Assembly: GCA_029851415.1 (NCBI GenBank)
Contig: CM056744.1
Coordinates: 64,970,172 to 65,034,171, forward strand
Direction of reading: 5' to 3'
Source: Eretmocerus hayati
Taxonomy: Eukaryota > Arthropoda > Insecta > Hymenoptera > Aphelinidae
DNA length: 64,000 nucleotides
Shown: positions 1-64,000 of the stretch, piece by piece
Layout: the number at the start of each line of letters is the position of its first letter
Numbering within the stretch: the stretch's first letter is position 1
Program-made: the position numbers and the translations under genes
The notes under the pieces: generated by a model
What the model saw: only the letters and a program-made list of their open reading frames with translations
Database searches by the model: none
Told to the model about the DNA's origin: nothing

Positions 1-461
1 TCGTGGGTGGTCCCATTATAAGCATGCATTCACAGGGGTAGTAATATGTCCCACTCGTTGTGTTTGTCTATGAATGATTTTATGTATTCAGTTAGTGTAT
101 GGTGCATTCTTTCTATGGGTCCATTTCCTTGAGGGTGGTATTGAGTAGTTCGAAATGATTTTATACGGAAAATTTTACAGAACTTGTTGCATAAGTCTAT
201 TGACGAAGTGAGATCCTAGGTCCGTCAGTACTGCCCCTGGGGTCCCGTAATACGCGATAAAGCTGAATGTCAAGGCTTTGGCCGTTTCTTCTGCCGTAGC
301 TTGTTTGACTGGAATGAGAACAATGAATTTCGTGAGACAATCCTGAATAGTAAGGACGTATCTATAGCCATTCGCAGTTTCTTCTAGTGGTCCATAAAAA
401 TCCATCGAAATTTTATCAAATGGTCGAATTGGTGTATCCGTTATTGCTAATGGTAGTCTCA
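1..461 (-). pseudogene. Integrase catalytic core (rve), frameshifted and truncated
   Basis: This is the catalytic part of a retroelement integrase, which joins element cDNA to chromosomal DNA. From 462 down to 175 the frame contains the context ISMDFYGPL (first catalytic Asp) and VLTDLGSHF (second Asp). After a frame change near 175-180 a second frame carries PQGNGPIERMH, with the catalytic Glu, followed by the usual helix. All three acidic residues of the D,D,E triad are therefore present, but in two frames. The upstream zinc-binding domain ends at a TGA at 459-461 that overlaps the ATG at 460-462. This fits a one-base loss in an A run. The C-terminal part of integrase lies outside the window. 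Confidence 0.8.
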
Positions 462-1880
462 TTTTATTCGAACCAATTTGTTAATCGCGCAGTCAGGACA
501 AGCCTCTACAAATTTGTGGATTTCTGGGCGCATGTGTTTCCAGTAATATTGGTCAGCAATTTTTCTGGAAGTCTTGTTTATGCCTCTATGAGCTCCCATA
601 GCCGAGACATGGAACTCTTGCATCAACCTATATCTATTTTCAGTAGGAGGTATGGGGATATTATCATGGAATATTACCGCCACCAAGGGCGAACCTTCGA
701 ATATTTCGTTGAAAATTTCCACGAATCTGGACCATTCTTGCGTTGATAAGAACGTCGAGTCTCGTATAATTCCCAAGGTTTTAATTTGCTTTGTCAATAT
801 AAAATTTTTCAGAGTTTTCAGACACTTCTTCATGTTTATTTGTAGAACCGGGTCATTGACGTAATCCAGCATAAACAAGCCTAGCAGATTGATGTCCTTG
901 CATTTCGACCATTCGACCTCACCGACCGAAAAGTTAGCGTTTTCAAACCTTTTTGGATCCAAGAAATTTCGTTCGATCAATGACTGTATAGCTTCTGATT
1001 GTAAGAATGGTGATGCGCTCATGATGTATACGAGATTCTCCCGGTATTTGAATGGGTGATCGTTGACTGACTTTATTCTCGCAAACGGTGCAGGTTCTTC
1101 TCCTTCTGGGATAGCACAAGGAGGTTTCTCACGAGGTGGACGAGCGTTGCTGACCAGGCATTTCTCGAACGCGTTTGTGTGTGAGCGCGGTCGTTGTTGT
1201 AAATCTGCTACTGCCTCGTCAGCGGAAGAGCTATCTGATTCTACTCGTGATCCCACGTTTCTGTTGAGTTCGTCGCCGCTGACAGATTCTTCGCCTTTGT
1301 TTTGAGTTTCTGCCCCATCGCGATTCAGATTTGATGTTCCCCCATTTGTCAATGGGATGAGAGGCGTGTAGTGTCTTTGTGCTTCGTCCAAGTGCAAATG
1401 TATAACGGCGCCTGAACCGTGTTCCCAGAAATGGTAAAATTCTATCGAACCATTAGGTTTTTGATTGTGTACGCAGATTCTCGCGTCGTATTCGCGTGCA
1501 AAGACTTGTATACAGTTGTCATCCCCGTATTCGTTGTCTGACTCGAGTATTCTTTTAGCATCTGCAGGTATTGCACAAGATTCAATATGGCTTGAGTTCC
1601 TGAGTGTTCTGCGCAGAGTGAGAGGGTATATGTTGAGGTTACAGGTTATAATAAGCGAATAGAATAAGCAGTTCCCTGTGGGTTGTGTCGGGATATCTGT
1701 TTCGTGGAAGAACTCCGAATGTAGTTCCGCACACTGCGTTTTCATATCGTAATTCATGGGAAAGTCAAAATCGTCCATTCTATCCGAATTTTCATTCAAG
1801 TCCCTCGGCACCTGTTCGGGTTTTGTCGAAACTGGTTCGGTCGCCTCGCGCTCGTGTGCGTGAACATGGGCCCGCTAACG
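459..1880 (-). pseudogene. OTU-like cysteine protease domain plus integrase zinc-binding domain
   Basis: The frame is open from about 1880 down to 459. Numbering from the GTG at 1811, residues 40-155 resemble an OTU (ovarian tumour) cysteine protease: TGNCLFYSL with the nucleophile-type Cys48, and a distal HYTPL with His147. The Asp usual in the D-G-N-C motif is Thr here, so activity is uncertain. A charged linker follows. The C-terminus has an HHCC integrase zinc-binding module (an H-x-G-x-H-type segment, a YYW core, then CPDC). OTU domains fused to gypsy-type polyproteins are known from insects. Here the domain lies between RNase H and integrase. The frame upstream of 1880 continues in another register, so a frameshift separates it from the 1880-2671 segment. 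Confidence 0.7.
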
Positions 1881-3021
1881 GGTGGCTCGGTGTTTGCGGG
1901 CGCTTCATGTGTAATTGGAAGCTCATCATATTCATAATGCTGACTCCCGTCGCTCTCGTGTTCCCTGTCGTCCCCCGAGATCGCGTCGTCTGATACATCC
2001 GTGCTTGCGTCGCGGATGACCAGCATTGTGACATCTTTGCCCTCCAGAATCGTTTGTTTCCAGTGTAGTGTCTTATCGCGTTGCAAGATACCCGGAAGAC
2101 GAGCTTTCCCAGTCAATTCCCGAGTTTCCCTTAGTCGGACGGACGGAACTTGCTCTAAGTCTAATCTACCGCACTCACTCTGACTCATACGTGCATGCAA
2201 ATCTAGATTCAATTGAGATGTGGATTTTTGATTCAAATAATTAATATTTCGTAACTCATCCATAGGTGCTGCTGGCGATGCGGTGTTCATCGGTGCCGAT
2301 GTTGGATGTTGCGGTGCGGACTCTTCTGAACCCGCCTGGATCTCCGGTGTGCCGGTTGTGTTTCCACCCCCCGCGTCGTGTGTCGGCGTTGTTGGTTCAA
2401 ACGACTGCTGCACCGGATGTAGTGTCATTTGGCGCAGCGGTAGCTGCCCTGCCTGCATGCGGCATGGATGACGTCTATCTGGCGTGCTACACGCACCTAT
2501 AGCTTTCCTCCAGTAAGATTCTTTACGCATGTGCGCGAGCTTGGCATCGAGTTTTAGTTGACTCAGGATCTCTGATCCGTTACGACTCGTGCCATGGATT
2601 TCGCGCTCCGGAGACCGATTTTCCAATCTACGTGATCTCTTCACCCTCATGCGCCCCCGTTTTGTATCCACCCAATCCCCATCATCTGAACTTCCGCTAC
2701 TCTCTTGAATTCCCTCGCATATTTTTTTCTTCGCTCTATCCGATTCTGATTCTTGAGAATCAGACCTTGTTTGTTTAGATTTTCGTACCCCATCGATCCT
2801 ATTTTTTTTACTGCTCTCGTGGCAAAAATGTGGAAAGGGGTCTCCTCGGTACTATCATTTTCCGTGTTACCCTTATCCCATTCGAACCAGTTCGAGTCTG
2901 ATGATTCATCGACATCGTTCGGAAAGAGTGACGTTAGCATAAAAATGCGACCTGGGGGATTATCTTCTCTACAAGTCGGGTCTGCTCTGTTATGACCCGA
3001 GCTGAGGGCTCGGGGTAACAA
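1796..3021 (-). pseudogene. Low-complexity linker region of the gypsy-like pol, frame-broken
   Basis: Two overlapping minus-strand frames (3021-2647 and 2671-1796) encode basic and acidic low-complexity sequence with no domain I recognise. The second is rich in Ser, Asp, Glu and Pro and runs up to the OTU-like segment, where the frame shifts near 1870. Position and composition suggest a spacer between RNase H and the OTU-like domain. The first frame could equally be non-coding. An imperfect palindrome at 2988-3020, beginning TGTTA and ending TAACA, sits at its 5' end. Confidence 0.4.
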
Positions 3022-4025
3022 ATAAATTATTTGAGTTCGTGTGAACAGCTTACGGGCGGACTGCCCAGTTACACTTACCTATTCTCTGTTATCGCGTTGA
3101 GGCTTCCGATTGGATGTATATATATATATATATATATATTGTTGGTATCTGGTTGCGTATGAATATTCCAGATTGAGAGATATTTGTTCATCAAAATTGG
3201 ATCAAATGAATTGTAGTTTTAAAGAAATGATTGAAGTGATTTTAGGAATTTGGAATGTAGATTTCAGAAGTAATAATTGATTGAATTGGGATTTTTAGAA
3301 ATGATCAATTTGACTTTAATAGTTTCAATATGGATGAAATATTCGATTGTAAAATCTTCAGAAAATAATAGCGTATAATTAGCAAATGAGTTTTGGATTT
3401 ATTTAAACCAAATTATAATGTCTTGAACAAAATATAGAACCTTAATATCTAAATACAATTTGCGTGACTTGAAATTAGACGAACTTACAGAACTACTCGA
3501 GAGATGATATTCTTCGAGGCAGGAACTGATAAGCAGGTGAGAGCAGATCCGGAGCTGGCCCTTTACAGCTGAGGCGGATAACGTCGGCCTACTTTTCGAC
3601 GGGATCAGATCAAGCTTACGTGTCCGCACTTTTAACTTGACTTTTTCGTGCGTTCTCTACGCGCACTTCGGTGAGTGGTTAAGTGAATTTTGAGACGTAC
3701 GTAGCCCACTACCGGGCAGAGCTTTGTCACAGACTAAATCGAAGAATGAATGTTGTTGTTCCAATTTATACGTGCGGACACAAGTTAATTTTGATGATTC
3801 GACTGAAAAAATGATTTTGAAAGTGTTCTACTTTCGATTGTAACACATGTAACACATGTGTTACAATGCTGGCAGAGCTCTTTGTTGAGTTTCTCATGGT
3901 CTGTTACACATGTTACGTGTAACATGTGTGACATCCAGTTACTGGCTAATGCTTTGATTCTGCTGATTTACTGACCTGCTTATTCGTTCCTGCTGATCGA
4001 TAATATTTCTCCATGTTGAGAAATA
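3022..4025. other. Non-coding gap inside the gypsy-like element
   Basis: About 1 kb with stops in all frames separates RT-RNase H from the linker/integrase part. It holds a (TA)n run near 3119-3140 and palindromic ACATGTGTTAC/GTAACACATGT repeats near 3842-3866 and 3902-3934. On the minus strand there is a TATAAAT-like box near 3760-3770, plus two donor-like GTAAGT sites (about 3076 and 3488). A perfect inverted repeat, AATATTTCTC..GAGAAATATT, lies at about 4002-4027. It could be a nested LTR or another insertion. I could not define its ends. Confidence 0.45.
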
Positions 4026-5354
4026 TTATTTTAACTGTTGCGTCGTCTGGGACGCCACAGCTCGCTCTTGCTGGTTCACGATAATGTAGAGTTCTTCGCG
4101 TGATTTCTCGGATAAATCTATCTCGCCTTCACGGAGTATCGAATTGCGAGATAGAGCATCTGCTATGTTGTCTTCGCCCTTGCGGAATTTGATTTCAAAG
4201 TCATAACCTTGGAGTTCGGCTTTGAGCCTGTTAAATTTCAAATCTACCTCTTCCGAGGAGTGAAAATGCTTCAGAGGTTCATGATCGGTGTAAACAATGA
4301 AATGGCGACCCCATAGATAAGGTCTGAACTGATCTATCGCGGAGCATACGGCCAATAGTTCCTCTTGGTATGTCGGGTACTTTAGCTGAGAGCCTTTCAT
4401 TTTTCTAGACGCGTAGCAGATCGGCCTGTCTCTTCCAGGCTCCCCTTGGGTGAGAATTGCTCCTACCGAATGGTCGCTTGCATCTGTGTGCACATAGAAC
4501 CTTTTTGAAAAATCAGGTGCTGTTAGAATTGAATCGCTGCAAAGGGCATTTCGTAAAGTTTCAAAAGCTTTCTGCTGTTCTGGGCCCCATTCCCATCTGG
4601 TACCATTTCGCGTGAGCTGAGTGAGGGGGTATGCAATTTCCGCGAATTTGTTCATGAACCTACTATAGTAACCGACAAATCCGAGAAATTCTCTTACTTT
4701 TCGTACTGTCGTAGGCGCTGGGTATTTCCGACATGCCTCTATCTTGTCTGGGTTTGGTTTGAGCTGTCCATTCCCGACTATATGTCCGAGAACTCGCGCC
4801 TCTCTTTTTAGGAACTGGCATTTCTTTGGCTCGATGGTTAGATTGGCTTCCGTGATTCTATCCATAAAATTTCTGAATTTCCTTTCATGATCTTCCAATG
4901 AATTTGCAAAAATCATCATATCGTCTAAATAAATCAGAACTTCCTCTGGTGTTAGACCGGAAAACGCGAGATACATCATTTCCATAAATGTGTCGGGACT
5001 CCCTTGGAGCCCCATCGCCATTTTCGAATACTCATAATGCCCATTGATCCCGGAAAATGCAGTATACTGCGCGCTTTCCTCGTCCATTTCCACCTGGAAA
5101 AACCCACTTTTGAGGTCACAAACGGTTATATATTCTGCTCCCGCGAGTCTCTCTAAAATATCGGGTGTTGAAAGGATAGGTTGGCAACTTCCGATGGTTT
5201 GTTCGTTCAGTTTTCGAAAATCTGATACGAATCGCCATCTCTTATTACCATCTTTATCGGGAGGCTTGGGCACGATCCAACAGTTTGCTGAGTAGGGAGA
5301 TCTAGATGGACGAATAATACTCATATTCAATAACTTATCAATTTCCGCTTGCAT
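4026..5354 (-). CDS. Reverse transcriptase-RNase H of Ty3/gypsy-like element
   Basis: This 442-residue frame copies element RNA into DNA and degrades the RNA template. The RT fingers and palm are clear: the proline-rich PYSANCWIVPKP entry, FRKLNEQT, the first catalytic Asp in the ITVCDLKSGFFQ segment, and the YLDD box with both catalytic Asp residues. The thumb/connection (EFLGFVGYYSRF) precedes RNase H with HTDASDHSVGA, an EELLAV segment (Glu) and YTDHEPLKHF, ending with DNIADALSR. It looks structurally complete. The N-terminal linker lies in a different frame upstream (5327-5730) because of a one-base change in an A run near 5345. The frame ends at a stop before the non-coding gap, so no integrase is fused to it in this copy. 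Confidence 0.85.
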   Translation of the reverse strand: MQAEIDKLLNMSIIRPSRSPYSANCWIVPKPPDKDGNKRWRFVSDFRKLNEQTIGSCQPILSTPDILERLAGAEYITVCDLKSGFFQVEMDEESAQYTAFSGINGHYEYSKMAMGLQGSPDTFMEMMYLAFSGLTPEEVLIYLDDMMIFANSLEDHERKFRNFMDRITEANLTIEPKKCQFLKREARVLGHIVGNGQLKPNPDKIEACRKYPAPTTVRKVREFLGFVGYYSRFMNKFAEIAYPLTQLTRNGTRWEWGPEQQKAFETLRNALCSDSILTAPDFSKRFYVHTDASDHSVGAILTQGEPGRDRPICYASRKMKGSQLKYPTYQEELLAVCSAIDQFRPYLWGRHFIVYTDHEPLKHFHSSEEVDLKFNRLKAELQGYDFEIKFRKGEDNIADALSRNSILREGEIDLSEKSREELYIIVNQQERAVASQTTQQLK

Positions 5355-5730
5355 ATTTTTTGCAATTTATAGGGTACTCTATACTTCTTACATTTGAAAA
5401 GTTTATCCGTTCTCAATTTGATCTTATGTTTGATCAGATGAGTTGATGTAAGGGGCTCGCCATCTAGGGCAAATCTCCATGGATTCATGCTCAGCAAACG
5501 TCGCACGTGCTCAAGTTCCTCTTCTGTGCAACCTTCTGTGTCAACAATATTCATTAGTTTCTGCACTCGTTCTTCGACCTCTTGCTGCGTACGCAGTATT
5601 CGAATTCGCCGCTCCGGCTGAACGTTCAATTTCCGTCGCATGTGCATTTTTCTTAGTGTACGGTTTCGTTTCGCTTTGCCGTCTCCACCGGCTCTGGAAT
5701 CTACTGCATGAGGTTGAATTGTTTCGCAAG
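5327..5730 (-). pseudogene. Protease-RT linker of the gypsy-like element
   Basis: A basic, Gln/Glu-rich segment lies between the protease and RT. Its C-terminal residues (KKYRVPYKLQK) are the normal lead-in to a Ty3/gypsy RT and would flow into the RT frame if one base were restored near 5345. A stop at about 5757 separates it from the protease. There is no recognised enzymatic domain. Assignment is by position and by the RT lead-in. Confidence 0.6.
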
Positions 5731-5756
5731 GGATAAGTATGTTCGCTCAAATTAGC

Positions 5757-6272
5757 TCACTCCGCGTAAACGTATCCATCGCGATTTTTCCCAACAAAAT
5801 TTCCAAAATGTACACCCTTAGCTAATTTCGTTAGTGGAACCCAACCGATTTTAACATCATTGCTCGCTTTTACTCGGATTATTCTTCTTGCTCGTGGCGG
5901 TAACTCAGTTTTTTCACATGACTCGAACGGAATCGTGAATTTTTCAAACTTTAGACTTTCACTTTTTGCATCTATAGCTCCGCCATGTCTCAGTAGAAAA
6001 TCCCATCCTAGCAAGGTATCTGTCTCTATCGGGAACCCATCAGACATGACGTACATCTCGCAATCTAGTCCGTTTATCTTGATTTCGATTCTACCCAATG
6101 AGTCAATTTTCCCGTCAGTTACCCCCGTTATCGATAGAGTGTCATTCCGATCAATATCGACGCGAGGGTGTACTTTACTCTCTTTGATCAAACAAACATC
6201 TGCTCCTGAGTCCAAGTAAAATTGCGCTCGAGCAAAGATTTCCTCGCTCATGAGAGTGACGATGGGTGGCAA
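5757..6272 (-). CDS. Retropepsin-like aspartic protease of gypsy-like element
   Basis: The active-site motif FYLDSGADVCLIK near the N-terminus has the D-S-G-A signature of retroviral-type aspartic proteases. It is followed by hydrophobic strands and the flap/second-half pattern TLLGWDFLLRHGG, matching the conserved ILG-x-D region. Length (171 aa) is normal for a gypsy protease with its tail. The domain would process Gag-Pol. The 5' continuation toward gag lies at 6338-6562 in another frame. Confidence 0.75.
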   Translation of the reverse strand: MPPIVTLMSEEIFARAQFYLDSGADVCLIKESKVHPRVDIDRNDTLSITGVTDGKIDSLGRIEIKINGLDCEMYVMSDGFPIETDTLLGWDFLLRHGGAIDAKSESLKFEKFTIPFESCEKTELPPRARRIIRVKASNDVKIGWVPLTKLAKGVHFGNFVGKNRDGYVYAE

Positions 6273-6337
6273 CTGTCCGGTTCTAAGGCATTTTATGGAA
6301 ACAATTCTACGCTCACGTTTCTCTGATTCAACTTGGC

Positions 6338-6562
6338 TTACTGGCTGCCCGTCGCCTGAGGATGCCGGCGAGCAGCTTGTGAGTTTAAAATATTTGTGTT
6401 AGTTGCCTGATTTCCCTGAGAAGAGGATACATTGTTCGTTCTTGGATTGCCCTCTCTAATCGAGAGGGCAATCCAAGAACGGACGGTAATCCCGTTCTGC
6501 TCAAACGGCCTGCTGCTAGCCGTCTCGTTCTGATTCCAATCTTGCCCTTTCGCTCTGTTCAA
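6338..6562 (-). pseudogene. Gag-tail-like fragment
   Basis: A 74-residue frame rich in Asn, Gln, Arg and Ser lies just 5' of the protease, where the end of gag is expected. It shows no CCHC zinc knuckle. A perfect 20-bp inverted repeat (6437-6481) sits inside it, and its 5' end runs into the 31-bp minisatellite, so the rest of gag is missing. It may not be real coding sequence. Confidence 0.35.
6437..6481. repeat. Perfect 20-bp inverted repeat (hairpin)
   Basis: Arms 6437-6456 and 6462-6481 are exact reverse complements separated by five bases. The arm starts CGTTCTTGGATTG and ends CCCTCTC. It lies within the gag-tail-like fragment and close to the start of the 31-bp minisatellite. Confidence 0.9.
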
Positions 6563-6800
6563 ATGGCTATTCGTGGCATTCGTGCGGTATACGTCTATCT
6601 TGCGTGGTATTCCTGCTGTATGTGTCTATCCCACGCGGTAATCGTGCGGTACATATCTATCCTAGGCGATATTTATGCGATATCCGTGCGGTATACGTCT
6701 ATCTCGCACGGTATTTGTGCGGTATACGTCTATCCCGCGCGATATTCGTGCGGTATACGTCTATCCCGCGTGGTATTCGAGCGGTCTCCGTGCAGACTTC
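6542..6800 (+). repeat. 31-bp CG-rich minisatellite array (left)
   Basis: Roughly eight diverged copies of a 31-bp unit built on GTGCGGTATACGTCTATCCC and GCGCGGTATTC. The same unit occurs in reverse orientation at 37850-38010. With the 28.5 kb insertion removed, the two arrays would bracket about 3 kb carrying the DUF8207-like and FLYWCH-like sequences. They may therefore be terminal repeats of one cassette. Confidence 0.85.
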
Positions 6801-6825
6801 TAGTGCGGGTCTTGTGGCATCCACA

Positions 6826-7120
6826 TCAGGATCTCCCAAGCTCAATCGCGTACCCAGACTCTAAATCATTCCCCAGAATTATATTTGGACCAATAATATC
6901 TTCTGGCTTAAACCCTCTTTTTGATTCCTTGCACATATTTGATCGTTTGGGGTAAGGTCTGGTATGATGGCAGTCCCAATCGTCTGAATGTTTGACGGGC
7001 AACTTCATCCCATGATTCCGTAGGCCGCGTATCTCCTCCAATGGAGCGATCGTTGGAGTGCGAAGTTTCCCACGCATCTGCCTGAGATAATGGGAATCCC
7101 ATCAATGTAGGAGGAGACAA
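6826..7120 (-). pseudogene. Remnant open frames downstream of the FLYWCH-like gene
   Basis: Two short overlapping minus-strand frames (7077-6826, 7120-6908) follow the FLYWCH-like reading frame. I recognise no motif. Basic and polar composition and the missing start codons suggest the frame-broken 3' tail of the same old gene, or non-coding sequence. Confidence 0.2.
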
Positions 7121-7884
7121 TCCAAGTCTTGCAGATCTCCTCCACTCATATTCGTTCGTCGAGCATCTGTCAAAGTCCAGTCTCCGATTATTGTAAGACT
7201 GTTCTGCCAGTTCCTGAGTAGATGCATCATGAACAGTATTATACGGTAACTGTTACAAGATCCTGAGTCGAGACCTGAGTAGGATGACAGATTCCTGCGA
7301 TGTGAGTTCGACTCAAATGATGCATTGCTGTGATGTAAATCAGTATAACATGATGCATTGCTGTGATATGAATCAGTATAACATGCTTCCGAATCAACAG
7401 ATCTTTCACTGTGACATGATCCAGACTCAAGATCAGCTTCTGGAGCTCTAGGATAGTCACTTCGTGCATGGAACCGGGGACTGCTGAATGTTGATTTTGT
7501 ATATCCACTAGTTTCCTTGTTTGGAATAGAATTCCGCTTACTGTTTGGAGGATTAATAATGTCACCCTCAAGTGTTCTCCGTTTCACTGGATCACTATAA
7601 TTTGCCCGCTCTCTGTCATTATCTTCCAGATCACCATGTTTTTCATCCAATGATGGATGACTTCTGATACAAGGCTGCATCGAAGAAGCCACGAGATGAT
7701 TGTGATAACCAACACTGACTGAATTCCTTCCATGAGTAAGTGCTGTACTCGGGCACCACTTGGTTTTATGTTAGTCGACGCACTTCCAACGCACTGTACC
7801 GTTACGATTAGTTTTTTCTCGGATAAAATGTTTGCCATCTACAATGAGTTGTTCCTTGCCAAGATGGTTTCTGATGAATTTCAT
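7102..7884 (-). pseudogene. FLYWCH-type zinc-finger-like protein, interrupted by one stop
   Basis: From the ATG at 7884 the frame encodes a FLYWCH-like pattern: an HLGKEQLIVDGKHFI strand, TVRWKCVD, then KWC and GYHNH. These supply the Cys and His ligands expected for this zinc-binding fold, which is common in transposon-associated and DNA-binding proteins. An in-frame TAA at 7771-7773 falls between the first and second cysteine segments. Beyond it the same frame stays open to 7102, giving about 200 residues rich in Ser, His, Asn and Tyr with short repeated YTDxxHSNAS-type units. It follows the DUF8207-like gene on the same strand and may be the next gene of the same element. The call rests on the motif pattern only. 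Confidence 0.5.
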
Positions 7885-7900
7885 CGACCCATTCAATCAA

Positions 7901-8101
7901 CTAGGAGGGGCAGTTCCTTCTGATGCTATATTTGATCCGCACACCTTCAAGTTTTCTCTTCGGAAAACCATCCTGATTCGTGTACAACTCTTGATCTGAC
8001 TCTAATTTTCCTCCTTGTGGAGACCTCTCGTGCAGGAGCTTCAGTTTCTCCTTTACTGCCATATCAGCTTGCTCCAAAGCTTCCTCAAAGATTTCACCCA
8101 T
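7901..8101 (-). CDS. Short hypothetical protein between DUF8207-like and FLYWCH-like genes
   Basis: A 66-codon frame starts with ATG at 8101. The N-terminal half is an acidic amphipathic helix (FEEALEQADMAVKEKLKLL); the C-terminal half is basic. It stops 17 bases before the ATG of the FLYWCH-like frame, so it may be that gene's 5' portion or first exon. I do not recognise a family. Confidence 0.35.
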   Translation of the reverse strand: MGEIFEEALEQADMAVKEKLKLLHERSPQGGKLESDQELYTNQDGFPKRKLEGVRIKYSIRRNCPS

Positions 8102-8187
8102 CTTGACTGGTTTGATGTTCGAGAAATAATGTCTCTGTCATCATTCTTGTCTATATTTATAGTCAGTCTCCTTCACGAACTCGAGGT

Positions 8188-8490
8188 TCAATAGATATAA
8201 CCAGCCATGAGTAAGGATTCCAAGATAGCTCTTATCTCATCATCATCATCTTGATTACCAGCACCTCTATCATTCATTAGAATCTGAAGTTTTTCAACTA
8301 ACTGGTTCGGGTTATCCCAGTATATCTCCGTAGTCCTACTTGTGAGTGATCTGCCAATTTTTTTCGGACCAAATAGAGGTTCGATGATGTTCTCAAATTT
8401 TTGACTCTTGCTTCTGCGGAGTTCACCATCATGAAGGAATCTTTTTCGATGAACATGTGATACGTTTAAAATTTTCTGGTAGTTCGCCAT
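8188..8490 (-). pseudogene. C-terminal part of DUF8207-like gene, cut by the 28.5 kb insertion
   Basis: The 100-residue frame has the pattern SKSQKFENIIEPLFG, then YWDNPNQLVEKLQIL, then an acidic stretch and EIRAILESLLMAGYI. This is the characteristic C-terminus of a repeat-associated protein family widespread in invertebrate genomes, which I recall under the label DUF8207; the function is unknown. Its apparent ATG is an artefact of the insertion. The two bases before 8491 are AT, and the N-terminal half ends with the same AT at 36952-36953 in the same codon phase. The two pieces are therefore one interrupted gene. A second copy of the first 229 bp lies inverted at 25502-25730. Confidence 0.7.
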
Positions 8491-9610
8491 CCCTGCTGCG
8501 AAAGTTCGATTGGATTCGAGTAAAATACATCCAATCGTTCTGAATCTAGAATCTTATGATGAATTTGAAACATGACTTTCAGGATTGAGGAAGATTGGAG
8601 TTCAATAACGACCAATTATGTTGATCATGATTCGAACAGTATAGACCAATCTTCACCAATGCAGACTTTTTGCATGGAAAGTGAGATTGCCAATCAATCT
8701 CAATACTTACTGCCAGTATTCAGAAGTCAATAATCTATCTGTATGAATGCTGATTCCCTTGATAGAATATCGCGATTCCAATCTGTGTCAATGCCATGAA
8801 ACAGCATTGACATGCTATGTGTCCTATCTTCTTCAATCAATTCCAACACTGTTTTTCAGTAATGGAAACATCGAGATCTCAATCCGCCTCAATCGACCTC
8901 AATACTGACTGGAAGCATTGGAGACCTTAAACTCTATTTATCTGAATCGATTTGAATACTGGATATCATTATTAGAATTCCGAAATCCTATCTGCCTCCA
9001 TCGATTCGAATACTATTTTTCAGTATTGGGAACATCGAGATCTCAATCCCCCTCAATCGACCTCAATACTGACTTTCAGTCATTATTACAAATCAACGTC
9101 TTACATATACATCACTCACATTACAGCTAAGCTTTCAATACAATCCAATACTCATTCTAATCATGATCGCATTAACATATCATCGCATTACATAAGTAAA
9201 CGCTATTTGGAGGTTCTGTCACTCATCAGTCTTATATAGGAACAGGAGAGATGGTTCGTCGCTTGCGAGAAAGCAATCCCATGATATTTGGATGCAAACC
9301 GAGATGGTCATCGAAACGCCACCTAGCGTCAGACACTCGAATTCATCGGCCTCAATCGATTCCAATACTAACTTTCAGGAATGGGAATTTCGATATCTCA
9401 CACGACGTCAATCGGTCCCAATACTGGCTATGAGCATTGACGAGTTTATTTATCGTCCTTAATCGATTTGAATGCTGAATATCAGTATTGGGGACTGGGA
9501 ATCCTATCTGTCCCAGTCGATTCCGGTACTGTTGTCTAGTATTGGGAACATCGAGATCTCAACCCACTTTAATCGACTCAATACTGACTGTGAGTATCGG
9601 AGTCATTATA
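8262..9610 (+). repeat. Inverted duplication, left arm (1.35 kb)
   Basis: This arm is the reverse complement of 24382-25730; coordinates of matching points always sum to 33992. It includes 229 bp of the DUF8207-like gene, the left terminus of the 28.5 kb insertion and the first ~1.1 kb of satellite. I noticed only one mismatch, near 8363, so the duplication is recent and happened after the insertion. Confidence 0.9.
8520..9610 (+). repeat. Satellite family 1 (AATCGATT-rich, ~164-bp unit), first block
   Basis: Diverged tandem units share motifs such as CAATACTGATTTTCAGCATTG-like segments, CCCCAATCGATTCCAGTACT and GAACATCGAGATCTCAATCC. The same family occurs at 23783-25500 (inverted), 26351-26976 and 28417-29960. 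In the last block the repeated ATGCTGAATATCAG motif recurs about every 162-165 bp. Confidence 0.8.
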
Positions 9611-10072
9611 CACGGTCATTCAAAACTATAGGTAAGCCCGGAAAGGGGTTGGAGATCTTGCTTGCCCGGTCCCAATCGCGTAGGCAAAATGAGGATTGGG
9701 GCCCTGGTCATTTTGAGAATCAAATTTGAATGCCGTCTTGTTTTGAAGCCTCGACCGTCTCGCGCACGCGTCTCCCCAGCTCTTGCGTTGGCGTCTCGCG
9801 TCTCGCGTCCGTTGCTTTTCCTCGATTGCATTCCGTCGCCGCGACGAGCAATCTTGCGAGAGTGAAAAGTAAGCCTAACAGTCGCGTGGTCGTACCTAAT
9901 GCGAAGATTGCTCGTCGCAGCGACGAATTGCAATTGATTGCAATCGAGAAAAAGCAGCCGGAGACACGAGACGCGAGACGCTTGTGTACTTATGAGAGGT
10001 TATGGTCCGCTTGTATTTTCCGTTCGTGGCTGCTGTATTTTTGTTCCAAGTCATTCGTAATGACATCTTTTC
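9611..10072. repeat. Non-satellite spacer with an imperfect foldback
   Basis: This interval separates satellite family 1 from family 3. It contains a foldback. The segment at about 9789-9855 (TCTCGCGTCTCGCGTCCG ... GACGAGCAATCTT) is the reverse complement, with small differences, of about 9904-9985. Open frames here reflect the foldback and I see no gene. Confidence 0.6.
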
Positions 10073-12010
10073 TGAATCAAACTACATACTGATAAACCTT
10101 TTGTCTCTTTCATTCACACGATTTTGATGACGGGGATGTCGAATAGTCAATGCCGATCGATATCCAATGACAGAAATTCGCGAGTAGATGACTCGATGCT
10201 CGAGCTGTAGTCGACGCTCGCTAAGATTCAAAGCAGACGCGTAAGAAATTCCGGATTTTGATCAATGTACAGACTAATTAACAGTTCGACATTTTCACTC
10301 ACACGATTTTGATGACGGGGATGTCGAATAGTCAATGCCGATCGATATCCAATGACCGAAATTCGCGAGAAGATGACTCGATGCTCGAGCTGTAGTCGAC
10401 GCTCGCTAAGATTCAAAGCCGACGCGTAAGAAATTGCGGATTTTGATCGAATTACCCACTAATTGACATTTCGTCTCTTTCATTCACACGATTTTGTCAC
10501 CGGAGATGTTGGGAAGTCAATCCTCATTGATATCCAGTGACAGAATTTCGCGAGGAGGTGACTCGATGCTCGAGCTGTAGTCGACGCTCACTAAGATTCA
10601 TACCAGACGTAAGAAATTGCGGATTTTGATAAAACTACCGACTAATTGACATTTCGTCTTTTCCATTCACACTATTTTGTCACCGGAGATGTCATAAAGT
10701 CAATGCTGATCGATATTTGATGACCGAAAATCGCGAGGAGATGACTCGATGCTCGGGCTGTAGTCGACGCTCGCTAAGATTGAGAGCAGACGTGAGAATT
10801 TTCAGATTTTGATCAAAGGATACACTAATAAACCATTTGTCTCTTTCATTCACACTATTTTGTCCCCGGAGAAGTTATGAAGTCAATGCCGATCGATATC
10901 CAATTACAGAAATTCGCGAGGAGATGACTCGATGCTCGGGCTGTAGTCGACGCTCGCTAAGATTCGGAGCAGATGTAAGGTATTTGCGGATTTAGATCAA
11001 AGTACAGACTCATCGATAACTTGTTTCGTTCATTCACACGATTTTGTCGCCGGAGATGTTGGGAAGTCAATTCTCATTGATATCCAGTGACAGAAATTCG
11101 CGAGGAGATGACTCGATGCTCGAGCTGTAGTCGACGCTCGCTGAGATTGAGAGCAGACGTGAAAATTTTCGGATGTTGATCAAAGTACAGACTCATCGAT
11201 AACTTGGTTCGTTCATTCACACGATTTTGTCCCCGGACAAGTCATGAAGTCAATGCCGATCGATATTTAATTACCGAAATTCGCGAGGAGATGACCCGAT
11301 GCTCGGGCTGTAGTCGACGCTCGCTAAGATTCAGAGCAGATGTAAGGAATTCGCGGATTTTGATCAAACTACACACTAATAAACCATTTGTCCCTTTCAT
11401 TCACACTATTTTCCCCCGGAGAAGTCATGAAGTCAATGCCGATCGATATCCAATTACAGAAATTCGCGAGGAGATGACCCGATGCTCGGGCTGTAGTCGA
11501 CGCTCGCTAAGATTCAGAGCAGACGTGAGAATTTGCGGATTTAGATCAAACTACAGACTCATCGATAACTTGTTTCGTTCATTCACACGATTTTGTCGCC
11601 GGAGATGTTGGGAAGTCAATTCTCATTGATATCCAATTACAGAAATTCGCGAGGAGATGACTCGATGCTCGGGCTGTAGTCGACGCTCGCTAAGATTCGG
11701 AGCAGATGTGAGGTATTTGCGGATTTGGATCGATTTAAACACTTATAAACCATTTGTCTCTTTCATTCACACTATTTTGTCCCCGGACAAGTCATGAAGT
11801 CAATGCCGATCGATATTGAATTACCGAAATTTGCGAGGAGATGACTCGATGCTCGGGCTGTAGTCGACGCTCGCTAAGATTCAGAGCAGACGTGAGAATT
11901 CGCGGATTTTGATCAAACTACAGACTAATTTGGGACTTGTCTCTCTCACTCACACGATTTTGTTGATGGAGTTAACGTAAAGTCAATGCTTATCGATATC
12001 TTATAATAGA
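10073..12010 (+). repeat. Satellite family 3 (~184-bp unit), left block
   Basis: About ten tandem copies. Each copy contains CGCGAGGAGATGACTCGATG, GCTGTAGTCGACGCTCGCTA and a CATTCACACGATTTTGTC-type segment. The spacing between successive CTGTAGTCGACGCT motifs is about 180-187 bp. Confidence 0.9.
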
Positions 12011-12019
12011 GATTCGCGA

Positions 12020-13500
12020 GAAGATCACTTCAGATTCGCGTACGCGAATGTTAAGCTGATTCGCGTACACGGATGCCGAGCTGATTCGCGTGCGCGAGCA
12101 AGCCAAGATTCGCGTACGCGAATGGGAAGCTGATTCGCGTGCGCGAGCAAGTCAAGATTCGCGTGCACGAGCAAGCCAAGATTCGCGTACGTTAATGGGA
12201 AGCTGATTCGCGTGCGCGAGCAAGCACAGATTCGCGGACGCGAATGCCAAGCTGATTCTCGTGCGCGAGCAAGCCGAGATTCGCGTAAGCGAATGTGGAG
12301 CTGATTCGCGTACACGGATGCCGAGCAGATTCGCGTGCGCGAGCAAGCCAAGATTCGCGTACGCGAATGGGAAGCTTATTCGCGTGCGCGAGCAAGCACA
12401 GATTCGCGTACACGAATGCAAAGCTGATTCGCGTGCGCGAGCAAGCACAGATTCGCGTACGCGAAAGCCAAGCTGATTCGCGTGCGCGAGCAAGCACAGA
12501 TTCGCGTACGCGAATGCCAAGCCGATTCGCGTGCGCGAGCAAGCCGAGATTCGCGTACGCGAATGTAAAGCTGATTCGCGTGCGCGAGCGATTCAAATTC
12601 CCAAGTAATTTGGAACTCGCGTATGCTACGATTGGATATCATCATGTGCGCGATCGGCATCTTCTCCTCTAAGGTCTCGCATACGCGGATATGAATCTCA
12701 CTAGTGCATGAAAGCCCATGTGATGCGATCGACACCTCAGTTGATTCGCGTACGTGAACGTGGAGATACTTAGCGTGCGGGAGCGAGCCGAGACTCGCGT
12801 ACGCGGATGGGGAGCTGACTCGCGTGCGCGAGCGAATTATTTTTCCAAGTCGATGGAGTCTTATTCTCTCGACGGTGATGTCGAGAAGTCGATGCGAATC
12901 TCGGCTTGCTCGCGCACGCGAATCGGCTTGGCATTCGCGTACGCGAATCTGTGCTTGCTCGCGCACGCGAATCAGCTTGGCATTCGCGTACGTTAATCTG
13001 TGCTTGCTCGCGCACGCGAATCAGCTTTGCATTCGTGTACGCGAATCTGTGCTTGCTCGCGCACGCGAATCACCTTCCCATTCGCGTACGCGAATCTTGG
13101 CTTGCTCGCGCACGCGAATCAGCTTCCCATTCGCGTACGCGAATCTTGGCTTGCTCGCGCACGCGAATCTGCTCGGCATCCGTGTACGCGAATCAGCTTC
13201 CCATTCGCGTACGCGAATCTCGGCTTGGTCGCGCACGCGAATCAGCTTGGCATACGCGTACGCGAATCTGTGCTTGCTCGCGCACGCGAATCAGCTTGGC
13301 ATCCGCGTACGCGAATCTGTGCTTGCTCGCGCACGCGAATCAGCTTCCCATTCGCGTACGCGAATCTTGGCTTGCTCGCGCACGCGAATCAGCTTCCCAT
13401 TCGCGTACGCGAATCTTGGCTTGCTCGCGCACGCGAATCAGCTCGGCATCCGTGTACGCGAATCAGCTTCACATTCGCGTACGCGAATCTGAAGTGATCT
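12020..13500. repeat. Core array of ~49-bp units with TTCGCGTACGCGAA palindromes
   Basis: Units alternate ATTCGCGTACGCGAAT and ATTCGCGTGCGCGAGCAAGC. TTCGCGTACGCGAA is itself a perfect 14-bp palindrome. Orientation flips near 12755, where about 200 bp of different sequence (roughly 12590-12900) forms the centre. The array is extremely CpG-rich. Its long Arg/Ser/Ala open frames are a by-product of the repeat. Confidence 0.9.
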
Positions 13501-13504
13501 TCTC

Positions 13505-16215
13505 GCGAATCCTTATTATAAGATATCGATAGGCATTGACTTTACGTTAACTCCACCAACAAAATCGTGTGAGTGAGAGAGACAAGTCCCAAATTAGTCT
13601 GTAGTTTGATCAAAATCCGCAAATTCTCACATCTGCTCTGAATCTTAGCGAGCGTCGACTACAGCCCGAGCATCGAGTCATCTCCTCGCGAATTTCTGTA
13701 ATTGGATATCGATCGGCATTGAATTCATAACTTCTCCGGGGTCAAAATAGTGTGAATGAAAGAGACAAATGGTTTATCAGTGTGTAGTTTGATCAAAATC
13801 CGCGAATTCCTTACATCTGCTCTGAATTTTAGCGAGCGTCGACTACAGCCCGAGCGTCGGGTCATCTCCTCGCGAATTTCGGTAATCCAATATCGATCGG
13901 CATTGACTTCATGACTTGTCCGGGGACAAAATAGTGTGAATGAAAGAGACAAATGGTTTATAAGTGTTTGAATCGATCTAAATCCGCAAATACTTCACAT
14001 CTGCTCCGAATCTTAGCGAGCGTCGACTACAGCCCGAGCATCGAGTCATCTCCTCGCGAATTTCTGTGATTGGATATCAATGAGAATTGACTTCCCAACA
14101 TCTCCGGCGACAAAATCGTGTGGATGAACGAAACAAGTTATCGATGAGTCTGTAGTTTGATCAAAATCCGCAAATTCTCACGTCTGCTCTGAATCTTAGC
14201 GAGCGTCGACTACAGCCCGAGCATCGGGTCATCTCCTCGCGAATTTCTGTGATTGGATATCGATCGGCATTGAATTCATAACTTCTCCGGGGACAAAATG
14301 GTGTGAATGAAAGAGACAAATGGTTTATTAGTGTGTAGTTTGATCAAAATCAGCGAATTCCTTACATCTGCTCTGAATCTTAGCGAGCTTCGACTACAGC
14401 CCGAGCATCGGGTCATCTCCTCGCGAATTTCTGTAATTGGATATCGATCGGCATTGAATTCATAACTTCTCCGGGGACAAAATAGTGTGAATGAAAGAGA
14501 CAAACGGTTTATTAGTGTGTAGTTTGATTGAAATCCGCAAATTCGGTACATCTGCTCTGAATCTCAGCGAGCGTCGACTACAGCTCGAGCATCGAGTCAT
14601 CTCCTCGCGAATTTCTGTCACTGGATATCAATGAAAATTGACTTCCCAACATCTCCGGTGACAAAATCGTGTGAATGAACGAAACAAGTTAACGATGGGT
14701 CTGTACTTTGATCGAAATCCGAAAATTCTCACGTCTGCTGTCAATCGAGCATCAAGTCATCTCCTCGCGATTTTCGGTCATCAAATATCGATCAGCATTG
14801 ACTTTATGACATCTCCGGCGACAAAATAGTGTGAATGGAAAAGACGAAATGTCAATTAGTCGGTAGTTTTATCAAAACCCGCAATTTCTTACGTCTGGTA
14901 TGAATCTTAGCGAGCGTCGACTACAGCTCGAGCATCGAGTCACCTTCTCGCGAAATTCTGTCACTGGATATCAATGAGGATTGACTTCCCAACATCTCCG
15001 GTGACAAAATCGTGTGAATGAAAGAGACGAAATGTCAATTAGTGGCTAATTTGATCAAAATCCGCAATTTCTTACGCGTCGGCTTTGAATCTTAGCGAGC
15101 GTCGACTACAGCTCGAGCATCGAGTCATCTTCTCGCGAATTTCGGTCATTGGATATCGATCGGCATTGACTATTCGACATCCCCGTCATCAAAATCGTGT
15201 GAGTGAAAATGTCGAACTGTTAATTAGTCTGTACATTGATCAAAATCCGGAATTTCTTACGCGTCTGCTTTGAATCTTAGCGAGCGTCGACTACAGCTCG
15301 AGCATCGAGTCATCTACTCGCGAATTTCTGTCATTGGATATCGATCGGCATTGACTATTCGACATCCCCGTCATCAAAATCGTGTGAATGAAAGAGATAA
15401 AAGGTTTATTAGTATGTAGTTTGATTAAAATCTGCAAATCCCTCACATCTGCTCTGAATCTCAGCGAGCGTCGACTACAGCTCGAGCATCGAGTCATCTT
15501 CTCGCGAATTTCTGTAATTGGATATCGATCGGCATTGAATTCATAACTTCTCCGGGGACAAAATAGTGTGAATGAAAGAGACAAATGGTTCATCAGTGTG
15601 TAGTTTGATCAAAATCCGCGAATTCCTTACATCTGCTCTGATTTTTAGCGAGCGTCGACTACAACCCGAGCATCGGGTCATCTCCTCGCGAATTTCGGTA
15701 ATTCAATATCGATCGGCATTGACTTCATGACTTCTCCGGGGACAGAATAGTGTGAATAAAAGAGACAAATGGTTTGTTAGTGTGTAGTTTTATCAAAATC
15801 CGCGAATTCCTTACATCTGCTCTGAATCTTAGCGAGCGTCGACTACAGCCCGAGCATCGGGTCATCTCCTCGCGAATTTCTGTAATTTGATATCGATCGG
15901 CATTGACTTCATAACTTCTCCGGGGACAAAATAGTGTGAATGAAAGAGACAAATGGTTTATTAGTGTGTACTTTGATCAAAATCCGAAAATTCTCACGTC
16001 TGCTCTCAATCTTAGCCAGCGTCGACTACAGCCCGAGCATCGAGTCATCTCCTCGCGATTTTCGGTAATCAAATATCGATCAGCATTGACTTTATGACAT
16101 CTCCGGTGACAAAATAGTGTGAATGGAAAAGACGAAATGTCAATTAGTCGGTAGTTTTATCAAAATCCGCAATTTCTTACGTCTGGTATGAATCTTAGCG
16201 AGCGTCGACTAAGAT
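13505..16215 (-). repeat. Satellite family 3, right block (inverted)
   Basis: About fourteen to fifteen ~184-bp copies of the same unit as 10073-12010, in the opposite orientation. The block runs about 790 bp past the end of the palindrome partner, so the right block has gained units. It ends abruptly after a partial GCGAGCGTCGACTA motif near 16210. Confidence 0.9.
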
Positions 16216-18330
16216 CCATGGTACATGAAAGGCTCATCTCGGGCGTGAAAAATCCTCGCGTGCGGAAAAATTCTCAGCTTAGCGTGCGCGAGACCCAACA
16301 TCAAGACTCCAGCAGTTCGACATGACCACTGGCATTCCTCGCGTGCGCGAGCCTTCTCCAACTATACGTGTGCGAAGCTCAGAATGTGAGGCTTATCTCA
16401 GTCGTAGAAACTTCTCACGTGCGCGGAAAATTCCCAACCGCGAGCTCGAGCTTAAAAATTGAAATTTTAGAATTCACCTCGACCATAGGAATGTCTCGTG
16501 TGCGCGAAAATTGCACACTGAGTGTACTCAAAGCCCGGAATCATAAGCTCATGTTGGCCATGGAAAATCCTCCCAACTTCGCGTACGCGAGGTACAACAT
16601 CAGAGGCTTACCTCGGACGTTGAAAATTCTCGCGTGTGCCAAAAATTCTAAATTAGCGTGCGCGAGGCTCGATATCGAAACTTCAGCAGTTCACCTCGAA
16701 CATGGGAATTTCCCGCGCACGAGAGATTTACCACACAAATTGTACGCGAGGCCTGAAATCAGAAGCTCGAGGCGCGCGAGAAAATCTCAACTTAGCGTAC
16801 GGGAAACTCAAGGTGCAGGATTCATTTTGCTCAAGGAAATTGCTCGCGTGCGTAAGACCCATTACCAGAAGCTCCTTTCGGTTGTTTTGCGTGCGAAATT
16901 CTTTTTTCTCAAGTATCAAATGGCGAAAAATCACTAAATTAGCGTGCGCGAGGCTCATCGAAACTTTAACAGTTCAGCTCGACCAAATTACCGTGCTCGA
17001 GGCCCAACATAAAAGGCTTACTTCGGGCGTGAAAAATCCTCGCGTGCGCGAAAAATTCTCAGCTTAGTGTGCGCGAGACCCAACATTAAGACTCGAACAG
17101 TTCGACTTGACCATTGGAATTCCTCGCGTGCGCGAGCCTTCCCGAACAATACCTGTGCAAAGCTTAGAATGTGAGGCTTATCTCAGTCGTAGAAAATTCT
17201 CACGTGCGCGGAAAATTCCCAACTTGGCGTGCGCGATCCTAAATATCGAAACTTCAGAAGTCCACCTTGACGATACGAATTTCTCGCGTGCTTGAAGATG
17301 ACCACACTGAATGTACGTGAGGCTCAGAATCATAAGCTCATGTCGGCCATGGGGAATTCTCGCGTGCGCAAACATGCCCAACTCAACGTACGCGAGGCAC
17401 AACATCAAAACTTTAGCAGTTCATCTCGACCAAGGGAATCCCTCGCGTGCGTGGGCATTCTACAACTAAGCGTACGCGAAGCTCAAGAACATGATCGTAT
17501 CTCAGCCGTGAAAATTTCTCGCATGCGCGAAGAATTTCCAACTTAACGTGCGTGAGGCCCAACATCAGAGGCTTACCCCGAACGTAGAAATTTCTCGCGT
17601 GAGCGGAAAATTCCCAACTAAGCGTGCGCGAGGCTCAACATCAAAATTTTCGCATTTCACCTCGACCATGGGAATTTCTCGTGTGCACGAAAATTGCACA
17701 CTGAGTGTACTCGAGGGCCGGAATCATGAGCTCAAAGCGTGCGAGAAATTCCAAACTTAGCGGGTGCGAGGCCAACATCAGAAGCTCATCTCGGTCTCGC
17801 GTACACTCAGTTGCGAATCTTTCCGCGCACGCAAGAATTTTCCACAGCCAAGAGAAGCAGCTCCTAATAATGCGTCTCGCGTAAGCTGATCCGGAAAAGT
17901 CTCGTGCACGCGTTAAATTTCCATGATCGAAATGAAGTACCTAATTTGGGTCTTGTGTACGCTGAGCTGGGAAATTTTGCGCGCACCTGAAAATTTACCT
18001 TGATCAAGAGGAGCTTCTGATGTCGGATCCCGCGTAGGCTAAGTTGGGGTACTTTCCTTGCACGCGAGAATTCCCCAAAGCCGAGAGAAGCTTCTGATGC
18101 GTGTGCGAGAGAATTTCTTCCATGGTCGAAGTTAAGTCCCGAATTTGGTCTCGCGTATGCTAAGCTGGGAAATTTCTCGCGGGCGCGAGAATTTTCCCCG
18201 GCTGATCTGGGGTCTCGCGTGAGCCAAGTTGGAAACTCGCACACGCGAGAATTCACCACGGCCGAAAAGAGCTCCTGGTGTTGGGCCTCGCGCACGCGAG
18301 AAATCCACCCGGGCTCTCTCGAGAGAAGGT
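16216..18330. repeat. Satellite family 4 (CTCGCGTGCGCGA-type), with orientation switch
   Basis: Diverged units contain GAAAATTCTCGCGTGCGCGA, AGCGTGCGCGAGGC and CAGTTCACCTCGACCATGGG. They lie in one orientation to about 17800 and mostly inverted from about 17800 to 18330. Open frames in this stretch lack domain features and show the repeat period. Confidence 0.7.
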
Positions 18331-19340
18331 CTATTTCCCGTTTATGGGATTCTGCGTACACGAAACGGCTGTCTCGCCTGCGCTGATTAGGCCGTAATCG
18401 TGGTAGGCACTTCACACCGAGCACTTCCTGACATGTACCAGGCTGTCTTCCCTTTAAGCAGATTTTCACTCTTTCACCGGCGATTCGGGAGAAAAACGGC
18501 ACTTTGGTGCTCCATCATCGCCGAGAAGACATCGCCCAGCCAGTATTACTGCGCACGACTACATTCAAGCTCACCTGTGATCACGAGCATTCGATTGCAG
18601 AGCATACGACAACGACACCAAATGTTAGCGTCATTGGCTCAGCTAGCTGCCAACTGAGTACTGTGCACCAGCTCTCGGCATGAGCGATGTGTACTCGACG
18701 ACGATGATGCACCAGAGCGCCATACCTCTCCAAATGGCCGGTCTACATGACTAAAAACATTCTGCAAGGACGTGAGCACTCCATGAGTGTTGTGGGGTGC
18801 ACTCAATACTCGCAGACGAGGGAAAAATGAGCAACGACGAGAGTGATTGTGGCATGCTGCTGAACTAGTCACGGCTACACTATCAATTAGAAATCACCAA
18901 ACACGTCACACTCGTAGAAATCACTTTCCAATGATGCCGGGCTCTCGTCCCTGCAGGAAAATTGTCGACACATCCGCAGATAATCCACGCGAAGGATGGA
19001 CACTCTGGTTCTTCATCGCCGCCGAATACACATCGCGCGACCTAGAGGCAAACGGTGGCCGAGTTCTCGAGCTGATTTTGTAATTTGATGCACACCGGGT
19101 CGCAACAATAACAAAGCCGACGACGCAAGCCTTGACTTCTGCGGGCGTCTGCTTTGCAGCATTGCCGCTGATCATGGGTCGAGGTTAACTCGTACGACTT
19201 CTGCGCAAATGAGAGGCGCATCAATACACGATTTAGCAATAGACCGGTTTATGCGTGACCTGCCGTTGCCGACTTTGCCGTATTATGCTGCCGGGATAAT
19301 TTCGAGCTCTCTTTACTATTCAATACACATAACCTCGAAA
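18331..19340. other. Non-satellite interval inside the insertion
   Basis: About 1 kb of mixed composition. Two segments (about 18490-18530 and 18995-19035) resemble each other (CACTYTGGTKCTYCATC, GCCGA, ACATCGC), suggesting an old internal duplication. I recognise no coding motif, RNA gene or element end. Confidence 0.4.
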
Positions 19341-19344
19341 GCAT

Positions 19345-19565
19345 TACACTAATCATTACATATTGTTTATGTAATGATTAGTGGTAAATCATTACACAAC
19401 AAACGATTGCCGCCAAATTTCAAACATTACAAATGTAATGATAAAAGTGACTTTTTCTATTGAAAGTTACAAAATCTGAAAATTATTACAAAACTTCTTG
19501 AAAAACTTCTCTGAAAATACAAAATTTTTTCTAACTCCCTGTTACGGTATGTACACACCTTTTGA
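19345..19565. repeat. AT-rich terminal-type block, copy 1
   Basis: Begins with a perfect 16-bp inverted repeat (19347-19362 and 19368-19383, CACTAATCATTACATA) and ends ATGTACACAC. Related blocks occur at about 23540-23775 and 26108-26345 in the same orientation. All three share ATTACA-rich stretches, AAAGTTACAAATTCTGA-type and TACAAATTTTT-type segments and the GTACACAC end. Each is followed directly by a satellite or palindrome arm. Confidence 0.6.
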
Positions 19566-19573
19566 AACACGGT

Positions 19574-22482
19574 GTAAAAATGTATATAGTCTGACAGGAA
19601 TCGATGGATCGGTCTGGAGATTTTTTCTGGTGTGCTTTCTGTGGTTTCGAACGCAATGTCGTATGGGTTCGGTGATCTAGCCAATTGTACGCGAACCCGG
19701 AAATACATATGGATAACGTATTATTTTTCCGAAGAAGTGACTAAGCCATCGTTTTCAGATCGAAAAAATACTCATAAATCAGAATCTCCAACCCCCCATG
19801 ATTTTTCAGACCAGACTTGAAAATTAGGGATGCACCTCCCCTTGAATGGGTGACTACCAAACCATGATCATTTGCGTACGCTACCTAAAAGAATGGTATT
19901 CGCGTATTCGCGTATAATGGACTCCTCTTGAACATTTTACGTGACCAACCAACCATGGATATTCGCGTACGCTACTGGGGGTGCAGATTAACATGCGCGA
20001 ATGCATGAAGTACTCCAACTGAATCACGCGTGTGGCTATTAAACCAATGGTATCCGCGCAACCTCCCAGGAACAGGATAATGAATTCGCTCACTTGGATA
20101 AGCGAATGTGGCAACTTCTCCTGGTATTTGCGAATGATCACTAGACCCCGAGCATTCGCGTACGCTACCCAAGTGAATGTTATTCGCGTACGCGAATCCA
20201 CAAATGAGAGGAATTTTCCTGAAATTCGCGCGTTACTAACTAACGATGGATTCTTGCGTACGCTACAAGAAATGCAGGTTCGCCTACGCGAAGTCACGCA
20301 TGTTTTCCATACCATGGATATCTACGTACGTTCCCAAAAGAATGACGGAATCTTATACGGACATCAGCGGATAGACCCCCTCCTCCTGAAGCTGTGTGTG
20401 ACAACCAGACCGTGAGCGTTCGCGTACGCTACTGAAGTGATTTGGATTTGCGAACGCGAATTCGCATGTGACTACCAAAGCATGGATATTGGCGTACAAG
20501 CCAAATCATGCTGATTTGCGTACGTTACCTGAATGATGCCGATTCGGGCACGCATGTCCTCGTGTGGTCACCAAACCATGGATATTCGCATAGGCTATCG
20601 GTATAAATCATGTTTGCTTATAAAATTTGTGCGTGATCACCCAACTATGGATATCCACTTTTCCTACTAGGGATACAGATTCGCGTACGCTGAACAAGTG
20701 ATTCGGATCCTTGTTTGCCAATTGAAGGTGTGACTACCGAACTATGCATATTCGCTCAATCTCCCAGAAAAAATATGATACTAGAATTCGCGTACATGAA
20801 TAAGTGAATGCGACGACTTCTCCTGGTATTCGCATGTCATCACCAGACCATGAGCACTCGCGTACGCTACCCAAGTGAACCATGTTCGCGTACGCGATTA
20901 CACAAATCAAAAGACTTCTCCTCAAAGTTGTGCGTGCCTAACTCATCGTGGATTTTCGCGTACGCTATCAAAAATGCAGATTCGCCAACATGCCCAGTAG
21001 CGTAAGTGGATATTTATGGTTTGGTAGATATCCGCGATTCCAGTTAATGCATTTCCATACGTGCCTCCGCGTTAGCAAATCTGCATCGCTAGTAGCGTAC
21101 GCGAAGATCCACGATGAGTGAGGCACGTACATTTTTTAGGAGAAGTCTTTTGATTCGTGTATTCGCGTACGCGAACATGGTCCACTTGGGTAGCGTACGC
21201 GAGTGCTCATGGTCTGGTGATGACACGCGAATACCAGGAGAAGTCGTCGCAATCACTTATTCATGTACGCGAATTCTAGTATCATATTTTTTCTGGGAGA
21301 TTGAGCGAATATGCATAGTTCGGTAGTCACACCTTCAATTGGCAAACGAGGATCCGAATCACTTGTTCAGCGTACGCGAATCTGTATCCCTAGTAGCAAA
21401 AGTGGATATCCATAGTTGGGTGATCACGCACAAATTTTAGAAGCAAACATCATTTATACCAATAGCCTATGCGTCTATCCATGGTTTGGTGACCACACGA
21501 GGACATGCGTGCCCGAATCAGCATCATTCAGGTAACGTACGCGAATCAGCATGATTTGGCTTGTACGCCGATATCCATGCTTTGGTAGTCACACGCGAAT
21601 TCGCGTTCGCAAATCCAAATCACTTCAGTAGCGTACGCGAACGCTCACGGTCTGGTTGTCACACACAGCTTCAGGAGGAGGGGGTCTATCCGCTGATGTC
21701 CGTATAAGATTCCGTCATTCTTTTGGGAACGTACGTAGATATCCATGGTATGGAAAACATGCGTGACTTCGCGTAGGCGAACCTGCATTTCTTGTAGCGT
21801 ACGCAAGAATCGATCGTTAGTTAGTAACGCGCAAATTTCAGGAAAATTCCTCTCATTTGTGGATTCGCGTACGCGAATAACATTCACTTGTGTAGCCTAC
21901 GCGAATGCTCGGGGTCTAGTGATTATTCGCAAATACCAGGAGAAGTTGCCACATTCGCTTATCCAAGTGAGCGAATTCATTATCCTGTTCCTGGGAGGTT
22001 GCGCGGATACCATTGGTTTAATAGCCACACGCGTGATTCAGTTGGAGTACTTCATGCATTCGCGCATGTTAATCTGCACCCCCAGTAGCGTACGCGAATA
22101 TCCATGGTTGGTTGGTCACGTAAAATGTTCAAGAGGAGTCCATTATACGCGAATACGCGAATACCATTCTTTTAGGTAGCGTACGCAAATGATCATGGTT
22201 TGGTAGTCACCCATTCAAGGGGAGGTGCATCCCTAATTTTCAAGTCTGGTCTGAAAAATCATGGGGGGTTGGAGATTCTGATTTATGAGTATTTTTTCGA
22301 TCTGAAAACGATGGCTTAGTCACTTCTTCGGAAAAATAATACGTTATCCATATGTATTTCCGGGTTCGCGTACAATTGGCTAGATCACCGAACCCATACT
22401 TGCGTTCGAAACCACAGAAAGCACACCAGAAAAAATCTCCAGACCGATCCATCGATTCCTGTCAGACTATATACATTTTTAC
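19574..22482. repeat. 2.9 kb palindrome B, arms ~1.4 kb, centre about 21030
   Basis: Matching points sum to about 42060 (42056 at the outer ends because of a four-base indel near 19655/22395). The arms include repeated ATGGATATTCGCGTACGC segments (satellite family 5, roughly 140-bp units) with an outer ~250 bp that is not repetitive. The central unpaired part is about 80 bp (20990-21070). Arms differ by scattered substitutions. Confidence 0.85.
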
Positions 22483-23164
22483 CTGCCAGAATTCTCGATT
22501 TTCTCGTCAAAATGCCTCGCAACAGGAGAAATATCGATTATTTCGAAAAACAACGGAAAAAACCCTTTTGTCTCGATCGAAAAATTTCATCGAAATTGTG
22601 GAAGAAAATAATCCTCGGTCAACTTTTGTAATTCCAACCGGAAATATATGTGGTCTCAGAGAATTCGGTGGATCGATCTGTGAACTTTCTAAAAAACCAG
22701 ATCACTAGCATCTCATGCACGTAACGCGTGGACGTAGTGTGAAACGAGTGATCTAGACTTCCATGCTAATGAACAACAATTCTAATTGCGTTAAAACAAA
22801 CAGAAAAATTACCTTATTAAATTTAAATTTTCAAATTTTCAAACTTACATACAAATTAAATTATTAAACTTAATTAGATAGAATTCTCACAATTGGATTT
22901 TAAAACCAGAGATTCAAGCAATTTTTTCCTCAAAAAGCCTGTAGATTGTATGACACTGGGAGGGAAAAGAGAAAGCGTCGAGGAAATAAAACAGCACACA
23001 CACAGACAAAGGGCCTCAAAGATTAGTCTATCTCAGGTTTGGGATGCTTCCTGGAGAAAAAGTATTATCTCCAATCGATAGATCTCGGCGAGAGGAAGGA
23101 AATGGTCTAACCATTTTTTAGATACAAGGACATTTGGTGAAGAAAATATGCAACTGAATGGGAA
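22483..23164. other. AT-rich interval without recognised features
   Basis: No repeat unit, conserved open frame or RNA gene is apparent. It links palindrome B to the 618-bp direct duplication. Confidence 0.4.
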
Positions 23165-23782
23165 TGTTGATCAAAAATTTGCTGTCACGAAATCAAACTA
23201 TTATCTTCAGATAAAGCAAAAAATGAGTATCAGTAACCCTTTCGCTGCTCAGTATACAGCCCTCTACCCGCTTTCACGACTTTCCACTACTAACGCACAA
23301 CTTCCACACGTATGTAGAGGCACCCGTATCGGTGTGGAAGTTGTGCTTTTGTGTGTGTAAGACATGGTTATGACCCCCTGTTTTGTGAGATGGCGTTATT
23401 ACACTCTTCTTCTCGCGGGGCTCCGCGGCAAGATTACGAGGAGAGAGAGCCAAAAAACAGAACGAGAATCACTATATAAGAAGGAACTGCTTAAATCACA
23501 ACACTACGCGCAAATTCAACACATAACCTTCATGGCGGAACAATAATCATTACATAACAAACACGTGTTTATTATGTCATGGTTGGAAGGTAAAACATTA
23601 CGCGTGTAAAGTTGGCACCCACTTTCAATCATTTCAAATGTAATGATTAAGAATCATATTTCTATCAAAAGTTACAAATTCTGACAGCTAATACGAATTT
23701 TTACAAATAACTCGTTTAAATATACAAATTTTTTTCCACATCCCGGTTATGTCATGTACACACTTAATGAATCAGACTGTAT
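23165..23782 (+). repeat. Direct duplication copy 1 (618 bp) with hairpin
   Basis: Nearly identical to 25735-26350 in the same orientation, starting TGTTGATCAAAAATTTGCTG and ending AATCAGACTGTAT. It contains a perfect 15-bp stem, GCACAACTTCCACAC (23295-23309) with 23332-23346, looping over 22 bases. In the second copy the left arm of that stem is damaged. The last ~240 bp is the AT-rich terminal-type block. Confidence 0.85.
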
Positions 23783-24381
23783 AAGGTCTGCAGTGCTGAA
23801 CATCAGTATTGAGATCGATTGAAGCGTATTGAGATGCCGATATTCCCAATACTGAAATACAGTACTGGAATCGATTGGGGCAGATAGGATTCCAAGTCTT
23901 CAATACTGATATCCGGCATTGAATTCGATCCAGGTAAATATCATATAATGTCTGCAATGCTGAAAATCAATATTGAAATCGATTTAAGCTGATTGAGATC
24001 TCGATGTTTCCAATTCTGAAAAACAGTACTGGAATCGATTGGGGCAGATAGGATTTCAAGTCCTCAATATTGATATCCAGCAGTCAATCCGATTCAGGTT
24101 CATAGGATATAAGGTTTCCGATGCTGAAAATCAGTATTGAGATCGATTGAAGCTGATTAAGATCTCGATATAACCAATACTGGAAAACAGTACTGGAATC
24201 GATTGGGGCAAGTAGGATTCCAATTCTCCAAAACTGATTTTCAGCATTCAAATCGATTCAAGCAGATAGGATATAAGGTTTCTAATGCTTACTTTCAGTA
24301 TTGAGATCGATTGAAGTGGATTGAGATAGCGATCTACCCAATACTGAGAGACAGTGCAGGAATCGATTCAGGTTATTAGGA
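23783..24381 (-). repeat. Satellite family 1, second block
   Basis: Units of the AATCGATT family in the reverse orientation relative to 8520-9610. They continue without a break into the inverted-duplication arm at 24382. Confidence 0.8.
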
Positions 24382-25730
24382 TATAATGACTCCGATACTC
24401 ACAGTCAGTATTGAGTCGATTAAAGTGGGTTGAGATCTCGATGTTCCCAATACTAGACAACAGTACCGGAATCGACTGGGACAGATAGGATTCCAAGTCC
24501 CCAATACTGATATTCAGCATTCAAATCGATTAAGGACGATAAATAAACTCGTCAATGCTCATAGCCAGTATTGGGACCGATTGACGTCGTGTGAGATATC
24601 GAAATTCCCATTCCTGAAAGTTAGTATTGGAATCGATTGAGGCCGATGAATTCGAGTGTCTGACGCTAGGTGGCGTTTCGATGACCATCTCGGTTTGCAT
24701 CCAAATATCATGGGATTGCTTTCTCGCAAGCGACGAACCATCTCTCCTGTTCCTATATAAGACTGATGAGTGACAGAACCTCCAAATAGCGTTTACTTAT
24801 GTAATGCGATGATATGTTAATGCGATCATGATTAGAATGAGTATTGGATTGTATTGAAAGCTTAGCTGTAATGTGAGTGATGTATATGTAAGACGTTGAT
24901 TTGTAATAATGACTGAAAGTCAGTATTGAGGTCGATTGAGGGGGATTGAGATCTCGATGTTCCCAATACTGAAAAATAGTATTCGAATCGATGGAGGCAG
25001 ATAGGATTTCGGAATTCTAATAATGATATCCAGTATTCAAATCGATTCAGATAAATAGAGTTTAAGGTCTCCAATGCTTCCAGTCAGTATTGAGGTCGAT
25101 TGAGGCGGATTGAGATCTCGATGTTTCCATTACTGAAAAACAGTGTTGGAATTGATTGAAGAAGATAGGACACATAGCATGTCAATGCTTTTTCATGGCA
25201 TTGACACAGATTGGAATCGCGATATTCTATCAAGGGAATCAGCATTCATACAGATAGATTATTGACTTCCGAATACTGGCAGTAAGTATTGAGATTGATT
25301 GGCAATCTCACTTTCCATGCAAAAAGTCTGCATTGGTGAAGATTGGTCTATACTGTTCGAATCATGATCAACATAATTGGTCGTTATTGAACTCCAATCT
25401 TCCTCAATCCTGAAAGTCATGTTTCAAATTCATCATAAGATTCTAGATTCAGAACGATTGGATGTATTTTACTCGAATCCAATCGAACTTTCGCAGCAGG
25501 GATGGCGAACTACCAGAAAATTTTAAACGTATCACATGTTCATCGAAAAAGATTCCTTCATGATGGTGAACTCCGCAGAAGCAAGAGTCAAAAATTTGAG
25601 AACATCATCGAACCTCTATTTGGTCCGGAAAAAATTGGCAGATCACTCACAAGTAGGACTACGGAGATATACTGGGATAACCCGAACCAGTTAGTTGAAA
25701 AACTTCAGATTCTAATGAATGATAGAGGTG
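24382..25730 (-). repeat. Inverted duplication, right arm (1.35 kb)
   Basis: Reverse complement of 8262-9610. It carries an internal copy of the left terminus of the 28.5 kb insertion (at about 25491-25501) and 229 bp of the interrupted gene. It ends at 25730, just before the second 618-bp duplication copy. Confidence 0.9.
25502..25730 (+). pseudogene. Duplicated fragment of the DUF8207-like gene
   Basis: This is a copy of the first 76 codons of the C-terminal half at 8490-8262, in the opposite orientation. One amino acid differs (FGPEKIG versus FGPKKIG). The frame then runs out of the homologous part at 25730 into the 618-bp repeat. It is a passenger of the inverted duplication and cannot encode a functional product. 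Confidence 0.85.
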
Positions 25731-25734
25731 TGTT

Positions 25735-26350
25735 TGTTGATCAAAAATTTGCTGTCACGAAATCAAACTATTATCTTCAGATAAAGCAAAAAATAGTATC
25801 AGTAACCCTTTCGCTGCTCAGTATACAGCCCTCTACCCGCTTTCACGACTTTCCACTACTAACGAAAACTTCCACACGTATGTAGAGGCACCCGTATCGG
25901 TGTGGAGGTTGTGCTTTTGTGTGCGTAAGACATTGTTATGACCCCCTGTTTTGTGAGATGGCGTTATTACACTCTTCTTCTCGCGGGGCTCCGTGGCAAG
26001 ATTACGAGAAGAGAGAGCCAAAAAACAGAACGAGAATCACTATATGTGAAGGAACTGCTTAAATCACAACACTACGCGCAAATTCAACGCATAACCTTCA
26101 TGGCGAAACAATAATCATTACATAACAAACACGTGTTTATTATGTGATGGTTGGAAGGTAAAACATTACGCGTGTGAAGTTGGCACCCACTTTCAATCAT
26201 TCCGAATGTAATGATTGAGAATCATATTTCTATCAAAAGTTACAAATTCTGACAGCTATCACGAATTTTTACAAATAACTCGTTTAAATATACAAATTTT
26301 TCCCTACATCCCGGTTATGGCATGTACACACTTAATGAATCAGACTGTAT
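25735..26350 (+). repeat. Direct duplication copy 2 (616 bp)
   Basis: Partner of 23165-23782 with a few substitutions and small indels; the hairpin arm near 25862 has lost bases. It abuts the inverted-duplication arm on the left and satellite family 1 on the right. Confidence 0.85.
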
Positions 26351-26976
26351 GATATTTACCTGAATCGAATTGAATGCTAAATATCAGTATTGAGGACTTG
26401 AAATCCTATCTGCCCCAATCGATTTCAGTACTGTTTTCCAGTATTGGGGACATCGAGATCTCAACCCACTTTAATTGATCTCAATACTGACTGTAAGTAT
26501 TGGAGCCCTTATATCCCAATAACCTGAATCGATTTGAGTTCTGTCTCTCAGTATTGGGTAGATCGCTATCTCAATCAACTTCAATCGATCTCGAAACTAA
26601 ATGAAAACATAAGTGACCTTATTATATCCTATCTACTTGAATCGATTTGAATGTTGAAAATCAGTATTGAGGACTTGGAATCCTATCTGCCCCAATCGAT
26701 TCCAGAACCGTTTTTCACTATTGGAAACATCGGGTTCTCAATCCGCTTCAATCGATCTCAATACTGGGTTTCAGCATTGAAGACCTTATATCATATTCAC
26801 GTGGGTCGGATTTAATGCTGAATATTAGTATTGAGGACATGAAATCCGATCTGCCCCAATCGATCCCAGAACTGTTCCTCAGTATTGGGAACATCGAGAC
26901 TCAGTCTGCTTCAATCGATCTCGATACATACTGATTTTCAGCATTGCAGATCTTATATCCTATTCACCTGGAACGG
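26351..26976 (+). repeat. Satellite family 1, third block
   Basis: AATCGATT-family units with CAGTATTGGGAACATCGAGA-type segments. Interrupted at 26980 by the probable solo LTR and resuming at 28413. Confidence 0.8.
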
Positions 26977-26980
26977 AATG

Positions 26981-28412
26981 TGTAACGTGGGGCAAGATGG
27001 ATCAGGGATAATCTGGAACATTCACCTGAAATACTATACCCACCCAACGCTACCTCATTCATTTTAGGCCGGATCAGGTCAGGGTCAGGGACCCCGCGCC
27101 ACGAGGGGCGGGACAGAGGGGCAAATTGGGAACACCTGAAAATCGCGAAAATATTCTGCGGACACTGTATATATATATCGTATTGGAATAATCACTCTCC
27201 GGATTTACGAAATTACAAACGGAATTTATTGCTATTAGGAACTCTCATTTCGAGGCACGCAGGCCAATAAAACTAATTACAACGCCATCTGTGGCGAAAA
27301 CTGTCATGAAATCGTTCCTTTGTCCAATCACTCCAAGAAAATCACAATATCAAAAAGTCAATTTACAGCGGAAACACCCATGTACATTGGCGCGAAACTA
27401 TTCACTGCACCATTTCGGCGGAATCACCCATATACACTGTGGGCGGAGCTAACGTGAGGGGTGGGAGCTATCCCCCAGCCGGCGGACCCGTCCCTCTCCA
27501 ACTCTCCGCGCCTTCGTCTCCGGAAGTCAGAATGATGACACAAAATGGCCGCTTTAACGACCCGCGTGGCTCAGCATGGCCAAAACGTGCAAGCGAATAT
27601 CGGCACGGGGAGTTGGAGGAACACGGTTGCGACGCGATGGGTCGGCGGACAAGAAGGACACACCGCGTCGCGAGCTGGGGAGTAGGCCACCCGGTAGCCC
27701 TGGACACGACTCTCCGCCCGGGGGGGTCACGACAAGGGTGGATACACTCTGGGGCAGACGAAAGGCCACTCACCGTGTCCGTTTGCGTTGTCCGGGTGCC
27801 CGCGAAACAGGTTGCACTGCTGCGTCACTGCTGCTCTGCTAGCTGGATCAGTGGTAGGTCTGCTGCTGCAGCTCTCTCTCTCTCTCTCGCTCTCTAGCCC
27901 AGACCGGGTCACCCTCCAAGAGCTGGGTACCATGGGCGAGATGTGGTCGTGTGGGAGGCCACGTGTCAGCACACGCTAACACAAGTCTTGGCACTTACAC
28001 TATGTTCACCCACACACCCGCGACTCCTTGTTCACCCGCGGCGCGATCACTGGACCCGTCCTGGGTCACTACTCCTGGAGCACGCGGCGAATTTAGGGGC
28101 GCGATATACAGGGAGGTCTATCTATGCCGGCAGCCATCCCAAGATTGCCGGCCGGCGACGCGCGGCGCGGCTTCCTCTAGCCCGCGCAAGCGCCGCGCCG
28201 CCCGGCTTGGTGGGCTGGAAGGGTCTGCCACCACGCTGGCGGCGGGAACCATCAGCCCGTTCGAAACGTCGTCGTCGTCTTCTTCTCGTCACCTCGGGCA
28301 CCTCAACAAAAAAGTATACACACAAAAATCAGACCTTGATCTACTTGGCCCGAGGTGACGACGAGAGCTCCTGTGGGGCGAGACAGAACGTGCTGCAACG
28401 TTGCACGTTGCA
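26981..28412. mobile_element. Probable solo LTR (1.43 kb) with 4-bp target duplication
   Basis: The segment starts TGTAACGTGG and ends GTTGCA. It is flanked by AATG on both sides (26977-26980, 28413-28416). The satellite unit on either side joins correctly if the segment and one AATG are removed. It contains an AATAAA-like signal near 27267, a TATATATA stretch near 27170 and a GC-rich right half with a (CT)n run near 27870. No gag or pol is present. Open frames within it show no known motif. A TG..CA insertion of another kind is possible. Confidence 0.6.
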
Positions 28413-28416
28413 AATG

Positions 28417-29960
28417 GATGCTGGATATCAGTATTCAGAACTTGCAATCTTATCTGCCCCAATCGATTCCATTAGTGTTTTTCAGAATTGGAAACATCGA
28501 GATCTCAATCAGCTTCAATCGATTTCAATACTGATTTCCAGCATTGCAGACCTTATATCCTATTTACCTGAATCGGATTGACTGCTGAATATCAGTATTG
28601 AGGACTTGAAATTCTATTTACCCCAATCAATTCCAGAACTGTTTTTCAGTATTAGAAACATCGGGTTTTCAATCCGCTCCAATCGATCTCAATACTGATG
28701 TTCAGCATTGCAGACCTTACATGATATTTACCCGAATCGAATTGAATGCTGAATATCAGTATTGAGGACTTGAAATCCTATCCTTCCCAATCGATTTCAG
28801 TACTGTTTTCCAGTATTGGGAACATCGGAATCTCGACCCACTTTAATCGATCTCAATACTGACTGTAAGTATTGGAGCCTTTATATCTCAATAACCTGAA
28901 TCGATTCGAGTACTATCACTCATTATCCGATAGATCGCTATCTCAATCCAATCCAATCGATCCCAATACTAAATGTAAGCATAAGTAACCTTATAATATC
29001 CTGTCTACTTGAATCGACTTGGATGTTGAAAATCAGTATTGGAGAATTGAGATCCTTTCTGCCCCAACTCATTCCAATACCGTTTCCAAGTATTGGGAAC
29101 ACTGAGATCCCACTTCAATCGATCTTAATACTGATTTTCAGCATCGGAAACCTTACATCCTATTCACCTGAATCAAATTGAATGCTGAATATCAGTATTG
29201 AGGTCTTGAGGTCTTATCTGCCCCAATCCAATCCAGTACTGTTTTTCAGTCATGGGAACATCGGGATCTCAATCCGCTTCAATCGATCTCAATGGTCATT
29301 TTCAGCATTGCAGACTTCATATCGTATTCATCTGGAGCGAATTGAATGCTGAATATCATTATCAAGGACTTGAGATTTTGTCTTCCCCAATCGATTCTAG
29401 TACTGTTTTCCAGTATCGGGAACATTGAGTTCTCAATAAGCTTCAATCGATCTCAATACTTACTTTTAGCATTGCAGACCTCATATCATATTTACCTGAA
29501 TCGGTTTGAATGCTGAATATCAGTATTGAGGACTTGAGATCTTATCTGCCCCAATCGATTCCGGTCCTATCTACCTCAGTCGATCCCAATACTGTATACC
29601 AGTATTGAAAACCCCCGAGATCTCAATCCGCTTCAATCGATCTCAATACTGTCTTTCAGCATCTTAGACCTTATAACCCATTCGCCCGAATCGATTAGAA
29701 TGCTATATATCAGATTGGGGATGGGAAGTCCTATCTGCCTCAATAGATGGAGATACTGACCTCTAACATTGGAAACAGTATATCCTATCTACGTCAATAT
29801 ACCTGGATGATGATTGTTAGTATTGAGGACTTGAAAACCTATCTGCCCCGATCGATTCCAGTACCGTCTCCCAGTATCGGAAACATCGAGATCTCAATCC
29901 ACCCCAAACGATTTCAATACTGATTTTCAGCATTGCAGACCTTATAACCCCTTCACCTGA
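28417..29960 (+). repeat. Satellite family 1, fourth block
   Basis: Roughly nine ~164-bp units. Typical segments are ATGCTGAATATCAGTATTGA, CTGCCCCAATCGATTCCAGT and CTTCAATCGATCTCAATACT. Confidence 0.85.
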
Positions 29961-32900
29961 CCAATAACAGAACTCATCTACAGGCCATTCCAATTCTGCC
30001 CAGCAGTATTCAATTTGATTCAGATATATGAAATCAGGAAGAGTTCAATACTGATTCTGAGTATTGAGAGGGATAGAATAACCATGCACTCACGATCTCA
30101 ATTCGATTCTGTAGTATTCATCTCGATTAGTCAATGACGCAAAGAGTGATTGGTTCATCATTGGCATCAATTGACGCAGTCAATTCAATGCTGCCTGGCA
30201 TGATTCAGACCGATAGCAAAACTTATCCTCAGACCTTACCAATCCCGCTCAGCAGTATTGAATTCGATTCAAATGTATGAAACCTAGAGGAGTTCAATAC
30301 TGATTGTGAGTATTGAGGAGGATAGAATGACCATGCACCCACGATTCCAATCCGATTCTGTAGTATCCATCTCGACCGGTCAATCACGCAATGAGTGATT
30401 GGGTCATCATTGGAATCGATTGACGGAGCCGACTGAATGCTGCCCGGCAGGATTCAGATCGATAGCGAAACTTATCCTCAGAGCGTACCAATCCTGCTCA
30501 GCAGTATTAAATCCGATTAGAATACATGGAATTCAGAGGAGTTCAATACCGATTGTGAGTATTGGGGAGGATAGAGACCATGCTTCCACGATTTCAATTC
30601 CATCCTATAGTATTCAGCTCGATTGGTCAATAACGCAACGAGTGATTGGGTTATCATTGAAATCGATCCACACCGTCAATTCAATGCTGCCTGGCAGGAT
30701 TCAGACCGATAGCAAAACTCATCTTCAGGCCGTTCCAATCCTGATCAGCAGTATTGAATTCGATTGAAAAATCCGTAACCTAGAGGAGCTCAATACTGAT
30801 TTTGAGTATTGAGGAGGATCGAATGATCATGCACCTACGATTCCAATCCGATCCTGTAGTATTCATCTCGATTGGTCAATCACGCAATGAGTGATTGGGT
30901 CATCATTGGAATCGATTGACGGAGTCGGCTCAATGCTGCCTGGCAGGATTCAGACTGATAGCAAAACTCATCTCCAGGCTGTTCCAATCCTGCTCAGCAG
31001 TAGTGAATTCGATTGAATATATGAAACCTAGAGGAGTCGAATACTGATATCGAGTATTGAGAAGGATAGAATAACCATGTACCCGCGATTCCAATCCGAT
31101 TCTGTAGTATTCATCTCGATTGGTCAATCACGCAATGAGTGATTGGGTCATCATTGAAATCGATTGACAGAGTCGGCTCAATGCTGCCTGTCAGGATTCA
31201 GACCGATAGCAAAACTTATCCTCAGGCCTTACCGATCCCGCTCAGCAGTATTGAATTCGAATCAAATATATTAAACCTAGAGGAGTTCAATACTGATTGT
31301 GAGTATTGAGGAGGATAGAATGACCATGCACCCACGATTCCACTCCGATTCTGTAGTATCCATCTCGATCGGTCAATCACGCAATGAGTGATTGGTTCAT
31401 CATTGAAATCGATTGACGGAGCCGACTGAATACTGCCCGGCAGGATTCAGATAGATAGCGAAACTTATCCTCAGTGTACCAATCCTGCTCAGCAGTATTG
31501 AATCTTATTAGAATACATGGAATCCAGAGGAGTTCAATACTGATCTTAAGTATTGAGGAGGATAGAGACCATGCTTCCACGATTTGAATTCCATCCTGTA
31601 GTATTCAGTTCGATTGGTCAATGACGCAACGAGTGATTGGGTCATCATTGGAATCGATTGACGGAGCCGACTGAATGCTGCCCGGCAGGATTCAGATCGA
31701 TAGCGAAACTTATCCTCAGAGCGTACCAATCCTGCTCAGCAGTGTTAAATCCGATTAGAATACATGGAATTCAGAGGAGTTCAATACCGATTGTGAGTAT
31801 TGAGGAGGATAGAGACCATGCTTCCACGATTTCAATTCCATCCTATAGTATTCAGCTCGATTGGTCAATAACGCAACGAGTGATTGGGTTATCATTGAAA
31901 TCGATCCACACCGTCAATTCAATGCTGCCTGGCAGGATTCAGACCGATAGCAAAACTCATCTTCAGGCCGTTCCAATCCTGCTCAGCAGTATTGAATTCG
32001 ATTGAAAAATCCGTAACCTAGAGGAGCTCAATACTGATTTTGAGTATTGAGGAGGATCGAATGATCATGCACCTACGATTCCAATCCGATCCTGTAGTAT
32101 TCATCTCGATTGGTCAATCACGCAATGAGTGATTGGGTCATCATTGGAATCGATTGACGGAGTCGGCTCAATGCTGCCTGGCAGGATTCAGACTGATAGC
32201 AAAACTCATCTCCAGGCTGTTCCAATCCTGCTCAGCAGTAGTGAATTCGATTGAATATATGAAACCTAGAGGAGTCGAATACTGATATCGAGTATTGAGA
32301 AGGATAGAATAACCATGTACCCGCGATTCCAATCCGATTCTGTAGTATTCATCTCGATTGGTCAATCACGCAATGAGTGATTGGGTCATCATTGAAATCG
32401 ATTGACAGAGTCGGCTCAATGCTGCCTGTCAGGATTCAGACCGATAGCAAAACTTATCCTCAGGCCTTACCGATCCCGCTCAGCAGTATTGAATTCGAAT
32501 CAAATATATTAAACCTAGAGGAGTTCAATACTGATTGTGAGTATTGAGGAGGATAGAATGACCATGCACCCACGATTCCACTCCGATTCTGTAGTATCCA
32601 TCTCGATCGGTCAATCACGCAATGAGTGATTGGTTCATCATTGAAATCGATTGACGGAGCCGACTGAATACTGCCCGGCAGGATTCAGATAGATAGCGAA
32701 ACTTATCCTCAGTGTACCAATCCTGCTCAGCAGTATTGAATCTTATTAGAATACATGGAATCCAGAGGAGTTCAATACCGATCTTAAGTATTGAGGAGGA
32801 TAGAGACCATGCTTCCACGATTTGAATTCCATCCTGTAGTATTCAGTTCGATTGGTCAATGACGCAACGAGTGATTGGGTCATCATTGGAATCGATTGAC

Positions 32901-35900
32901 GGAGCCGACTGAATGCTGCCCGGCAGGATTCAGATCGATAGCGAAACTTATCCTCAGAGCGTACCAATCCTGCTCAGCAGTGTTAAATCCGATTAGAATA
33001 CATGGAATTCAGAGGAGTTCAATACCGATTGTGAGTATTGAGGAGGATAGAGACCATGCTTCCACGATTTCAATTCCATCCTATAGTATTCAGCTCGATT
33101 GGTCAATAACGCAACGAGTGATTGGGTTATCATTGAAATCGATCCACACCGTCAATTCAATGCTGCCTGGCAGGATTCAGACCGATAGCAAAACTCATCT
33201 TCAGGCCGTTCCAATCCTGCTCAGCAGTATTGAATTCGATTGGAATATATGGAACCTGGAGGAGTTTAATACTGATCGTGAGTATTGAGGAGGATAGAAT
33301 GACCATGCACCCACGATTCCAATCCGATTCTGTAGTATTCATCTCGATTGGTCAATCACGCAACGAGTGATTGGGACATCATTGGAATCGATTGACGGAG
33401 TCGGCTCAATGCTGCCTGGCAGGATTCAGACCGATATCAAAACTCATCTTGAGGCCGTTCCAATCCTGCTCAGCAGTATCGAATTCGATTGAAAAATCCG
33501 TAACCTAGAGGAGCTCAATACTGATTTTGAGTATTGAGGAGGATCGAATGATCATGCACCTACGATTCCAATCCGATCCTGTAAGATTCATCTCGATTGG
33601 TCAATCACGCAATGAGTGATTGGGTCATCATTGGAATCGATTGACGGAGTCGGCTCAATGCTGCCTGGCAGGATTCAGACTGATAGCAAAACTCATCTTT
33701 AGGCTGTTCCAATCCTGCTCACCAGTAGTGAATTCGATTGAATATATGAAACCTAGAGGAGTCGAATACTGATATCGAGTATTGAGAAGGATAGAATAAC
33801 CATGTACCCGCGATTCCAATCCGATTCTGTAGTATTCATCTCGATTGGTCAATCACGCAATGAGTGATTGGGTCATCATTGAAATCGATTGACAGAGTCG
33901 GCTCAATGCTGCCTGTCAGGATTCAGACCGATAGCAAAACTTATCCTCAGGCCTTACCGATCCCGCTCAGCAGTATTGAATTCGAATCAAATATATTAAA
34001 CCTAGAGGAGTTCAATACTGATTGTGAGTATTGAGGAGGATAAAATGACCATGCACCCACGATTCCACTCCGATTCTGTAGTATCCATCTCGATCGGTCA
34101 ATCACGCAATGAGTGATTGGTTCATCATTGAAATCGATCGACGGAGCCGACTGAATACTGCCTGGCAGGATTCAGATAGATAGCGAAACTTATCCTCAGT
34201 GTACCAATCCTGCTCAGCAGTATTGAATCCGATTCGAATACATGGAATCCAGAGGAGTTCAATACCGATTTTAAGTATTGAGGAGGATAGAGACCATGCT
34301 TCCACGATTTGAATTCCATCCTGTAGTATTCAGTTCGATTGGTCAATGACGCAACGAGTGATTGGGTCATCATTGGAATCGATTGACGGAGCCGACTGAA
34401 TGCTGCCCGGCAGGATTCAGATCGATAGCGAAACTTATCCTCAGAGCGTACCAATCCTGCTCAGCAGTATTAAATCCGATTAGAATACATGGAATTCAGA
34501 GGAGTTCAATACCGATTGTGAGTATTGAGGAGGATAGAGACCATGCTTCCACGATTTCAATTCCATCCTATAGTATTCAGCTCGATTGGTCAATAACGCA
34601 ACGAGTGATTGGGTTATCATTGAAATCGATCCACACCGTCAATTCAATGCTGCCTGGCAGGATTCAGACCGATAGCAAAACTCATCTTCAGGCCGTTCCA
34701 ATCCTGCTCAGCAGTATTGAATTCGATTGGAATATATGGAACCTGGAGGAGTTTGATACTGATCGTGAGTATTGAGGAGGATAGAATGACCATGCACCCA
34801 CGATTCCAATCCGATTCTGTAGTATTCATCTTGATTGGTCAATCACGCAATGAGTGATTGGGACATCATTGGAATCGATTGACGGAGTCGGCTCAATGCT
34901 GCCTGGCAGGATTCAGACTGATAGCAAAACTCATCTTCAGGCTGTTCCAATCCTGCTCAGCAGTAGTGAATTCGATTGAATATATGAAACCTAGAGGAGT
35001 CGAATACTGATATCGAGTATTGAGAAGGATAGAATAACCATGTACCCGCGATTCCAATCCGATTCTGTAGTATTCATTTCGATTGGTCAATCACGCAATG
35101 AGTGATTGGGTCATCATTGAAATCGATTGACAGAGTCGGCTCAATGCTGCCTGTCAGGATTCAGACCGATAGCAAAACTTATCCTCAGGCCTTACCGATC
35201 CCGCTCAGCAGTATTGAATTCGATTCAAATGTATGAAACCTAGAGGAGTTCAATACTGATTGTGAGTATTGAGGAGGATAGAATGACCATGCACCCACGA
35301 TTCCAATCCGATTCTGTAGTATCCATCTCGACCGGTCAATCACGCAATGAGTGATTGGTTCATCATTGAAATCGATTGACGGAGCCTACTGAATACTGCC
35401 CGGCAGGATTCAGATAGATAGCGAAACTTATCCTCAGTGTACCAATCCTGCTCAGCAGTATTGAATCCGATTAGAATACATGGAATCCAGAGGAGATCAA
35501 TACCGATTTTAAGTATTGAGGAGGATAGAGACCATGCTTCCACGATTTGAATTCCATCCTGTAGTATTCAGTTCGATTGGTCAATGACGCAACGAGTAAT
35601 TGGGTTATCATTGAAATAGATTCACACCGTCAATTCAATACCACCTGGCAGGATTCAGACCGATAGCAAAACTTATTTTCAGGCCGTTCTAATCCTGCTC
35701 AGCAGTATTGAATTCGATTGAATATACGAAACCTAGAGGAAATGAATACTGATATCGAGTATTGAGAAGGATAGAATAACCCTGCACCCGCGATTCCAAT
35801 CCGATTCTGTAGTATTCATTTCGAACGGTCAATCACGCAATGAGTGATTGGGTCATCATTGAAATCGATTGACGCAGTCGACTCAATGCTGCCCGGCAGG

Positions 35901-36370
35901 ATTCAGACCGATAGCAAAACTCATCCTCAGAGCGTACCAATCCTGCTCAGCAGTATTGAATTCGATTGAAATACATGGAATTCAGAGGAGTTCAATACCG
36001 ATTGTAAGTATTGAGAAGGAAAGAGACCATGCTCCCACGATTTGAATTCCATCCTATAGTATTCAGTTCGATTGGTTAATGACGCAACGAGTGATTGTGT
36101 TATCATTGAAATAGATTCACACCGTCAATTCAATGCCGCTGGTCAGGATTCAGACCGATAGCAAAACTCATCTTCAGGCCGTTCCAATCCTGCTCAGCAG
36201 TATTGAATTCGATTGCAATATATGAAATCTAGAGGAGTTCAATACTGATTGTGAGTATTGAGAGGGATAGAGTAACCATGCACCCACGATTTCAGTTCGA
36301 TTCTCTAGTATTCATCTCGATTGGTCAATCACGCAATAGGTGATTGGAGGATGATTGGAATCGATCCAGG
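29961..36370 (+). repeat. Satellite family 2: ~248-bp units in a 1238-bp higher-order repeat
   Basis: About 26 tandem units contain CAATCACGCAATGAGTGATT, GCTGCCTGGCAGGATTCAGA, CCAATCCTGCTCAGCAGTAT and GAGTATTGAGGAGGATAGA. Landmark variants recur every 1238 bp (for example 30399, 31637, 32875), that is five units. One interval is 1487 bp (32875 to 34362), a six-unit variant. Copies one higher-order period apart are nearly identical, while adjacent units are clearly diverged. Open frames here are repeat artefacts. Confidence 0.9.
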
Positions 36371-36951
36371 GCTAATGACTTGAATCTCTCCATTCATGAT
36401 TGAGACAGATAGGAATGAGCAAGGCTATTATACACCAGTACTGCAGAGAATTACTTGGTTCGATTGATGAATGTTGCAACAATAGTATTCAAAAGGTGAA
36501 ATTCAATCCTGTCATTCGGGATTGGTTAGGATAGATGATTAGTATCGTTTCGCGAATTGAATCAGTTTCTGAAGCATTGATCTCGATAGAGCAGTGGGAG
36601 ACGGGATCCATCATTCAATTAGATTGATTCCAATACTGTATTGCTTCATTCAAACATATTGAACCAGCAAAGATCTTTCATCCATCCATCCGGATCCTAT
36701 CCTATGCTGAATACTAGTATTGGATTTTATTCGCTCACATCAATTCTCATCAACAGTACAGAATTCGATTGGCAGTTGTGATCTCAAATCTACAATTCAG
36801 GATTCAGCTAGATTGGGTCTATGCTCGATTGATCTGCATTGAATCCCAATACTGCTCTCGCCGGTTGAACGATAGAACCGATTGAAATGTATTGATCCCG
36901 ATAGGATTCGATCGGTTTTCAATCTATCCCAATCGATCTTCTGCAGCAGGG
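36371..36951. repeat. Right terminal segment of the 28.5 kb insertion
   Basis: Degenerate AATCGATT-type sequence without a clear period. It ends in the right terminal inverted repeat (TCGATCTTCTGCAGCAGGG). It is comparable in composition to the left end. Confidence 0.6.
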
Positions 36952-36953
36952 AT

Positions 36954-37535
36954 GTCTTCTTCAGTTATCACCTCCTGATTTGGAACTCTTTTGAAGGCCA
37001 ACTCTAGTAGACCAGTGGTGGTTGCGAATCGCTGATTATTAACTAAGATGTGGTCATTCATGGGTTGTACTTGTGATTTACCGATTCCCAGGAAGTTACC
37101 ATTTTTTCTGACTCCGTACAATTTATCCAGATTCATATCGTCTCTTCTAAGGCTTGCCAAGTAGCCCTCAGGCTCACTGACTTCATCATCAGCTGTTTCG
37201 AATGAGGTAAACAAATGACTCTCGTCTGAAATGGTGTCATTCATCATGGTCTCATCGATTCCAGTTGATTCTCTCACGGTTTCGCATGATTCCCTCTTTT
37301 GGGTTGTCTCTTGATGGGCTAAGATTTTCTCTAGCGGATCTGTGATAGGTTTGAGTGTGTCTCTCATATTCTTTTCGAACTCAGCTTGTTGTCGTTTAAC
37401 CAACGCATACTTGCCTTTTAGAGCTCTTCTAGCCCTCATGAGCTTGACTGATGTATTTCTTTGATTGAGGAAGTCCTCCATGTCTACAGCTTGATGCAAA
37501 GTGCCGGAATGGGATGCCCTGTGAGGAGTGCCCAT
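36954..37535 (-). pseudogene. N-terminal part of DUF8207-like gene, cut by the 28.5 kb insertion
   Basis: From the ATG at 37535 (an alternative is 37481, MEDFLNQRN) the frame encodes a basic helical segment with RRALKGKYALVKRQQAEFEK, then a Pro-Ile-x-x-Pro-Leu motif. An acidic linker, YLASLRRDDMNLDKLYGVR and a TTGLLELAFKRVPN segment follow. This order matches the N-terminal two thirds of the invertebrate family recalled as DUF8207, of unknown function. The insertion starts inside the codon after GAA GAC. The frame then reads eight foreign residues and stops at 36924. Joined with 8490-8188 it would be about 290-300 residues. The gene is broken here. Confidence 0.65.
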
Positions 37536-37713
37536 CTTATAGCGAGAGCGCGGATCACGCAGAGAGTCTGAAGAAAGGGTTTTAATATAGCACGAAGACC
37601 GCACAATACCTTATGAGTGCCGCAAGAGAAGGCACAAATGCTATACAAGAACGTGCGAATTATTCGTGAAGACCATCCTGATGGTGCACGCGAAGGATTG
37701 AACATACTGAGAA

Positions 37714-37785
37714 TGCCGAAACTCGGATTCGAACCGAGAACCAGATGATCTCCAGTCATATGCTCTCCTACTGGGCTATTTTGGC
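37714..37785 (-). tRNA. tRNA-Phe-like sequence with GGA anticodon, probably non-functional
   Basis: The 72-nt sequence folds as a class I tRNA. The acceptor is GCCAAAA with TTTCGGC (one A-C mismatch) and there is a discriminator A. The D-arm TAGCCCAGTAGGAGAGCA matches an A box. The anticodon stem is TATGA/TCATC with loop CTGGAGA, and the T-arm CTCGG-TTCGAAT-CCGAG is perfect. Overall it is closest to eukaryotic tRNA-Phe, whose anticodon would be GAA; here it is GGA, formally a Ser anticodon on a body lacking the long variable arm. No T-run terminator follows. It is likely a decayed tRNA or a SINE head. Confidence 0.55.
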
Positions 37786-37796
37786 TGCCACACATA

Positions 37797-37846
37797 TACA
37801 CACACAGACTCACACACATATACACACTCACACACACACACACACA
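37797..37846. repeat. (CA)n microsatellite
   Basis: Interrupted CACACA/TACACA run between the tRNA-like sequence and the 31-bp array. Confidence 0.9.
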
Positions 37847-37849
37847 TGT

Positions 37850-38010
37850 ATATCGTACAAATACCACGCGGGGTAGACGTACACCGCACGAATACCGCGC
37901 GGGATAGACGTGTATCGCACGAATACCGCGCGGGATAGACGTATACCGCACGAATACCGCGCAGTATAGACGTATACCGTTCCAATACCACGCGGAATAG
38001 ACGTGTACTG
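37850..38010 (-). repeat. 31-bp CG-rich minisatellite array (right, inverted)
   Basis: About five copies of CGCACGAATACCGCGCGGGA-TAGACGTATAC. This is the reverse complement of the unit at 6542-6800. Confidence 0.9.
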
Positions 38011-38164
38011 ATGATCTTGATGATGAAGTCTCACCTACCTTGCCAGTGTCTGGATGCCGAGATGCAAGGAGTTATGCCAGAATTCAAACTGAATGATTCA
38101 CAGTCAAACACCCTACCATCCTGGCCTTTTTGAGCATGCGTGGCAATAAATCGGTGAACGGTAG

Positions 38165-38177
38165 AATATAAAAAGCT
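38165..38177 (+). promoter_or_regulatory. TATA-box-like element upstream of a small ORF
   Basis: AATATAAAAAGC lies about 75 bp upstream of the first ATG of the 38246-38542 frame. Spacing is plausible for a short leader. There is no further support. Confidence 0.25.
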
Positions 38178-38245
38178 CAGCCAATGTGTCATTTGCAACT
38201 GCACTACCATGGGTCTCTACTTCAGCACTTGCATACATTTTTTCG

Positions 38246-38542
38246 ATGAAAATGGGCAGTCGAAGAAGGAAGCTAAAACTGCCGTGCAGCGAAGATGAAA
38301 CCATCACTGGATATTGGAAATTCCTGCCGGGTGAATTGGAAATCAGCATAAATTCCCATCATAGTGGAGAGTTGTGCAAGGAATGCATCGAATCTGCCAG
38401 GAGAGAGTTCAACATAATGGATAAAAATCTGTGGGTGAAAAACCGTTTCTTCCACAATAGGGAACTTGCATGGTCGAGCGTTTGCCAATATAGAATATGC
38501 ATTCGAAAGCGCAGACTACGAGAGGATTTTTGGTCAAAATAG
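38246..38542 (+). CDS. Hypothetical 98-residue basic protein
   Basis: From MKMGSRRRK the frame encodes a Lys/Arg-rich N-terminus, an acidic patch, a CKEC pair and a strongly basic C-terminus with several Trp residues (WVKNRFF, RELAWSSV). A TATA-like box lies upstream at 38165-38177. An ATG further upstream would add 20 hydrophobic residues. It lies just outside the left terminal repeat of the CACTA-like element. I recognise no family. The frame could be chance, though its amino-acid balance is more protein-like than most nearby frames. Confidence 0.3.
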   Translation: MKMGSRRRKLKLPCSEDETITGYWKFLPGELEISINSHHSGELCKECIESARREFNIMDKNLWVKNRFFHNRELAWSSVCQYRICIRKRRLREDFWSK

Positions 38543-38590
38543 AATAATTTCAGGGGCAACATTCGATTTATAATAAATAATTGAAAATGC

Positions 38591-38738
38591 GCCCGCGAAA
38601 GACCTCCGATTCAAATCGATGTCACGTCATTAGGGTAGCCGCCAATACACACATGCAAACCCGCGCGCATTGGTGTTGCGTACGTGGGACGGCCGTCTGT
38701 CAGCGCTAAAATAACAAATCGGACCCGGCTTGTTTGAT
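38591..38738 (+). repeat. Left terminal inverted repeat of CACTA-like element
   Basis: 148 bp, matching the reverse complement of 46228-46386 at most positions. The right copy has about 11 extra bases after the GATGTCACG motif. Confidence 0.9.
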
Positions 38739-39299
38739 ACTTCCCGAGTGGAAAGCTGATCCGGGTGCCGGACGAAAAGATCCGCGCCGGATCTGTGTGG
38801 AGTCCGGGTGCCAGACGAAAATTTCAGCTTTTGACTCGCTAATAAACCCGTTGCGGATCCGTTTCGGACATTTGACCGGACTAGCAATACAACTTTCGGA
38901 ATAAATCCGGCAACGATGTGGTGCCGAGCCTATCCTATTGTCAGTGCTAACTATCGTTTGCGCTGTTAAAATAGTCACCATAAATATCAAACAAATTAGT
39001 TAAAATGAAGATAAGATTTGCGTAAATGAATTCTTTTATCAAGCTCCCCCTCGCTAGACCTCTTGAAAATTTTTCCTTGAGAAAAAAAACAACGCCCAGA
39101 TTTTTGTGGTTATTGTTTTTCCTATCCGCAAACCAAAGCATAGCCGGATGTAATTCTGATGATCCAAGACCTTCAAGGCTGACATGTAAGTACTCGGTTC
39201 GGCATTACTTGCTTAATTCTTTTACTTGTGATCATTTTGTCAAACGGCTTTATTATCATCTTAGGGCCTTCTTTTTTTGATCAATTACCTCAATTTCAG

Positions 39300-41406
39300 A
39301 GAAGAAGTGTCGAGGATTTTGGCGGTAAATCAGTGCAACAGACTGAAGCAGCGTAACTTTGCTCAGAAGAGAAAAAATTCAGAGGCAACTCAAGAAAAAT
39401 ATTCAGAGATCGAAGATGAAGGTTTCCATCCACAAAAAGTAATTTTTCTAATTCCCAGGCATGAAGGAACTGGAGAGTCCACCCATTCCTGCAATGAAGC
39501 ATGTGCAGCAGTTTCAAATGAAAATTCATCCAATTGTGAAACATCTTCTGATGATGACGGTTATAACAGTGATGATAGTGATATTGTAGATGGATCCAAT
39601 GATGAAGACTCGGAAAAACTTCAGGAAGATGATATCAGTGCTGTTCTAAAACGATGGGCAAAAGAATGTTTCACTCCACGCATGCACCTAGATAAGCTCT
39701 TGAAAGCTTTGCATCGGTTCCATTCCACTACTCTACCCTTGTCATCCAAAACTCTACTTAAACCATCACAGCCAATCAAGTACGAGATTGAAAAACTTAA
39801 TTCTTTCAGTAGAGGAATTCAAGCAGAGTTTGTCTACTTTGGTATCGCTGATCAGTTGAAGGCTATTGTTAATCCATCTTTACGTGAAAAATTGGTGCTT
39901 CCCCTGCAATTCAATGTTGATGGTCTCACATTGTACAATTCTAGCGCTGTAGAATTTTGGGCTCTATCAGGGAAAATCTACACCAGAAGAAATTATGATG
40001 ATCCATTTCCAATAGCGATCCACTCAGGAGTTGGAAAACCACAAGATTTAGAACATTACTTTGAAAAATTCATCAATGAAATTAACTTCCTGATGAGAAA
40101 TGGAATTGTGATTGAAGAGAAAAAATTCTGTGTTAGAATCCACTGTTTCATCTGTGATAGACCTGCTCGCTCTTTTATAAAAAAGATTAAAGGCCATGGT
40201 GGTTTCTGGGCATGTGAACGCTGTGAAGTAAGAGGATGTCGACCAAACAGAACTACCTACTATCCAGTGAATGAAGCTCCCATGAGAACAGATGCCTCAT
40301 TCCGCAACCAGGATAATGAAGAACATCAGCATGGAGATGACTCTCCGTTGTGTAAGATTGAGCCCCGCATTGACATGGTTTATGATTTCATCCTTGACTT
40401 CATGCACAAAAGTTGTTTGGGAGATATGAAAAAATTGACCATGGACTACTGGTTCAAAGTTTTTAAACATATCCTGACCAGAGAACAAATATTACCTGTT
40501 TCCCAACGCCTCATGAATCTGTCATCTCAAATTCCAGAAGAATTCCAGAGGACAAGATCTTTGGCAGATATGTGTAAATGGAAAGCTACGGAATGGAGGT
40601 TTTTCCTTCTATATGCTGGCCCATTAATCATGAATGGCATCCTGCCTCCACACTACTGGAAAAACTTCATGCTCTTCAGTGTTGGGAGCCTCATTTTGAA
40701 TAGTGATGCTCTATTTGAAGCATATCTAGATGAAGCAGAACAACACATGAATCTCTTCTGTGAAACTGCTCCAGAACTGTATGGTGATGAAGTCCTGGTG
40801 ACAAACATGCACAGTGTTTCTCACATTGCCAGAGATGTCAGGAACGAAAAATGTCCTTTGACTTTGATCTTAGCTTTTTTCTTCGAAAACTTTTTGGGGA
40901 AGCTGAAAAATTGCATTCGAAGTGGCAACAAGCCTCTCCAGCAATTATGCAATAGAATTCAGGATTATCTTGAAAATGAAAGGCCACAGAAGAAACCAGA
41001 GTTCAAGATTCTTAAAATGAAAAAAGATCAAAATGCTGATATAATGAGAATTTATAAGGTCCAGTACCATGATTGTAATATCAGCGTCGAGGAACCAAAT
41101 AATACTGTGCTGTTGAATGATGGTAGTATGATGAGAGTCAAATCTATGCACAGCTCTGGAAGAACTCATGGAGTAGATGGAGTTATCATCAAAGGAGAAA
41201 AAATACCAATAGAAGGACTTGCATTTGACTACCCAACTGATTCTTCTATCTTCAAAATCTTCAAAGTTGAAGACCCAAAAACTGCTGAAATTATTGAAGC
41301 ACAACTAGGATTGGTTCAGTGTAAAATGCTACATTTGAGCATATATGAATCTCTTGAAGATGAAAAAAACGATTCATATGTTATGCCACTGCTCCATATG
41401 AACTGA
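39300..41406 (+). CDS. TNP2/CACTA-like DDE transposase
   Basis: This gene would cut and move the element. The frame is open from 39277, but no ATG precedes residue 135. A TTTCAG acceptor ends at 39299, so the N-terminus probably comes from an unseen upstream exon, or the 5' end is degraded. With the frame start at 39277 as residue 1, conserved TNP2-type blocks follow in order. They are a helical LKRWAKECF..LDKLLKALHRFH segment, LPLQFNVDGLTLYNSS with D215, a CFIC..CERC zinc-like pair around IKGHGGFWAC, FILDFMHKSCLGDMKKL with D374, EWRFFLLYAGPLIMNGILP, and FFENFLGKLKNCIRSGNKPL with E537. D215, D374 and E537 fit a DDE triad. There is no internal stop or frameshift over about 700 codons, so the element may have been active recently. 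Confidence 0.85.
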
Positions 41407-42284
41407 ATCACTAAACTATGTACAGGATGAGAAATAGGTGAGAAATGCATCTTCTTTCGCTCTAAAAATGCTCTTACTCCATGCATGGTCTTGTAATGAT
41501 CACGCATTGTGTAGGTTTGGAATTACTTCAATATCGTGTGAAGCAGTGAGAAATGATTATATTTTTAGCATCTTTTTACAGGTTTTCTTCTAGAAATCTC
41601 GATTGAGATGTGTATATATGTTGAGATGTCGTATATATGAAAATTGCCAGAAAGGGTGAGAGGAATATCGACTTCTTCTATAAGCATTGTGCGTACTTAG
41701 TATGAATCACTCAAAATTTTGGGATAGCAATGACACCATCTATTAACTACAGATTTTAGAGGTCGGAATACAAATCCAGCTCCAAGCTTCGAGTGACTAA
41801 TTTTCATGCCATACATGAAATGATAATTTGACAAGAGAGTGATCTTGCAGTTGAATATAAGAAGAAGCTAAGTGTGTTTATTTTGTTTCGGAAACTATCA
41901 ATTGTTCCAGCTTTTTAGATTGAAGCCTGGTTGATCGCAACTATTACCTAGAGGTAATTTTGAGATTTTTCTTCACATTCATCGGTTTTTACTCAATAAT
42001 CATCATGCTATTTCGATAATAGACCACTTAGACGTACAAAAACCGAATTGTGGTGTTATCTCTCTTCATTTTCGTATCCTGGAGTATAACCTCAAATTCT
42101 AAATTTTTTCTCCTTTGACCAATTTTTTTGGCAAAACCTCAACTCTGGGTACTATTTTTGCCTATAAGTGCTAACGTTCTCTGTTCTCTTCCCTATTCTA
42201 GATGTGTTCTACTTATAACTGTGCTGTTATAAAAATTCGCGAGGGGAATGGAGGTTTTGCGACTGATATAGTCCTAACTGTATC
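41407..42284. other. Intergenic/5' region of the second transposon gene
   Basis: AT-rich with no convincing exon. The acceptor-like CTATTCTAG at 42193-42201 precedes an ATG frame (42202-42426), but that frame is not in phase with the downstream exons. Confidence 0.4.
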
Positions 42285-44220
42285 AACTAGCTTACTCGAT
42301 ACTGATGACCAAAATAATGCAATTGTTAAAACGTTGGAAGGACAAGCTAGAAGATCTCAATATGATCTGCACGCTCTCAAGAGGTGCTGTCCAAGTTCCA
42401 GAAAGCTGGGAGTTTGTCAAATGTGAAGTCTTGGAGTACTTTAGTGAGTTGATTCTTTTCGAATATAATCTTTGACACGATTAAAAAAGCACAAATTGCT
42501 CTGAACTTACGGTTTATTCCTTACTATTATTCCTGATTCGACTTTTGAATTCCACTCAGTCCTTTTTACTTACGAATCAGAAATTTTACAAACTACAGGT
42601 TTTTAATGTTATTGTTTCAAATTCTAGCAACTCTTCGCGAAGCTGATCTAATGATTGAAAAAATAAAGGCCAATGATATAACCGCAAGTCGCGGACAAGA
42701 GCGGCAGAAAAAAACGGTGAATCAACTATTTTTAGCAGCGCCGGCAATACGCTCTTCAGTTGTGCAATCGCAAAATCATAACTTGACTGATGGCACCATA
42801 ACATCACTAGAAGTGTCCAATAATTCTGGCGAAGGTAGCGTATACTCTCTTTAATCCTCATTTTTACGAATTGTCTCAATTTTATTGATCTCTCAATGTC
42901 TCCGAAGTACATTATTGATTCACAGCACTTCTTCGAATTTGAAGTGATATTTTCATCCTTATCTATCGATTAATTCCAGATAGAAACATAGTTAGTAATG
43001 AAAATTCTCCAAGGCCTTCAGGGGCCCCAGGCCTGTTGACACGTTGGTTTTAGAGGATGTTTCGAATAGCTTTATTGCGAGAACTGATTTGTCAGGTAAA
43101 ATACATAATTGTTAGATGACCCGTGTAGCATAGAATCATGTAATTGAATACTCATACAATTTTGTATTGTCTGTCATCTCGATAGATCTTGTGCTGCCAT
43201 TCGTAAGACTCCACCTCGATAAACAATTTGAAGGTAAATTTTGCTCATTCGTTTGCTGTTCTTGAAGGATGCTGTTAATGACCTCTTGGTATTGCTTTTT
43301 CATCATTCTAGATTTATCAAAAGTATTGCTCAAAGAACTGGGTACCATCAAAAAAAAAGTGAAGGGCAATGAATCTAAACTCCAGGTTTTCCAGAAAGAT
43401 GTGAATACTATCGCGACAGTAACAATGGATCAGCGAAGATTAGGACGCAATGAGGATATTTTAACTTACAACGAATTTAAGGAGAAATATCCTAGCATGA
43501 CTCTGCTTTTCAAAACTCTCCAAGATTTCGAGCAGTTCAAAACTAATATGACCATTATTGATGTCAAGGACGGTGGAAAGATCAAGGTGAGCGAAATGGC
43601 TCTCGACATGGTCATTTTATATATCGAGCACTGTAGCCTAGATTTTTATTCTTGTAACCAATGATTCAAGTTCTACTTATCGACACCACCTTTCAGAAAA
43701 AACATCTAATAACAATGGTTCTAAGTCACAAAGATGTCAACGATGCGTGCACTGATGTGTTAAGAGATTTCTTCAAAGGCTGTGTTTTGAGCCAATTCAC
43801 TGCCTCGAAAATGAGTTCAACAGACAAATCTAAGAAGATTTTCAAGAAAACTACCTTCTTTGGAGTCTTCGTAGGTGAGTCTCCCATCACTCTATTTGCC
43901 TGCTCAGGTTGGACTTTTACAACTGTTTGATTTCAAAATGACTAATACTTGTTTAATTTACGTTCACTCAGATTCCGTTTCATCCTTCAGATGCTTTTCT
44001 CCATATTCTCAATACAACTCGAAAAAAGACTCCCAAGAAAGGTAAGAAGAAAGTTGAAGAAGATAAAGAAGACGTGGGCCTAGACGAAAAAACGCTCCTA
44101 GTTTACGTTGGAATCACTATTAATAAAAGCCATGACTGGGACGGTGGTCGTCTACTTCGCCAGAGTAATGGTGCCGCGAAGAAGAGGAAAATTACTGTCG
44201 ACGATGAAGAAGACATATAA
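42285..44220 (+). CDS. Spliced second gene of the CACTA-like element, DUF4806-like
   Basis: Six exons can be read with conventional splice sites and matching phases: ~42285-42443, 42628-42834, 42980-43095, 43312-43586, 43697-43874 and 43991-44220. Donors are GTGAGT, GTAGCG, GTAAAA, GTGAGC and GTGAGT; every acceptor ends in AG. The N-terminal part (PESWEFVKCEVLEYF then a helical READLMIEKIK) and the block LLFKTLQDFEQFK..LRDFFKGCVLSQF..KKIFKKTTFFG resemble the two conserved regions of arthropod DUF4806 proteins. Those proteins have no known function and often lie near transposons. The last exon adds a Lys/Asp-rich tail, probably nuclear. Exon 3 is 116 nt where 117 would keep phase. A single missing base near 43027 (GGGGCCCC) breaks the frame. 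The first exon's 5' end and start codon are unresolved. Confidence 0.6.
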
Positions 44221-45074
44221 ATGACGCTCTATAAGAAAAAAATTAATGGAAATGAAACCCCCAAAATTGTTTGAAAATAATTCTATATTTATCAAAGAGT
44301 TTACTCGATCTTGTTGTTGGCGTAGAGAGTACTATCTTTCAATGCGTTTTGTGAAAAGTTGAATGTTGAATGCATGGATTGTTGAGTTGCTGTCGAATCC
44401 AGGAATGTTTAGTTTTTATCAACTTGAATAAATAATTCTGAAGAATCATTGATTTCTGATTTTCCATGATTATTTTACACGTGACTAGAGAGGGTATAGC
44501 ACTACAAGTCACTTTTTCTCCAGTCATTTGACATATGTGAACCGATCTTTTTGGATCCAAACAATAATAATCCTCTGCTCGTTTTTCCTGCTCTTTCAAT
44601 CTTTTTTGTTGCTTTTTTTTTGTGGAAATTTGAATTCTAAGACCCAAATAGACATTGAAATTGAATTTCACTTCAGGCGATTCTCTGGTTACCGGATTGA
44701 AGTATAACAATAATATGCGTTTTTTATAACCTCGCTAACGGTCATTCTCAAATTCCTTCTTTGGATTATTTTAACGACCAGAGAAACCTTTTATAGGTCA
44801 AATAGGGAGATCAAATTCCATTAAGATATGAAAAACACGCTTTACTGTCTGTCCCTCCTAACATTTCACAATTTCCACGAGAGTTATTGCGAATTTCTTA
44901 GAAGTATCGGAGACGCACCGATCCCATATCGTCGCCGGATCATCGTGATAATCATCTGGCCAGCCGTCCGGAACGGATCCGCAACGGGTCTATTCGCGGA
45001 TCCGTCCCGAATCCGCCACTTCAGGTGATCGATCCGGCGCGGATGACTGACGGACTTGATTTTCCACTCGGGTC

Positions 45075-46226
45075 GAAACAATTTTTTGATCGAATTGGGG
45101 ATGAATTTTCCCATCAGCAGTTGCTCCTGGCCTTTTATTACAGCTGAGGTGCAGTGAGACCGGCTGTTATCACTTTTTTGTGCATAGTGAAGTGAAGAAG
45201 GATGCAGGTTAGTGGGCATGTGGGGGGCAGTCACAAGTTTGAGGTGGAGAACTGTCAAATCCAGTCAGATCATCACTGAAAGTGTTATCTGGCTTATGAA
45301 ATGAAGCAATAGCGGCATGATATATGTGACTGTAGTAAATAATTTCCACATTAAATTATCTGATTCTTCTTGTTCACCCTCTTATCTGAGGATTTTGACA
45401 TTCTTCGACGACCCAAACTCTTTTTGTGATGCACCAGACAGAACCAAATTGAGCGTACTCAATCAAACATTCAGCGAAGTAGTTGTAAGCTGTTTGATGT
45501 GCTTTCAACCATCCAAATCATGAGTTGAGCCCTGGTGTCGTCATCAAAAATAAGCACCTCCCACTTCTAGCTTCCCAGTACTAGGTTATAATACCGAGGC
45601 TGTTAACTGGTTTAGTCAATCATGAACTTTCATTAATAGAATGAATGGTAATCATTTTGTATTCTTCTTGTGGTTCTCTCTGACTGCACCAATCATCTAA
45701 CGCAGCCACAGCATAATGATCTAGTACTGACAAGCTGGAAATGGCAAGAGCTCATTACTAATGGCTGAACTTGGGCCGAACTCATCAATTGGATACTTGG
45801 AGGCACGCCAAACAGCAGACAACTACTTCACTGAATGTTTGATTGAGTAAGCTCAACTTGGTTCTGTCTGATGGATCACAAGAAGAGTTGGTGTAATCAT
45901 CGACGAAGGATGTCAACATTCTCAGAAAGGAAGGTGAATAAGAAGAATCAGATGATTCAATGTGGAAATTATTCACCACAGTCACATATATTATGCCGCT
46001 ATTGCTTCATTTCATGGGCCAGATAACACTTTCAGTGGTGATCTGCCAATTCTCCACCTCAAAATTGTGGCTCCAAAAGCCTACCAACCTGCATCCTTCT
46101 TCACTTCACTATGCACAAAGAAACGTAATAGTAGGCGGTCTCACTGCACCTCAGCTAAAGTAAAAGGCCAGGAGCAACTGCTAATGGGGAAAATTCACCC
46201 CCAATTCGTTTGAAAGTTTTTTCGAG
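45075..46226. repeat. Foldback inside the 3' part of the CACTA-like element
   Basis: Arms 45075-45535 and 45770-46226 are reverse complements of each other with many substitutions, centre about 45653. Shared segments include GTGACTGTAGTAAATAATTTC-type sequence and GGCCTTTTATTACAGCTGAG-type sequence. Between 44221 and 45075 there is no recognised gene. A minus-strand frame at 44710-44339 is unremarkable. Confidence 0.75.
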
Positions 46227-46227
46227 C

Positions 46228-46386
46228 ATCAAACAAGCCGGGTCCGATTTGTTATTTTAGCCCTGGCAGACGGCCGCCACACGTACGCAACACCAATGCG
46301 CGCGGGTTCGCATGTGTGTATAGGCGGCTACCCTTGTGACGTAGAAGTCACGTGACATCGATTTGAATCGGGCGTCTTTCGCGGGC
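46228..46386 (-). repeat. Right terminal inverted repeat of CACTA-like element
   Basis: Partner of 38591-38738, ending GTCTTTCGCGGGC at 46386. It directly follows the foldback. Confidence 0.9.
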
Positions 46387-46540
46387 AAATTTTAACACTA
46401 ATAAATAAATAGTTAATGGCCATGACATAGAAAACTGTATTGTAACTTTGCTTATTTTCATGTGATCTATCTATTCAGATAAGAAATATTTTCCATGCAA
46501 GTTCTCTATTTTGATATCAACTACTACTATAAAGATTTCT

Positions 46541-46973
46541 CACTAGCGTAATGCTCTGCGTTGCTCGGCTTGTAAGAGTTCCCGAGAGGCGTATTAGTTT
46601 CTCAAAATGCTCTTTTAAATCAAATGGAAATATGTTCTGTACCAATTTTATATATTGAGTTAACTGATGGTACTTTTTATGGTGTCCGTGAGTTAAAAAC
46701 CATGTGAAAGACTATTATCGCTCAACTAAATATATAATAGTACATTTCGATACAAGAGTGGAAAAATAAGTTTTACACCCGTGTATCGAATACTATTTTC
46801 TGACAAACTGTGAGAGAAAATGGAGAATCAGTGCGGAAAAGTTACTTTCTCGCACAGTGTGTCAAAAAAATTTTAGGAACATACTCTGATTTGATTTCGA
46901 AAAGCATTTCGAAAAACTAATATGCTTCTCGGGAATACTTACAAGCCGAGCAACGCGAAGCATCACACTAGTG
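46541..46973. mobile_element. MITE with CACTAG termini (433 bp)
   Basis: The left end CACTAGCGTAATGCTCTGCG and the reverse complement of the right end, CACTAGTGTGATGCTTCGCG, continue as TTGCTCGGCTTGTAAG...CCCGAGA. They form inverted repeats of about 60-100 bp. There is no coding sequence. CACTAG ends suggest mobilisation by a CACTA-type transposase, but the ends differ from those of the neighbouring 7.8 kb element. Confidence 0.75.
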
Positions 46974-46984
46974 TTTTATAATCT

Positions 46985-47160
46985 ATCAATTTTTTTAGCA
47001 CACTCACACACATATACACACACACGCTCAAACATACACACACACATGTTCATACACACACGCACCCCAACCTCTCTCCCACATACCCACTTAACCACTT
47101 TCCTAATAACAAACATTTGTATACACTTACACACATGCACGAACACACACATAAACCAAG
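46985..47160. repeat. (CA)n-type microsatellite region
   Basis: Interrupted ACACACA/CATACACA runs. Confidence 0.85.
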
Positions 47161-48100
47161 AATGTGATACGCGATCAGTCACCCGCGGCATCATATAACC
47201 GACACATGAACTCATTGGCGCCAATGAGGCGCCAATTTATGGTGCAATATCATGATATCTACATATAAGAAAAAGGGGAAAATGTCTAATGGTACGGGCT
47301 CTTCGCTAGCTCTATTATAGTTCACCTTTCTCTCTCCCCCCACTCACATCACGCATACCGATGAAATATATGTTGTAGCGGTTGAGATGAGGGAGAGGAA
47401 AGCACATATTATACCGCGCTCACTAACTGACGATCTTAGTCTTCAACTTGCTTCCCTCGTGAACACACGGGTGCGTTGAAAATTTGGAGAAGATTAACGG
47501 ATGCAGTATTGTATATAAGGTGAGTAACATGCAAAATATTCACTTATATTTGAGTTGAAATAAGATTATGAACATAATACTCCATATATGAATTTAATTC
47601 TTTTCTAGATTTATAACATGATGACATTGCAATAAGCAGATCAAATGGAGAACAGCCACCCGATGAATCAGTAGAAATGTATAAACTAATACTTCACGGA
47701 TCTAATAGGTAAGTTGAAACTTTAATATTATATTTCATGAAATAAAATGCCACAAATATAACCATAGCTTTATAAGTATTCACTTTATAGATATAATAAA
47801 CATACAGATGTATCAAATATGGTAATTCTTTATAATTGACAGGCAATCAAGGAGTTGAACATGCAGCAAGGAGTGGAACAGCATGAAAACGAAGTCGGTG
47901 GAACAGAGGGAAGATGGGAGACAACATCCATTCATCCCAGGGAAGAAACAAGGCGACAATAGGATTCATGAAAGAGATTGAGGGGTGACTAATATTTAAC
48001 TTATATTTCAGATGCATGTATTTGAGATTACATTCCGCCTTTGGGATATCTTCACAAGGCGATGTAAACTGATGAGAATGTAGTTTAAGGAAAATCATAA
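47161..48100. other. Intergenic sequence, nothing recognised
   Basis: A short palindrome, ATTGGCGCCAATGAGGCGCCAAT, lies at about 47213-47235. No other structured feature or plausible gene was seen. Confidence 0.4.
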
Positions 48101-48340
48101 ACAATGCGAAAATATTTTCCGAAAGACTTTAACCAATTGGTTAAATGAAAAATTCCCTGATTGGTTGGATGGAAACTTTAATTATTTGATGGCAATTTCA
48201 ACCAAATGGTTGAAAAACTCAGTGAATTTTCGATTATACTGGTTGAACTTTCAACCAAACGGTTGAATTGCCTTTCAACCGGTTGTCTGGATTTTTCACT
48301 CAACCAGTTGGATAAATTTTCGGAAAATTTCTTACAGTGT
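48101..48340. mobile_element. Small MITE (~240 bp) with AACCRNNNGGTT internal palindromes
   Basis: The left end ACAATGCGAAAATATTTTCC and the inverted right end ACACTGTAAGAAATTTTCCG are similar, each followed by a CCAA(T/C)TGG motif. The interior repeats TCAACCAAACGGTTGA-type short palindromes. This is a typical non-coding MITE layout; the precise ends are tentative. Confidence 0.5.
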
Positions 48341-49130
48341 ATATTGAACGCGAAATTGATGTACATTTGAACTATCACAACTTTTCATCATTGTTCGCTA
48401 CGCGATATGTTCATTTGATATTCTCAATCTTCCATTTTTTTTCTTCTTTTGTGGATTTTATTATTTCTATAACAAAGATAACATACATATATCTAGACTA
48501 TAAATCTCATGAGAAAAACAGCAAATATTACACATCACGATGAATTTCGTTCAAGTAACTAACGCAGTAGACGTAAGATGTTATAAAGAATAATATTAAC
48601 TAGAAACTCTTCACGCGCGCAAGCGCGCTGACTCCTGGAATACCAAGGAGAAAGTAATAACATATTAGATGAAATCCATTTGTTCAAATAGATACCCGAG
48701 AATGCCACCTGGTAATTTGTCAATAGTACATTTTCATTCTGTGGATCTGCACTCATACCCTTGAGATATTAGTGTTTCATCAGATTTGGCAATTTCCACG
48801 TTCGAAAAATCTCTCTGTTACACATACAAATAACTGAGTGCTCCAAGTGTCCCAAATTGTATGAATCATATAAAATTTTATAAACTCCGCACAAGATGTA
48901 TGCACGCAAATACGATCAAATCCACAGGTTTGAACCCTCATTCTTTTTGTTTCACTTTGTGCACAGAAGAAATATCTAAGTTTGCGACGGGGCTGAAGTG
49001 AGGCGTCTCGAGATGAAATTATCCGTGAGAAAAAAGTGCAAAAGCCTTGAGCTTACGGGTAAATTCTTTGGAGAATTTGTCTCTCTTTCTTCTGAAATGT
49101 AATTGCCTAGCAACTGGGTTTGTAATATTC
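48341..49130. other. AT-rich intergenic sequence, nothing recognised
   Basis: No repeat unit, gene or RNA identified. Confidence 0.4.
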
Positions 49131-49134
49131 ACAG

Positions 49135-49385
49135 AAATGATCACGATGACATCATCTAACGATTTATCTCGATCGTCCCTCGAGTGTTTGAAGAATATCA
49201 ATTACATACGAGAACTCTTGATGCCTAGAGAAATATTTGGACACCATACGAAGGTGGCTAAATCAGAACCCAGAATCTACCATATCAACCTCATCATCTA
49301 CAAACGCTCTGGATTGCATGAATACTGCTCACAAGCTATGGAATCAAACGTTGAAAATCTGACTGCTAAGATCAAAACTGATTAG
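49135..49385 (+). CDS. Exon-like hypothetical coding fragment
   Basis: An acceptor-like TTCACAG ends at 49134. The frame that follows encodes a balanced, protein-like sequence with NYIRELLMPREIFGHHTKVA and EPRIYHINLIIYKRSGLHE before a stop at about 49385. The frame also continues upstream to 49047, but with poorer composition. I recognise no family and no partner exon. It may be a last exon of a transposon-related gene, or chance. Confidence 0.3.
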
Positions 49386-50544
49386 TTTCTCCCAGAATTG
49401 ACTCTTTTGCAAAGATTATTTCAAACGATTATCAAACTTGATAGTTTTAGCCTTCCTTTTACCTTTCCTTGTCTTTTGATTGGCACATTTTTATCACTCA
49501 TTATTAATTGTTAATATGAATATCCGAGACTTTTCAAAAAAATTTCAGAAAGAAGCACGTTGATATCAAGGATTCAAAATCAAGCATTATTTTAGTGAAT
49601 GTGGAAAATCAAATATTAAGCCTTATAGACCATAGAAGATAGATATATTCGAGCTTGCTTCATTGTCTTTTCACATCTCTTCTTTTGTTCAAGGTATTGA
49701 AAATGTGGCGGAGGAAAGATGTGTTGGGATCTTGAAATGCTCACGGTGAATCTCTTCCTCGCCATTTCAACGTGTGTGAAATTCTTCTTCCCAAAGCGTG
49801 TATTGATCACATTTGATCTCTGATAATCATTCCGTTAGATAGAGATGATGGAAGCAAAAATGTATGTCTCTATAACCTCCACCCTATGTCTCTCTGTGTT
49901 GACATAATATGCCGATATCAAAACATCATCAGACCACAACATCACAATCACAACTATAACATCAAAGTTCAGAATCAAAACAGAACTTTATCGAAAAATT
50001 CGAGATACGCAAACTTCTCGATTAGCCTGCGGATTGATAGGAGGCATGAGAAAAATTTGTTCAAACTTCCATTTCGTCAGAATACTAATATATTATAGAT
50101 GCCACGAAAATCACGAAGACGAAACATCAGTATCAAGGTTGCCATTCACCACAGGAGATAATTCCAAGAAAAATGAATAAGTTTTAAGAATTTTTATAGA
50201 CAATTGTTGATAATCCGTAACGAAAATAATAAAAGATTTCCCCCTCTCCCATCCAATCATCTTATCTCATCTCAATGGCCATCTATTGATATATACAATT
50301 TCCATTATATGATCAGTATCAAGAAGCAAGAGAACAAGAAAAGGAGCAATTTCAGCGATCATGGAAACATAAGGTTAGTGAGAATCTAGATACCACCATC
50401 AGAATCTCTGGAATCGCTCCAATTAAGAAGACAAAAACAGAAAGTCTTGTGATGACGGAAAAATCTTCACTATATCTTATGAATTTTCTCTACGCCCCAT
50501 CGATTAGTATAAAAGCATGCTTTATTCACATGATAGTTTATCAT
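49386..50544. other. AT-rich intergenic sequence, nothing recognised
   Basis: No structured repeat or convincing coding frame. Confidence 0.4.
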
Positions 50545-51015
50545 ATCGTCGCCCCCGAAGAAGAAAAACACTTGCATACTATCAAGCGACGAAGACTAAC
50601 ACTTGCGTGTTAGTCACCGACGAAAAGTAACACGATATGTATCAAGCGTCGAAGAGTAGCACTTCTCCCGTACCCGCCTCGAAAAATAACACTTGGTCGT
50701 GATCACCGCCGAAAAGTAACTTTTGACGGATGCCCGGACGAAGAAAAACACCTCCCGTGAGCCCGGACGATAAAGAAGACCTGCCATATGCCCGGACGAA
50801 GAAAAACACCTGCCGTACGCCCCGACGAAGGAAAACACCTGCTGTATGCCCCGACGAAAAAAAACACCTGCTGTATTCCCCGACGGAAAAAAACACCTGC
50901 TGTATGCCCGGACGAAAAAAAAACACCTGCCGTATGCCCGGACGAAGAAAATACCTGCCGTATGCCCGGACGAAGAAAAACACCTACCGTAAGCCCCGAC
51001 GAAAAAAACACCTCT
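50545..51015 (+). repeat. 30-bp minisatellite array (left)
   Basis: About 15 copies of an AAAAACACCTGCCGTATGCC-CGGACGAAG unit, regular from 50700 to 51010 and degenerate before. The same unit occurs inverted at 63130-63490. Confidence 0.85.
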
Positions 51016-51645
51016 CTTCATCGTTCAGCAAAGAGAACATCTGGGGTTTTTTTATACTGTTAGGTGGCGCTCCAACCCATATTTGAAGGAAAATTCTATG
51101 TCTGGGCGTTGCACCAGCAGAGAGCATCATAACCTCTGCCCCAAGCCAAGAACGTCTCGTAAATATCACCTATTCCCATGTAAAAATGGGAACCCTATGA
51201 TCATGTATGAACATGGGGTCCAAGGACCCTATGACTATATATAAACATCTATGAAACGATTTTCAAAATTTTTTAAAATCCGAAAAGTTGTTATGGTTGC
51301 ATTTTCAGGGAATATTATATCAAAAAGTCACGATGCTGATCTTGCATAACCGAGAAAATCTCCAAGAGTTCATTAAGTAATTGAATCAAAACGATCTGTG
51401 AGTGATATCATTCTCCTACTAGAAAGGGAAATTTTAATTTCCAAGATTTAAAACGTTTGGCAAATTGGTGACCAATCTGCACAATTTGTTATGTCTCGAG
51501 ATCATCATTTTGAGAAATATTACATTTATGCAGGTTCGTCACCAATTTGCCAAACGTTTTTGATCTTGGAAATTAAAATTTTTTTCTATTGAGGTTTATA
51601 ATGATATCGCTTACAGATCGTTTCAATTCAATCACCTAATGAACT

Positions 51646-52374
51646 TGTGACGAGGTAAATCGCCACACGCGCTAGAATCATATAATGAGCCATAAGCAGC
51701 CGAAAAGTAGAAAGAGCGCGAAGAGAGAGAGAGAGAGAGAAAATAAAGATCAGCTGTCATCATCGGCGCCGTCGTCGTCGTCGTCGTTGATGGTCAGCTT
51801 GGCGCGAGCCGTGAAGATGAGAAGTGGCGATCCGACGGGCGGCGTAAATATCCGCGCGCGGGAATGTGTGCGTGCGTGAGTGCGTATTGCGATCGGCCCC
51901 GGTCGTCGGCCACGTGCGGGATGTGAAGAGTGTGCCCCAGGTATGCAGCGTAGCCGAGGAGCCGATCCAGCCGAGCCCTGGTCAACGAAATACGTAGTGC
52001 AACGTATACGGGGATATGTCGGTTAGGATGCGAGGCCCCGGCCCGGGTTGTATGCGGTATGGTGAGTCTCTCTCCCTTCGGAGCGTTCTCTCTCTCGCGC
52101 GTTAGATAGAATTATTGTTGATGCGAAAGGAACGCGTAATAGTTATATGTCTTTTGTATAAACCTTTTCTTTATGTACTTTATATTAATAAATCATCGAA
52201 GATCACGGAGTAGTGATCCACAGCCAATATAAAATCTAGCGTCTGAGTAACAGTTATTTATTAGTTATATTTATATACAAAGAGATGGGACTTATTCTCA
52301 TAAAATTCCTCATCCCCTTCAGGTTGAGATGAAGCAGATATGGGTGATTATTAAAGGCTCGTTACCCTATCTCA
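51646..52374 (+). repeat. 5' LTR
   Basis: Starts TGTGACGAGG and ends CTATCTCA. It includes a (GA)n run, a GTCGTCGTCG run, an AATAAATCATCG polyadenylation-like segment near 52186 and a (CT)-rich stretch. It should carry the element promoter. Confidence 0.92.
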
Positions 52375-52375
52375 T

Positions 52376-52389
52376 TGGCGCCCAACGTT
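52376..52389 (+). promoter_or_regulatory. Primer-binding site
   Basis: TGGCGCCCAACGTT begins one base after the 5' LTR. The TGG start is what a tRNA CCA end would pair with. I do not assign the tRNA. Confidence 0.75.
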
Positions 52390-53068
52390 TAATTAATTAT
52401 TGTACTCTGAAATTTTAAGTAACGCGTTTCGCGCGCAAAAATTTGGAGCAATAGCTCAATTCCATCCGAAAAAGCGTTACAAGAAATGAAAAAGAGTGCA
52501 GTAATTAAAAATCCACCCCAAAATCGAGCCTAAACATTTTAAAATGAGTAAAGTAGTCAATTTTCAGTTAAAATCGTTAGAAATTTTGAATCTATGTAAA
52601 AATTTGAGAGACATGAAATTGATGGAAAGCGCGCCAAGGCCAAGTTTAGCCGGCAAAAGTTAGAGTCAAGTACCTCACGCGTAAATATAAGATCGCGCGA
52701 TGCGTATATAGATATACCAAGCTCCGTAAGCGTCAACACAAGTCGATGGCAGGTTTTTTTTTTCTTACTTTTGGATTTTAACAGCCGAATAAAGGCATAG
52801 CAGGGCTAACAGACATATATAAGTAAATACAAATATAGATTTAGCATTTAAATTTTTGCCTCGACCAGTTTTCACGCTTGCGTCTGACCAATTTTTAATG
52901 ATATGAGAATATGATACGTGAATATTTTGCATGATAGAATAATGAATAATTGCGTGATTCTCACACGCGTGATAGTGAAGTGATGAATTTTTTAATCGAG
53001 TAGATATTTCTGATTTCTGGCCCGTCTGAATTTTTAAGAAGTGAGAAAGATTTTTTTTTTGTGACAAA
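52390..53068 (+). other. Untranslated leader of the LTR retrotransposon
   Basis: AT-rich leader with no long plus-strand frame before the gag ATG at 53069. It presumably holds packaging signals. Confidence 0.6.
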
Positions 53069-55449
53069 ATGGCGGGAGCTCACATGGATAGCCACATAGT
53101 GGACGATTTCATCAATAATATTGATGAAGAATCGCTAGATGAGGCTTTGGGTGAACTCTTGCTCTCGCGCGAAGGAACATTTAGGGCGCGAATAGAACGG
53201 TTGCGTAGACGCGTTCGCGGCGAATATAACGAGACAGATTTCGATCAATATTTATTGATGGATCTGGCTGAATTAGAAGTCGCGCGGATGGAGGCTTTGC
53301 CGAGATTTTTACGCAAAACCACACAGACAGGTCATGATAGACGTTCAATCCTCAATAGATATGAGGAGGACGATATTTTTGCGAATAATATAAATGATGA
53401 AAATGTGACAAGGCGCAATCACCGAGTGCGAAGAAGCTCATTACGCGATGAATTAGCGGATGTGCAAGCGAATGCACAACGGCGATCAGCGTTAGCCCAA
53501 AATGACGCGCGCCCGGAAATTCGAAAAGCTAACGAACCGCCAGTTAAATTTATTACGTTGCGAGATGAAAATGGCAAATTATATGAAATTCCTATGCAGA
53601 TCGCGGATAGTTGGAGAAATTTGCCAGACCGCGAAAATGCTGAAAATCAAATCATCCGTGAGAATATTTTAGATCAGACGGTGCGTTTTCAAAATAGTGC
53701 GAGATCGAGCGCGCCACTACAATCGAAGACCCAACGACAAGCGAAAGAGCCAAGCACTGAGCCACACAGTAGCACGCACACAACGACAGATTCGAACAGA
53801 CCCAAAAGGCGTAGTCAAATTTTACGCGAGCAATTACAGCAAGCATTATTAGAAGAGGAATATGAATCGTGCGGTGTTAGAAATAAGTCGTATAAGGGCA
53901 ATGAAACGGGGCAAATCGAGGACGACGAGGGAATTTCTTCTAGCGATAGTGAGAATGAAAATTCTCAGAACCAAGGGGAAAATCTGAGACCCTCTTTGCC
54001 AAGACTCAGCGGCCATTCGCGCGTGAGTTGGGCAGCAGACGTGAATCAGGCACCGCAGCCGAATAACACGCAACAAACACAAGCAGCGCGTTCAGATTTT
54101 CACGCACATACACAAAATAGAAACGATAGAAATACAGCTGAGACAAGAGATCTCACGCGTACAGTAAAGTCATGGAACCTTAGATTTTCAGGTTCAGCAA
54201 ATCAGAGTTTAGAAGAATTTTTGATTAAAGTCGATGAACACAGAATGGTGGCAGGCATGTCCGAGAATGATATTTTACGCGCAGTAGCGGTGCTGTTGAG
54301 CGGCCCAGCGTTAAATTTGTATCGGTTACGCGGTAGTAGCTGGAATTCTTGGAAAGATGCGGTTACTTGTTTTCGCGCGCATTACCAGGACGAAAAATAT
54401 TCTGAACGGTTGGCAGACGAAGCACGCGCACGATTACAGAAAGACGATGAGCCAGTTCACGAATACATCACAGCGATGCGTCTAATTTTTAACAGAATGC
54501 CGGAACCTCCACCAGAATCGAGACAGGTTGAACGTATTTACTATAATATGAGAAAAGATTTTCACCCCTTGATGCGTCGATATTTGCATGCGGGTATTGG
54601 GAAATTTTCCAGACAAGCTACTGAGCTTGGAAAAGCTTTCGACGCGGGCAAAAATCAGGCACTCGTTCAGGGTAATAAGAAAGAGGACGAAAAATCGAGT
54701 TCGCAAAAGCCCAAAAATTCGAACCAAAATTCAAAAGAAACTCAAATTTCCAGTCAAGATAAGGAGAAGAAATCGGAATCAGAAAAAGAGACGATAGATT
54801 TAGCAACCGTCGAGGTAACAACTATGGCAGATGTTGCAAAGTTGATGAATATTCAAATTCAGAAATTACGAGAAGAGAACTCTTACCGAAGCCGAACGGT
54901 CAAAACGCGAGTCAGAGCAATAACGCGCAAAATTCAAATCAAAATAACGGGCAAGGTCGAAATAGAAGTCGACGTAGAGATCGAGGCGATCGGGGAGGCA
55001 ATAATAACAACAATGGCAACGGTGGCAATGGCCAGCAGCAGGGTGCTCAAGCGGGGCCACCACCTCAAAATTTCCAAAATACCTATCCTCAGCAACAAAA
55101 TTTTCAGACGCGTGAATTTTACGCGAATAACAACGGTCAAAATCAAAGTCAAAATAATCAATATCAGGTTCAGAATAGAGGTTACAATGGCAATTACAAT
55201 AATAATTACCAAAACAATTATCCAAGAGGAGGTTATAGAGGAAATCGAGGAGGTGGTTATCGCGGGAGTTACCGTGGTAGAGGTTATGGTGGATATTATA
55301 ATAATGGCTATTATAATAATTACCAGAATCAGGGTCAACCACCACCAATACAACAACAAAACGCGCCGGTTAATGCAGTGATTTTACAAGAAAACACACC
55401 CGCGGCGAAGCCACCAGCCGATGCGGGAAACGCGAAACCAGCGGCGTAA
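53069..55449 (+). CDS. Gag-like protein, with frame change near 54880
   Basis: The ATG at 53069 opens a frame whose first ~370 residues are acidic/basic low complexity. A retrotransposon-gag capsid-like domain follows (WNLRFSGSANQSLEEFL, then FRAHYQDEKYSERLADEARAR, EYITAMRLIFNRMP). After about 54880 this frame turns into an improbable Ile/Thr/Val string. The minus-one frame there encodes an Asn/Gln/Gly-rich sequence with RGG/RGR-type repeats (GGYRGNRGGGYRGSYRGRG) up to a TAA at 55447. That is a natural RNA-binding gag tail without CCHC knuckles. A one-base indel or a second programmed shift is therefore needed near 54880. Gag would assemble the particle and bind RNA. Confidence 0.75.
55425..55431 (+). 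promoter_or_regulatory. Minus-one ribosomal frameshift site (G GGA AAC)
   Basis: In the RGG-tail frame the heptamer G-GGA-AAC is perfectly phased for X-XXY-YYZ slippage. A minus-one shift enters the pol frame, which is open from here on. Gag would otherwise stop 16 nt later at 55447. A possible 7-bp stem, TGAGACC (55451-55457) with GGTCTCA (55481-55487), lies 19 nt downstream. Confidence 0.7.
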
Positions 55450-58400
55450 ATGAGACCATTGCGTTAGCTACGTCCGAACAGGTCTCAAAAGTTGGCGAAG
55501 CCAGTCAATCACAATCTCAAGAAACTGCGAATACTTTTCAAGTTGACGCGACCAGGATTTTCAAAGTTCCTGATACGACAAAACCGACAGATTATCCTCG
55601 ATATTGGATCAACGTAAAAATTGGTCCAATAGAATTGGAGGGATTATTAGATTCGGGAGCCGCACGGTCCGTGATAGGCAGAAAGTATCGAGACATCGCA
55701 GGGCAAATTGGTATTACGCTCCAACCCTCTAATTTTTTGTACGCTCAAATGGCGAACGGAGAGTTAGAAGAGGTAGCTGGGGAATTGATCACTCCCCTGG
55801 AGATAGCTGGGATAAGCAAAAATATGCCGATTCTTAGCGTGCCATCATTACCTGTAGATCTCATTTTGGGACTTGAATTCATCCGTTTCTTTGGGATGCA
55901 CATCTTAGGTGATAGTGACGAATATACATTCGCAGACCTTAAGGACAAGCAAAGATTTGCATTTGAATTATTTTCAATCGAAGCACCAAATCAAATGAAT
56001 TTAGAGTCTGAAATTCCAACATCATCGGGAGAAAAAATTGAATTAAAATCTGAAGCGTCAAAAAACACGCAAGAGGCACAATCGAGAGGTGAAGGTTTGA
56101 AAAAATTGAGTGATTATGAAGCTTATAGACTGAAAAGAGTTTTAGATAAATGTTTACCTCACCAGAATAAAGATGAGAAATTTTTGAAAGCAACTGATTT
56201 AATCGAATACGAGATTCGACTCTTGAAAAGTGCACGTCCAGTAAAGCAAAGATATTTTCCGTTGTCAGATAAAATGGAGAAAACAATGCATGCAGAATTT
56301 CAAAAATTATACGACGCAGATGTAGTTGAAAAATCAAATAGTCCGTGGAACAATCCAGCATTTTTAGTAAAAAAGGCGAACGGAGGGCATAGATTGGTAG
56401 TAGATTTACGAGTAGTCAATTCATTAGCTGAGAAAGATGCGTATCCGACACCCTATATGGACACTATATTAAGGAAATTAAAGAACGCGAAATATATAAC
56501 TACGCTGGACTTATCCATGGCCTACCATCAAATAAAGCTTAAAAAGATTTCGAGAAGCATTTGCGCATTCACTATTCCCGGTAGAGGGCACTGGCAATTC
56601 AAAAGGCTACCTATGGGTTTAGCTAACGCTGGAGCCTGCTTTCAAAGATTAATTGACTCAATTATAGGAGACCTAGAGCCCTACGCGTACGGGTATTTAG
56701 ACGATATTGTCCTGGTGACAGAGACGTTTGAACAACATTTAGAGCTACTAGAGAAATTATTAAACAAAATCGTGGGGGCAGGTCTAACGATTAACAGAGA
56801 AAAGAGTAAATTTTGTTGCCAAGAAGTTAAATTTTTAGGATATATAGTGGATGAGCACGGTTTAAGAGTCGATCCCGCGAAAACAGAAGCAATAAAAAAT
56901 TATCCGAGGCCTAAAAATGTCAAACAAGTGAAAAGATTTACAGGTATGACATCATGGCACAGTAAATTCATTAGAAATTATGCGACGATTGTAGAGCCAA
57001 AAAATCGGTTATTGAAAAAAGACGCGAAATTTGAGTGGAAAGAGGACCAGGAGAAAGCGTTTTGTACGCTAAAAGAAGCATTAGTATCTGCACCCGTGCT
57101 CAGTATGCCAGTACCAGACGCTGAATGGTTCTTGCATACTGATGCATCAGACACGGGGATAGGATCTATGCTTACACAGAAGGTTGATGGCAAAGAACGC
57201 GTAGTTTGTTACGCGAGTCGATCACTTTCAAAACAAGAAAGAGTCTGGTCAGTAACAGAACGTGAATGTCTGGCTATAAAATGGAGTATTGAAAAATCTA
57301 GGCCGTATATTGAAGGGGAAAAATTTACTGTTGTAACAGACCACAGCGCGCTACAGTGGCTGTTCAACAAGAAAAATCCAGTAGGACGCGTAGGCAGATG
57401 GGCCCATGACCTCGCGAGTTATTCGTTCCGCGTGATCCACCGCAAAGGAACGCTTAATGTTGTCCCTGATGCGCTCTCAAGAATGTTTGAAGACGACACG
57501 ATGAATATCGGTTCAGTTGGAGTTCTTGAGAAAACATCAGATAAGTGGTACAACAAAAGATTTTTTCAAATTTTGAAACATCCAAAGAGATACAGAGATT
57601 GGAAAATTATGGATGGTAGAATTTATAAATATAGGCCAGATCACGAATTAAATGAAATAATTGATGATTTAGATGCGTGGAAATTAGTGGTTCCAGAAGA
57701 AAACCGCGCAAAAATAATTAAAGAAAGCCATGACGAGCCATCAGCTGGTCATATGGGCAAAGAAAAAACGTATAGAAAGGTCGCGCAGTCGTACTATTGG
57801 CCCGGCATTTACCTAGACGTCGCGAATTACGTGAAAAATTGCGATAGTTGCGCGTTATATAAGGTAGATCAACGCGGTCAAATAGGTATGATGGGTACGC
57901 GCACAGTCGACAGACCGATGAAAATTATTGCAATGGATTTAATGGGACCATTTCCAAAATCGAAAGAACAGTTTGAATATTTACTCATTTTCGAGTGTAT
58001 TTTTAGCCGTTATATAGTCTGCGTACCATTACGTAAAAAGACTGGGCAAGCGGTTCAGAAGGCACTGGAAAATGTATTATGTACACATTATGGTACACCG
58101 GAAATTTTGATAAGCGATAATGGGTTAGAGTTCAAAAACGAATTGATGAATAGATTCTGCGAGGAAAACGGTATAGAGCATGAATTCACCCCCAGTTTCC
58201 ATCCCCAAGCAAATCCGGTTGAACGAGTCAATCGAGATATTAAGACCATGATAGCAATATTTGCTGATAACCACAAAGAGTGGAATAAGCATATTCAACA
58301 ATTTCAATTTTGTCACAATTCAAATTTTTCAAGTTCGACCGGAAAATCACCAGCGTTCATGATTTATGGACGCGAAATTAAAGCACCAAAATTATGGAGA

Positions 58401-59225
58401 AGACGTGTGGAAATATTCGGGAAAAGCTTGAAAAATTTCATGAAAAACGGTAATCAAACAGAGTTAATAGAGTCATTAAAAGATTTAGACGGAGCAGAAA
58501 TCACTTCAGAATCAAATTCAGAGAATAAAGTAGAAAGCGAATCAGAAAATCAGAATTCAAGCCAAGCGAATGAGCGCTCGCGAGTCGATGAGCCTGGGAA
58601 ATTTACTATTCAACACGAAAAGCTCAATTCAGATTTTATTGTTTCTCAAGAATCAGTAAAAAATTGGTCAGATCGTATGAATAAGTTACCCGAGGTACAC
58701 GATTCTACTATAAATAAGATTGAAAAAGCGAGCGAAAAACAAAAATTAAATTATAATGTATCAAAGCGTGATGTTAGATTTAAGATAGGTGATAAAGTAT
58801 TGAAGAAGAATCGACCATTATCATCGGCAGAGAAGAATTTCACAGCGAAGCTGGCAGAGAAATTTTCAGGACCATTCGAAATTAGCAGGCAATTAGGAGA
58901 AAATGTCTACGTGTTATCAAAGGATGGAGCTGAGTTACAAGCATCTGTCCACGCCAAAGATTTGAAATATGCAAGCGTTGCATCAAATCAGAAGTCAAAA
59001 AGTAATCTGCCCAAGCAAGCAGTAAATCAACAGCAGACAGAAAAATTGGTGCCATCGGACAGCAGCGAGTCTCCCCGCCCCGCAGCAGTGGCACGCGCCC
59101 GGAAGAATAGCCGGCAGAAGCCGCGAGGAGCTGCAGGTGAGCAGACCACGCGCGAGACCGATCGACAGCCCACGCGCTCGAGAGGCCCAATAACGAGATC
59201 TAAATCGAAAGCTACAAGTGACTAG
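55431..59225 (+). CDS. Pol polyprotein: protease, RT, RNase H, integrase
   Basis: Uninterrupted for about 1264 codons. Residues below count from 55635. The protease has LLDSGAARSVIG (D6) and LILGLEFI. RT has VVDLRVVN, TTLDLSMAYHQIKL and GYLDDIVLV (YLDD at 354-357). RNase H has HTDASDTGIGS, TERECLA and VTDHSALQWLF, ending VPDALSRM. Integrase begins with a zinc-binding HDEPSAGHMG..NCDSC segment. Its core has AMDLMGPF (D768), ISDNGLEF (D828) and NPVERVNR (E863), followed by a basic tail with a KIGDKVLKKN strand and an Arg/Ser-rich end. All catalytic residues expected for the four enzymes are visible. Expression is probably by frameshifting from gag at 55425. The stop at 59223-59225 lies inside the first 26-bp repeat. 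Confidence 0.93.
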   Translation, partial: RETSGVNETIALATSEQVSKVGEASQSQSQETANTFQVDATRIFKVPDTTKPTDYPRYWINVKIGPIELEGLLDSGAARSVIGRKYRDIAGQIGITLQPSNFLYAQMANGELEEVAGELITPLEIAGISKNMPILSVPSLPVDLILGLEFIRFFGMHILGDSDEYTFADLKDKQRFAFELFSIEAPNQMNLESEIPTSSGEKIELKSEASKNTQEAQSRGEGLKKLSDYEAYRLKRVLDKCLPHQNKDEKFLKATDLIEYEIRLLKSARPVKQRYFPLSDKMEKTMHAEFQKLYDADVVEKSNSPWNNPAFLVKKANGGHRLVVDLRVVNSLAEKDAYPTPYMDTILRKLKNAKYITTLDLSMAYHQIKLKKISRSICAFTIPGRGHWQFKRLPMGLANAGACFQRLIDSIIGDLEPYAYGYLDDIVLVTETFEQHLELLEKLLNKIVGAGLTINREKSKFCCQEVKFLGYIVDEHGLRVDPAKTEAIKNYPRPKNVKQVKRFTGMTSWHSKFIRNYATIVEPKNRLLKKDAKFEWKEDQEKAFCTLKEALVSAPVLSMPVPDAEWFLHTDASDTGIGSMLTQKVDGKERVVCYASRSLSKQERVWSVTERECLAIKWSIEKSRPYIEGEKFTVVTDHSALQWLFNKKNPVGRVGRWAHDLASYSFRVIHRKGTLNVVPDALSRMFEDDTMNIGSVGVLEKTSDKWYNKRFFQILKHPKRYRDWKIMDGRIYKYRPDHELNEIIDDLDAWKLVVPEENRAKIIKESHDEPSAGHMGKEKTYRKVAQSYYWPGIYLDVANYVKNCDSCALYKVDQRGQIGMMGTRTVDRPMKIIAMDLMGPFPKSKEQFEYLLIFECIFSRYIVCVPLRKKTGQAVQKALENVLCTHYGTPEILISDNGLEFKNELMNRFCEENGIEHEFTPSFHPQANPVERVNRDIKTMIAIFADNHKEWNKHIQQFQFCHNSNFSSSTGKSPAFMIYGREIKAPKLWRRRVEIFGKSLKNFMKNGNQTELIESLKDLDGAEITSESNSENKVESESENQNSSQANERSRVDEPGKFTIQHEKLNSDFIVSQESVKNWSDRMNKLPEVHDSTINKIEKASEKQKLNYNVSKRDVRFKIGDKVLKKNRPLSSAEKNFTAKLAEKFSGPFEISRQLGENVYVLSKDGAELQASVHAKDLKYASVASNQKSKSNLPKQAVNQQQTEKLVPSDSSESPRPAAVARARKNSRQKPRGAAGEQTTRETDRQPTRSRGPITRSKSKATSD

Positions 59226-59321
59226 AGTGTAGATGAAAACAAAGTGACTAGAGTGTATATAAAAACTAAGTGACTAGAGTGAATATTAAAACGAAGTGAT
59301 TAATCCTAAGACTTAAAATTA
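59218..59321 (+). repeat. Four 26-bp tandem repeats between pol and ORF3, with TATA-like box
   Basis: Three clear units begin GTGACTAGAGTG and a fourth has diverged to GTGATTAATCC. GTGACTAG recurs again at about 59331. The second unit contains TATATAAAAACT (about 59256). This could be an internal promoter or leader for ORF3, about 100 bp before its ATG. Confidence 0.6.
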
Positions 59322-59360
59322 GTGACTAGAAAAAGTGAAAGACTAGAACAGTGACTAAAC

Positions 59361-60665
59361 ATGGGACCTATAAAAGAGGCAGTGTTAAAGTGGCTCGAAA
59401 AAGACAGTGATAATAAAGTAGAAAATGTAAATAATGGCTCTAATACGCGTGTGAATAACAGTGTGGTACAGGACAGAGACAGTGTAAATAGTGTAGGTAG
59501 TGTGGAGGTGAATGTGCCTTTGGACGCTCAAAACCCCATAGTAAATGAGGTAATAGTGCCAGCACAAAATAACCCCAATGTACCCGCAATCGTTCCACCA
59601 GTGCGTCAAGAGCAACAAGAAATTAGTGCAGATGACATCGCTGAATTCCATGCACGTCGCCGAGTGCGGGAAAAATCAGCTTTGATGCAGAATTTGAGAG
59701 CCATAGCACAGCCATGGAAAGAAGAAGATAGGCGCCGTCGCGAAGCTGAATCGCGAGCGGTTGCAACAATAACAACAACACCGACGCCCGAATTCCTCGA
59801 AGAGCAGCAGCTCGTGAGAAAAGCGCGCGCCGATGCTCACGCAGCAACTTGTGCGGCTGAGCTAAATGGTGCCGTTAAAAATGCACGTTTGGGTTTGGAA
59901 GTGCAATGCAGTGTTGCTCTTCAAGAACGTCAACGTGCACATTTTTTGCAGTTGCGGGAACGAGAATTTGAAAGGCGGATGGATTATGAAAGGCAAGAAG
60001 TACAAGAAAGATTTGCGGTGGATTTGCCACGCGCCATACAAAACGCAGAGCAGCTACATTTATCGTTGCAGTACCGTGAAGATATGTTGCAAGCCCGAGA
60101 AGAAGCAGTGATGCAGCGTGAGGCGGATATCCACGCGCGAGAATACCATATACAACGATCAGCTGATCGTTGGGCGGCAGAAAGCCGTGCTTTAGCGAGG
60201 AGATTACGAGAGGAGCGAACACGCGCAAGACACCAGCAGCGTGGTCCACCCCCTCCTGTACACAATCATCGGCGTCGTATATCGGTAGATGTGCAGATTG
60301 ATTTTGAATTTTACGCGCCAGAACAGCAATTACAAAATCAAGTAATTATTGAAGGAATAGAAGATCAACCATCACTGCCGGATAAGGAGCCTCAGGGGCC
60401 TCAGCAGCAGCAGATTCAAGAAATTCTACAACCAAGTATTGAGCCGCCGCCGCCGCAACAAGTGGTAAATAGAGCGTGGAGTCCGATCAGAGGCTATCGC
60501 ACAAGAGCTGAGCGTCAAGCACGCGTTTATGTGACACAGGAAGAGCGAGTGAGGCGAGCGCAGGAGGTGAATGATTATTTCAATATCAGAAAGAAAGAGC
60601 AGAAAAGATTGAATAAGGCGTGGGCGGATGAACATTTTCTGCCAGGAGAACGTGATTTGGAGTAG
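59361..60665 (+). CDS. Retrotransposon ORF3, 434-residue coiled-coil protein of unknown function
   Basis: The ATG at 59361 starts MGPIKEAVLKWLEK, a likely amphipathic helix. An Asn/Val-rich segment follows, then about 200 residues dense in Arg, Glu, Ala and Gln (for example LREREFERRMDYERQEVQERF, QREADIHAREYHIQ) that should form a long alpha-helical coiled coil. A Gln/Pro-rich region (QGPQQQQ, EPPPPQQ) leads to a basic C-terminus. There is no signal peptide, transmembrane segment or cysteine framework, so it does not look like Env. It has no protease, chromodomain or RNA-binding motif I recognise. Intact length in a young element suggests selection. Possible roles are structural or packaging accessory, or host-factor binding; none is shown by the sequence. 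Confidence 0.75.
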   Translation: MGPIKEAVLKWLEKDSDNKVENVNNGSNTRVNNSVVQDRDSVNSVGSVEVNVPLDAQNPIVNEVIVPAQNNPNVPAIVPPVRQEQQEISADDIAEFHARRRVREKSALMQNLRAIAQPWKEEDRRRREAESRAVATITTTPTPEFLEEQQLVRKARADAHAATCAAELNGAVKNARLGLEVQCSVALQERQRAHFLQLREREFERRMDYERQEVQERFAVDLPRAIQNAEQLHLSLQYREDMLQAREEAVMQREADIHAREYHIQRSADRWAAESRALARRLREERTRARHQQRGPPPPVHNHRRRISVDVQIDFEFYAPEQQLQNQVIIEGIEDQPSLPDKEPQGPQQQQIQEILQPSIEPPPPQQVVNRAWSPIRGYRTRAERQARVYVTQEERVRRAQEVNDYFNIRKKEQKRLNKAWADEHFLPGERDLE

Positions 60666-61316
60666 TAAGCAGCAGTAGTAGTGTCAACATCAACAGCAGT
60701 CATCTATAGGAAGAATAGCGTATTGTATTATTTTAATCTATTAGTTTGAACGTGCAAACATTTCTTGCGTCTAAAAAGAAGCGCTTATTTGTTTATTTTG
60801 AGAAGAAAGACGCGTAAAACAACGCGTAATATAGCGTATTTTTGTTTGATCGTTGCGTTCAATGATTGGCGTTATTTACAAGAAAAGAGAGAGAGAAATT
60901 AAAATCATGAGAGAGACTCGTATTGATAGTATAAGTATTTGTATATGTACAACTTCAAGTTCCTATTTACAAGACTAAATCATAGTATATCATATTATTT
61001 ACAGGTTATATACATGAGAAAATATTGAACATTATTTACAGGTTATATACAAGTGAAAAGATGAGACATTATTATTTTGCAGCAGTGAAATATAAAGTAG
61101 TGAGATTGATGAAAATTTAGTCATTAAGCTGCGTGATTATTGAGGAAAAAGTGAGTTTGGAACATAGATTTTGTGTAGATTCACTTAATTTACGCGCGAA
61201 GCAGAGTATTTTTTTTTTTTCGTTTTGGAAGTTATATTCAGTCAGTACGTTTGATAAAGATTCAAGCGCGAGTATTTTCAGTTTTTCCACGGGGCTCAAA
61301 ACTTAGCGGGGGGCTC
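60666..61316 (+). other. 3' untranslated region and polypurine tract of the retrotransposon
   Basis: AT-rich with no frame of note. The final bases before the 3' LTR, AGCGGGGGGCTC (61305-61316), are the polypurine-tract candidate. Confidence 0.55.
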
Positions 61317-62044
61317 TGTGACGAGGTAAATCGCCACACGCGCTAGAATCATATAATGAGCCATAAGCAGCCGAAAAGTAGAAAGAGCGCGAAGAGAGAG
61401 AGAGAGAGAGAAAGAAAGATCAGCTGTCATCATCGGCGCCGTCGTCGTCGTCGTCGTTGATGGTCAGCTTGGCGCGAGCCGTGAAGATGAGAAGTGGCGA
61501 TCCGACGGGCGGCGTAAATATCCGCGCGCGGGAATGTGTGCGTGCGTGAGTGCGTATTGCGATCGGCCCCGGTCGTCGGCCACGTGCGGGATGTGAAGAG
61601 TGTGCCCCAGGTATGCAGCGTAGCCGAGGAGCCGATCCAGCCGAGCCCTGGTCAACGAAATACGTAGTGCAACGTATACGGGGATATGTCGGTTAGGATG
61701 CGAGGCCCCAGCCCGGGTTGTATGCGGTATGGTGAGTCTCTCTCCCTTCGGAGCGTTCTCTCTCTCGCGCGTTAGATAGAATTATTGTTGATGCGAAAGA
61801 AACGCGTAATAGTTATATGTCTTTTGTATAAACCTTTTCTTTATGTACTTTATATTAATAAATCATCGAAGATCACGGAGTAGTGATCCACAGCCAATAT
61901 AAAATCTAGCGTCTGAGTAACAGTTATTTATTAGTTATATTTATATACAAAGAGATGGGACTTATTCTCATAAAATTCCTCATCCCCTTCAGGTTGAGAT
62001 GAAGCAGATATGGGTGATTATTAAAGGCTCGTTACCCTATCTCA
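61317..62044 (+). repeat. 3' LTR
   Basis: 728 bp, nearly identical to 51646-52374. I noticed a one-base indel in the GA run region, GGCCCCGG versus GGCCCCAG and AAAGG versus AAAGA. Confidence 0.92.
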
Positions 62045-62203
62045 AACTCTTGGGGATTTTCTCGGTTATGCGAGATCAGCATCGTGACTTTTTGATGTAA
62101 TATTCCCTGAAAATGCAACCATTTCATAGATGTTCATATATGGTCATAGGGTCTTTGGGCCCCCAGTTCACATATGATCACAGGGTTCCCGTTTTTACAT
62201 GGG

Positions 62204-63129
62204 TTGCATGATTCTTACTGCTCACATTCATCAAAACTATTCCCTCTCTCTCCTGGAAATCTATACGACAATTCTGGTCCATCGTATTTTTTTTCACCTG
62301 AAACACCCCCGCAATTATTGCACAGTGTGAGGCAGCTGTATCTTCTTCCTCATTTCCTCTTCTTAATTTTTTCCTATCGAAGGGCGTTCAGTTCACAGTA
62401 TACTTCGTCAATCGAATTCCTGAACTCGAGATCAAATTTAGAAGGTCTCATAAGTTATTTGTTTTCGTTCTTGTCTAGATTTGTTATTACACTCCAAAAT
62501 TATTAATCTTCGAAAAAGGCCGTATCACGGTCTAGTCTATATATGGAAGAGATTCACGTGTCGCTCACAAAAAATCATGTCTCAGATTCTTCTCTTGGTT
62601 CCAAATCAGTTCAAAGGTAGACAACAAGATGGCTTTTCTTACCTGTAAGATTCTATAATTCCCTGCAAACGTGCAATCGTGTATCGTTTTGGACTTACGA
62701 TAAGTATTTCTAACAAGGAAAAGGGTTTCTCGGTACGGTGTGTATGCTTCGATCTTAGTTACAAGTACTGACAGGATTATTGCGTGATGTAAAATGTCTA
62801 TGGCAATATTGCTTTTGAATAAAATTTTCAATTTATAGATGCTTTCTATGGGGAGAAATGTCGAATACATGAAGAACTGATTTTCTAGGAATCCTATTCT
62901 CAACATTTTCTTCAAAAGTATGTTTTGTTGTAACATATTATGTTCGCAGGAAAAAACTTCAGTTGTCAACGTTTTCTTGCTTTCAAAGTTTTGCTCTGCT
63001 CATTTTTCGCAGATTCATTTTTAGACTACTTATTCGTTGTTATTCGTTATTAGATACATTGTTACTCTCTGACAGAAAAAATTGAAATACAAATTTTTTC
63101 AGAGATCACTCCGATTATTACCACCAGGT
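62204..63129. other. Intergenic sequence, nothing recognised
   Basis: A minus-strand frame at 62969-62565 has no recognisable motif. No repeats were noted. Confidence 0.4.
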
Positions 63130-63490
63130 ATTTTTCTTCGTTCGGGCATACAGTAGATGTTTTTTTTTCGTCGGGGCATACAGCAGGTGTTCTTTCTCGT
63201 CGGGACATACAGCAGGTGTTTTTCTTCGTCCGGGCATACGGCAGGTGTTTTTTTTCGTCTGGGCTCCCGGCAAATGTTACTTTTCGTCGCTACTACGGGC
63301 CACGTGTTCTTCTTCGCCGGTAGTTACGAGCGGGTGTTACTATTCGTCGGAAGCTACAGCCGGGCGTTATTTTTTGTCGCTGGTTGAAAATACGCGTTAA
63401 TCTTCATCCTGGGATACGGATGGTGTTTCTTCTCATGAATGCATCCAGAAGGTGTTACTCTTCACCGGTAATCCAGGAAGTGTTTTTCTT
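63130..63490 (-). repeat. 30-bp minisatellite array (right, inverted)
   Basis: About 12 degenerate units of TTCGTCCGGGCATACGGCAG-GTGTTTTTC, the reverse complement of the array at 50545-51015. Confidence 0.85.
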
Positions 63491-64000
63491 CTCCGGGGGC
63501 GACGATATATTGTCTCCAAAAAGAATTTCTAATTCTTTTCACTATTCAATATTGAATATTATTCATAATATTGATCGAATCAAGTAAACTTCATTCATTT
63601 TTTCCCCCAAACCATGTATCTCTAAACATGACGTTACAGAAACTCGACACTCAGTAACCCCTATCTTTATATTCTTAAATGACTTGAATTACCACATTAA
63701 CAACACTGCACACTGACAGTACTTCTTAAGATCACATTGTTAGATTCCTTTGATCTGAACATCGTCCCTTGGCCCGTTTAGGATAACCGATACGAATAAG
63801 GTTCATTTGACCATGAGTCTCTCAGTCTCTGTGACGTGAAGTTCATTTACTCAAAATACATTTCTCAATACTTATACCATTACCATGATACATTCATCAA
63901 CATGAAATGGGGTTCTCAAAATTCATCCATCATAATCATTTCAGCTTCCATTCAAGAAACAATAGAGAGATGTGAAGAGTATTAGAAATTCTTTGAAAGA
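63491..64000. other. Intergenic sequence, nothing recognised
   Basis: AT-rich; no feature supported. Confidence 0.4.

Follow-up and report, generated by a model that had tools for sequence, protein, structure and literature searches.

Transposons that carry tandem repeats have been described in several lineages, and they bear on an old question, that of how satellite DNA gets to many genomic sites. The TRC transposons, a branch of the CACTA (En/Spm) elements that includes SmTRC1 of Schistosoma and elements of Tribolium and Aedes (PMC1636069) as well as Spongebob (PMC4298943), have CCC ends and 2-bp target duplications, as does E, the element of Eretmocerus hayati analysed here. SmTRC1 also holds a tandem-repeat region, as E does, but it carries a Transposase_21 gene, whereas the copies of E that were read are satellite arrays nearly throughout, with no coding part found (PMC1636069). 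The foldback elements Tetris and DAIBAM of Drosophila virilis and D. americana are, like E, non-autonomous, with internal tandem repeats that expand into satellite arrays, and they have been linked to inversions, a feature that the present locus probably shares; Tetris, however, has long terminal inverted repeats (TIRs) that hold the repeats and duplications of 8–10 bp, in contrast to the 23-bp ends, 2-bp duplications and two arrays in fixed order of E (PMC4079207). The Chenopodium CACTA elements with satellite DNA resemble E in combining a CACTA-type element with satellite arrays, but their arrays were added to a coding element or derived from a fragment of its transposase gene, unlike those of E (PMC8978399, PMC7320549). 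These comparisons follow partial texts of the papers cited. A literature search returned no insect element composed of satellites alone, a result which does not by itself prove that none exists, and no relevant paper on Eretmocerus satellites.

The window, the whole stretch of 64,000 nucleotides that was analysed, lies on chromosome C4 of the 692,130,109-bp E. hayati assembly, which was also the genome searched. The first-pass annotation had described a single 28.5-kb transposon at 8491–36951, inserted in frame into a gene. Both the inverted ends and the AT flanks that it reported are present: the 23-bp TIR, CCCTGCTGCnnAAGnTCGATTGG, begins at 8491 on the plus strand (8491–8513) and at 36951 on the minus strand (36929–36951; A-type, ending at the same base as a copy on chromosome C2), with 20 of 23 positions identical, and AT stands outside each end (8489–8490 and 36952–36953) as a target-site duplication. 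The end pattern was not matched in any of 100 shuffles. Removal of the insert and one AT does restore the reading frame of the gene. Its 5' part (36954–37610, minus strand), open over 219 codons with the first Met at 37535, and its 3' half (8188–8490, minus strand), with 100 codons and a stop, lie end to end in separate searches on residues 12–205 and 207–325 of one Trichogramma brassicae protein, P0097, labelled DUF8207; since the AT is counted once, a single junction codon, ATG, sits between the two alignments. The 5' half as query returned no protein at E≤0.001, and neither half reached any Pfam family cut-off, nor did P0096 and P0097, listed with PF26634, in the same scan; the literature search found no paper on DUF8207. 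None of the 29 stop-to-stop open reading frames of at least 110 aa in 8491–36951 rose above a Pfam cut-off, several giving weak, chance-level matches, which agrees with the claim that no transposase lies inside.

The satellites and palindromes reported in this interval are real, yet the 28,461 bp do not form a single unit. The phase of the repeats, the motif content and the uninterrupted second copy on C2 separate them into the element E, a 14.8-kb foreign block X, a solo-LTR-like piece and an inverted duplicate. Because X and the solo-LTR-like insertion are foreign to the element, the element itself measures about 10.9 kb. The idea of a giant non-autonomous transposon carrying satellites therefore survives as regards the TIR ends, the lack of a transposase and the arrays, though not as regards a 28.5-kb unit, and the two giant palindromes that had been counted as parts of the element both lie inside X.

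Within E the order is left end, 164-bp array, 249-bp array and right end. The left (T-type) end, made up of the TIR and 164-bp-type repeats (8491–9610, plus strand), is homologous to the C2 copy from its first base and is cut at 9610 by a later rearrangement. The 164-bp array carries on from it, as in the C2 copy, in inverted form at 23781–24381 (minus strand), resumes at 26349–26980 (plus strand) at the phase where 23781 stopped, 151/152 on either side of X, and continues at 28413–29958 (plus strand), each monomer comprising three subunits of about 54 bp. It is followed on the plus strand by the 249-bp array (29959–36368; 25.9 copies, with higher-order repeats of 5/6 monomers) and the right-end domain (36369–36951). 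The motifs CAGTATTG/CAATACTG occur at 3.4–11 per kb in the blocks of E, as compared to 0 in X and the LTR and 0–0.04 in the flanks. Homology with the C2 copy begins at 8491 and ends at 36951; a 1,652-bp match (83%) in that copy crosses both of the joins proposed for E, L/S1 and S1/S2, and none of the six junctions as they now stand in the window is crossed by a match to it. The subterminal left and right parts of E are similar when one is inverted (score 114; the best of 200 shuffles scored 78), with weak similarity running on over about 320 bp. E was also considered as a foldback element, and this was rejected: it is without long inverted terminal repeats, the close identity of its ends being confined to the outer 23–26 bp.

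The middle of block X (9611–23165, minus strand, its orientation probably due to inversion) contains a 183-bp satellite palindrome (10075–16211), which surrounds 49-bp repeats, and a 97% palindrome with arms at 19661–20989 and 21071–22399. The terminal repeats of X, D1 (23166–23780, minus strand, 615 bp) and D2 (25735–26348, plus strand, 614 bp), are 96.6% identical and become inverted ends only in the order proposed here. Relatives of X were found at loci L021 and L015 within a sample of 20 segments of 10 kb from C1 and C2, and L021 has nested palindromes. The solo-LTR-like insertion (26981–28412, TG...CA) is free of E motifs and is flanked by AATG (26977–26980 and 28413–28416). The inverted duplicate of 8262–9610 (24382–25730, minus strand) matches its source over 1349 bp ungapped with 4 mismatches (99.7% identity), and a global alignment run on to 9621 gives 8; four bases (25731–25734) separate it from D2. 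A plain inversion gives no reason why the break should lie so close to the inner border of D2, no more than 4 bp away. The duplicate holds a third TIR (25479–25501), the third occurrence of the end pattern in the window (25501, minus strand). Since 229 bp of the gene accompany this inverted end, the rearrangement came after the insertion.

A history consistent with these features would start with the insertion of E into the DUF8207-like gene, duplicating the 2-bp AT. The foldback-like 14.8-kb block X and the solo-LTR-like piece would have entered the 164-bp array, the 249-bp array would have been enlarged by block duplication, and a rearrangement after insertion, most simply a staggered-break inversion, would have inverted most of X and left the second, inverted copy of 8262–9610. 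The inverted 1349-bp copy could instead stem from a break at the apex of the foldback X, after which the template was switched and the 13.6-kb middle inserted, a possible but rather unlikely route. In its favour, the junction 25730/25731 is only 4 bp away from the inner border of D2, the point at which a D1/D2 hairpin would open into its loop, but an extra insertion and the loss of one arm are required, whereas a plain inversion makes the 164-bp array continuous and, in the same single step, restores the X repeats as inverted ends with their phases matching.

Genome-wide, the end pattern occurs 302 times in forward and 301 times in reverse orientation, 603 ends in all as against 0 and 0 for a reversed-pattern control, so that the family is not unique to this locus and other loci do have these ends. 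Pairing was carried out on 100 listed ends (53 minus, 47 plus) out of the 603, pairs being defined as neighbours within 60 kb. Among these listed ends, 35 neighbour pairs run plus then minus and 5 run minus then plus; the inward pairs span 4,150–42,210 bp (median 8,557), and 31 of the 35 combine one T-type with one A-type end while four do not. The probability of this by chance is about 5e-7 for counts of 57 A and 42 T, and a recount of the listed ends (59 A, 40 T, 1 G) changes the value little. Under the end pattern, a neighbouring partner within 60 kb is lacking for 18 of the 53 minus ends listed and for 12 of the 47 plus ends. The flanks were checked in nine copies, namely those in the window and on C2, four via L027–L034 and three in L035–L037. 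Seven have equal 2-bp flanks (AT, TG, TA, TC, CA, TG and AA; chance about 1e-7) and two do not (TT/AT and AA/GG); the duplicated sequence varies and is not always AT.

Three short copies (4,870, 5,252 and 4,150 bp) are 97–100% covered by homology to E of the window; each has arrays of the 164- and 249-bp types, and they contain no long open reading frame, the longest from stop to stop being 105 codons. In an 18.4-kb copy, the central 3 kb consist of 164-bp-type repeat. E was absent from the sample of C1 and C2 (0 of 20 segments), which did not include C3 and C4. Viral contigs scanned for E ends, a 249-bp word and an X end gave 0 each, and a bacterial MAG contig (L001) with the 23-bp end pattern matches the window over only 26 bp and was taken as a chance hit. 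With about 600 matching ends, and with sampled copies that are mostly satellite arrays rather than genes, satellite DNA in E. hayati is likely being spread by transposition.

Dispersed copies with shared inverted ends and a target-site duplication are what is expected of a TIR DNA transposon. The CCC ends and 2-bp duplications place E, as we infer, in the TRC branch of the CACTA (En/Spm) transposons, whose features it shares further in the varied sequence of the duplication and in its subterminal direct and inverted repeats. CCC begins 99 of the 100 listed ends and CCA one, the pattern having left only the third base free; the left end of the C2 copy reads CCT. The copies of E that were read include no Transposase_21 (tnp2) enzyme and no transposase carrier with E ends. 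Similarity of the left end of E to the ends of a nearby Transposase_21-like element is weak (reached by 4 and 5 of 2000 shuffles), and that of the right end was reached by 190 and 303. Helitrons insert between A and T, and they have neither inverted-repeat ends nor a duplication of the flanks. A Helitron-like origin fits the insertion site in the window, but not the inverted repeats at both ends of E or its duplicated flanks. ISL2EU (PHIS) elements duplicate AT, as the window copy does, but their ends usually begin with GG according to the sections of PMC4482050 available, in contrast to the CCC of E, and E copies elsewhere are flanked by TG, TA, TC, CA and AA. Both candidates were rejected, and it is improbable that E belongs to either group rather than to TRC/CACTA.

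The arrays themselves bear on how the satellites arose. Monomers 1–21 of the 249-bp array in the window lie 0–2.4% from their nearest monomer and repeat in blocks of 5/6, and the array of this copy grew to 26 monomers by block duplication. Local growth of this kind is what would be seen if a small MITE had entered the gene and all of the arrays had later grown in place, and the idea of a MITE serving as a satellite nursery holds to the extent that the interior monomers are recent block copies. Both arrays are already present, however, and in the same order between the two ends, in the four further copies that were examined from end to end (C2 and L035–L037), and the monomers at the array edges correspond by position between the window and C2 (8.8% and 8.9%). 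In addition, the gene halves are still open although the 249-bp monomers of the window differ by 14% on average, and in simulations with 4.5% change per lineage and an assumed indel rate the gene kept an open, in-frame reading with a probability of 0.0007, all of which makes growth wholly in place very improbable. Least probable of all is a misassembly in which gene halves, satellites and inverted copy were wrongly joined, an error usual in satellite and palindrome regions at a locus known here from the assembly alone, since the gene halves fit end to end on P0097, the boundaries of the element are found elsewhere with base precision, the divergence of the inverted copy is 0.3% against a heterozygosity of about 0.01% in the published account, and the assembly was built from PacBio HiFi reads (both in the accessible part of PMC10482854).

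The window is thus very probably one copy of a DNA transposon family whose body is mostly two satellite arrays and which is likely moved by a cut-and-paste transposase from another source in the genome. Such an enzyme would act on E in trans, every jump would bring a ready-made array to a new site, and the arrays would lengthen and shorten through unequal exchange. The 164-bp array is built of dyad subunits of about 54 bp, to which subunits in the 249-bp array are related; one of three subunits tested for dyad stability was matched by 14 of 200 shuffles. These subunits resemble the ends of E and may serve to bind the transposase or a helper protein. A further and more tentative reading, which we consider somewhat less than an even prospect, is that E is an element without any genes, consisting of little but its own amplified, putatively transposase-binding satellites, that the arrays serve as a functional cis platform, and that about 300 dispersed copies plant and replenish the satellite genome-wide through transposition.

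Here satellites are enclosed by transposon ends and keep a constant order, at what may be 300 or so insertion sites, which could be dated and compared with empty sites. It can then be asked whether the length of an array is set by transposition or by exchange once it has landed, and whether a transposase binds the dyad units. Arrays annotated as unclassified repeats, a category that makes up 32.39% of the E. hayati genome in the available portion of its published description (PMC10482854), can be transposons.

For this window, C4:64970172-65034171, the first-pass annotation had described a transposable element with matching ends (8491 to 36951; the element proper is called E below) whose removal restores the frame of a gene, and the ends and the frame are borne out, since each of the 23-bp ends is present with AT just outside it, and exactly one codon lies between the gene halves when the AT is taken once. 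When the halves of this minus-strand gene are aligned apart, the 5' part (36954-37610) matches residues 12-205 and the 3' half (8188-8490) residues 207-325 of P0097, a Trichogramma brassicae protein, and the alignments to P0096 agree with this picture. These were the only two matching proteins among 25 candidates, and the name DUF8207 is taken from their database label and precomputed domain (PF26634). A decay simulation of the gene halves, in which 0.15 indels per substitution and a kappa of 2 were assumed, favoured a recent insertion. A tRNA-Ser (GGA) gene (37714-37785) adjoins the 5' end of the gene, and one and the same 31-bp minisatellite flanks it in inverted orientation (6572-6793 and 37848-38008). 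Further out, an integrase zinc-binding domain is encoded by a minus-strand ORF (459-1874), whose frame also contains, upstream of that domain, an apparent OTU protease motif judged by eye.

The array motifs CAGTATTG/CAATACTG, AATCGATT and CGATTGG are dense in 8491-9610, 23781-25501, 26349-26980 and 28413-36951, and almost absent from 9611-23780, 25731-26348, 26981-28412 and both flanks. The 28,461 bp are accounted for in full by pieces of E (1,120, 601 and 10,603 bp), of a foreign block, X (13,555, 615, 4 and 614 bp), and an inverted duplicate of 1,349 bp. The phase of the 164-bp repeat, with chance-matching bases at the X ends omitted, is 151 before D1 and 152 after D2, the terminal repeats of X (23166-23780 and 25735-26348), which indicates that X was inserted within one monomer; there is no clear target duplication, the adjoining AT being ambiguous. 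The last piece of E includes 26981-28412, which starts with TG, ends with CA and has AATG at both flanks. Such ends with a short flanking duplication are features of solo LTRs, and by its sequence this piece appears to be a solo-LTR-like insertion; without it and the second AATG, E measures 10,888 bp. With a 729-bp direct repeat on either side (51646-52374 and 61317-62044, 99.5% identical), the Gypsy-like gag-pol pair at 53045-59225 appears to belong to a young LTR retrotransposon. None of the 29 ORFs of at least 110 aa within the 28.5 kb reaches a Pfam family cut-off; the 249-bp array can itself be read in open frames as long as 137 aa, with no assigned family. Nested palindromes (96-99.5%) occur at positions 232-2915 of L021, a locus on C2 near 90 Mb that carries X relatives.

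The description of the 28.5 kb as a single element had overlooked the inverted duplicate (24382-25730), in which the left end recurs along with 229 bp of gene sequence (4 mismatches over the full 1349 bp), and which must postdate the insertion because gene sequence is part of the copy. Its inner side passes into the 164-bp array (23781-24381), and the outer copy stops at 9610. Inversion with staggered breaks can leave inverted duplicates on both sides of a segment (PMC3355041), and an event of this kind would fit the duplicate; the break lies at D2's inner edge, a position that breakage at a hairpin apex, instead of plain inversion, would fit as well.

An independent copy of E occupies C2:72733044-72738649. 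It has TG on each side, and its homology with the window begins at 8491 and stops at 36951; X, the LTR-like piece and the gene fragment are not found among its listed matches to the window. When the window E is put in the inferred order, one 1,652-bp match of the C2 copy spans both joins, and no match crosses any of the six junctions in their present arrangement. This copy has a 1,406-bp insertion of its own (C2:72733826-72735231), which is flanked on each side by CATATA and whose inverted ends match perfectly over 22 bp.

The end patterns have 302 and 301 matches in the genome (control, 0 and 0), from which a family of about 300 copies is inferred. The first 100 places listed are all on C1, reach 119.8 Mb, and include 35 inward neighbour pairs of 4,150-42,210 bp (median 8,557); 90 of these ends lie at 70-120 Mb and 10 at 0-70 Mb, as if the family gathered toward the middle of the chromosome. 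Equal 2-bp flanks were present in 7 of the 9 copies with both flanks read (from 603 ends: the window copy, selected by the initial finding, the C2 copy, from one pattern match, four taken by listing and three chosen as short). The short copies are 97-100% covered by homology to the window E; their 249-bp-type arrays have 7.9, 5.3 and 4.5 monomers, compared with 6.5 in the C2 copy and 25.9 in the window. In the four read at their ends, one end leads inward to left-end and 164-bp-type sequence and the other to 249-bp-type sequence; the 18.4-kb copy among them is likely long because of its 164-bp-type array, which fills its middle 3 kb. A sampled 10 kb at C2:70,000,001 is filled by 70 copies of a 142-bp satellite.

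CCC ends and 2-bp duplications mark animal TRC/CACTA elements (PMC1636069, PMC4298943). No transposase-bearing member of the family was found among the copies read. A Transposase_21-like gene (39265-41406) lies between inverted repeats (38584-38741 and 46225-46393) of about 160 bp with CCC near their outer ends, outside which no clean duplication was seen. Its ORF (39301-41403) matches Eretmocerus hayati QAD02_008019 at 100% identity; the protein has no Pfam match of its own, and Transposase_21 scored only in its relative P0058, slightly below the curated cut-off. The link of this gene to E is weak. Galileo is described as having tandem repeats with additional transposase sites, and the same has been suggested of Tetris (PMC4079207). 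Three subunits of the E arrays form predicted hairpins, and 2, 14 and 3 of 200 shuffles were equally or more stable; the dyad subunits would be candidate transposase binding sites.

The growth of the 249-bp array was traced by comparing 31 monomers, 25 from the window and 6 from C2. At either edge of the window array, the first and the last monomer are closest (or tied) to the first and last of C2 (8.8% and 8.9%), while window monomers 1-21 differ by 0-2.4% from their nearest, usually 5 or 6 positions off, and 22 and 23 by 7-8%. Because edge monomers pair between the copies and interior ones are near-identical, the array likely travelled with the jump and was later extended by block duplication.
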